Source: Phycisphaera mikurensis (GTDB taxonomy: Bacteria > Planctomycetota > Phycisphaerae > WQYP01). Taken from it: DNA of 43,651 nucleotides. Of the stretch, positions 1 through 43,651 are shown piece by piece; the stretch's first letter is position 1, and each line of letters opens with the position of its first letter. The stretch is from positions 1 to 43,651 of the forward strand of contig DZDI01000009.1 in the NCBI GenBank assembly GCA_022730455.1. The letters run 5' to 3'. The notes below the pieces were generated by a model. The model saw nothing but the letters and a program-made list of their open reading frames with translations, did not search any database and was not told where the DNA came from. Made by a program: the position numbers and the translations under genes.

Positions 1-2
1 AA

Positions 3-89
3 TTCCGCATGCTGGATGATGCACGCTTTGAGTCCGATTTTGACCAGATGGTGAAAGCCTTGCCACCGCCCAAAGAGGATAAAAAGTGA
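3..89 (+). CDS. C-terminal end of a probable type III DNA methyltransferase (Mod), cut by the window edge
   Basis: Frame 3 is open from the left edge to TGA at 87-89 and gives a charged C-terminal tail of 28 residues ending in KEDKK. The tail is too short to identify by itself. The call rests on context: the stop overlaps, as GTGA, the start of a frame whose first residues resemble the N-terminus of type III restriction Res subunits, and Mod-Res pairs are normally translationally coupled in this order. If right, the enzyme methylates adenine in an asymmetric site together with, or without, its Res partner. It could instead be another gene that happens to precede Res. Confidence 0.45.
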   Translation, partial: FRMLDDARFESDFDQMVKALPPPKEDKK

Positions 90-360
90 AACTGCACTTT
101 GAGCCCAACCTCGACTACCGGATGCAGGCCATTGAGGCCGTCTGCGACTTGTTCCGTGGCCAAGAAATCTGCCGCACCGAATTCACAGTGACGATGAAAG
201 CGCCTACCGCCATTGCCGGCGACATGTTCCTCGCCCGTGCCACAGCAAATGACGCTTGACTTGGCCGCGTCGGATATGGGTGTCGGCAACCGCCTGACGC
301 TACTGGATGATGAGTTGCACAAGCATCTGACGGACATCCACTTGCACGGCAGATTGCGAA
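86..360 (+). pseudogene. Truncated, frameshifted type III restriction enzyme Res subunit (N-terminal remnant)
   Basis: A GTG at 86, overlapping the preceding stop by 4 nt, opens a frame beginning MKLHFEPNLDYRMQAIEAV, followed by DLFRGQEICRTEFTVT. From memory this resembles the start of type III Res helicase/nuclease subunits. This frame stops at 257-259 after 57 codons. Homology-like sequence resumes one frame over, with GVGNRLTLLDDELHKHLTDI at about positions 279-338, the next conserved stretch of Res proteins. So a frameshift lies roughly between 190 and 249. After about 350 the similarity ends; the Walker motifs and the nuclease domain are missing, whereas intact Res proteins are about 900-1000 residues. 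The gene cannot make an active subunit. Confidence 0.65.
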
Positions 361-486
361 ATGGCTATGCGAAACGCTCCCCGACGAGTGTCAGGAAAAA
401 CGAGCCAAAAGCCAAGGCCACTACATCAAGCAGGAAGGCTTTCGCATGCGCAGCCAATGTACCGGGATAGAGCTGACGCCCCGCCG
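361..486. other. Unassigned tail between the Res remnant and the next gene
   Basis: No complete gene is visible. One forward frame through 356-703 reads CETLPDECQEKRAKSQGHY followed by a basic stretch, which looks protein-like and could be a fragment of another gene that replaced the rest of Res. It then runs antisense into the neighbouring large gene, where it loses any protein character. I do not recognise it. Confidence 0.3.
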
Positions 487-3400
487 CTACTGGCCAAAAA
501 AACCATGGAGAAGGTTTTTAACCTGCCCCTTAATCCCTTTGCCAATGCTTTTAAGCGGCTGGCTTGTCAACTTTATATGCGGCGACCCCGTACTGCCAAC
601 GAGTTTCAATGGAATAGGCAAGGTTAAGCCACCACCCGTAATGCTCAAGTCTACATCCATCTGGTTATCCAGCGAGACCCAACCACTAAGATCTAAACCG
701 TAGGAGGCCAAAACCAACATCATGTTTTTATAGCTGACGAGGCCGTTCTTCAGCACAAACGCGGTCGGGCGAATGCCACTGTCGGCAATACTCACGTTGC
801 CACCCAGCGGTCCCGCCAAGGCGGAAACCTGTGCCACAAATGGCGCATTGGTCGTTAAATAAGTCACACTGACCGTTCCTGCCGCCGTGCCGGTTTTATT
901 CATCGCAGCAGAAGACAGCGGAAGACTGGCATTTTGCAGAGACATATTCAGCAGCCCCTGCACATTGAGCAGAGCTGGATTCCCTTGGTTACCCCAAGTC
1001 AACGGCAGAAATTTCAAGACGCTGGCACCCATGGGAGCGTTAATCTGGACATTTTGCGCCAACTGCAACGGAGAGCTGAGCACGTATATCGGCACATCGC
1101 CGGCCAGGTCAATGTACCCCCCCAAATGCAATGTTCCATGATTGGCTGGAATGGCTGCGGGCATGATGTTGATGCGACTTGCGGATTCAGAAAATCCGAT
1201 CGCCCCGGGTCCCAAAACGGTGCCGGCATAGGTCAAATTTGTAAATTTTAGCGCCGTCGGTGCAATCGTCAGTTGGCGTGCCACCAGTAAACCCGGCTTG
1301 GGCGTCAGTGGGCCGGTCACCACCAATGGTATGCTTCCCTTACCCGAAGCGGAAAGGGTTGGCGGTAAAAACGGTTTCAGTAATGCGATGAGGCGGGCGA
1401 GGTTGTACCGCAGGCTACCATGCAGATTTTCAATTCCGTTGGGACCCCATGCCAACACCGACGCTCGATCGATGGTAAGCATGTTTCCAGCGGAAGCTTT
1501 CCCCGCCGACTCGCCCATTTGGCAGGTCTGTGTCGCAGTGAACATCTTCGTCTTCAAATCTGCCCGGCCAATGAGGCTCGCCAGAAGATTCGTTGGTGGT
1601 AGTGTCGTTTTACGCCCGGGCAGTAACATGTCGAACCCGTTAACGTGCGTTTGAAGTGATAATGAAAAAGCCTGCCCATGCCCTAAAGCGGAGGCATCAA
1701 GCACCAGTTGACCAGTCAACTTGGACCCCACCGGCAGCTTTCCCAGGTTGATGAGCAGATTTTGCAGCTTGCCCAGATCAGAGGCAACACGGACCGACGG
1801 CGCGGCAATTTGCAGCCCATGCTTGGAAAGCACCCCAATCGTCGGCTTACTCATATTGATCGTTACCACATCATTGCCTGATTTGACCGCCAACCGCGAC
1901 ACCGCGACGCGCGGTGCTTGGCCGGTGCGAATGTTTGCGGCCAATGCCACATCCAATTCTGGTTCGGTAAATGGAGCGGCCCCCCTACGCCCGCTGGAGA
2001 ATGAAATTTTCCGTATATGCAGCGACAACTGAGAGATCTGCAGGCGACCGGGCTGATAGCTGGCCTCAAGGGGTGAGTTTATAATATGGCCTGCGAGTTG
2101 ATATTCTGGCAACGATGGATTTAAAACCTGCAGCATCCTCCACAAGCGGTGCAGATCGGCGCTGATAAGATTGACGGTCAAATGCTTCACCGCCATGGGC
2201 GCCGGTGTGATATTCGCTGAAGCCGTTACATTAATTAATTGTGGTGATTGCACGCTTAGATCGCCGGTAAGCGAAGTGAGTTTGCCATTGTTCACCGCCA
2301 GCCTGGCCGAAACAGGTATCGTAATGGCCGCGATACGAATGGGCGGGGCCTTGCTATCGGAGTGGTAGACCAGATGCTGCAATGCCAGCGTCACGGCGAG
2401 GTGCGGTGCGGCGGTTTGTACATTGGCAAACTCGCCCCGGGCTGAAAGGGCGCCCGCCACCGATCGACCATCCCACTCGATAAATGGGCCCAGTTCTTGC
2501 TGCAAGGCACTCAAATTCCAATTTGACGCCAGCGCATAACTCAGGTGCTTAGCCTTGCCCATGGAATGCAACGCCACACGCCAGATGGGTGCGGCGGACG
2601 CGGGGGCAGTTTGAAATGTATTAATGTTTTTAACTGACCAGCGGCCAGCCCGCCGCGCCGCCGAGGCATCAACCGTCAGCGGATCAATAACGGACAGCGT
2701 GTCATTCCATCTGCATTTCTGTGCCGAGACAGCCACGTGCAACTTGGCGGCCGAAAGCGTCCCGTGGCTCGTAAGCTCCATGCGCAGCGTCGCGAGCCCG
2801 GTTTTGATCCGCAGCGGCATATGGTTCATACGCAGTGTATGGCGAAACGCATCGGTGAACAGGGCGGTATTGATGGTGGACTGCACCGTTATGCTGGTAT
2901 GCCCCCAATTGCCGCCGGTGGATCTCAGATCAGAAAGGCGCGGCAGATTGACAGCCCCCGCCGCCGAAATATCGAATGCCGGGCAACGCAGCGCGACCTG
3001 TTCGATGTTGAGACGTTCCGCATTCCACACCATGTCTATGGGTATTTGCAAATTGCCCAGGACGGGGTGATCGCCATGGAGCAGTTTGCCACCCAGTGAG
3101 AGCGTATCAATTTGCAGGTGCCCGCTGATACGCCCTTGCCGCGCTTGATTGCTCACCATGGCAAGCTGCCCATGCAATACGCCCCCCACCTGTACCGGCA
3201 GGTTCAGCCTCTGCAGATAGGAAAGATAGAAGTGCGACACTTTCAGGGCCATGCGGCCGGTGATGAAGGAAAGCGTCCGTAAGTGCTGATCGGCGAACGG
3301 GGACACGTCTCCTGTGAGGCTCACGGTGGATGCTTTGGCCGCACCCCCGCCGACAAACGCCTGAAGCGCGATCGATACCGGCCCGCCGGTAGTGGCACCG

Positions 3401-4863
3401 CTCAATTGGACACTGCCATAGGCTTGGCGTACATGCTGATGGGCGGGTAGCGTCCAAGTTAAGGGTGACAAACTGGTATCGAATTTAAAGGTGACGGGAG
3501 GAAGAACGAGCGATGGAATAACATCTTTGGCGGCGCGCAGCCCAGCGGCAGCACTGCGAACCGTGGTGATGTTGGCCGAGAGCGTAAAATTGCCACCCGA
3601 AAATTGTGCACCTTGGGGTGCCTTGAGCATGTGCGGAAACTGCTTAAGCACGCTCGATATGACGGACTGAAGCTTGATGGCCAGCCGCGCCGTGCCAGTC
3701 GCTCTGGTTTGGTGACCAGGCATAATGGCCAATATGGCTTTTAACGCTCCGTCGCCCGTAATCGAAGCCGTACCCAGGTGAGAGCTGAAAAACCTGCAAT
3801 GTTCAATCTGGTAGCTGGGTATAACTCCACCAGAGTGTACTAGGGTTTTCAGGTTGAAGTCTACCGTGCCTAGGTTTGGGGTATCTCCTTTTATCGCGGC
3901 ACCGCGCAGATACACGTGGCTGGCTTGCAGCGCAATGTTGCTTGTAATAACCGCGTGCGGCTTGATTGTCGCAACCGCATTCAGAGCTAAAAGGCCGCGC
4001 GTCTTAATTTTCGCACCGCCACTGGCCAGCAGCGGATTGAGGCTGGCAAGTTCCAAGCCGCGCGTATGCACAGCGGCTGAACCACGGATTTCTTTTAATG
4101 GCAGCAAGCCTTGCTTGCCGAATGCCACGGCTTGAACCCGCAGCCTTATTTTGGCCGGTGATGTACTGCCCAGCGCCACATCGGCAGCAAATGTGACATG
4201 TGAGGCCTTTGAACTGCGGGTATTAAAATCAGCCGTAAACTGCAGATCAGAAGCGTTTAATGGCGGTTCACCCGGCGTCACCCAGGTAAGCCGATGGATG
4301 GACAGGTTTAAACTGCCCGACAAATCGGGAATAGCCAACCCTGTGGTGGAAGCGTTTGCCCTAGCAGGCGACTTGGGGGAGGCAGGTGCCGGTGTCGAAG
4401 CCGCCGGTGATGCCGCGGCCGCCGGATTTAATAGCTGGCGAGCGACGGCCTGAAGCAAATTTAATTTACCATTCACGGCGGCTAGGTGGATGGATGATAT
4501 GGGCACATCAATCTGCCCCAAATGATGCCAGTCAGTCAGCAAGGCCAGCAGCGATAAATGGGTCTTCACATCCGCATCTCTCACCACGGGGATGCCTTCA
4601 GCGTCTAATAGCGTTAAATGCGATACCGATAATGGACTTATCCAGCCAATGGACAGACTGCTGATCTTCACCTTACCGACAATGCGGCTGTTGATTTGAG
4701 AGAGGATCAATCGCATCCCCGGCCCGGTGCAAAGCAAACTGGGAAGGAGCACAATCAATAGAAGCACCAACGCGGCAATGATCCCCGGCACGATGAGCCA
4801 TTTCTTCCGACGCGGTTTTTTGCTGGCACTTTTGGCAAGGACTGGTTTGTCATCGGGCGTCAT
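487..4863 (-). CDS. AsmA/TamB-like giant inner-membrane-anchored periplasmic protein
   Basis: The product is about 1458 residues: a lysine/arginine-rich N-terminus (KKPRRKK), one transmembrane segment at about residues 24-46, then a very long periplasmic part of repetitive beta-strand character with alternating hydrophobic residues and many Gly/Ser/Thr turns. This is the architecture of the AsmA/TamB/YhdP group, thought to bridge inner and outer membrane for lipid or outer-membrane-protein traffic. The region just after the membrane segment (residues about 60-110) resembles the AsmA N-terminal module. The last 60 residues, with GGGLTLPIPLKLVGS and a closing SPHIK stretch, resemble the AsmA-like C-terminal domain. 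I chose ATG at 4863 because AAGGA lies 6 nt upstream. Residues 145-170 are a low-complexity Ala/Pro/Ser linker. The exact subfamily cannot be decided by eye. Confidence 0.72.
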   Translation of the reverse strand: MTPDDKPVLAKSASKKPRRKKWLIVPGIIAALVLLLIVLLPSLLCTGPGMRLILSQINSRIVGKVKISSLSIGWISPLSVSHLTLLDAEGIPVVRDADVKTHLSLLALLTDWHHLGQIDVPISSIHLAAVNGKLNLLQAVARQLLNPAAAASPAASTPAPASPKSPARANASTTGLAIPDLSGSLNLSIHRLTWVTPGEPPLNASDLQFTADFNTRSSKASHVTFAADVALGSTSPAKIRLRVQAVAFGKQGLLPLKEIRGSAAVHTRGLELASLNPLLASGGAKIKTRGLLALNAVATIKPHAVITSNIALQASHVYLRGAAIKGDTPNLGTVDFNLKTLVHSGGVIPSYQIEHCRFFSSHLGTASITGDGALKAILAIMPGHQTRATGTARLAIKLQSVISSVLKQFPHMLKAPQGAQFSGGNFTLSANITTVRSAAAGLRAAKDVIPSLVLPPVTFKFDTSLSPLTWTLPAHQHVRQAYGSVQLSGATTGGPVSIALQAFVGGGAAKASTVSLTGDVSPFADQHLRTLSFITGRMALKVSHFYLSYLQRLNLPVQVGGVLHGQLAMVSNQARQGRISGHLQIDTLSLGGKLLHGDHPVLGNLQIPIDMVWNAERLNIEQVALRCPAFDISAAGAVNLPRLSDLRSTGGNWGHTSITVQSTINTALFTDAFRHTLRMNHMPLRIKTGLATLRMELTSHGTLSAAKLHVAVSAQKCRWNDTLSVIDPLTVDASAARRAGRWSVKNINTFQTAPASAAPIWRVALHSMGKAKHLSYALASNWNLSALQQELGPFIEWDGRSVAGALSARGEFANVQTAAPHLAVTLALQHLVYHSDSKAPPIRIAAITIPVSARLAVNNGKLTSLTGDLSVQSPQLINVTASANITPAPMAVKHLTVNLISADLHRLWRMLQVLNPSLPEYQLAGHIINSPLEASYQPGRLQISQLSLHIRKISFSSGRRGAAPFTEPELDVALAANIRTGQAPRVAVSRLAVKSGNDVVTINMSKPTIGVLSKHGLQIAAPSVRVASDLGKLQNLLINLGKLPVGSKLTGQLVLDASALGHGQAFSLSLQTHVNGFDMLLPGRKTTLPPTNLLASLIGRADLKTKMFTATQTCQMGESAGKASAGNMLTIDRASVLAWGPNGIENLHGSLRYNLARLIALLKPFLPPTLSASGKGSIPLVVTGPLTPKPGLLVARQLTIAPTALKFTNLTYAGTVLGPGAIGFSESASRINIMPAAIPANHGTLHLGGYIDLAGDVPIYVLSSPLQLAQNVQINAPMGASVLKFLPLTWGNQGNPALLNVQGLLNMSLQNASLPLSSAAMNKTGTAAGTVSVTYLTTNAPFVAQVSALAGPLGGNVSIADSGIRPTAFVLKNGLVSYKNMMLVLASYGLDLSGWVSLDNQMDVDLSITGGGLTLPIPLKLVGSTGSPHIKLTSQPLKSIGKGIKGQVKNLLHGFFGQ

Positions 4864-5111
4864 CAATTTTCCTTACTCCGTGTTCATTCCGTGGCGTTTA
4901 CCCCGGTTCGCTGACCATTGTAACCGCCCCACCAGAACGCCAACCCCAGCTCACCACTGGCCATTGCCATGGTGCTTGAAATTCAGCGTCGCTCCCCTAC
5001 CATAAGGCTGTTGCTGTTGCACGTATCCTGTATCGCAAGATAACGGTTGTGTGCCAGGACTTTACGGCGTGGTGGTTGGTCGCCGCTGCCAATTACCAAT
5101 GGAGTAGCCCC

Positions 5112-6479
5112 ATGCCCGCCCCTGATTTGAACCTGATTTCGCCGCTGAATGTCGGCGAGGCTTACCAGCCTTCATTTCGCATGGCGGACGTGATTGATGG
5201 CAAAGCCCGGCTTACGGAAGACCAATTTCTGGAACTTTATAACCATGCGTCGCTCACCCAGCTTGGTCAATATGCGGCGGCCATGACGGACCGGCTCTGC
5301 CCCGAAGACTATCGTACCTACGTGATCGACCGGAACATCAACTACACCAACATCTGCACCGCCCGGTGCACTTTTTGTGCTTTTAAGCGCAACGATCCTG
5401 ACGCCATCGATGCCTACACGCTGGATGATGAAGCGATTTACGAAAAAATCCGGGAGCTCACTGCCATTGGCGGCACCCAGATATTGATGCAGGGGGGTAT
5501 GAACCCGGCGCTGCCCATCACTTACTATGAACAATTGCTCACCGGCATCAGGCACCGTTTCCCGCAAATTCACATCCATGCCTTCAGCCCGCCGGAATTT
5601 GTTGAATTTTCACGTTTTTTTAATAGGCCTGTACGGGACATCCTCCAGCGCTTTCAAGCTTGCGGGCTCAATACAGTTCCGGGCGGCGGCGGTGAAATAT
5701 TTTCCGACCGCGTCCGCAGCCGCATCGGCCCGGGCAAATGCACCGGTGATCAATGGCTGGATGTCATGTCTGAAGCCCACAAGCTCGGCATGCACACCAG
5801 CGGCACCATGCTCATCGGCCATATCGAGGACATCACGGACCGCATCGACCATCTGCAGCGGCTGCGGCAGAGGCAGGATTGGGCTTTGGCCAGTGCTCCC
5901 GCTCATTACACTGCCTTTATTCACTGGACCTACCAGCCGGACAACACGCCTCTGGACAAAAAACGTAAATGGAGCCCCGACAATGGCAAAGCGTTTGAAT
6001 TTGACAACGGTCGCACGGTGCGGCTTGCCGATGCCAATGAATATTTAAGAATGCTGGCCTTATCGCGTTTGTATCTGGATAACTTTCGTAATCTGCAAAG
6101 CAGTTGGGTGACCATGGGGCCAAAGATCGGCCAACTGGCGTTGTTTTTCGGTGCCAACGACATGGGGTCGGTCATGATGGAGGAAAATGTCGTAAGTTCC
6201 GCCGGGACCACCTATTGCCTTTCGGAAGAAATGATCTGCCGCATCATTCGCGACAGCGGATGGATACCCGCGCAACGCAATCAATATTACGAAGTGTTAA
6301 AGCGGCATGAGGACCCGGACGCCCCCGACCGCCGCCAACGCCCCGCACCACCGCCGAGGCGGATTCAGCACCGGATTACCCCCGATGAAGCCGCCGCCTA
6401 CAAATCCGCGGTCTTAAGCATCAGCGCTAAAACGACAGCCGTGGGCAGAATCGTGACAAAGGCATCGGATGCTACTTGA
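5112..6479 (+). CDS. mqnC: Cyclic dehypoxanthinyl futalosine synthase (radical SAM)
   Basis: MqnC converts dehypoxanthine futalosine to its cyclic form in the futalosine route to menaquinone. The 455-residue protein has the radical-SAM cluster motif C82-x3-C86-x2-C89 (ICTARCTFCAF) preceded by the conserved NINYTN. It also has the glycine-rich PGGGGEI and, near the C-terminus, KIGQLALFFGANDMGS then MMEENVVSSAGT. In my recollection that last signature separates MqnC from its relatives MqnE and CofG/CofH. The start at 5112 has GGAG 7 nt upstream; a GTG at 5049 in frame would add 21 residues of no family character. The last 40 residues are a Pro/Arg-rich extension beyond the usual family length. 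No other mqn gene is in the window. Confidence 0.9.
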   Translation: MPAPDLNLISPLNVGEAYQPSFRMADVIDGKARLTEDQFLELYNHASLTQLGQYAAAMTDRLCPEDYRTYVIDRNINYTNICTARCTFCAFKRNDPDAIDAYTLDDEAIYEKIRELTAIGGTQILMQGGMNPALPITYYEQLLTGIRHRFPQIHIHAFSPPEFVEFSRFFNRPVRDILQRFQACGLNTVPGGGGEIFSDRVRSRIGPGKCTGDQWLDVMSEAHKLGMHTSGTMLIGHIEDITDRIDHLQRLRQRQDWALASAPAHYTAFIHWTYQPDNTPLDKKRKWSPDNGKAFEFDNGRTVRLADANEYLRMLALSRLYLDNFRNLQSSWVTMGPKIGQLALFFGANDMGSVMMEENVVSSAGTTYCLSEEMICRIIRDSGWIPAQRNQYYEVLKRHEDPDAPDRRQRPAPPPRRIQHRITPDEAAAYKSAVLSISAKTTAVGRIVTKASDAT

Positions 6480-6595
6480 TCTGCATATTCATAGCGTCTC
6501 TGGACATTCTTTTTTTCTGCATGGTATATCAAAACATTAATTGTTTCTCAGGTAGAGAAAAAGAGAATTCAGAGACGATTGGCACACCCGGAGTA

Positions 6596-6614
6596 TGGCA
6601 CGCCCTGCGTGCCA
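6596..6614. terminator. Hairpin between convergent mqnC and argG
   Basis: An 8-bp perfect stem (TGGCACGC / GCGTGCCA) with a 3-nt loop lies in the 200-bp gap between the two convergent genes. There is no T-run on either side, so intrinsic termination is not assured. The location fits a bidirectional terminator or an mRNA 3'-end stabiliser. A wider inverted repeat (6495-6502 with 6570-6577) lies closer to mqnC. Confidence 0.4.
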
Positions 6615-6679
6615 CGGGGCCACATACTGCCCGAGATGCAGATGCCCACCCATACAAGCCACGTCCCGGTTGCGCTCGA

Positions 6680-7915
6680 TTATTTTTGATTGCTGTTGAC
6701 TGAGGCGTGCACGCGCATGGGAAGGCCCAGCAGACGAATAAAACCAATCGCATCTTTGCCGTCATATTCAGCGCCCATGGTGAAGCTGGCCAGATCGCGG
6801 CTATATAACGATTGCGGGGATGTGACGGCGGCCACGGTCGCCCGGCCCTTGAAAAGTTTGATCTTCACTTCGCCGGTTACATTGGCGGCTGCCGCCTGCA
6901 TAAAACTGTCCAATGCGACGCGCAGCGGATGGAACCATTGGCCGTAGTACACCAACTCGGCGTACTTCAGCGCAAGTTGCTGCTTGTAGTGCATCAATTC
7001 GCGCTCCAAGCAAAGCGATTCAAGACCACGAATGGCTGCAATAAGGATGGTGCCACCGGGTGTTTCATAGGCCCCGCGGCTTTTCATTCCCACGAGGCGG
7101 TTTTCAACCAAGTCAACTTGGCCAACGGCGTGGCGGCCACCCATTTCGTTAAGTTTTTCGATGATTTTATGTGGAGCAAACTTACGGCCATCCACCGAAA
7201 CGGGGATGCCCGCTTCAAACGCAATGCGAACATATTCCGGCTTGGCGGGGGCTTTGCTCACCGGCACGCTCATCACCCAAAGATCATCGCTCGGCTCATT
7301 GGCAGGGTCTTCCAAGTCGGCACCCTCATGCGAGATGTGCCAGAGGTTGCGGTCGCGGGAGTATATCTTTTTGGTGGTTTGGGCAATCGGCACGCCCTTG
7401 AGTTTGGCGTATTCTATGGCCGCCTCGCGGCTGCGCAGTTCAAAGCGGTCATCTTTCCATGGGGCAATAATCTGCAATTCGGGGCCAAGGGCCATGTAGG
7501 TGAGTTCAAAGCGAACCTGATCGTTACCTTTGCCGGTGGCGCCATGAGCCACGGCCTGCGCGCCGAGTTTATGTGCCACATCCACCTGATATTTGGCGAT
7601 CAAAGGTCGGGCGATGGAGGTGCCAAGCAGATAGGAATGCTCGTAGACGGCGCCGGCCCGCAACATGGGGAAGCAGTAATCGCGGGCAAACTCCTCCCGC
7701 AGATCGGCCACAATGCATTGATCGGCACCGCTTTTCAAGGCCTTGGCTTTGATGCCGTCAAGTTCGTCCCCCTGCCCGAGTTCAGCGGCAAAGGCGATCA
7801 CCTTTGCGCCGGCGTAGTGATCCTTAAGCCAGGGGAGGATGACGGATGTGTCTAATCCACCGGAATAGGCAAGTATAATTTTTTTAATTGATTCGGTTTG
7901 TTGTGATGCGCCCAT
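6680..7915 (-). CDS. argG: Argininosuccinate synthase
   Basis: It joins citrulline and aspartate using ATP to give argininosuccinate, the penultimate step of arginine synthesis, in the cytosol. The N-terminal ATP-pyrophosphatase loop is clear (AYSGGLDTSVILPWL). The family signatures AHGATGKGNDQVRFE and GRDRNLWHISHEGADLE-like (here YSRDRNLWHISHEG) are present, and the length of 411 residues fits the family. ATG at 7915 is chosen because GGAGG lies 7 nt upstream; a longer frame to 7972 exists but lacks such a site. A 90-130-bp divergent gap separates it from the GT87 gene. No other arginine genes are adjacent. Confidence 0.97.
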   Translation of the reverse strand: MGASQQTESIKKIILAYSGGLDTSVILPWLKDHYAGAKVIAFAAELGQGDELDGIKAKALKSGADQCIVADLREEFARDYCFPMLRAGAVYEHSYLLGTSIARPLIAKYQVDVAHKLGAQAVAHGATGKGNDQVRFELTYMALGPELQIIAPWKDDRFELRSREAAIEYAKLKGVPIAQTTKKIYSRDRNLWHISHEGADLEDPANEPSDDLWVMSVPVSKAPAKPEYVRIAFEAGIPVSVDGRKFAPHKIIEKLNEMGGRHAVGQVDLVENRLVGMKSRGAYETPGGTILIAAIRGLESLCLERELMHYKQQLALKYAELVYYGQWFHPLRVALDSFMQAAAANVTGEVKIKLFKGRATVAAVTSPQSLYSRDLASFTMGAEYDGKDAIGFIRLLGLPMRVHASVNSNQK

Positions 7916-8044
7916 GGGCGAGCCTCCTTCACCAAAGCCGGATATGATGACGCGGCAAGGGCGAGTTGGCAAATACGATCAGCCGCGCCGGGAGTTTCGA
8001 CGGGTTTGTGGTACCTGCCTGCCAAAGAAAAACTGACGCTCAGT

Positions 8045-9413
8045 ATGGGATTGGGAGCATTGACCGACAGGCAAGAAGAGTATCTGCGGCGCTGGGCAAC
8101 GATCATTGGATGGTGTCTGGTGGTGATTATCGCCACGGTGTGCGCCATTCAGGCCCGCAATCGCGAGATTAAAGATTTACTGCTGGCGCATCCGCTGGAC
8201 ATCAACGACTTTAATCGCTGGTTGCGGTTTTTGCCGGGTTTTTTACACGGTCACCGCCGATTTGTGAATGATCTCTGGCCGATGCCACCGTTTACGATCG
8301 TCCTTTTGGCCCCATTCTCGCTTTTATCTTTTCCCGATGCGCAATTTGTCTGGGCGTTTGTAAAGCCCGCATTGATTGCTATGATTTTTTACAGTGCCTT
8401 GGGGATGGTGCGCCGTATGGGCGTAAAGATTGATCCTTTACCCATGGGATTGATTTTGTTTATCTGGCTATTTCCATGCATTGGAGATATCCAGGAGGGG
8501 CAGGTGAATTTGCTGATGCTTACCCCATTGGCCATTGGCCTCTGGCTGATAGGTCGCGATACCAAAGTGGGTTCATGGGTGGGTGGAACCCTGATCGGAA
8601 TGGCGGTGGCGATCAAAGTAACGCCCATTATTTTCGTCATTTACTTCTTGTGGCGGCGACGATGGGCGGCGGCGGCCGCGATTGTTCTGGGTGTGATTTT
8701 CTGGCTCTATGTGCCACTATCGCTGTTTTTCGGTGTTCCCCAGGCAGTGGCATGGAATCATCAATATTTTGACGTGATGATACGCCCTTATCTGATCCAT
8801 AGCGCTGTGAAGGTTTCATCAGGTGAGTCGATACCGAGTTTTCTATATCGGCTGTTGGTGCACGCGCCAGCATTTGTCACGTATCATCACGGCGTTGCAA
8901 AATCGTACTACGCCAATTTTATCGATATGTCACCTCGGGCCGCGGAGGATGTGGTGCGGATTGTACTGATAATCATTGGCCTTATCGGGTTGGTATGGAT
9001 GCGGCATAAGCTTCCATCCCTGAAAAGCCGTCGGTATCTGATGGAAGTTGGCGCGTTGGCGGTGTTCATGTTGTGGGCGGAAGAATGGAGCTGGGTACCG
9101 CACTATGTGCTGTTTATTTTTCCGGTAATGGCCTTGGGCATGCTGGCAAGCGATGAAAAACAGCCTGTTGCGGGGCGTAGACGGTCAATGGTAGCGTTGG
9201 TGGCGGCGGCGGTGCTGATGTTCTTAACCTCAGACGCGGTGAAGATATTCGGGCCGCACGCATCCAATTGGAGTCGCGTGGCGAATCCGGTTCTCATTGC
9301 GGGCCTCGCTGTGATGGCGGCCATTTTTACTGCGCGTTACTCTCGACAGGTGGAATACGAAATCGATCCGCAAGCTTCGGCCGATGGCCCTGCGCGGGAA
9401 CCGACGTCAGATA

Positions 9414-9424
<11 letters not shown>
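8045..9424 (+). CDS. GT87-family (DUF2029) membrane glycosyltransferase
   Basis: This integral membrane protein of about 459 residues has ten or so hydrophobic segments. The segment order and the short GQVN motif (here EGQVNLLML, after the third or fourth helix) match the GT87/DUF2029 group. Those enzymes use polyprenyl-phosphate sugars, typically mannose, to glycosylate lipids or polysaccharide on the outer face of the inner membrane. The conserved loop before the second helix contains ND and PMPPF, compatible with the acidic active-site loop of GT-C enzymes. The start is uncertain: ATG at 8045 has only a weak ribosome site, and a TTG at 8006 in frame has GGAG 11 nt upstream. The 3' end overlaps the convergent outer-membrane-protein gene by 11 bp. 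Acceptor and sugar cannot be read from the sequence. Confidence 0.72.
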
Positions 9425-10520
<1,096 letters not shown>

Positions 10521-10741
10521 CATCCTTCCCTTACGTAAGGTGTAACGAATAGGTTGATGATTTATTGCGATATTGAAAATGCCGGAAAATGCCGAGACAT
10601 TCTGCCGGCCACAAGCCAACCAACGGCACCACGGCAATGGCGACGACATGCCATGGGACCACATCCGGGGGACGACGTATCCGCACCATCCGTCTGGTGC
10701 AGACCAGTGAGCCACTGCCTGTTTTTAATTGTTTAAAGCAA

Positions 10742-11578
10742 TCATATTGTTGCCACTTGACGAGGATATGAACGGACTCCCGGCTTTTGAGCCCGGATGC
10801 GCACGACGGAAATAAAATCCGGCAGTACACCGCGTAAATCCGCCAAGGTAGAATCATCGCGACCAGCGGCGCCGCTGTGGGCACTGGGGATGAGCAACGC
10901 AGAGAGCAGGCCATGCGATGGGCAATGTGTGAGGGTGACATCGCGGATATCTAATTTTTCCAGCATGTGTCGGTAACTGACGGCTTCAATGGCGCCCGCC
11001 AAGCCGCTGGAAAATGCAGCCACTGAATCGGCAATTTCAGGCGGCAAGAGCTGATGGACAATAATGTCGTGGACTAAAATGGTGCCGCCCGGCCGCAATA
11101 CGCGGAGCATTTCCCGATAGACAGCCGATCGAGGTCCCGAAGGGGATACCAGTCCCTGGCAGAAAATGACATCGACCGTTGATGGCTCCAAGGGCAGACT
11201 GTCACCGCGTGAAAGGTACACACTGACATTTTTCTTGTGCCGCAACCATGGCTGGTTACGGAGGCGATAAATACTGTCCGGTGAAGAATCGACGGCGACG
11301 ACTTGGCCCGCTTCGCCAACGGCGGCGGCGATCTGCATCAGATCACCCCCTGCTCCGCAGCCCAGTTCGACAACACAATCCCCTCGGCACACATTTTTGC
11401 GAATCAGGGCGGCAATTTCTTCATTGCGGTCCGCTACCGAAACGCCCATCCCTGCTTGCAAATGGGCACGGGCCGATTTCCTGCTCGGAACTTTCTCTGT
11501 CGTGTTTTTAATACATTGCATTGGCCGCCGGTGGGACGTTGGCTCGCAAAAGCTATTGGCAATCGGGCGTTTGGGCAT
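10742..11578 (-). CDS. Class I SAM-dependent methyltransferase
   Basis: The 278-residue protein has the Rossmann-fold motif I as VVELGCGAGGD at about residue 72, the acidic strand-2 end VVAVDSS, motif III with VDVIFCQG, and the post-motif LRVLRPGGTILVHDI. These place it in the UbiE/ArsM-like class I fold. The substrate cannot be deduced. The overall order recalls arsenite methyltransferases, but the cysteine pattern needed for arsenic is not evident. ATG at 11578 is supported by GGAG 7 nt upstream. It sits upstream of the DUF481 gene in the same direction with a 220-bp gap, so co-transcription is possible but not shown. Its upstream region carries two copies of the dispersed repeat. Confidence 0.8.
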   Translation of the reverse strand: MPKRPIANSFCEPTSHRRPMQCIKNTTEKVPSRKSARAHLQAGMGVSVADRNEEIAALIRKNVCRGDCVVELGCGAGGDLMQIAAAVGEAGQVVAVDSSPDSIYRLRNQPWLRHKKNVSVYLSRGDSLPLEPSTVDVIFCQGLVSPSGPRSAVYREMLRVLRPGGTILVHDIIVHQLLPPEIADSVAAFSSGLAGAIEAVSYRHMLEKLDIRDVTLTHCPSHGLLSALLIPSAHSGAAGRDDSTLADLRGVLPDFISVVRIRAQKPGVRSYPRQVATI

Positions 11579-11639
11579 CCAGCAACTCCGGGCTGTTAAA
11601 CCTCACACCCTCTATAACCAAGCCAGCAAGAAGCGAAAT

Positions 11640-11693
11640 CCGGGAATTTGTCCAAGTAATAGCAGCCCTGTTATTACCTAGACAGATTCCCGG
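11640..11693. repeat. Dispersed repeat, copy 1: inverted pair of cores
   Basis: Two 26-bp arms, imperfectly complementary at a few positions, face each other around a 2-nt loop. The left arm contains TTGTCCAAGTAATAGCAG and the right arm CTGTTATTACCTAGACAG. This is a diverged version of the perfect palindrome at 39707-39756. It lies in the 456-bp gap between two same-direction genes, upstream of the methyltransferase and downstream of the transglutaminase-like gene. Transcribed, it would form a long hairpin. Confidence 0.85.
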
Positions 11694-11820
11694 GCAACAC
11701 TCGCCAGCGTTTGAGCGAGATACGCGCAAAAAGACCCCGCGTAACATGTTTATCGGCACCACTCAGCCATATCCATGAGGCTAGTTGTCATTTTTTTCCA
11801 ACGTGAATTCGAGATAAGGG

Positions 11821-11845
11821 GCCAATAATATCGGCCATTATTGGC
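11821..11845. terminator. AT-rich hairpin between copies 1 and 2 of the repeat
   Basis: A perfect 9-bp stem (GCCAATAAT / ATTATTGGC) encloses a 7-nt loop in the gap downstream of the transglutaminase-like gene. There is no T-run directly after it on the minus strand, so it is only a weak terminator candidate. Confidence 0.3.
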
Positions 11846-11907
11846 AAATCTTCACCGACCGTTGAGTGAATCGCCATTGGCAAACGCGCCGGGGCAAGCC
11901 CGCCGGC

Positions 11908-12027
11908 CCGGATGCAAGGCGTCGGGTCGACGGCGACTCTGGTGAAGGTGAGTCGTCGAAGATCGAAAACGCCGCAGACGAAGCGTTTGCGGCACATCGC
12001 GGCCCTGCTATTACTTGGACAGACTCC
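11908..12027 (-). repeat. Dispersed repeat, copy 2: extended arm plus internal module
   Basis: Read on the minus strand, the element begins with the core at 12027-12005, continues with GCGATGTGCCG and AAACGC to complete a 45-nt arm, and after about 40 nt reaches a module (11908-11945). That module also occurs at 30921-30958, where it reads in the same plus orientation although the core there is inverted relative to this one. The module contains the near-palindrome CGTCGGGTCGACG. The element ends 8 bp from the stop of the transglutaminase-like gene, the place for a terminator. Confidence 0.85.
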
Positions 12028-12034
12028 TGCGAGA

Positions 12035-13924
12035 TTACCGGGCACGCAATACAACTCCGCCGGAATCAAGCTCATTGGCGACTTTACGGGCCAGGCGTCT
12101 GTGACCTTGGGCTTTAAGCATGGCCTTCAACTGTTCACCCACCTGATACCAGGAGCTTTCAGATTCAAAGGCGAGCATATCGCGCGGCGGAGGCTTGATT
12201 TTCAACCAAGTCTGTTCATAAAGCGTTAATATACGGTTTTTATGGCCTTGGCGGGCAAGAATTTTGGCTGCCTTCTCCAATGCGGTGATGACAAATGGGC
12301 CGGCATTGGTGTATCGATTGATAACAAACAATAAACATTCGCCGGCACGATTGTATTTTTTGGCCTTTTCCCACGCGGCGGCCTGCATCATGCGGATGCG
12401 GGCGGCCAAATCAAAGCGTGTATCGGCAAACAAAGGGAAGACGCGATTCCAGAGGCGGACGCGCTGGCTCACATCTTTCACCGAGTTGATCATGGGCGTG
12501 AGCACGGCCAAGGCGAAGTCGGGATACCTGCGGCCGCATAACCGCATGAGCTTTTCCGACCAGTGTTCTTTCTCCCCAAGCGTCAACATACCCCAATGGG
12601 CCATGAGGGCCACGGTTCGCCATTCGTCGGCATAACCGCGACAACTCTCAGTGGCTCGATCCAGCATTTTTAATTCGTTTTGGGATGTATTCATCAATGC
12701 CTTTCGGCGGAAGGCGCTAAGGTTGGCAGGAACCGGCTGCGGGTCAAAAGCGAGATGAGCTTTGCGAATAAACAGCAAACGTCGAGCGGCATCGGTCAAG
12801 GCAATAGCCGCCCAGCGATCTGATTGAGTGGTATGAATCAACTGGGCTGAAATCGACATGAAGTCATCGGGTTCGCGGCGACGTGTCATCGGGTTTTTAA
12901 CTGAACCGATGACACCCTGGTATTCCGAATACCGCCCCACATTAAAATTCCACCAGCCGCTGTTAGCACGTGCCTGCAAAAAGCCGACCCAGGCATGACC
13001 GACCACACTGGATATCCCCTCATCAATGGCGGTTGGAACGCCAATGGCCTTTCCGACCGCCGCGGCGAAATAGGCCTGATCAATGCATATTCCGCCATAT
13101 TTGAGAATGTTGGGGAGGTTGTACCCGGCGCGATCGACGCGTTTGACCGCATCGGGCTGCAGAGCACTGTAATCGTATTTGATGGTGAAGAACAACCGCC
13201 CCACAATGGGATCGCCACGATAGCGGGCCAGGGCCCACTTCATCTCCCGGATGGTGGCGCAGTCATCCACGACGTAGACCAACAGGCGGGCGGGCACATC
13301 CTTTATACCAAAATACATCTGGTGGCGGTATTTTACATAGTACTTAAATATTGCGTTCGGACTCGGTGAAGTCACCAGATTTTCATTCAGATGCCGATGC
13401 AGAGGTTTAAATAGTGTCACGCAGATGGCGGCGGTGAGATTGGGGTATTTCAGAATTTCCTTGCCCAGCGCCGCGTGCATCTTATAGAGTCGCGAATAGA
13501 TGCTGCTGACCGGTTGTCGATGCAATTCGATTAGAAAGGCGAGGGTTTCGCCCAACTCCTGATTTTTTAGCAGCAGGTGCAGAATCTGGCCACGGCGGTT
13601 GGTATCGGACATCCGGGAAAGTTGGCTGGTCAGCCGCCGGGCATAGTCAACATCGACGAGTGCGGCCACATCATGCGACGGGGCACGCTCAATAGCCAAG
13701 TCAAAAAGGTGGCCAAGGCTTGCAACAGCGTGATGGTACCCGCCATGCGATTCCAAGTTCATAAGAACGTGGTTGACACGGTGACGTAAAAATACTGCGA
13801 ACTTAAGCTTTTTCACCGTCGCGGCAGGTTTGGCGCTCGGCGTGACGGCCGCGTGCAGGTTATTTGTCGGTACGAAAGCCAAACATGCGGCGAACACCAC
13901 TGCTGAAATAAATTTCACGACCAT
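12035..13924 (-). CDS. Secreted transglutaminase-like protein
   Basis: A 629-residue precursor with a signal peptide (FISAVVFAACLAFVPT, cleavage near LHA-AV). After an alpha-helical N-terminal part of about 260 residues comes a transglutaminase-like core: KYGGICIDQAYFAAAV carries the candidate catalytic Cys280, VVGHAWVGF the His310, and WWNFNVGRY the place of the third residue, where Asn rather than Asp seems to stand. The C-terminal 270 residues are helical, perhaps TPR-like, and end in a basic region. The protein may act as a papain-fold protease or cross-linking enzyme in the periplasm, or be inactive. ATG at 13924 has GAGG 5 nt upstream; an upstream extension to 14014 lacks support. It looks monocistronic. 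Confidence 0.65.
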   Translation of the reverse strand: MVVKFISAVVFAACLAFVPTNNLHAAVTPSAKPAATVKKLKFAVFLRHRVNHVLMNLESHGGYHHAVASLGHLFDLAIERAPSHDVAALVDVDYARRLTSQLSRMSDTNRRGQILHLLLKNQELGETLAFLIELHRQPVSSIYSRLYKMHAALGKEILKYPNLTAAICVTLFKPLHRHLNENLVTSPSPNAIFKYYVKYRHQMYFGIKDVPARLLVYVVDDCATIREMKWALARYRGDPIVGRLFFTIKYDYSALQPDAVKRVDRAGYNLPNILKYGGICIDQAYFAAAVGKAIGVPTAIDEGISSVVGHAWVGFLQARANSGWWNFNVGRYSEYQGVIGSVKNPMTRRREPDDFMSISAQLIHTTQSDRWAAIALTDAARRLLFIRKAHLAFDPQPVPANLSAFRRKALMNTSQNELKMLDRATESCRGYADEWRTVALMAHWGMLTLGEKEHWSEKLMRLCGRRYPDFALAVLTPMINSVKDVSQRVRLWNRVFPLFADTRFDLAARIRMMQAAAWEKAKKYNRAGECLLFVINRYTNAGPFVITALEKAAKILARQGHKNRILTLYEQTWLKIKPPPRDMLAFESESSWYQVGEQLKAMLKAQGHRRLARKVANELDSGGVVLRAR

Positions 13925-14086
13925 CGCAACCTCATGACTTGACAGGACGATTACGCCCTGAAGTATTGCCCGGAAATTATACCCCATCCAAGGCGGTGCG
14001 ACAATATTATCCACCTGTCGCTGGCCGCCGAGGCGGAGGATGGATTTACGACGTTGCAGGCACGCGTGCGGGTAATCGATTAGCCT

Positions 14087-14851
14087 TTGCGTGTTGTGAA
14101 TGGCTTGCGAATGAAATATCGGAAGTGGTGGGTAGAAGCCGGGCTGGCCTTGGCCTTAGGTGCAGCGGCAGGCCTGGCCCTGCGCCCCTACGGGCGTGGC
14201 CCATTGGAAACGACGGCTGTCATTTCAGCCATGCAGATCATCATTATATCGGGTGTGGCATGGTCGTTCATCGGCCGCATGGCGTCAAAGTCAATATGGA
14301 GCCGCCCGCTGCTGGCGATGGCCGCTTCGGGCTGTGCAGTGGTGGCCAGTTGCTGGGCCCTTCTCCCGGTCACGGATGTCACCCGATTGGTGGTTGCCGC
14401 TGGACTATGGGCCGTATTTATTGTTGGTTTAAGCGTCGTTACCGCAGGTAACCGGCCCGACCGGCGTCGCTTGCCAGCAATCGCCTTGGCGGTGAGTATC
14501 ATCCTGCCGCTCTGGCCGATTGTCGCCGCACCGCTTATTGGAGCAGAATCGCATGGTGCGATTGAGGGGGTACTGAATTTCATTTTAGGTCTGTGTCCAT
14601 CCATCTGGATCATCCACATCACGCAAGCCACGACGGGGATGAACACCATCGGGTGGTTCCATTCGCAATTGTTATATCGAGTGGTACCGCTGGGGCAAAA
14701 TGCCCTCATACCGAAAACAATTCCATGGTTTGAGATGGCGGGCGGGGTGGGCGTCCTTGGGCTGCTTTTTATCTATATCTCGGCATGGCGTCGGAGAAAC
14801 GCCGGCACCCGCCGCACTGATCCGCCCGGTCGGCTGGCCTCGGCGCCATAG
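14087..14851 (+). CDS. Predicted integral membrane protein of unknown function
   Basis: A protein of about 254 residues with six or seven hydrophobic helices and a positively charged, Arg/Pro-rich C-terminal tail (RRRNAGTRRTDPPGR). No family signature is recognisable. The start is unclear: a TTG or GTG near 14087 and an ATG at 14111 (MKYRKWWVEAG) are in frame and neither has a good ribosome site. It precedes bamA in the same direction with a 72-bp gap, so it may be the first gene of the envelope cluster. Confidence 0.6.
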   Translation: MRVVNGLRMKYRKWWVEAGLALALGAAAGLALRPYGRGPLETTAVISAMQIIIISGVAWSFIGRMASKSIWSRPLLAMAASGCAVVASCWALLPVTDVTRLVVAAGLWAVFIVGLSVVTAGNRPDRRRLPAIALAVSIILPLWPIVAAPLIGAESHGAIEGVLNFILGLCPSIWIIHITQATTGMNTIGWFHSQLLYRVVPLGQNALIPKTIPWFEMAGGVGVLGLLFIYISAWRRRNAGTRRTDPPGRLASAP

Positions 14852-14923
14852 TGCCGATAGACTACGGCAAAATTTGCGGTGGCGGTGAAGGCTAATATTC
14901 TGCGTCCGGGGTGAAAGTTTTAA

Positions 14924-17320
14924 GTGAAGTACCAAAGTGGAGCAAAAACAATCCGGATTCAGAAATGGCTGGTTGCCAGCGCGGTGGCGGCGGCCATTTA
15001 CAGCCCGATGGCCCGTGTGGCGTGGGCAGCCAATCCACCATCTGTGAAAGTGCCGGCGGCACCCCGTGCTTCCACTTTGGCAGGTTACACGATATCCAAA
15101 GTCGAAATTGTTGGTGCATCCCCAGCCAACCTGAAACTGATTCGCAATCAAATTCGTGTGACTCCGGGTGAATCGTACGACCGTGCCGAAGTAGCCGTAG
15201 ACGTGCGTTCGATTGCATCTTTAGGACTCTTTTACTCGGTTCAAGCTCAGATTGTGCCACGCCCACATCACCAGGTGGTGGTGCGGTACGTGGTGAAAAC
15301 GCGTCGGGTGCTTAAACGTGTTGAATTTCAGGGCAACCGCCACGTTCATACCCACACGCTTAAAAATCTGGTGCTGGCGCACGCTGGTAAACCAATCGAC
15401 CCGTTTTTTTTTCAAACCGATATCAACGCCATCAAACACCTGTACCGGTCGAAGGGTTTTTTATATTGCGAGGTGAAGCTCAACAAGGCGGATTTAGCGA
15501 AGGGAATAGCCGACTACCAAATCACCGAGGGACCGCGGGTTTTTATCCGGGCCGTGCATTTCCTGGGCAACAAACTCTATCCGTCGTGGTTTCTGCACTT
15601 CAAGGCCGCAACGTCATCGCGGTGGAAACTGTTCTGGCTGATTACCGTACACAAGGGTGTGCTGTCAAAAAGTGAATTGCAATCGGATATGGCCATGCTT
15701 CGCCGTCTATGGCGGAAAAAGGGCTACTTGGATTGCCGCACCGCCTATCGACTGGTATTCAGCCCGGGATATCACCGGGTCGTGGTGAATTTTATTATTC
15801 ATTCGGGCGTTCGATATCGAATTGGAAATATATTTTTCAAAGGCGACACGGCGTTTCCGAAGGCCGAGCTGATGAAGCTAGTGCGCTTTACCCCCGGGAT
15901 GTACTACAGCCGGGATTTGATCAAGGCGGGGCAACGGCGAATCGCGGACGTATTTGGCAAGGCGGGCTATATTTACAGTCGAGTATCGCCGACCTTTGCC
16001 TACACCGTAAAACCGGGAGTTGTCAACTTAGATTATCACGTTGTGGAGGGAAAAACTTACCGCGTGGGACGGGTGATTATCCGTGGCAATACCAACGTGC
16101 AGGATCATGTGGCGCGGCGGCAAATCCGGTTATTTCCGAACCATCTTTATGACACAACCGTAGTGCGGCGATCCAATCAGCATCTTGACGCCCTGGGTTT
16201 ATTCGCGCACGCCCATATCACACCGATTGGCAGCAAGCCAGGCGTGCGCAATGCGCTGGTGAGTTTAACACCAAGCCAAACTGGTCGATTCGCCATTGGG
16301 CTGGGCGTTTCAACCGATGCAGGGTTGCTGGGACAGATCAGCGTCACGCAGCAGAATTTTGATATTACCAATTTTCCGCATTCGCTGGGCGAACTCCTGC
16401 GAGGGCAGGCCTTCAAAGGCAATGGACAATATTTTTCAATCTCAGCGGAACCCGGCACGGTGTACCAGTTGTATAAAGCTACATTTGCTGAACCTTATCT
16501 GTGGGACAGCCCCTACAGCCTGCGCAATACAGGCTACTTTTTTACCGAAATTTATAATACGTATAATCTCAATCGTCTGGGCAACCGGATCACGCTGGGG
16601 CGACGGATCACGCGGCATCTGACCGCGACGCTGGCATTTCGCTGGGAAAATGTCAGTCCGACCAGCATTCAATCGGATTCCGCACCCCAGATTCAGGCCC
16701 AAGCTGGAAATCACTATTTAAGCAGTATTACGCCGGGTATTGAATATAATCGCACGGTTGGCGGGATACTTCCCTACCGCGGATATGAGCTTGGTGCCAC
16801 GTGGGAGCAGTACGGCGCCATGGGCGGCAATTATACATTTTCAAAGATTGATCTATTCGGCACGTATTACCATACTTTGTATCGCGATTTATTCGGACGC
16901 CGCACAATTTTAATGCTGCGCGGGGATGTGGGGTTTATTCCGATCGGCCATTCCGTTTTCTTTGAGCGGTTTTACGCGGGCGGTATTGGATCGCTGCGAG
17001 GTTTCACCTATCAGGGCGTAACCCCGCGTGCCGGCCCGCAATTGGACGGCATTGGCGGCAACTTCATGTATGTAACGACGGCGGAAGTGAATTATCCGCT
17101 GTACCAGAAGATTTTGCGGGGTGTGGCGTTCGTGGATGTGGGTGATGTGGAGCCTAACGTGCATTTCGGCCAGTTGCGGGCAGATTTCGGCGTAGGTGTG
17201 CGTATCATCCTGCCGTTTTTTGGCCGACTGCCCTTAGGTATCGATTTTGCCTACCCCGTGATCCATGGCCCGCAGGATCACATATCGTACGTGAGCTTTG
17301 CTTTGGGCATCCCGATGTGA
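14924..17320 (+). CDS. bamA: Outer membrane protein assembly factor BamA (Omp85)
   Basis: BamA inserts beta-barrel proteins into the outer membrane. The 798-residue protein has a signal peptide (cleavage near AWA-AN) and about five POTRA domains between residues 50 and 400, each starting with a pattern such as YTISKVEIVGAS, VLKRVEFQGNR, IGNIFFKGD or VGRVIIRGN. A 16-stranded barrel of about 380 residues follows. The diagnostic loop-6 motif of Omp85 appears as GIGSLRGFTYQG, where the usual form is (V/I)RGF, and the end reads VSFALGIPM. The start is a GTG at 14924. The length matches the family. It heads the order bamA, ompH, lpxD, lpxC/fabZ, lpxA, the same order as in Proteobacteria, which links barrel assembly to lipid A supply. 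Confidence 0.93.
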   Translation: MKYQSGAKTIRIQKWLVASAVAAAIYSPMARVAWAANPPSVKVPAAPRASTLAGYTISKVEIVGASPANLKLIRNQIRVTPGESYDRAEVAVDVRSIASLGLFYSVQAQIVPRPHHQVVVRYVVKTRRVLKRVEFQGNRHVHTHTLKNLVLAHAGKPIDPFFFQTDINAIKHLYRSKGFLYCEVKLNKADLAKGIADYQITEGPRVFIRAVHFLGNKLYPSWFLHFKAATSSRWKLFWLITVHKGVLSKSELQSDMAMLRRLWRKKGYLDCRTAYRLVFSPGYHRVVVNFIIHSGVRYRIGNIFFKGDTAFPKAELMKLVRFTPGMYYSRDLIKAGQRRIADVFGKAGYIYSRVSPTFAYTVKPGVVNLDYHVVEGKTYRVGRVIIRGNTNVQDHVARRQIRLFPNHLYDTTVVRRSNQHLDALGLFAHAHITPIGSKPGVRNALVSLTPSQTGRFAIGLGVSTDAGLLGQISVTQQNFDITNFPHSLGELLRGQAFKGNGQYFSISAEPGTVYQLYKATFAEPYLWDSPYSLRNTGYFFTEIYNTYNLNRLGNRITLGRRITRHLTATLAFRWENVSPTSIQSDSAPQIQAQAGNHYLSSITPGIEYNRTVGGILPYRGYELGATWEQYGAMGGNYTFSKIDLFGTYYHTLYRDLFGRRTILMLRGDVGFIPIGHSVFFERFYAGGIGSLRGFTYQGVTPRAGPQLDGIGGNFMYVTTAEVNYPLYQKILRGVAFVDVGDVEPNVHFGQLRADFGVGVRIILPFFGRLPLGIDFAYPVIHGPQDHISYVSFALGIPM

Positions 17321-17387
17321 TGGATCAAGATAATCTGAATTTTGAATTGTTATCTGCGAATGATTTACTATGCATAGGAGTATGAAA

Positions 17388-18038
17388 ATGAAAACAGTTA
17401 TTTCGCCTAAGTGGTTGCTGGCGGGTGCCGCCGTGCTGGCGTGTGCCGCCTTCGGTGCAAGCCATGCACCCTTTCAGTCGCCGAGGGCACGGGCTGCTGC
17501 CATGCCTGCGCCTGCGGGCATGAAGATAGCCGTGGTTAACTATCAGAGACTTCCTCTCGACCTCGACGAGCAGGTGCACAATCTGCATGTGTTTAAGCGG
17601 GAGGAGAACACCATGCAGGCTCAGTTACAATCGGAGAGAACGGCTCTCAAAAAGATGATGGAGCCATTGAATCCCAATTCTGCCCTCGCCTTGAAAGCCG
17701 GTACGGCGGAATATAACAAGCTCACGGCCAAAGTGCGCAAAGCTGCCATCCGGCTTTCCGTGGATCGGCGCTATATGCAATTGTCGTTTCGGGCTGACAC
17801 GCGTCATGCACTTGAATCGATTTATTCCCACGCCCAAACGGCCATCGCCGCCTATGCCAAGGCGCATCACATTTCTCTGGTGCTCGACAGCATGAAGCCA
17901 CTCCAGAACATCGGATCGACCCGCGCTTTTATCCAGATGGTGCAGTCACGAAATGTTCTCTATGCATCGCGGGGGCTGGATATTACCGACCAAATTGCGG
18001 CAGCGATGAACCGGGCGTGGACGAATGCACACCGCTGA
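17388..18038 (+). CDS. OmpH/Skp-family periplasmic chaperone
   Basis: A 216-residue precursor with a signal peptide (LLAGAAVLACAAFGASH) and a mature part that begins with a beta strand (MKIAVVNYQRL), followed by long helices rich in Gln, Glu and Lys. This is the Skp layout of a small beta body with coiled-coil tentacles. Skp holds unfolded outer membrane proteins on the way to BamA. Its place directly between bamA and lpxD is the classical one. ATG at 17388 has AGGAG 7 nt upstream, which decides against the in-frame ATGs at 17370 and 17382. Sequence identity to known Skp proteins is probably low. Confidence 0.8.
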   Translation: MKTVISPKWLLAGAAVLACAAFGASHAPFQSPRARAAAMPAPAGMKIAVVNYQRLPLDLDEQVHNLHVFKREENTMQAQLQSERTALKKMMEPLNPNSALALKAGTAEYNKLTAKVRKAAIRLSVDRRYMQLSFRADTRHALESIYSHAQTAIAAYAKAHHISLVLDSMKPLQNIGSTRAFIQMVQSRNVLYASRGLDITDQIAAAMNRAWTNAHR

Positions 18039-18109
18039 TCGGTCAGCGTCAAGTCGGCGGCCTTATAAATCGTTACTGAAACTCTCAGCCGTGTGAGGAT
18101 GTTGCGTGT

Positions 18110-19162
18110 ATGAAGTTTTCAGCGCGTCAGGTGACACAATGGACGGACGGGCAATGCATAGGCCCGGACAATACGGTTTTTAGCGGCATCGAAGTGGTGG
18201 ATCGCGTTCAAACCGGCTTCCTCACGCTGATTGGGGCGGCCAAATTTGCTAAAAACTTTGCGTCATCTCCTGCAGCCGGGGCTCTCTGCAATGCCGATGT
18301 CGAGGTTCGTCCGCGACCCGATCAGGTCATTATCCGCGTGCCGAACGCCGATTTGGCGATGATTAAAGTGTTAGAAAATCTCCAGCTGCCGTCGGATACC
18401 CCGAAAGTCGGCGTGCACCCGACGACGACTGTAGCGGCGACGGCGGTCATTGATCCCAGCGCACGCATCGGGCCGCAGTGTGTCATTGGCGAAAATGCGG
18501 TCATTGGTTGTCGAACGGTGCTTGAGGCGCAGGTGTTTGTCGGGGATGGCTGTGTGATCGGTAACGATTGTCGACTCCACGCCCAGTGCGTAATACGGGC
18601 CCAAAGCGAACTGGGACATCGTGTCATTCTGCACAGCGGGTGCGTGATTGGTGCCGACGGATTTGGCTACGTTTTTTCGGAAGGGCGGCATCACAAAATT
18701 CCTCACATTGGCCAGGTGCGTATTGAAGATGACTGCGAACTGGGTGCCAACACGTGTGTGGATCGAGGCAAATACACGCAGACCGTGATTGGTGCCGGGA
18801 GCAAACTGGATAATCTGGTGCAGGTGGGGCATAATGTAGTCTTGGGTCGGCATACGATTCTGGTGTCGCAGGTGGGCGTAGCCGGATCGGTGACGGCCGG
18901 TGACTATCTGGTGATGGGTGGCGGATCGGTGTTGGCCGACCACATAACAGTTGGCGCCGGGACCCAGGTAGCTGGATTTTCAGCGGTGGTCGATGACACG
19001 CCCTCGGGGGCGCGCATGCTCGGTGCGCCAGCACGGCCGGCGCGTCAGTTTTTTGCGGAACTTAAAGCCCTCTCGCGACTGACGAAAAGCTTGCAGGACC
19101 TGAAAGAACTTCAAGAGCGGGTAGCCAAGATTGAATCAACCACAAAAGACCATCGCGCATGA
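18110..19162 (+). CDS. lpxD: UDP-3-O-acylglucosamine N-acyltransferase
   Basis: LpxD adds the N-linked hydroxyacyl chain in the third step of lipid A synthesis. The 350-residue protein has an N-terminal uridine-binding domain (residues 1-100), a left-handed beta-helix of hexapeptide repeats (about 105-290) and a C-terminal helix. The catalytic His is H241 in LVQVGHNVVLG, and the segment GADGFGYVFSEG matches the pantetheine/acyl-carrier contact region of the family. The spacing from ompH is 71 bp, and the 3' end overlaps the next gene by 32 bp, which suggests translational coupling within the operon. Confidence 0.95.
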   Translation: MKFSARQVTQWTDGQCIGPDNTVFSGIEVVDRVQTGFLTLIGAAKFAKNFASSPAAGALCNADVEVRPRPDQVIIRVPNADLAMIKVLENLQLPSDTPKVGVHPTTTVAATAVIDPSARIGPQCVIGENAVIGCRTVLEAQVFVGDGCVIGNDCRLHAQCVIRAQSELGHRVILHSGCVIGADGFGYVFSEGRHHKIPHIGQVRIEDDCELGANTCVDRGKYTQTVIGAGSKLDNLVQVGHNVVLGRHTILVSQVGVAGSVTAGDYLVMGGGSVLADHITVGAGTQVAGFSAVVDDTPSGARMLGAPARPARQFFAELKALSRLTKSLQDLKELQERVAKIESTTKDHRA

Positions 19163-20438
19163 GACGACTGTTACCGGACGCGGTTTATTTACCGGTTGCG
19201 AAAGTCAGGCGACATTTACACCTGCGCCCGTGGGACACGGCGTGGTGTTTGTGCGCACCGATCTGCAGCGTCCCGTCCGGATGCCCGCTTTGGTGGAACA
19301 TATCACCAAACGGGCCCGGCGCAGCACCTTGCGCAGTGGCCCTGATTCCCTTGAAACCATAGAACATTGCATGTCCGCTCTTGCCGGGTTGGGTATCGAT
19401 AATATTCAGATCAGTGTTTCCGGTGGCGAATTACCGGGTGTGGACGGCTCTTGTCAGCCTTTTGTCGAAGCACTTGAGCAAGCGGGCATCGTGGAACAGG
19501 AAGTTGAGCGGCTGTATCTAAAAATTACCGAGCCCATAGAAGTAACCGATGGATCCGGCACCTTGATTGCCTCTCCCCCGGCAGGTGATGAGTTTCAAAT
19601 CATTTTTGACCTGGATTACGGGCCGGGTACGGTGATCGGTCAACAGCTATATTCCTATCGGCTGGGGCCTGACTTCAGCCGGGAGATAGCTCCGGCGCGG
19701 ACATTTGTGCTGGAGGAAGAAGCCCAGATGCTGCGCAGCCGCGGACTTGGGCTGCATCTCAAACCTGGCGACGTGGTCGTGGTTGGCGCCCATGGTCCCA
19801 TAGGGACAACTTTTCGATTTTCCGATGAATGCGTCCGGCACAAAGTGCTGGACTTAATCGGCGATCTTTACCTGCTGGGCTGCCCGATACGCGGGCGCAT
19901 CGTGGCGTATAAGTCCGGTCACGCGTTAAACCATGCACTGGTGCGGCGCATGCGGGCCATGCTTGAAGCGCAGCATAACAGTGCACTGCTGAAAAATGCC
20001 CCGGTCATGGACATTCGCACGATAAGTAAAATTCTTCCGCATCGTTATCCGATGTTGCTGGTGGATCGGGTGATCGAGATGGATGGTGACCGTCGGGCAG
20101 TGGGTATTAAAAATGTAACTTTCAACGAACCTTTTTTTCAAGGGCATTATCCGGGTCAGCCGGTTATGCCGGGGGTGCTGATTGTCGAGGCGATGGCGCA
20201 GCTTTCCGGATTGCTGCTTTCGCATAAACTTGAGCACACGGGCAAAGTCGCGCTGCTGATGTCGCTGGACAAAGTAAAGGTGCGCAGGCCCGTGGTACCG
20301 GGTGATCAATTGATACTGGAGGCGGAAAATATCCGGGTCAAGGCGCGTACCGGACACGTACGGGCCAACGCCCGTGTGGGCGACCAGCTAGCGGCCGAGG
20401 CGATTATTAAATTTATGATCGTCGACGAAATTCAGTGA
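19131..20438 (+). CDS. lpxC/fabZ: Bifunctional LpxC deacetylase / FabZ dehydratase fusion
   Basis: Residues 1-285 are UDP-3-O-acyl-GlcNAc deacetylase (LpxC), the committed step of lipid A synthesis. The zinc ligands H79, H237 and D241 and the catalytic residues E78 and H264 fall at nearly the E. coli numbers. Residues about 292-435 are the hot-dog-fold (3R)-hydroxyacyl-ACP dehydratase FabZ, with LPHRYPMLLVDRV and the catalytic pair H339/E353. Such fusions are known from Bacteroidetes and other phyla. Fusing both activities balances lipid A against phospholipid synthesis, since both use hydroxyacyl-ACP. The start is a TTG at 19131 inside the end of lpxD; the usual beginning TI..TVTGRGLFTG follows directly, and no later start keeps that region. 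Confidence 0.95.
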   Translation: MNQPQKTIAHETTVTGRGLFTGCESQATFTPAPVGHGVVFVRTDLQRPVRMPALVEHITKRARRSTLRSGPDSLETIEHCMSALAGLGIDNIQISVSGGELPGVDGSCQPFVEALEQAGIVEQEVERLYLKITEPIEVTDGSGTLIASPPAGDEFQIIFDLDYGPGTVIGQQLYSYRLGPDFSREIAPARTFVLEEEAQMLRSRGLGLHLKPGDVVVVGAHGPIGTTFRFSDECVRHKVLDLIGDLYLLGCPIRGRIVAYKSGHALNHALVRRMRAMLEAQHNSALLKNAPVMDIRTISKILPHRYPMLLVDRVIEMDGDRRAVGIKNVTFNEPFFQGHYPGQPVMPGVLIVEAMAQLSGLLLSHKLEHTGKVALLMSLDKVKVRRPVVPGDQLILEAENIRVKARTGHVRANARVGDQLAAEAIIKFMIVDEIQ

Positions 20439-20459
20439 AAAGAATTATCGGAAGTCAAC

Positions 20460-21329
20460 ATGTCTGAAGATATACAAGGTCAACGCATCCACCCCACCGC
20501 GATTATTGAATCGGGTGCCGATCTAGCGCCGGATGTCACCGTCGGGGCGTATGCCTACATCGGCAAGCGGGTCACGCTTGGTGCCGGCTGCGTGGTGCAC
20601 CATCACGCCTGCATCGACGGCGACACGGTGGCCGGTGAAGGAAATGTTTTTTTTCCCTTTTGCACCATCGGCAGCGTACCCCAGGACCTGAAATACCGCG
20701 GCGGCCGGTGTCGGCTGGAAATTGGCAGTCATAATACGTTTCGTGAATATTCGTCCGCACACGTAGGTACCGAGGATGGCGGCGGCATTACCCGCGTGGA
20801 ATCCGAGAATCTGTTCATGGCTGGCGTCCACATTGCCCACGACTGCGTCATCCACAGTCATTGCATCTTGGCCAACAACGTTCTGCTTGCCGGCCATGTA
20901 CATATTGCAGATTGGGCGGTTGTGTCAGGCGGCAGCGCATTGAATCATTTCGTTTCAGTTGGCCGCCACGCCTTTATTGGTGGCGTTCTCGCAATCGTCC
21001 ACGATGTGCCTCCTTACACGATGTACGGTGGTGCCCCACCAGCCGTACGAGGCATCAATCGCGTGGGCCTTAAACGCCGAGGATTTTCGCCGCGTGTGCT
21101 AAATGACCTTAAGGACACCTATCGCACCGTCTATTGCCGGGATTTGCCGGCGGCAGTCGGCATACGGCATGCACGTGACGCATATCCTCAGTCAGTAGAA
21201 GTGGGCGAGATGCTGGATTTCATCGAAAGGTCGGCCCAAGGGAAATCCGGCCGATATTTGGAATCCCTCCGCGACCGCAATTCAGGGGGCGCGGCAGGAG
21301 CGGAAGGTCGGCGTGTTGAAGACGAGTAA
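20460..21329 (+). CDS. lpxA: UDP-GlcNAc acyltransferase
   Basis: LpxA starts lipid A synthesis by acylating UDP-GlcNAc (or the 3-amino analogue). The 289-residue protein consists of a hexapeptide-repeat beta-helix followed by a helical C-terminal domain. The catalytic His is H127 in VHIAHDCVIH. The conserved DVPPYTMYGGAPP is present. Compared with the E. coli sequence as I recall it, the AVHQF segment reads ALNHF here, changing two substrate-contact positions. GGAAG lies about 5 nt before the ATG. About 30 extra hydrophilic residues at the C-terminus overlap the next start by 17 bp. Confidence 0.94.
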   Translation: MSEDIQGQRIHPTAIIESGADLAPDVTVGAYAYIGKRVTLGAGCVVHHHACIDGDTVAGEGNVFFPFCTIGSVPQDLKYRGGRCRLEIGSHNTFREYSSAHVGTEDGGGITRVESENLFMAGVHIAHDCVIHSHCILANNVLLAGHVHIADWAVVSGGSALNHFVSVGRHAFIGGVLAIVHDVPPYTMYGGAPPAVRGINRVGLKRRGFSPRVLNDLKDTYRTVYCRDLPAAVGIRHARDAYPQSVEVGEMLDFIERSAQGKSGRYLESLRDRNSGGAAGAEGRRVEDE

Positions 21330-22365
21330 TACTCAACCCCCAACCGACACCGTAAGGGTATCCGTCATCGGTGCCGGACGGATGGGACGGCATCATGCGC
21401 GAATTTACTCCAGCCTCGCCGATTGCGATCTTATCGCCATTGTGGACAGTGATGAAAGCCGCCGCGCGGATGTCGCTGCAGAATATCAGTGCCGTGCATT
21501 TGCCAGTGTGCGTGAGATGCTTGAAGCGGATATTCATCCGAAAGCCGCGAGCATTGCAGCACCGACGGTGCATCATCGTGCGATCGCCGCCGAACTCTTT
21601 GACGCCGGAGTGGACACACTGATTGAAAAACCATTGGCACCGACCGTGGCCGATTGCCACGCCATTATTCAACATGCACAGCGATGCGATCGGATACTGC
21701 AGGTGGGGCATTCAGAACGTTTTAATCCGGTGGTGCGGGCCTTGGCGCAGCACTGCCTGGAGCCTCATTTTATTGAAGTGCAGCGCGTCAGTCCCATGAC
21801 GTTCCGCAGCATTGATATCGGCGTGGTGCTGGACATGATGATTCATGATATTGATATTGTGAGTCACCTGGTGGGATCACCGATTAAATCGGTGGCAGCC
21901 GTTGGCGTTTCGGTGCTATCGAGTTTTGAAGATATCGCCAACGCCCGACTTGTATTCACCAACGGGTGCGTTGCCAATTTAACCGCCTCCCGGCTGGCCA
22001 CCAAAACCGAGCGTAAAATGCGGTTATTCAGCACCGATATGTATGTATCGGCGGACTACCATAAGAAAGCCGGGGTTGTCATTCGCAGGACGGCTAATCA
22101 GGAACAATTGGATCGGCTTAAGACCAAGATTCACATGGGCGAAGTCGCAGAATTAGCCGATTTGGATTACACCGAGCTGGTAAACTATGAACCGCTCACC
22201 ATTGAGGATCGCGAGCCGCTTCAGGTTGAAATCGAGGCATTTATCAGTGCGGTGCGGCATCGCACGGCACCGCCGGTGACCGGTACCGACGGTTTGCGAG
22301 CCGTTGACATCGCTGAAAAAATCACCGAATCCATTGCAGAGCATGCCTGGCAATCGGTACCCTGA
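21313..22365 (+). CDS. Gfo/Idh/MocA-family NAD(P)-dependent oxidoreductase in the lpx cluster
   Basis: The 350-residue protein has the N-terminal dinucleotide-binding motif VIGAGRMGRHHARIY, the family Lys in TLIEKPLAP (about residue 102), and a helix with MMIHDIDIVSHLVG carrying the usual DxxxH-like catalytic pattern. It starts with GTG inside lpxA, with GGAAGG 6 nt upstream, so it is translated together with lpxA. In Leptospira and Acidithiobacillus a relative, GnnA, oxidises UDP-GlcNAc at C3 ahead of the transaminase GnnB, giving lipid A with amide-linked chains. This gene could do the same, but no aminotransferase is next to it, so the role is inference. Confidence 0.8.
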   Translation: MLKTSNTQPPTDTVRVSVIGAGRMGRHHARIYSSLADCDLIAIVDSDESRRADVAAEYQCRAFASVREMLEADIHPKAASIAAPTVHHRAIAAELFDAGVDTLIEKPLAPTVADCHAIIQHAQRCDRILQVGHSERFNPVVRALAQHCLEPHFIEVQRVSPMTFRSIDIGVVLDMMIHDIDIVSHLVGSPIKSVAAVGVSVLSSFEDIANARLVFTNGCVANLTASRLATKTERKMRLFSTDMYVSADYHKKAGVVIRRTANQEQLDRLKTKIHMGEVAELADLDYTELVNYEPLTIEDREPLQVEIEAFISAVRHRTAPPVTGTDGLRAVDIAEKITESIAEHAWQSVP

Positions 22366-22378
22366 CATCATCGACAGG

Positions 22379-23155
22379 TTAATTGAGCAATCTTGCCCCG
22401 AACAGGCGACCCGCATTGGCGGTGGTTATTTCGGCAATGTTTTCCAGTGTTGTACCTCGCAGCATGGCGATGTGCGCAGCCGTGTGTAATACAAAACTCG
22501 GTTCATTGGTCTTTATGCTGCGCTTGGGAACCGGCGCAAGATACGGGGCGTCGGTTTCAACCAAAAGGCGATCATCGGGCACATATTTGCAGGCATCCGC
22601 AACGTGACTGGCATTTTTGTACGTCACAATGCCGGTAAAGCCAATATATGCCCCCAGCTCCAACCACAATTCAACGTCTGTAACACTGCCTGTAAAACAA
22701 TGCACCACAAAAGCGGTGCGCGGGTGCTGACGAATAATGGCCAGCGCATCGCTATGGGCGTCGCGGACATGCAGGATGACCGGCAAATTTAATTCGGCTG
22801 CCAACGCCAATTGCGATTCAAATACGTGATGCTGCACTTCACGCGGCGCTTCAGAGTGGTGATAATCGAGGCCGCACTCGCCAACAGCTAAGAGCTTGCA
22901 GTTCTTTGCGAATTGCGTTCGCAATGTTGCGATAAAATCGGCACCTGCTGCATGGGCGTGGTGCGGATGCACGCCTAAAGCTCCAAACACCGCCGATGAA
23001 CGCTGCAGTTGCGCCAGGACTTTAATGTGGTCGGCTGAATCCGTGCCGATGGTGATCACGCGGCTCACACCTGCAGCTACAGCGCGTGCGACAACCGCAT
23101 CGGCCTGTTCCAGCAAGCCGGGATACGTGAGATGACAATGGGTATCAATAAGCAT
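22379..23155 (-). CDS. TatD-family metal-dependent hydrolase (putative DNase)
   Basis: A 258-residue TIM-barrel amidohydrolase-fold protein. Metal ligands are visible as MLIDTHCHL at the N-terminus, GVHPHHAH, AVGECGLDYHH with the bridging Glu, ILHVRDAH, VVHCFTGS and LLVETDAPYLAPVP. This is the complete TatD set, and the length is normal. TatD proteins act as 3'-5' exonucleases or repair deoxyribonucleases in the cytosol, though some annotations rest only on homology. The gene is convergent with the lpx cluster, the stops being only 13 bp apart. Confidence 0.92.
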   Translation of the reverse strand: MLIDTHCHLTYPGLLEQADAVVARAVAAGVSRVITIGTDSADHIKVLAQLQRSSAVFGALGVHPHHAHAAGADFIATLRTQFAKNCKLLAVGECGLDYHHSEAPREVQHHVFESQLALAAELNLPVILHVRDAHSDALAIIRQHPRTAFVVHCFTGSVTDVELWLELGAYIGFTGIVTYKNASHVADACKYVPDDRLLVETDAPYLAPVPKRSIKTNEPSFVLHTAAHIAMLRGTTLENIAEITTANAGRLFGARLLN

Positions 23156-23341
23156 GCAACAATTTTACCGTCATTGACAGCGATCAGCGCCCATGGGCCA
23201 TCGGCCGCCCGAAGGCGTGGTTCGCCGTAGTGTACGCCGGCGACCTTATCAGAATTTTAGCTGATCGTTCATGGATGGATATCGCTTCACAGATAAACTC
23301 ACTCTGCGGGTCGGATTGGAGAGCCGTGGGTATTTTATCGC

Positions 23342-23431
23342 TGGAGGACTCCATTCCGGCTGGCCATCGGCTGTGGTGAACCTGATCCGCGCCGCATGAT
23401 TAAATGCGTCCATCACACCTCTCTTCCGCCG
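23342..23431 (+). ncRNA. Candidate structured leader or small RNA upstream of the alpha/beta hydrolase
   Basis: The 379-bp gap 23156-23534 contains no convincing gene. Its second half folds by eye into TGGA/TCCA around GGAC (23342-23353), then TGTGGTG (23372-23378) pairing with CATCACA (23411-23417) with one G-T pair, which encloses CGCAT/ATGCG (23393-23408). It is followed directly by the terminator at 23432-23466. No coding region ends before this terminator on the plus strand, so it either ends a small RNA or controls the downstream gene by attenuation. No known riboswitch class is recognised. Confidence 0.35.
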
Positions 23432-23466
23432 GGAGCTGTCGGTTTACCGACAGTTCCTTTTTTTTT
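23432..23466 (+). terminator. Intrinsic terminator 68 nt upstream of the alpha/beta hydrolase start
   Basis: An 11-bp stem (GGAGCTGTCGG / CCGACAGTTCC, one G-T pair) with loop TTTA is followed at once by nine T residues. This is a textbook Rho-independent terminator on the plus strand. No plus-strand gene precedes it closely, since its upstream neighbour is on the minus strand. It is therefore an orphan terminator or the expression platform of a leader. Confidence 0.85.
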
Positions 23467-23534
23467 GCATGTGGATACACTGACCCGTATTAGGTGCGTA
23501 CTGGGGCAGACTATAAAAAAGGAGATTGTCGGCC

Positions 23535-24461
23535 ATGGGAAACGTTTTTACAGGAATCGCTTTGATCATCGGGCTGGCGGCGTCTGCGTCGGCACGCACA
23601 GTTATTCCGGTTTGGCCACACCTGCATGTGCCACCGGCTCAGCGCAAAGTGATCAAGAACATCCAGGGGGCGAACGGCTTGATGGAAATTCGGCCTATTT
23701 TATGGCCCACGTTGATGGAGTTTCCCGCCCCCAAATACAAACGCAACGGATGCGCGGTGGTCATATGCCCGGGCGGAGGCTACTACGCAGAAGCTATGGC
23801 ACTGGAAGGATATCGTGTAGCGCGGCGTTTCAATCAGGCTGGCATCTCTTGCTACGTGCTGAGATATCGGCTTCCGGAGGGCAAGCTGCCACGCAGCGGC
23901 GTGCCGTGGCCCTTGCAGGATGTTCGTCGAGCAATTCAAATTGTTAAAGCCCACGCCAAGGCGTGGCATATCAACCCGCAGGATGTCGGGGTGATGGGCT
24001 TCTCGGCGGGCGGATCCGTGGCATCGCTGGCCGGCGTGCATTGGGTTCCCGCCAACCCGCAGTCGCCGGACCCGTTGAATCATTTCAGTTCGCGGCCCGC
24101 GTTTATGGTACTGGGATACCCTGTCATATCCATGCTGCCGGGAATTACACACCCGGGATCACATGATAACCTGCTGGGCCGACATCCGGCCTTGCTGACT
24201 GAAAAGTATTTTTCCAGTGAATTGAACGTCGATGCACTCACACCCCCGGCATTTATTTTTTATGCCCACGATGATACAACTGTGCCGCATCAGAACGAAA
24301 AGCAGTTTTACGCGGCGCTTCGACGCGTTGGCATTCCGGCTAAATTGGTACGATTTAAACATGGTCAACACGGTTTCGGGCTGGGTCGGCCGGGTACAGA
24401 TTCGGTAAAGTGGCCCGACTTATGTATTAAATGGTTACGACAAATGAAATACTTACCATGA
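23535..24461 (+). CDS. Secreted alpha/beta hydrolase (esterase/acetylxylan-esterase-like)
   Basis: The 308-residue precursor has a short signal peptide (FTGIALIIGLAASASA). The alpha/beta-hydrolase elements are the oxyanion loop CPGGGYYAEAMALEG, the nucleophile elbow GFSAGGSVA, the acid in FYAHDDTTVP and the His in FKHGQHGFGLG. This arrangement is typical of the BD-FAE/acetylxylan-esterase group that removes acyl groups from plant or microbial polysaccharides; the real substrate is unknown. ATG at 23535 has AAGGAG 10 nt upstream; a TTG at 23526 lies too close to that site. A terminator-bearing leader precedes the gene. Confidence 0.85.
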   Translation: MGNVFTGIALIIGLAASASARTVIPVWPHLHVPPAQRKVIKNIQGANGLMEIRPILWPTLMEFPAPKYKRNGCAVVICPGGGYYAEAMALEGYRVARRFNQAGISCYVLRYRLPEGKLPRSGVPWPLQDVRRAIQIVKAHAKAWHINPQDVGVMGFSAGGSVASLAGVHWVPANPQSPDPLNHFSSRPAFMVLGYPVISMLPGITHPGSHDNLLGRHPALLTEKYFSSELNVDALTPPAFIFYAHDDTTVPHQNEKQFYAALRRVGIPAKLVRFKHGQHGFGLGRPGTDSVKWPDLCIKWLRQMKYLP

Positions 24462-24504
24462 CTCTGTTTTTCAGGTTCGTCTACGGAACCAGTCAGGTGC
24501 CTGG

Positions 24505-25467
24505 ATGATCCTGGCGGGTATTGATGAAGCTGGATACGGACCACTGCTGGGGCCGCTGGTTGTCAGCGCCGTGGCGTTTGATGTCCCGCAACCTATAACC
24601 GACCAGATACCCGATCTGGCCGGGATGCTGGCGCCCGCCGTAGCGGCCAAACCACCCCTGCCGCACGGATCTCTTTTGGTGGCCGACAGTAAGGTGGTGC
24701 ATCGATTGCAAAATGGCCTCCATCATATGGAGGCGGCATCGTTGATTGCCACCGAATTGGCCTGCGGTAGAGCCGCGCCGGCGCAACTGGAACCGTTAGC
24801 CAAGGCCTTGGGGTGGGCTGGTCAGTGCCGGTTGCCATGGTATCAGTGGGGCAACGCAGTCACCCCGCTGTGGACATCGGCCGACGCCATCCGTATCACA
24901 CGATCGATGCTTCAGGGACAGATGGCATCGCGAGGCGTCCGTATGCCGATGGCCCGATCAGCTCTCATTGATGAGGCAAGTTTTAACGATCAGGTTGGTA
25001 AAACACGCAATAAGGCGGCCGTGCTAAGCTCTCACGGGATGCAATTGCTGAAACAAATTGCGGATCATCATGCTGGTGATTCCTGGGTGGTAGTAGATAA
25101 AAACGGCGCACGCGACCGCTATCTGGATTTATTGTTGCGTACCTTCCCGGAAGTGGTCTGGCGAGTGTGCACAGAATCCCCATTCATCAGCCGATATGAA
25201 TGGCACCGGCCTGATGGCCTTTTCCGTGTAGATTTTCAACAAAGAGCTGAGCAGGCATGCATGGCGACCGCATGGGCCAGCATGATCTGCAAATATCTGC
25301 GTGAACGGGCCATGGATCAATTTAATCGCTGGTGGATGGCGGAATCGGGCGCCCACATCCGCCCAACGGCGGGTTATCACACCGACGCCCTGCGATGGCT
25401 TTCTGAAATGGCTCCCTATCTGGAACGTTACGGTCCTCCCCAGGAATTGTGGGTGCGTATGCGGTAG
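24505..25467 (+). CDS. Enlarged RNase HII-like protein
   Basis: The N-terminus AGIDEAGYGPLLGPLVVSA matches the RNase HII signature, with the catalytic Asp-Glu pair (D7, E8). Other family landmarks follow: LLVADSK (about residue 62), WVVVDKNGARDRY (about residue 199, a candidate third acidic residue) and MATAWASMICKYLRERAMD, the equivalent of the ASI.AK..RD segment. The protein is 320 residues, over 100 longer than usual, with an insertion of about 90 residues between the second and third landmarks. Tyr replaces the common Arg in the G-R-G motif (GYG), which in RNase HII contacts the RNA-DNA junction. So it may not be a standard RNase HII. The ATG has AGGTG about 6 nt upstream. Confidence 0.7.
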   Translation: MILAGIDEAGYGPLLGPLVVSAVAFDVPQPITDQIPDLAGMLAPAVAAKPPLPHGSLLVADSKVVHRLQNGLHHMEAASLIATELACGRAAPAQLEPLAKALGWAGQCRLPWYQWGNAVTPLWTSADAIRITRSMLQGQMASRGVRMPMARSALIDEASFNDQVGKTRNKAAVLSSHGMQLLKQIADHHAGDSWVVVDKNGARDRYLDLLLRTFPEVVWRVCTESPFISRYEWHRPDGLFRVDFQQRAEQACMATAWASMICKYLRERAMDQFNRWWMAESGAHIRPTAGYHTDALRWLSEMAPYLERYGPPQELWVRMR

Positions 25468-25479
25468 GAGCCGGCCCTT

Positions 25480-25524
25480 GGAGTCTGTCTAAGTAATAGC
25501 AGAGCTGCGAGATGCCGGAAATGC
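25480..25524 (+). repeat. Dispersed repeat, copy 3: extended single arm
   Basis: The core, with GTCTGTCTAAGTAATAGCA, is followed by AGCTGCGAGATGCCGGAAATGC. Together this is a 45-nt arm that matches copies 2 and 4 with a few substitutions. It lies 12 bp after the stop of the RNase HII-like gene and 22 bp before the stop of the convergent desaturase, so it fills the whole space between two converging genes. Confidence 0.85.
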
Positions 25525-25546
25525 TCACCGATAAAAGCTTTGGTTG

Positions 25547-26449
25547 CTATGGATGAGGTTCAGCTACGGACTGGCCAGGGCGTTGTGGCTCGACGACTTT
25601 CCAGGCCAAACCCATGATACGCATCACACGTATGGTGACATACGTGATATCAAATTCAAACCAGCGCATACCATGGGCTGCTGATCGCTGCTGGGCGTGA
25701 TGGTTATTGTGCCAGCCTTCTCCAAAGGAAAACAGAGCAACCCACCAGTTATTACGTGAATCATCATCCGTCTTAAAATTGCGGTAGCCCCAGGTGTGGG
25801 CGGCGGAATTGACAAACCAGGTTGCGTGATAAAGCAGCACAACACGCAAGCAGCCTCCCCACAGCACCCAAGAGACGCCTCCCGTCCAATGACCTAACCA
25901 CAACCAGCCACCGACAAACAGGCCGGCGGCCAGAATGAATTGTGGGACGTACCAATAGCGATCAATAAAACAGAGAACGCGATCACGCTGGATGTCCTTG
26001 GTCAACTTGAGGGGATCAAAATTGCTGCGTGCACGATGCACAATCCAGAGCAGATGTGACCACGAAAAACCATCGCGGGGCGAATGCGGATCTGCGACGT
26101 CGTCGGACTCCGTATGGTGCTGCCGATGAGTGCCGACCCACTGAATAGGCCCCCCCTGCCACGAGAGGCAGGCAAAGATGGTGAGCATGTACTCAATGGG
26201 TTTGTACGTGGCAAAACTGCGATGTGTCAGCAACCGGTGATAACCCAGCGTTACGCCTAAGCCGCCGGTCACCCACGCCAAGATGAAAAAAACCACAAAA
26301 GATGAGAGATGGATCATCGACGGAAGAAAGGCCAAAACAGCGGCAATGTGCAAAACTATAAACACGCTGAAGTAGAACCAATGAAACTGAACTCGCTCGC
26401 CGTCCCGGAGTTCTCGGTCACGAAAATGCCTGATTTTTGCTGATGCCAT
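25547..26449 (-). CDS. Fatty-acid (acyl-CoA/acyl-lipid) delta-9 desaturase
   Basis: A membrane-bound di-iron desaturase of about 300 residues. The three histidine boxes are intact: HRLLTHR, HRQHH within GTHRQHHTESD, and HNNHH within EGWHNNHHAQQRS. Two pairs of membrane helices flank them. It introduces a cis double bond into saturated acyl chains using O2 and a reduced electron carrier, which implies life with oxygen. The start at 26449 (MASAKIRHF) follows AGGTGAG closely; a GTG at 26509 in frame would add 20 residues. The gene is divergent from squalene-hopene cyclase, so both membrane-lipid genes may share a control region. Confidence 0.93.
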   Translation of the reverse strand: MASAKIRHFRDRELRDGERVQFHWFYFSVFIVLHIAAVLAFLPSMIHLSSFVVFFILAWVTGGLGVTLGYHRLLTHRSFATYKPIEYMLTIFACLSWQGGPIQWVGTHRQHHTESDDVADPHSPRDGFSWSHLLWIVHRARSNFDPLKLTKDIQRDRVLCFIDRYWYVPQFILAAGLFVGGWLWLGHWTGGVSWVLWGGCLRVVLLYHATWFVNSAAHTWGYRNFKTDDDSRNNWWVALFSFGEGWHNNHHAQQRSAAHGMRWFEFDITYVTIRVMRIMGLAWKVVEPQRPGQSVAEPHP

Positions 26450-26953
26450 ACTCACCTGAAAAATAATTTTACCCACCGTTGATCTCGCCTCCTGATCGAC
26501 CGGCGTCACAAGCCGCCATCATCGTCTGGAGACGAGCTGCTACACCCATCATTGTATACTCATTGCACAATTAAATCCGAATGGGCGGAAATCGCAGAAA
26601 GAGAGAATGCAATTTTCGATCGGCCACTGACGCTGCGACCAGCTCAAAACGATCAGGTTCAGGCCGTTATGCGACCAAATTCCCGCAAACTGCGGTATTC
26701 GGGCGGCCAAGGGCACCAATGCGGCAGAAGATCAAAAATTGGCAACCAGTTAAGTATTCATCGGCGGGTAAAACGAGAGCGGCTTGCCGCTGAGTGAATA
26801 TTCGGCTAGCTTTTTGTCAGAATTTGGCGTTGTACGCCGGGCACGACCCATCAGACGGTTAACTGCGTTTGGCGGATGAGGCCATTGGCCAGATGGTGCT
26901 TGTCGCTTGTTACTGGATCGAATTGGCCAAACGGGAAAAAAGGCGTATAAGCA
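26450..26953. other. Divergent intergenic region between desaturase and squalene-hopene cyclase
   Basis: About 500 bp lie between the two divergent starts and must hold both promoters. Short forward frames here have no protein-like character. A small hairpin GCGG-CTTG-CCGC is at about 26782-26793. I see no clear operator or known RNA element. Confidence 0.3.
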
Positions 26954-28942
26954 GTGACTCGGATTGCCCCTGTAACAGCCGCTCCTCAAGAATCTGACGA
27001 TCGCATCAATGCCTTAGACAATCTGGCAGCCCCTCTGAATAGCGTAACCGCTTCCCCCGAACCGAAACTTGAAGAGAGCATCAATGTGGCCACGCAGTGT
27101 TTGCTGTCAAAACACAACCAAGCGGGCTATTGGGTGGGAGAATTACAGGGCGACAGTATCCTGGAATCTGAATACATCCTGATGAAATTTATTCTTGGGC
27201 AGGAAAATGATGCGTGCCTGCCTTTCATCGCAAACTATCTTCGGTCGATCCAATTACCTGATGGCGGCTGGAGTATGTTTCCCGATGGGAACAGCGACTT
27301 GGCCGGTACCGCTAAAGGCTACTTCGCCTTGAAATTATTGGGAGATTCGCCCGAGGCCCCGCACATGCGGGCGGCCCGGGATGTGGTGCGTCGGCTGGGC
27401 GGAGCGGAGAACTGTAACAGCTTTACCAAATTTTTTTTCGCGGCACTGGGGCAGGTGAGTTACGCAGCTTGTCCCAGCATTCCACCGGAAATCATTCTCA
27501 TTCCTAAATGGATTTACTTTAATCTTTACGCGGTATCGGCTTGGAGCCGAACCATGATTTTGCCGCTGGCGATTGTCAGCGCCTATCGCCCGGTACGGGC
27601 GCTACCAGTGGAATTGGGCATCCGTGAGTTATTCAATGATGAATCCAAGATACGTACCGCGACAGGAAAACTCAAAGGTCTGCCGCGGAGCTGGCGGGAA
27701 ATGTTTTTGCTGCTGGATTTATCGCTTAAGCGTTACCAGAAAACAGCCGTGACGCCGCTGCGTCCGCTGGCAATACGTGAGGCAGAAAAATGGCTCCTGG
27801 AACACATGGATGGGTGCGACGGTCTGGGTGCCATCTTCCCGCCGATGGTTTACATATTGATCGTACTGCGAATTCTGGGCTACGCCGATGACCATCCCGT
27901 GGTGGTTAAAGCGCAGAAGGATCTTAAAGATTTATTTATTCAAGAGGGTGATACCATTCGGATCCAGCCGTGCTGGTCGCCGGTATGGGACACGGGCATT
28001 GCGATGCATGCTTTGGCCGAGGCTGGTGTGACGCACCAGCACCCAGTGGCGCAATCGACAACGCGGTGGCTGCAGGAAAAGGAATGCCGCACCGCAAGCG
28101 ATTGGGCCAAAAATTGCCCGGGAGTTGAGCCTTCTGGTTGGTTTTTTGAATTCAATAATCCCCACTATCCCGATGTGGACGATACCGCCATGGTGACGAT
28201 GGCCCTCAAACGACTTGGTGGGCCGATTGCGGATCAGGCCGTCCGACGAGGTTTTAATTGGTTGCTGGCGATGCAAAATGACGACGGCGGATGGGCTGCA
28301 TTCGATCGCACACGCAACCGTCCGATATTAGAGCACGTTCCGTTTGCCGACCATAACGCCATTCAAGACCCGTCATGTCCGGATATCGCAGGGCGCGTTT
28401 TGGAATGTTTGGGACATATCGGATTAAAAAGCGATCATCCGGCCGTACGCAAAGCTGTGCGATTTCTACAGGAAACGCAGGAACCAGAAGGGTGCTGGTT
28501 CGGACGGTGGGGCGTTAATTATGTCTACGGCACCTGGCAGGTGCTTACGGGCTTACGGGCCGTGGGTGAGCGGATGGATCAGCGATTTGTCCGTCGGGCC
28601 GCCGACTGGCTCCGTTCGTGTCATAAGCCCGATGGCAGTTGGGGCGAATCGTGCCAGACATACGATAATCCGGAACTCAAAGGCCGCGGCCCAAGCACGC
28701 CATCGCAAACCGCCTGGGGTGCCATGGGACTGATGGCCGCCGCCGGCCCGCACGATCCGCACGTTAAAGCAGCCATCCGCTGGCTGATTGAAAACCAGAA
28801 TCCGCAAGGGGATTGGGACGAACCGTGGTTTACCGGCACCGGGTTTCCCCGCGTGTTTTATCTCAAATACCATCTCTATCGCCTTTATTTTCCACTAATG
28901 GCATTGGCACGGTATCGGCGACTCTTGCAATCGGCGCGATAG
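26954..28942 (+). CDS. shc: Squalene-hopene cyclase
   Basis: It cyclises squalene to hopene/hopanol at the inner membrane, giving hopanoids that order membranes as sterols do. The 662-residue protein has the catalytic DxDD motif as D407-V-D-D410 (HYPDVDDTAM). It also has several QW repeats of the terpene cyclase family, for instance QLPDGGWSMF, MQNDDGGWAAFD, CWFGRWGVNYVYGTW and KPDGSWGES. The last parts include the expected QTAWGAMGL and GTGFPRVFYLKYHLYR. The start is a GTG at 26954 with a modest ribosome site. No other hopanoid genes (hpnC-E, hpnH) are in the window. Confidence 0.95.
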   Translation: MTRIAPVTAAPQESDDRINALDNLAAPLNSVTASPEPKLEESINVATQCLLSKHNQAGYWVGELQGDSILESEYILMKFILGQENDACLPFIANYLRSIQLPDGGWSMFPDGNSDLAGTAKGYFALKLLGDSPEAPHMRAARDVVRRLGGAENCNSFTKFFFAALGQVSYAACPSIPPEIILIPKWIYFNLYAVSAWSRTMILPLAIVSAYRPVRALPVELGIRELFNDESKIRTATGKLKGLPRSWREMFLLLDLSLKRYQKTAVTPLRPLAIREAEKWLLEHMDGCDGLGAIFPPMVYILIVLRILGYADDHPVVVKAQKDLKDLFIQEGDTIRIQPCWSPVWDTGIAMHALAEAGVTHQHPVAQSTTRWLQEKECRTASDWAKNCPGVEPSGWFFEFNNPHYPDVDDTAMVTMALKRLGGPIADQAVRRGFNWLLAMQNDDGGWAAFDRTRNRPILEHVPFADHNAIQDPSCPDIAGRVLECLGHIGLKSDHPAVRKAVRFLQETQEPEGCWFGRWGVNYVYGTWQVLTGLRAVGERMDQRFVRRAADWLRSCHKPDGSWGESCQTYDNPELKGRGPSTPSQTAWGAMGLMAAAGPHDPHVKAAIRWLIENQNPQGDWDEPWFTGTGFPRVFYLKYHLYRLYFPLMALARYRRLLQSAR

Positions 28943-28948
28943 ACGGGC

Positions 28949-29404
28949 ATGATCTGGGACGCGAGTGTGGCCGGACACGCGCGGTATTTTAGCAATATGG
29001 GACACGATAATATGCCAACCAAATCGTACCAATATATAAGCTTGGCCATTGCCCTGCTGGGCGTCGGCCTGATTGCCAATGCGGCGGTACAACTCTTTGA
29101 CCACCATGGAGGCTGGGCCAGTCGCACGGTATGGGGGCGTGGCGTAGAGATAGCCCCGTCGCTTGCTGGCCACACGGGCAGCATTCAGGCTTTTCCAGTA
29201 CAGATGGGGCGATCCATATATGGTTTTGTATTGCTTGATCCCAGGCGCCATTCGCTGGCCGTGTATCGGCTCGACGGCGACGTGTCACGATTGCGCCTGC
29301 TGGCCGCCCGCAATTACCGTTATGACCTGCGACTGAAGGATTTCAATAATTCTTCACCCACGCCGGTGCAGGTGAAAAAGTTGCTGGGCATGGTGAGCCA
29401 TTGA
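28949..29404 (+). CDS. Small membrane-anchored protein of unknown function
   Basis: The frame gives up to 151 residues. The first 20 are doubtful, and an ATG at 29012 (MPTKSYQYISLA) directly before a hydrophobic segment may be the true start. One transmembrane helix or signal (ISLAIALLGVGLIANAAV) is followed by a globular part of about 90 residues, rich in beta strands (SIYGFVLLDPRRHSLAVY), ending in KDFNNSSPTPVQVKKLL. I do not recognise a family. It starts 7 bp after shc and in the same direction, so it is probably co-transcribed with it. Confidence 0.55.
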   Translation: MIWDASVAGHARYFSNMGHDNMPTKSYQYISLAIALLGVGLIANAAVQLFDHHGGWASRTVWGRGVEIAPSLAGHTGSIQAFPVQMGRSIYGFVLLDPRRHSLAVYRLDGDVSRLRLLAARNYRYDLRLKDFNNSSPTPVQVKKLLGMVSH

Positions 29405-30121
29405 CGATTTCCGAACGCACGCGGCGGAAGCTTGAGCCGGTTCGCAAGAAGCGCATTTATTGCTTCAGTCGGAAATGGAGAAACGGGCTTTTGGCATAAG
29501 GGATAAGATGGTGCCGCGTGGGACCTGCGCAGCTGGCGACGCGTCGGTGCAGTGAAGGTAGGAGATGCCACGAAATCACCCCAGCCATCGGCATCATTGT
29601 TGGATGCCGATTCATAATGCATCATCCAAAAAACCGAGGCCCGTAGTCCCCATGGACATCGAGGCCGTTAATTTTTGGTCGGGCTGAAACAGTGCAGGGG
29701 CCCGTTCCTGCGTCCCATGCCGCAGGCCGGTTTCCCGGCTCAAGCCTCAAAGATGAGGCGCCGTGGCGTCTCGCGACGATAGGCAACGCGCAGCGAAGGC
29801 GTGCTATGAATCAATATTTTGGCGGTTGCACCGTGGCTGCGTTTACGTCCACCAAAAAGGTTGTTGGCATTCACTCAGTTATATATGGATCGCCAATACG
29901 ACCACGATTCGATCAGCCGGTTCCTGGAACGAGGAAATAACGAGATACTCGGTGCCCTGTGTGCGGCTGGCGTAGTGTCTGAAGCAGATTGCATCTTATC
30001 CAAAGCCTTCCTCGCAGGGTGCATCTTCACCATAATGGTTTCCACTTTCGCCGTCCATTTAAAGGCCTTGGGCTGGGCGTTGTGGGCGGCAACATATCGT
30101 TAATCGCCGTGATTAACTGCT
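29405..30121. other. Gene-poor 717-bp region
   Basis: Several short frames exist on both strands (up to about 100 residues). None has a good ribosome site, a recognisable motif or consistent codon use, so none is called. The longest forward one, 29819-30103, ends in a hydrophobic stretch and could be a decayed or novel small protein. The notable content is a row of small hairpins at 29694-29778, listed separately. Confidence 0.4.
29694..29778. ncRNA. Row of four short hairpins, candidate structured RNA
   Basis: Within 85 nt four perfect stems follow each other: GCAGG/CCTGC (29694-29711, loop 8), GCCGG-TTTC-CCGGC (29726-29739), GCCTCA-AAGA-TGAGGC (29744-29759) and CGTC-TCGC-GACG (29767-29778). 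Three have tetraloops. The strand is undetermined because all stems are symmetrical. No known family is recognised, and GC-rich chance pairing cannot be excluded. Confidence 0.3.
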
Positions 30122-30736
30122 CTAGTGCTCTGTCGGTGATAGCCCGGCACCGGTTTTTCCTGCGCGGGCTTTGTGAAACGTGAGGCCAAAGTGGTAAGGC
30201 GGCAGGTCAATCTGTTCTGGACCGAAGGGTATAAAATCCAAGTCCATGGCCCACGCGCGGCACTGCTGTGGTCGTGGCCGAATATTCATGTTCGGTCCAC
30301 GCGGCGTCGTGGGATCGTAGTTCCAATGCATCACGGCCAGTGTACCGCCGGGCGTCAGTATCCGTTGCGCCTCCTTCAGCAGCACATCTGGCTGCTCGCA
30401 ATGCAGAATGTTGAAGAGCATCACGTAGTCGATGCTGGCGGCGGGGAGACCCGTGCCGTTGGCTATAAAATCTCGCCGCATGGTGTGCACATTGGTCAGA
30501 CCATTGATCTTAGCCTTCCGGGCGGTTGCCTCCACCATGTCGGCTTCAATGTCGAAGGCAAAGACCGTGCCGCAAATAGCACGCGCGGCAGGGATGGTGA
30601 ACGTACCGTAGCCACAGCCGACATCCACAACATCACCGCATGTGCCGGTCAGGTTCAGTTTCACCAGCGTCTCGGCTGGCGCAAAAAAGCCGGACCACAT
30701 CAATTCATCCGGCATGCCACTTTCGCGTGTCTTCAT
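30122..30736 (-). CDS. Class I SAM-dependent methyltransferase (small)
   Basis: A 204-residue protein with motif I VVDVGCGYGTFTIPAA at about residue 37, the strand-2 acidic residue in VFAFDIEADMVEA, motif II/III IDYVMLFNILHCEQP and post-motif ILTPGGTLAVMHWN. The C-terminal part contains QIDLPPYHFGLTF. These define a UbiE/Methyltransf_11-like fold; the substrate is unknown. It stands alone, divergent from the iron-transport locus, and copy 4 of the dispersed repeat lies in the gap between them. Confidence 0.8.
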   Translation of the reverse strand: MKTRESGMPDELMWSGFFAPAETLVKLNLTGTCGDVVDVGCGYGTFTIPAARAICGTVFAFDIEADMVEATARKAKINGLTNVHTMRRDFIANGTGLPAASIDYVMLFNILHCEQPDVLLKEAQRILTPGGTLAVMHWNYDPTTPRGPNMNIRPRPQQCRAWAMDLDFIPFGPEQIDLPPYHFGLTFHKARAGKTGAGLSPTEH

Positions 30737-30874
30737 TATGGTGCCATGATAGCCGTTTTTCTACCTTGGGACTGTACTGCGTCTGCCAATTCCCGCTCAG
30801 TCCATGCATTTTAACGTTTTTAGTTGGCGTGGTGAAGACTCGCACAGTTGGAAGACCCTGCTGACGCTGCGCCC

Positions 30875-30967
30875 GGAGTCTGTCCAAGTAATAGCACGGC
30901 TGCGATGTGCCGGAAACGCCCCGGATGCAAGGCGTCGGGCCGACGGCGACTCTGGTGAGGCCGAGAA
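30875..30967 (+). repeat. Dispersed repeat, copy 4: extended arm plus internal module
   Basis: The core (30875-30897) is followed by GGCTGCGATGTGCCGGAAACGC, completing the 45-nt arm. Next, at 30921-30958, comes the same module as in copy 2 (11908-11945), with the near-palindrome CGTCGGGCCGACG and GACTCTGGTGA. Unlike most copies it lies between divergent genes, upstream of the FTR1 permease. Confidence 0.85.
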
Positions 30968-31062
30968 GCGCGAGGCTATCCGGGTAGAATGGGCCAAAAA
31001 ATTCGCAAGAACGATATATGTTGGCCTATTTGACACTGGGTCTCAATTGCGTTACATCTATG

Positions 31063-31099
31063 AGTCATCTAATTGAGAATCTATCTCAATTAGATGACT
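31063..31099. promoter_or_regulatory. Perfect 16-bp palindrome upstream of the iron permease
   Basis: AGTCATCTAATTGAGA and its exact reverse complement are separated by 5 nt (ATCTA). The second arm ends 33 bp before the likely start of the FTR1 gene, just upstream of its ribosome site. The centre, TTGAGAATCTATCTCAA, recalls Fur-type boxes (GAGAAT...ATTCTC) but is not a canonical match. It may be an operator for an iron regulator or an RNA hairpin in the leader. There is no T-run after it, so it is not an obvious terminator. Confidence 0.6.
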
Positions 31100-31132
31100 G
31101 GGGTAGATCGCCCAAACAGGAAGGACATCGCG

Positions 31133-32164
31133 ATGAGTGTGCGTAAAGCGTTGCCAATGGAAGAGAACTTGGAAAGTGGCCTCAAACTTCCTCGCACGGT
31201 TGGTTTCCGCAAGATTTGGAAATTGACGATTGTCTCCATTCTGCTTCTGCTGCTGGGTGTCCTGGTCTGGCAAGGTATTACTTCCAGTGGCAACCCACCG
31301 GATCCAGGAGATACCATATCCAGGCACATCAACCATGTATCCGTGATGATCAACGCTGGAATTCTGGTATTTCGGGAAGGACTCGAGGCCATCTTAGTGC
31401 TCGCGGCGCTTACCTCCAGCCTTGCCCGCACCGACCGCAATTATTGGAAACCCGTGGCCAGTGGTTCGGGTATCGCATTTCTCGCCACGTGCATCACCTA
31501 TTTTGTAGCCGTAGCGATCCTCGCGGACATCAATGCCAACAACAGCGCCGAGATGCTCAATGTACAGGCCGGTACGGGGCTGCTGGCAGTGGTGGTGCTG
31601 ATGATCATCATGAATTGGTTTTTTCATAAAATCTATTGGACCGGATGGATCACCCACCACAATAGGCGCCAGCAAAATATTGTCGGGACCGCCGGCATCA
31701 GCAAATCAGCGTTGTACTGGGGCTTAATAACCATTGGTTTTACGTCGGTTTATCGCGAAGGATTCGAAGTGGTCATCATGCTGCAATCATGGCGACTATT
31801 GGCGGGGCAAAGCGTAGTTCTCGCGGGGGCCGCGATTGGCTTGGCATTGACGATTATGGTCGCGATCATCACCTTTGCCGGACACTACAAATTGCCCTAC
31901 CGAAAAATGCTGATTCTTACCGGTGTGATGATGGCTGTTGTTCTGAATGTGATGGTTGGTGAAAATGTTCAGGAGGCCCAGCAAGCAGGCTGGATCCCCA
32001 CACACCACATTCCCTGCCATTTTCCCGGATGGGTTGAAAACTGGTTCGCCACATTCCCAAACTGGGAAGGGTTGATATTTCAGTTACTGGCGCTGCTGTT
32101 CGTGGTAGGCTCCTATTTTGCCATGCGCTACCTAAAAGTATGGCGCTTCCGGAATTGCGCTTAG
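31133..32164 (+). CDS. FTR1/EfeU-family iron permease
   Basis: A polytopic membrane protein of about 343 residues. Both hallmark motifs of the oxidase-dependent iron transporter family are present: FREGLEAILVLAAL (first REGLE) and YREGFEVVIML (second, REGFE). Their glutamates bind iron on the way through the inner membrane. A soluble N-terminal stretch of about 25 residues precedes the first helix. The start at 31133 has AAGGA about 7 nt upstream; an in-frame ATG at 31094 lies within the palindrome region and is less likely. No EfeO/EfeB partners are adjacent; an OprB-like porin follows instead. Confidence 0.87.
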   Translation: MSVRKALPMEENLESGLKLPRTVGFRKIWKLTIVSILLLLLGVLVWQGITSSGNPPDPGDTISRHINHVSVMINAGILVFREGLEAILVLAALTSSLARTDRNYWKPVASGSGIAFLATCITYFVAVAILADINANNSAEMLNVQAGTGLLAVVVLMIIMNWFFHKIYWTGWITHHNRRQQNIVGTAGISKSALYWGLITIGFTSVYREGFEVVIMLQSWRLLAGQSVVLAGAAIGLALTIMVAIITFAGHYKLPYRKMLILTGVMMAVVLNVMVGENVQEAQQAGWIPTHHIPCHFPGWVENWFATFPNWEGLIFQLLALLFVVGSYFAMRYLKVWRFRNCA

Positions 32165-32256
32165 AAGAACCTCAAAACAGGGCTCCCGCCAACGCAATGG
32201 CATGGCGGTGATCAACAGAAACTATTAAACCTCATATCCCAAAAGGACTTACCAAA

Positions 32257-33573
32257 ATGCCTTCTGACCGATGCGTTGTGGGAACACTTGCAGAGTACTG
32301 CCGGAAGTATGGCGGCAATATCGTCGTGGCAATGTCTATCGCGTTTTTGGCATGCGCCAACGCCGATCGCGCCCATGCCTATTCTCCAGCCAGCACGCCC
32401 ACAATAGGCACCAAAAACCCGAGGCTCATTCGACCGCACACCATATCGATGCCGGATTATTCCGGTTACCTCACCGGCAACTGGTTTGGCCTACGCACAG
32501 CGGCACAGCAGCGAGGAATCAACTTTGGCGGGTCATTGCTCACGGATGGGACATGGAGCCTTTCCGGTGGAGAGCAAACCAGAAATCCAGCCATCCGAAC
32601 GCAACTGACACTGGACGCAAGCCTGAAAACCAGATTCCTGTTCGGTGTTCCTGGTGGAACATTTTACGCATCGTACATGGGGCTCTGGGGCTACAACGGC
32701 AGCACCGCTCCAGTGGGTTCGCTTCAATTGTACGACTCAATTATTAACCCGCGTACCAGTGTTCTTGATGAGCTTTACTACGACCAAAAATTCGGCGCTG
32801 TGGCGGAACTTCGCGCAGGTCTGCAGGATGCGAGCGATTTCTTCGCGCAGCCACCCGATGCGCAGCCATTCATCAGTGACAGCCCCACCGAATTCCCAAC
32901 GCTCATTGACCCGCCGACATTTCCGGATACCGCACCGGGAATCGTCGTGGTTTTCGATCCGCATGCCCCGCTGACGCTTAAATTTGGAGCCTATTATTTT
33001 GACCGCTTCCATCCATCGGTCCTTGACCAGGTTCTCAATACGCTGGAGCCAACGGGCGAGCCCGTGGCGACGGTTCTGATGGCGGAAGGTGATTACAACT
33101 GGCAGTTGCCAGGCCGGTTGCACGGAGTATTTGCCGTCGGCGGAAATTGGCTGGCTGGAAAATTGGTCACGCTACAAAACTCCACCCAGACTGGCGGCGG
33201 CAGTATTTACAGCTATATCGACCAGAGCCTGTGGACCGACGCCGCCAAACAGAGTATCGGAGCCTTCATCACCGCCATGGCCGCAGATCGACGCGTCAGC
33301 ACCATCGACCTTGCCTCTCAAGGCGGACTTGTCGGAACCGGGCTTGTGCCGGGCAGGCCGCACGATGAAGTGGGGCTTGGTTATGAATGGGCGCACATCA
33401 GTGCGCTTGCCGGTCTGCCCAAGCCCTACGAATTGGCCATTGAGGCTTTTTATGCCTTTAATTTTTCCCGTGGCATCAGCATCCAACCCGACCTGCAATA
33501 TTACATTAATACTGGTGGCGGTGCATTTCCAGATGCCATGGCCGCCACGGTGCGCATAAGCATCTCATTTTGA
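32257..33573 (+). CDS. OprB-family outer membrane porin
   Basis: A 438-residue precursor with a signal peptide (cleavage near AHA-YS) and a C-terminal Phe (VRISISF). The start of the mature part, YLTGNWFGLRTAAQQRGINF, matches the LTG.W.G.R..L...G pattern of the carbohydrate-selective porin OprB family. GLQDASDFF and the late strands with DEVGLGYEW also fit. AAGGA lies 9 nt before the ATG. Relatives of this family in cyanobacteria are reported to be iron-uptake porins, and the position 92 bp after an iron permease suggests the same here; a sugar role is the alternative. Confidence 0.78.
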   Translation: MPSDRCVVGTLAEYCRKYGGNIVVAMSIAFLACANADRAHAYSPASTPTIGTKNPRLIRPHTISMPDYSGYLTGNWFGLRTAAQQRGINFGGSLLTDGTWSLSGGEQTRNPAIRTQLTLDASLKTRFLFGVPGGTFYASYMGLWGYNGSTAPVGSLQLYDSIINPRTSVLDELYYDQKFGAVAELRAGLQDASDFFAQPPDAQPFISDSPTEFPTLIDPPTFPDTAPGIVVVFDPHAPLTLKFGAYYFDRFHPSVLDQVLNTLEPTGEPVATVLMAEGDYNWQLPGRLHGVFAVGGNWLAGKLVTLQNSTQTGGGSIYSYIDQSLWTDAAKQSIGAFITAMAADRRVSTIDLASQGGLVGTGLVPGRPHDEVGLGYEWAHISALAGLPKPYELAIEAFYAFNFSRGISIQPDLQYYINTGGGAFPDAMAATVRISISF

Positions 33574-33740
33574 ATTTGCTGGTAATCAGGTAAAGAAGGG
33601 TGCCAAGGCGGGCAGCCGATACAAAGGAACGCTTTGCGCGGTCACTATTCCGGTGAGGGCCGATTTGACTCTTATTCCAAATGCTTCTAACGTACGCCGT
33701 TGGAAATGTTTGCATGATTCAGTTATGGGCGGGTCGTTGC

Positions 33741-34721
33741 GTGAAACGGATTAAAATATGGACAAGCGCGGTGGTTTCAGTTGTTGCGCTGCTGGCTGGC
33801 GTACATTCAGTGCGGGCGAGCAGTTATGAAACACAGTTCGACGCTCTGAATCGGTGGACCGGCAATGAATGGTATCAGAGTTGGAATAGTGTATTTCTAG
33901 AAAACTCCGGCCACGTACGGAATGATTCGGCACCGGCGCAGATTGGTTGGGTCCACGATGGCGGCCGCGTTCGGCTGGCAAACACCGGTCGTTACAGCCC
34001 CACCATAGCGTACAACAGTTTGTGGATGCCGCTGAATACCAACAGCAAACTGCTGCCGCGCCAGTTGGACAGTCAATCCATGTCGTTTGGAACACCACTC
34101 GGGCAGATTGGCAAACTGGGGTTTGGAGTCGCCGTCGGCGCCGGCTACGCCGGTAGCACCCCTTATAATGACCCGAGTTCAATTTACGGCATGGCCTTGA
34201 TTACCACACAATATAAATTTAACCCACGCGACCGACTGCTGGTTTCACTGGACTACAACGGTAATCGCAATTTCATGCCCGATGTGCCTCTTCCATCCGT
34301 GGAATATGCCCATATATCACATCGATTCACATTTATCGCCGGCTTTCCGGAAATTGGCGTGGATTGGCGGCCGATATCGCGGCTGCGACTGATGGTGGAT
34401 TATTACATTTATGATGACGGCACCGCCAAGGCAAGTTATTCGATATTTCCGTGGATGCATGTATATTCCAGTTTTGATGCCTCCAGTTGGTCATTCCATG
34501 TCGACAGCTACCATTCGGATCAGCGGCTGTTTTTTAATATGTCGCGTATTGAGGCGGGCATTAAACTGATCAATTTTTCACACCGGGCCAGTCTGACCGT
34601 GGGTGGTGGGTATGCCTTTAATCAGGCTTTCAGCCAGGGTTTTGACGGGCGCGATGAAAGCCCGGTTGGCCAAATCGCCAATGCGCTCTACGCCCGCCTG
34701 CAATTCAATATTTCATTTTGA
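33741..34721 (+). CDS. Predicted outer membrane beta-barrel protein, unknown family
   Basis: About 326 residues from a GTG at 33741: KRIKIWTSAVVSVVALLAGV is a good signal peptide with cleavage near VRA-SS. An ATG at 33714 would add 9 residues. The mature part has alternating hydrophobic strands rich in Tyr, Trp and Ser, such as LMVDYYIYDDGTAKASY, and ends in LQFNISF with the terminal Phe used by BAM substrates. I recognise no family. Its place 167 bp after the porin in the same direction suggests a link to the iron locus. A repeat copy follows 64 bp after the stop. Confidence 0.6.
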   Translation: MKRIKIWTSAVVSVVALLAGVHSVRASSYETQFDALNRWTGNEWYQSWNSVFLENSGHVRNDSAPAQIGWVHDGGRVRLANTGRYSPTIAYNSLWMPLNTNSKLLPRQLDSQSMSFGTPLGQIGKLGFGVAVGAGYAGSTPYNDPSSIYGMALITTQYKFNPRDRLLVSLDYNGNRNFMPDVPLPSVEYAHISHRFTFIAGFPEIGVDWRPISRLRLMVDYYIYDDGTAKASYSIFPWMHVYSSFDASSWSFHVDSYHSDQRLFFNMSRIEAGIKLINFSHRASLTVGGGYAFNQAFSQGFDGRDESPVGQIANALYARLQFNISF

Positions 34722-34778
34722 TCTCGGCGTGAGGTTGGGGTGCGACATTCAGGCAGCGTGTGCAGAAACCCATGCCAA

Positions 34779-34808
34779 CGCAGCCTTGCTATTACTTGGA
34801 CAGACTCC
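34779..34808 (-). repeat. Dispersed repeat, copy 5: single core
   Basis: Minus-strand core (34808-34786) followed by GGCTGCG. It lies between two convergent genes and touches the stop codon of the HEAT/TPR gene by one base. Only one arm is present, so it cannot form the long hairpin by itself. Confidence 0.85.
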
Positions 34809-35506
34809 TATGCGGCAGGCTTTTGGCGGTGGATCACAGCTTCGACATCTGAGAGCGACTCTCGTACACCGTCCATGTATGGATAAACGGCCAAGGCTCG
34901 GCAATAGGCGGATCGGGCCGCATGAAACAGTCCTTGCTGAGCATAGCAATGCCCCATACCCGCCAAGGCGCCAAAGTGCGGCGGCATCAATGCCACTACT
35001 TGCAGGCAATCATCAATGGCTTCCTGAAATCGGCTTGACAGGTAATACGCAATAGCACGCTGGTTGAGTGCCTCAGAAAAGGCAGGGTCGGCATTGAAGG
35101 CCAAAGAGAATTGATTTATTGCCGTAAGATAATTTTCATGCTCAAGATGTTTTGAACCGCCTTTAAGATGGCCGATGGCCTGGTGCGATCCACTACGGAA
35201 CCAAATACTCCAGAGTGCATTTTCAGCCCGTCGGTGGATATCCGATCGGGGTTTTCGCAGCAGGCATTCAAGTTTGCCTATCGCACTTTTGTCACCGCAG
35301 AAGGCCAAGGCATCAATGGCGAGCGCGGAGACCTCGATATCCCGGGAAGATGCGAATGTGCAGAGTTCCGTCGTCGGCCACTGGTCTGTGATGAGTTCCA
35401 CCGCTGCAGCAAAGCAGCCGCACCGCATCAGAGGCGAAAGCCGCTTGAAAAATTCGATCTCGGGCTGTGAGGCGAAACTGTCTGGTTTTAAGTCCAATTG
35501 ATTCAT
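34808..35506 (-). CDS. HEAT- and TPR-repeat protein
   Basis: Starting at ATG 35506 (MNQLDLKPDSF) the protein has 232 residues. Residues about 15-115 form two or three HEAT-like helical pairs, for instance DIEVSALAIDALAFCGDKSA. Residues about 125-215 form TPR units with typical spacing: NYLTAINQFSLAFNADP, then ALNQRAIAYYLSSRFQEAI, then ALAGMGHCYAQQGLFHAA. Such proteins act as scaffolds; a partner cannot be named. No signal peptide is visible, so it is probably cytosolic. A longer frame extends to 35659 but that N-terminal addition looks non-coding. Confidence 0.65.
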   Translation of the reverse strand: MNQLDLKPDSFASQPEIEFFKRLSPLMRCGCFAAAVELITDQWPTTELCTFASSRDIEVSALAIDALAFCGDKSAIGKLECLLRKPRSDIHRRAENALWSIWFRSGSHQAIGHLKGGSKHLEHENYLTAINQFSLAFNADPAFSEALNQRAIAYYLSSRFQEAIDDCLQVVALMPPHFGALAGMGHCYAQQGLFHAARSAYCRALAVYPYMDGVRESLSDVEAVIHRQKPAA

Positions 35507-35773
35507 CACCCAACATGTCAGAAACCTTAACCACCACCGCGATCGGTCTACGGGTATTGTAGGCGGCCCAAATGCGGTCGGACAAGTATCGTTGTCCAGC
35601 GGGCCAAGCCGAACACTGGCGCTTCGGTGGAGCGAATTATACGGCCAAGGCTGAGCCACAGACTAATGCAGTCGCATGGTCTCGAAGTTGTCGGGTGGTG
35701 CATAGCGGCGTCGGTTGGCGTCAGGAAAACCGCGATTGCCGCCATCTGCTCAATGGCCAGTGAAGACGATGAT

Positions 35774-36658
35774 CTATCCCTTAATGCCCGTGGTGGCAAT
35801 ACCTCGGATGAAGGTTTTTTGGGCCAGAAAGAAGATCAGGATAATCGGCAGCACCACCAATACGGTGGCGGCCATGAGTAAGGTATGGGCCACGCCACCA
35901 TGGCGGGTCTGGAAGAACTGCAGAGCAAGTGCCAGCGTAAAGGTGCGTTGGTGGGTCAAATAGACCAATGGACCGATAAAATTGTTCCACGACGCCACAA
36001 AAGAAAATAACCCCACAACCAACAAGGCGGGGCGAGTGAGTGGCACCATGATCCGCCACCAGATGCGAAACGGACCTGCACCATCGATCACCGCGGCCTC
36101 CATTAGTTCGTTGGGGATCGTCAGGTAGAATTGTCGCAGCAGGAAGATATAAAAGGGCGGGGCGAAAAAAGTCGGCAGCCAGAGGGGTAAATTGGTGCCG
36201 ATCCACCCGAACTCGCGGTAAATTCGGTACAGTGGCACCATCATGACCGAAAATGGAAGCATCATGGATGCAAGAACGGTCCAGAACAAAATTTGACGGC
36301 CGTGCCAGCGGAGCTTGGTCAGGGCATAGGCCACCAGAGATGCGGAAAGCATGCTGCCAATGGCGACCAAAAGTGCGATGACCAGTGTATTGCGGGCATA
36401 GAGCTGGATTTTAAAAAAAGGGCTTTCGATTACTTTACGATAATTGCCCACATGCAAAGGGTACGGAATTAACAGCGTCTGAATCGCTTTGCCGGTATTG
36501 GAAGGTAGCTGCGTCATAGCCTGATGTTCGGTTCTGACGCTGGTGTCCAGCATCCAGAACAGGGGTGCCAGGTAAATGACAGCAACTGCCAACAAAGCAA
36601 TCTGCACCAGGAGTCGCCGGGTGAGCATGACGGAGTGCTTTTGACCGGGAATGCTCAT
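35774..36658 (-). CDS. ABC sugar transporter permease, MalG type
   Basis: A 294-residue inner membrane protein with six helices. The EAA loop that docks on the ATPase is EAAVIDGAGPFRIWWRIMVP, matching the consensus for carbohydrate-uptake (CUT1) permeases. MalG-type features are the N-terminal FWMLDTSVRT loop and a C-terminus near FIRGIATTGIKG. Its ATG overlaps the stop of the upstream permease as ATGA, so the two are translationally coupled. It is the last gene of the binding protein-permease-permease set; no ATPase gene follows. Confidence 0.92.
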   Translation of the reverse strand: MSIPGQKHSVMLTRRLLVQIALLAVAVIYLAPLFWMLDTSVRTEHQAMTQLPSNTGKAIQTLLIPYPLHVGNYRKVIESPFFKIQLYARNTLVIALLVAIGSMLSASLVAYALTKLRWHGRQILFWTVLASMMLPFSVMMVPLYRIYREFGWIGTNLPLWLPTFFAPPFYIFLLRQFYLTIPNELMEAAVIDGAGPFRIWWRIMVPLTRPALLVVGLFSFVASWNNFIGPLVYLTHQRTFTLALALQFFQTRHGGVAHTLLMAATVLVVLPIILIFFLAQKTFIRGIATTGIKG

Positions 36659-37617
36659 CGATAATGTACCCATTTCCGCGCCGACCAGAATGCGATGGTC
36701 GTCAGCAGCAGGATGATGATTAGTTGCACCCATGCCATGGCACAGGCGGCCCCCATCCGCAATTGCTGGAAGCCAGCTTCAAAAAGATACATGCTGTAAA
36801 AAAGGGTCGCTCGCCCGGGACCGCCATGCGTCATCACATACGGCAAGTCAAATATCTGCCAACTGGCGATGATGCCAATGACTAAATTGAAAAAGATGAC
36901 GGGAGTCAGCATCGGCAGGGTAACATAGCGTAGACGCCGCCAGCCCATCGCCCCATCGAGTGCAGCCGATTCATAAAGTTCCAGCGGCACATCATCCAAA
37001 CCTGCGAGAAAAATAATAACGGTTTGCCCCACACCCCAGAGACTCAGGAGGATGATGGTCGTCATGGCCCATTTGCCGTCAGCCAGCCACAACGGCGGTT
37101 TAAGGTGACGCAACGTGTGGACGGTTGCCGGTGAAGCGTGAAATGCCAGCGCGATCTGCGACAGTATGCCGCCGACCCAATGGCAGGGAAATTGCAGAAA
37201 AAAATTGACAGGTCCATGCATCGGGCTAAGCATCCACCGCCAGATAACGGCGGTGGCGACCAACGGTAAGAGGCTGGGTAAAAATACAATGGTTCGATAG
37301 ACGTTGCGTAGTCGATTGGGTGCGTTAAGCAACAACGCCAGCAGGAAGCTCCACGCCAGAGCCAGCGGAACTGAAATGACAGAAAATAAGCAGGTATTGA
37401 ACAACGATCGCAAAAAAGCATGATCGGAGAGTAACTGCGTGTAGTTTTTCGTGCCCACCCAAATGGGCGGGGTGAGCATGGTGTAATGACAAAAACTGTA
37501 ATAGAAACTCAAGCTTAGAGGGATGACCAGCAGCAGCGCCACACCTACGATAAATGGCGAGGCAAATGCCAGACCAATGAGCTGCTGCCGCCACGTGATG
37601 CGACTATTCGCCGACAA
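36655..37617 (-). CDS. ABC sugar transporter permease, MalF type
   Basis: About 320 residues with six to seven helices. The EAA loop reads ESAALDGAMGWRRLRYVTLP. The N-terminal FASPFIVGVALLLVIPLSLS and the first periplasmic segment are typical of MalF/UgpA-like permeases. A periplasmic insertion at about residues 140-185 (SPMHGPVNFF to ADGKWAM) is larger than in minimal members. The start is probably a TTG at 37617 with GGGGAG 6 nt upstream; a TTG at 37653 in frame is the alternative. It pairs with the MalG-type permease downstream. Confidence 0.9.
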   Translation of the reverse strand: MSANSRITWRQQLIGLAFASPFIVGVALLLVIPLSLSFYYSFCHYTMLTPPIWVGTKNYTQLLSDHAFLRSLFNTCLFSVISVPLALAWSFLLALLLNAPNRLRNVYRTIVFLPSLLPLVATAVIWRWMLSPMHGPVNFFLQFPCHWVGGILSQIALAFHASPATVHTLRHLKPPLWLADGKWAMTTIILLSLWGVGQTVIIFLAGLDDVPLELYESAALDGAMGWRRLRYVTLPMLTPVIFFNLVIGIIASWQIFDLPYVMTHGGPGRATLFYSMYLFEAGFQQLRMGAACAMAWVQLIIILLLTTIAFWSARKWVHYR

Positions 37618-37689
37618 TCTGCGCTCCCCGGTGTGAAGTACCTCAATATCCAACCCGAGCGGATCATATGCGACCTGTGGCCCCCTTGC

Positions 37690-37714
37690 GAGCCGCAGGC
37701 TCCGCCGGCAGGCG
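37690..37714. repeat. Two small hairpins between binding-protein and permease genes
   Basis: GAGCC-GCA-GGCTC (37690-37702) and CGCC-GGCA-GGCG (37703-37714) stand back to back in the gap between the substrate-binding-protein stop and the permease start. This placement resembles the malE-malF REP hairpins of E. coli, which protect the 5' mRNA and favour the binding protein. The stems are short. Confidence 0.4.
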
Positions 37715-37734
37715 AAATGACTCGCCGCCCGGGC

Positions 37735-39105
37735 CTATTGCGGCTTATGCATTTGTGCACGAAGATCGAGTCCTCGTTCATCGCGCTGCCAGCGGTCCAC
37801 CATATCTTGCGCATGGCGAAAAGTAGCCGCCACGCTCTCGCCGCCCCATACTCTGGAGGCGGCCAATAGAATTTCTGTATTAACGCGGGCCACCATCGGA
37901 TTGGCCGGGTTGGTTTGGATGCCGGGGGAAGTCATTTCTCTTTGGAATTCGTGGATGAATGGATTACGATTTTTTTTGTAAAACTGATGGCTTATCTTAA
38001 GCAGAGGGCTGGCTTTAAATTGTTTTTCATTGAGGAATTCAATATTCCGCTGTTGGATGAAAAAGGCCAGCACTTTCATGGCGGCTTTTACATGCCTCGC
38101 TCCCCGCGGAATACCCCACATATCGCAATCACCCCAATTGGCACTGCGCGGTGAGCCGGTGGCTGTGGGAAATGGCGCCACCCCATAGTGACCGATGAGT
38201 TGCTTGTTATATCGCTGTATAAACTGTACGAAGTAGGTACCCTGCATCACCATGGCCACCTTGCCATCCATAAATGGATTATTGGCTGATGCAAACTGAC
38301 CGAATCCGCTTTCAAAAAGTTTCAACCGATTGCGGCCCAGTTTTTTTGGCCAACTGGCATACCACCGATAAGCGGCTATGGCCTGCGGCGTGTCAATATT
38401 AAAATAACGGGTATGATGATCATAAAGCTGATTGCCAAACCATACGCTCCATTGAGCCGTCCACCAATCAGGTTGATTGGGCAAAAAGCCAGCCTGTTTG
38501 ATACGTCCATCGCGCCCAAAGACGGTAAGACGAGCAGCCATCTGATCTAACTGCTTGATGCTGCGAGGAGGTTTATTCGGGTTAAGGCCAGCGCGGGCGA
38601 AGAGTATCTTATTCCAAAAGAGGGCATTGGTCTCAGGCGTTGCGGGTAGGGTTAACAGCACGCCATGCGGTGCGCATAGCCGCCATATCCAACCTGGAAA
38701 GCTGCCGCGGCGGACAACACCTGATCGTACCAATGGTGTAAGCGGCACCAAGGCATTGTTGGCCATGAACTGCCCCATCGGCTGGGACCATAGTGCCATA
38801 ATATCCGGCGGATCGCCCCCAGCGATGGAGATGAGTGACTTTGTGATGGGGTTACTCATTTCGACAACGTGTACATAAATTTTAGATTGCGACCGATTGA
38901 ATCGATTGACGACACCCTCCATCGCACGCGCTTCAAATCCGGTCCAGCTTTCCCAAAAGCTGACAACCAGTCGACCTCGAATTTTCGACCCATCTGCTCG
39001 ATGATAGCTATCCGGTCGCGGGCCAAAAATCAGCAGATAAGCCGCCGCAATGGCAATCGCCACCGCCGTTATTCGACTTGGCCATTTGGCCCATTGAACC
39101 GTCAT
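37735..39105 (-). CDS. ABC transporter substrate-binding protein, sugar type, membrane-anchored
   Basis: The product is about 456 residues from ATG 39105 (MTVQWAKWPSR). An N-terminal hydrophobic segment (ITAVAIAIAAAYLLIFGP) has no lipobox Cys, so it is probably an uncleaved anchor. The body follows the family-1 binding-protein pattern: LVVSFWESWTGFEARAMEG, then a GDPPDIMALWSQPMGQF hinge segment and, later, FMDGKVAMVMQGTYFVQF and SANWGDCDMWGIPRGAR. The conserved aromatic residues suit a sugar or sugar-phosphate ligand, but identity cannot be told. It is the first gene of a three-gene importer without an ATPase. A GTG at 39156 in frame is a possible alternative start. Confidence 0.85.
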   Translation of the reverse strand: MTVQWAKWPSRITAVAIAIAAAYLLIFGPRPDSYHRADGSKIRGRLVVSFWESWTGFEARAMEGVVNRFNRSQSKIYVHVVEMSNPITKSLISIAGGDPPDIMALWSQPMGQFMANNALVPLTPLVRSGVVRRGSFPGWIWRLCAPHGVLLTLPATPETNALFWNKILFARAGLNPNKPPRSIKQLDQMAARLTVFGRDGRIKQAGFLPNQPDWWTAQWSVWFGNQLYDHHTRYFNIDTPQAIAAYRWYASWPKKLGRNRLKLFESGFGQFASANNPFMDGKVAMVMQGTYFVQFIQRYNKQLIGHYGVAPFPTATGSPRSANWGDCDMWGIPRGARHVKAAMKVLAFFIQQRNIEFLNEKQFKASPLLKISHQFYKKNRNPFIHEFQREMTSPGIQTNPANPMVARVNTEILLAASRVWGGESVAATFRHAQDMVDRWQRDERGLDLRAQMHKPQ

Positions 39106-39345
39106 GAGATTGCTTACACCTCGTTGAAGCCCATCAAATGAACCCGCATCAGTCACCCATGGATAGGACAGTTTACCGGCAAATCTGGTAATTGATGCCG
39201 AATTTAGTGTAAATTATCCATGGCGACGTTGAAATATTCCAAAATTCACTTCCAAATGGGCATGCATCGGCGTATACTGTTGCAGGTGGTTGGCATGTTG
39301 ACGGTAGATTTTAGAAGGCATGCCGCGTCAGATGAGGTATGAAAC

Positions 39346-39672
39346 GTGTTACACTTCCATTTTTACACACTGGCACTTCTGAACAATTTTTTTGATAGCC
39401 CGCTCGATTTAGCGGTTATCGCCATTATTGCTTTGCTCCTTTTTGGCAAGCGACTGCCCGACTTGGCCAAAAGCCTCGGTAAGTCGATTGTGGAATTTAA
39501 AAAAGGCTTGAGTCAGACCACTGAGGAAATTAAAAAATCTACCCAAGTTGACGCATCGGCTGACGTACCTGAGATTCCCGCCGCCAAAGCGTCCCCATCC
39601 ATCGGTACCGGTGCGTCGCCAACGGCTGCCCGGCATATCAAACAAGTAACCAGCGTATCAGAAGAGCCATGA
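39346..39672 (+). CDS. tatA: TatA/TatB-family twin-arginine translocase subunit
   Basis: A 108-residue protein with a short N-terminal membrane helix (LDLAVIAIIALLLFG), the FGKRLPDLAKSLG hinge and amphipathic helix, and a hydrophilic, Pro/Ala/Ser-rich tail. This is the TatA layout; FG at the helix end and LP are the conserved positions. TatA forms the pore that exports folded proteins with twin-arginine signals. The start is GTG 39346 with GAGG 8 nt upstream. No tatC is in the window. Thirty-four base pairs after the stop lies the perfect palindromic repeat copy 6. Confidence 0.9.
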   Translation: MLHFHFYTLALLNNFFDSPLDLAVIAIIALLLFGKRLPDLAKSLGKSIVEFKKGLSQTTEEIKKSTQVDASADVPEIPAAKASPSIGTGASPTAARHIKQVTSVSEEP

Positions 39673-39706
39673 GGCCGCACCACGTAGATGCTGCCCCTTG
39701 CGAGCC

Positions 39707-39756
39707 GGGAGTCTGTCCAAGTAATAGCAAGCCTGCTATTACTTGGACAGACTCCC
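39707..39756. repeat. Dispersed repeat, copy 6: perfect 23-bp palindrome, probable bidirectional terminator
   Basis: Two arms of 23 bp, each starting GGGAGTCTGTCC and ending TAATAGCA, are exact reverse complements with only the 4-nt loop AGCC between them. The element lies 34 bp after tatA and 5 bp before the stop of the convergent metallo-hydrolase, occupying the whole gap. Any transcript crossing it would form a very stable hairpin, which fits termination or 3'-end protection from both sides. Confidence 0.92.
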
Positions 39757-39761
39757 ATGGG

Positions 39762-40550
39762 TTAAATCCCGGTGCGTATTCGCAGGCCGTCGTGTAAGAC
39801 GCGTACGTGCGGCGGTAGTGTATTTTCAATTTCTTCGTGCAGCACATCATGCGTCAAATGTGTAAAGAAGGCTCGCTTGGGTTTTAAATCAGCGATTATC
39901 GCCAGTGATTGTGCGAAGCTAAGATGGGTTGGGTGCGGTGTGGGACGCAGGGCGTCAATAATCAGCACATCGAGATCGGCGAGTTTGTGACGCTCTGACG
40001 ATGGAATGTCGGAACAATCTGTACAGTAGGCAAAATCGCCAATTCTAAATCCCAGCACCTGCACGTTCCCATGCGGCAGATAAATGGGTGTCCAAGGCCG
40101 ACCAAAAAGCTGGAAGGCATCTGTGATTTCATTTAAAATAAGCTTAGGGCGATAAACTAAGGGATCTGCGGTGGCCTGATCGACAGCATACGGGAAGGCA
40201 TGGCGAATAACGGAAAGTGCTTTAGCTGATGCCCAAACGGGCATATCCTTACCTGAAAGCGTGTTGTAGCGCCGCACATCATCGAGGCCGAATATGTGGT
40301 CGGCATGGGCATGCGTCAGGAGCACGGCATCGACCATATCCACGCCATTGGCAATGGCGGCCAAGCGCAGTTCCGGCGGCGTATCAATCAGCACCCGGCG
40401 CCCGCCGTAACTGACGACCACACTGCACCGATTACGCCTATCGCGTGCGTCCGAGCTGGTGCAAACACGGCAGTGACAGCCAATCATGGGCACGCCAGCC
40501 GAAGTGCCGGAACCAAGCACGACAATCTCCATGGGATCGGATGTATTCAT
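39762..40550 (-). CDS. PhnP-like metallo-beta-lactamase-fold phosphodiesterase
   Basis: A 262-residue enzyme. The N-terminus VVLGSGTSAGVPMIGCHCRVC has the G-T-S-x-G-x-P pattern plus the Cys cluster typical of the PhnP/YcbX-like group. The metal motif is LLTHAHADHIFGLDD, with further ligands in FAYCTDCSD and FFTHLTHD. PhnP is a cyclic phosphodiesterase that acts in phosphonate use, but relatives outside phn operons have other or unknown substrates. It lies directly downstream of gyrB (79-bp gap) and may be transcribed with it. Confidence 0.88.
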   Translation of the reverse strand: MNTSDPMEIVVLGSGTSAGVPMIGCHCRVCTSSDARDRRNRCSVVVSYGGRRVLIDTPPELRLAAIANGVDMVDAVLLTHAHADHIFGLDDVRRYNTLSGKDMPVWASAKALSVIRHAFPYAVDQATADPLVYRPKLILNEITDAFQLFGRPWTPIYLPHGNVQVLGFRIGDFAYCTDCSDIPSSERHKLADLDVLIIDALRPTPHPTHLSFAQSLAIIADLKPKRAFFTHLTHDVLHEEIENTLPPHVRVLHDGLRIRTGI

Positions 40551-40629
40551 AGTGACAACTTAGGCGGCTATTGGCGTATCCGCAAGCGCAACTACCATCC
40601 GTAAAATAACCTGGCGTGAGCCGTTGCAT

Positions 40630-43350
<2,721 letters not shown>

Positions 43351-43384
43351 TTAACTTTTGATTCGAATCGCACCCGCCAATGGT

Positions 43385-43651
43385 TCAGCGCACCGGCGAG
43401 AGCGAATAATGATCAACAACGGGCTGGGCCGCCTTGTAGATCATTTTTCGGTAGGCTGGAAACGTGGCGTAAATGGCATTCGTCAATTTATCTGCCAAGC
43501 GATTGAGCTGGCTAAATACACGGGGAGACGCGATGATCTTCTGGCTCGGAACCCCCCACGGCGAGAAATAGCCTTCAATCGGCAACTGAACTCCGTGCCA
43601 TGCGTAGAAACGTTCTTCAGTTAAATGCCAAAGCATATCCTGTACCCGGTA
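43385..43651 (-). CDS. C-terminal part of an unrecognised protein, cut by the right edge
   Basis: The minus-strand frame is open from the window edge to TGA at 43385-43387, giving the last 88 residues. The sequence looks real: aromatic-rich EERFYAWHGVQLPIEG, then FSPWGVPSQKIIASPR and helical NRLADKLTNAIYATFPAY. I do not recognise the family. It lies upstream of gyrB in the same direction with a 220-bp gap, so it may share its transcript. Confidence 0.55.
   Translation of the reverse strand, partial: YRVQDMLWHLTEERFYAWHGVQLPIEGYFSPWGVPSQKIIASPRVFSQLNRLADKLTNAIYATFPAYRKMIYKAAQPVVDHYSLSPVR

Follow-up and report, generated by a model that had tools for sequence, protein, structure and literature searches.

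Dispersed palindromes in a planctomycete genome are very probably remnants of a non-autonomous element with IS1182-family ends

The stretch of DNA analyzed here (hereafter the window) comprises 43,651 nucleotides and corresponds to contig C214 of the genome of Phycisphaera mikurensis (G000). Six elements or fragments of a dispersed repeat were found inside it (Table 1). The two longest copies share an arm and a module, located where an earlier note on this sequence had placed them. The arm segments (11974-12027 and 30875-30928) form an inverted repeat of 54 nt that is 87% complementary, and the modules (11904-11952 and 30917-30965) form a direct repeat (49 nt, 90%), confirming that the orientation of the arm with respect to the module differs from one copy to the other, being inverted. 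Four of the six elements lie 0-12 bp past an ORF stop codon. For example, the left-end fragment sits 12 bp past the stop of ORF 24505-25467, and the perfect palindrome lies 6 bp past that of the metallo-beta-lactamase-fold ORF 39762-40550 (minus strand). The stop codon TAG of ORF 34808-35659 (minus strand) is located exactly at the junction with the 33-nt end fragment (CATAG next to GAGTC). The other palindrome is flanked by CCGG on both sides. Regarding the genes themselves, ORF 24505-25467 has the start of an RNase HII (first 23 Pfam positions only) followed by an otherwise divergent body (320 aa, no frameshift), and ORF 12035-14014 (659 aa) has no Pfam match. The window copies are absent from three congeners, in which the spacers are too divergent for base-precise empty sites.

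Table 1. Repeat elements and fragments of the window and their correspondence with the full-length element.
Feature	Coordinates	Strand	Correspondence
48-bp palindromic deletion derivative (11643-11690)	11640..11693	.	core(+)-GCCC-core(-)
Right part, left arm missing	11908..12027	+	positions 47-135 joined to ~250-280
Left-end fragment, core and arm (25480-25525)	25477..25525	+	full-length positions 1-46
Left half: core, arm, module (30875-30967)	30872..30967	+	positions 1 to ~84, then truncated
End fragment, 33 nt (34776-34808)	34776..34811	-	one end only
Perfect 48-bp palindrome (39708-39755)	39705..39758	.	

Complete copies were found elsewhere in the genome (C252:17354-17624, C281:24067-24337, C189:44762-45033 and C137:5000-5279). 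They measure 271-281 bp and consist, in this order, of core and arm, the module, about 130 bp of additional sequence and an inverted end. This establishes the arm(+)-module-arm(-) order that had been suggested for the parent. The terminal inverted repeat starts with GGAGTCTGTCCAAGTAATAGC and spans about 31 bp, made of the 22-nt core and about nine further bases. The window parts were mapped onto a 280-bp full-length copy. The two long copies are indeed both parts of one parent, but this parent is larger than the 150-160 bp expected by the earlier note. The proposed 45-bp arms at both ends did not hold either. The 45-nt right arm of the 11908-12027 copy is a secondary deletion product, since an interior segment, GCGTTTGCGGCACA, complementary to the left arm, has been joined by deletion to the right end, and inner hairpin B has been taken out. 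The same type of junction is present in a 91-bp palindrome (C43:10355) and in C225:7293. The short palindromes near 11640 and 39707 proved to be internally deleted forms, as had been anticipated: they map to positions 1-23 plus 253/256-280, the one at 11643-11690 corresponding to 1-23 plus 256-280. The parent thus combines a small size and terminal inverted repeats with the lack of a transposase gene, as expected for a MITE.

To assess the abundance of the element, we counted its end sequence, GGAGTCTGTCCAAGTAATAGCA, which occurs about 147 times in the genome (0-1 in the control). Using the pattern GTCCAAGTAATAGCA, a 15-nt inner core, with at most one mismatch, 147 matches were obtained, whereas the reversed pattern, used as control, gave 0 and 1; chance is therefore excluded. 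At least 53 dispersed DNA matches to the full unit were also detected. Copies and fragments of the element number well over one hundred in this planctomycete, whose genome is a 3.23-Mb draft of 394 contigs (~93% complete) in which many copies reach contig ends. Nearly all of these copies are eroded by deletion. Outside this genome, the 20-nt end sequence (at most two mismatches) was found in 16 of 101 genomes, all belonging to the same family (28 genomes), and the 73 genomes that represent other families within the class had no match. Homologs of the element were present in 15 of the 28 genomes of this one Planctomycetota family. The full-length set used below comprises 90 copies from 13 genomes, including P. 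mikurensis. We found no description of an IS1182-type MITE in Planctomycetota in the searchable literature.

The copies avoid genes and cluster just past stop codons. Among 108 ends in the P. mikurensis genome, 25 are located between -10 and 60 bp relative to the stop codon of a gene that is oriented toward the end, as compared with 67 of 1,500 control points, and only 20 are inside ORFs (846 of 1,500 control points). In eight ORFs the stop codon lies exactly at the junction, and in five others a TAA inside the core serves as the stop. An element end has also been found at the beginning of a gene. At C115:18452-18520 (L018:1494-1560), the beginning of a conserved UbiE-like methyltransferase gene has been exchanged for a truncated MITE left end, which gives the gene its start codon and first residues (ATGAACCACTCTTCACGCCCCGAACAT in the congener G003 versus GCGATGTACCAGAAACGCCCCGAGCAA here, joined within ACGCCCCG). 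We considered that C115:18452-19443, with CTAG on both sides and the methyltransferase inside, could be a cargo transposon, and rejected this, the gene being a conserved resident of the family and the left end a truncated copy fused to it.

We then looked for a transposase with matching ends. In Planctomycetota bacterium YP1.bin19 (G017), two exact 20-bp ends located 1541 bp apart enclose an ORF of 443 aa, which matches NF033551 (IS1182 family) with 357 bits (cut-off 270) and contains the DUF772, DDE_Tnp_1 and DDE_Tnp_1_6 domains. This segment (C559:2356-3896) is an insertion sequence whose terminal 20 bp are identical to the MITE ends and which is flanked by CTAG. IS1182 elements with variant ends were found in other sister genera or congeners (G015, G006, G003 and a shortened one in G027). 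The IS copies of these five relatives, one internally shortened, all start with GGAGYCTGTCC and lie between two CTAG tetranucleotides. An autonomous partner with matching ends, as expected for a MITE, is thus present in the genomes of relatives; sharing is restricted to the terminal 20-21 bp, and the interiors are unrelated. In P. mikurensis itself (draft ~93% complete), there was no match to the G017 protein nor to NF033551, and the RAYT family PF01797 (Y1_Tnp) gave no match, the control being positive in five genomes. The transposase with matching ends that the earlier note had called for was therefore found as a DDE-type enzyme in relatives, but neither as this type nor as a RAYT in the genome itself. 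Since no transposase was detected there, mobilisation in trans remains putative. Contigs G003:C74 (L094) and G020:C55 (L095), from two genera, share a 2436-bp region with 100% identity, which comprises an IS1182 element and its flanks and reflects either cross-binning of the metagenome-assembled genomes or a very recent transfer.

Analysis of the flanks gave clues regarding the target site. At 140 ends of the P. mikurensis genome, the four flanking bases are C in 60%, Y in 90%, R in 90% and G in 87% of cases, the commonest flanks being CCAG, CTAG, CTGG, ATAG and TTAG. CTAG is also the commonest flank of the 90 full-length copies (48 of 180 ends). Left and right tetranucleotides are identical in 17 of these 90 copies (12 being CTAG/CTAG), as compared with 9.3 by shuffling, and in 2 of 21 copies of the P. 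mikurensis genome versus 1.0 by shuffling. MITE flanks are mostly non-identical, and target duplication is therefore not shown for this genome. Among palindromic tetranucleotides, CTAG shows the strongest depletion in the window (13 seen versus 28 expected from trinucleotides), so that it could plausibly have been lost once the element had inserted. Two empty sites are consistent with a duplication. In L237 (G020), a CTAACTC heptamer array is re-formed once the element and 4 bp are taken out. In L230 (G016), the element lies in the loop of a hairpin repeat, which is seen empty in G008 (L234), with both stem arms kept. A third candidate, L292, is ambiguous. As these comparisons involve diverged repeat copies, they support, without proving, a 4-bp duplication. 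The target duplication raised in the earlier note is seen as 4 bp in the IS elements and fits two empty sites, whereas most MITE flanks are non-identical. Complementarity between the flanks, which would point to replaced hairpins, did not extend beyond CTA. Gene-disrupting insertions were considered as evidence for the frame and dropped, only chance ORFs being involved.

Other repeats are associated with the element. Eight MITE copies of G002 (L283, L285, L286, L296, L304, L307, L309 and L334) have CGCGGCCACGA and TATGCTGGCCGGC as common flanks, as would be expected if the MITE were inserted in a larger repeat or had spread together with it; an empty form of this composite was looked for and not found. 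A second repeat family ending with TGACAGAGCACTAG (inner AATTTGTAGGCG) has CTAG at its end and is found in the window at 30122-30135 and at about 20 loci (e.g., L026:1640, L133:108 and L215:68 of the P. mikurensis genome). It directly adjoins a MITE end in L029, L047, L048, L090, L123 and L149, where CTAG, or a variant of it, is common to both.

The element has a strong predicted fold. One full-length copy folds with -131.8 kcal/mol as RNA (z -6.2) and with -68 as DNA (z -5.3), into a terminal stem around two inner hairpins, A and B, an arrangement conserved across genera. A compensatory change was detected in 24 of 90 pairs (12 copies from six genomes), a value reached in 0 of 500 shuffles and above every slid register. 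In the 90 copies, a double Watson-Crick substitution was found in 26 of 103 pairs; these covariation counts are inflated, since the copies are related to each other and do not represent independent events. Selection at the RNA level should favor G-U on one strand. G-U and A-C cells are equally common in the 90 copies (238 versus 240 on the modelled strand, 247 versus 245 on the other), and it is therefore more likely that the fold is maintained at the DNA level, through selection or through repair between the arms. No Rfam family was matched at gathering scores, and sub-threshold microRNA matches to the terminal hairpin were dismissed as chance.

Taken together, the window repeats are very probably what is left of a non-autonomous MITE of 271-281 bp belonging to the IS1182 insertion-sequence family. 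An IS1182 transposase, provided in trans in the past, would have bound the MITE ends and moved the element into CTAG-type sites, often the stop codon TAG or just past a gene, insertion duplicating 4 bp. Folding would take place in cruciform or single-stranded DNA and would account for the deletions of whole inner hairpins leaving 48-bp or 91-bp palindromes. It is also conceivable, if rather doubtful, that the interior is selected as folded DNA (cruciform or single-stranded hairpin), on which an IS1182-type DDE transposase or host replication/repair would act, the MITE spreading only if folded. In that case, the MITE would represent a foldback type within a DDE family, recognized by structure as well as by terminal sequence.

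The many short palindromes located downstream of genes, and the resemblance of the 48-bp units of two inverted cores to a REP doublet, could point to a REPIN/REP system mobilised by a REP-associated tyrosine (Y1) transposase. However, the lack of a Y1/RAYT match in the genome and the identity of the ends to those of a DDE IS1182 element with CTAG flanks indicate that the parent is not REPIN-like, one of the two options left by the earlier note. Moreover, the full unit is far from palindromes of 20-40 bp with a GTAG or CGTC foot, and its flank is a CTAG-like target. We therefore hold this origin to be extremely improbable and largely refuted; the other option, a MITE-like parent, agrees with the short length, the inverted ends and the DDE-type ends of the partner. 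The element could also be primarily a host-beneficial structured RNA, a terminator or mRNA stabiliser spread by transposition with its fold selected as RNA, in line with the folding energy, the covariation and the placement just past genes. The absence of any strand preference and of an Rfam family, and the truncation of most copies in this genome, with loss of the full fold, argue against this and make it quite improbable. A terminator role was considered for the 39708 palindrome in particular and rejected, as no intrinsic-terminator consensus match was found around that copy.

The manner of insertion allows a further alternative. IS1272 and TnSha1, of the IS1182 family, target hairpins, which are deleted in the process, without producing a duplication (PMC5678879, PMC4923244), and the MITE could likewise have replaced stem-loops, the CTAG flanks being an extended inverted repeat. 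Most MITE flanks are non-identical, the copies cluster past stop codons, where terminator hairpins lie, and CTAG is palindromic, so that duplication and repeat extension look alike. Yet the heptamer array of G020 regains its register only when a duplication of 4 bp is assumed, the hairpin empty site keeps both stem arms, and there is no excess complementarity of the flanks outside CTAG. Furthermore, 4-bp direct repeats are listed for IS1182 members, namely ISPse1 (PMC3281130) and an ISMac2-type MITE (PMC3852290). Replacement of stem-loops thus appears unlikely, and we favor insertion with a 4-bp duplication.

As remnants of an IS1182-type MITE, the dispersed palindromes of this planctomycete would be explained by one element and one transposase family, and they show the decay of a transposase-less element into REP-like palindromes and solo ends. 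The 90 full-length copies from 13 genomes constitute a large natural set with a covarying fold apparently kept at the DNA level, and the structure dependence of IS1182-type transposition becomes testable outside staphylococci. In the methyltransferase gene, there is a concrete example of a start codon taken over by an element end.

The closest known counterparts are the ISMac2-related MITEs of the IS1182 family in Methanosarcina acetivorans, which measure 160 and 169 bp and have inverted repeats of 25-26 bp, with a 4-bp direct repeat for one of the two (PMC3852290). Like them, the present element is non-autonomous with ends assigned to IS1182-family insertion sequences; it differs by its length, its location in Planctomycetota, its far higher copy number, its two-hairpin interior conserved across genera and its mostly eroded duplications. 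With the IS1182 element of G017 it shares the terminal 20 bp and the CTAG flanks, whereas that element has a transposase and an unrelated interior. The transposase family, the insertion near gene ends and, at one empty site, the insertion into a hairpin are reminiscent of IS1272 and TnSha1, but IS1272 is reported to insert without target duplication and without a sequence consensus (PMC5678879, PMC4923244), while a CTAG-like target is found here. Finally, the short extragenic palindromes past genes resemble REPINs and the GTAG and CGTC REP elements (PMC3733652), from which the present element differs by its longer parent, its DDE-type ends and the absence of a detected Y1 transposase.
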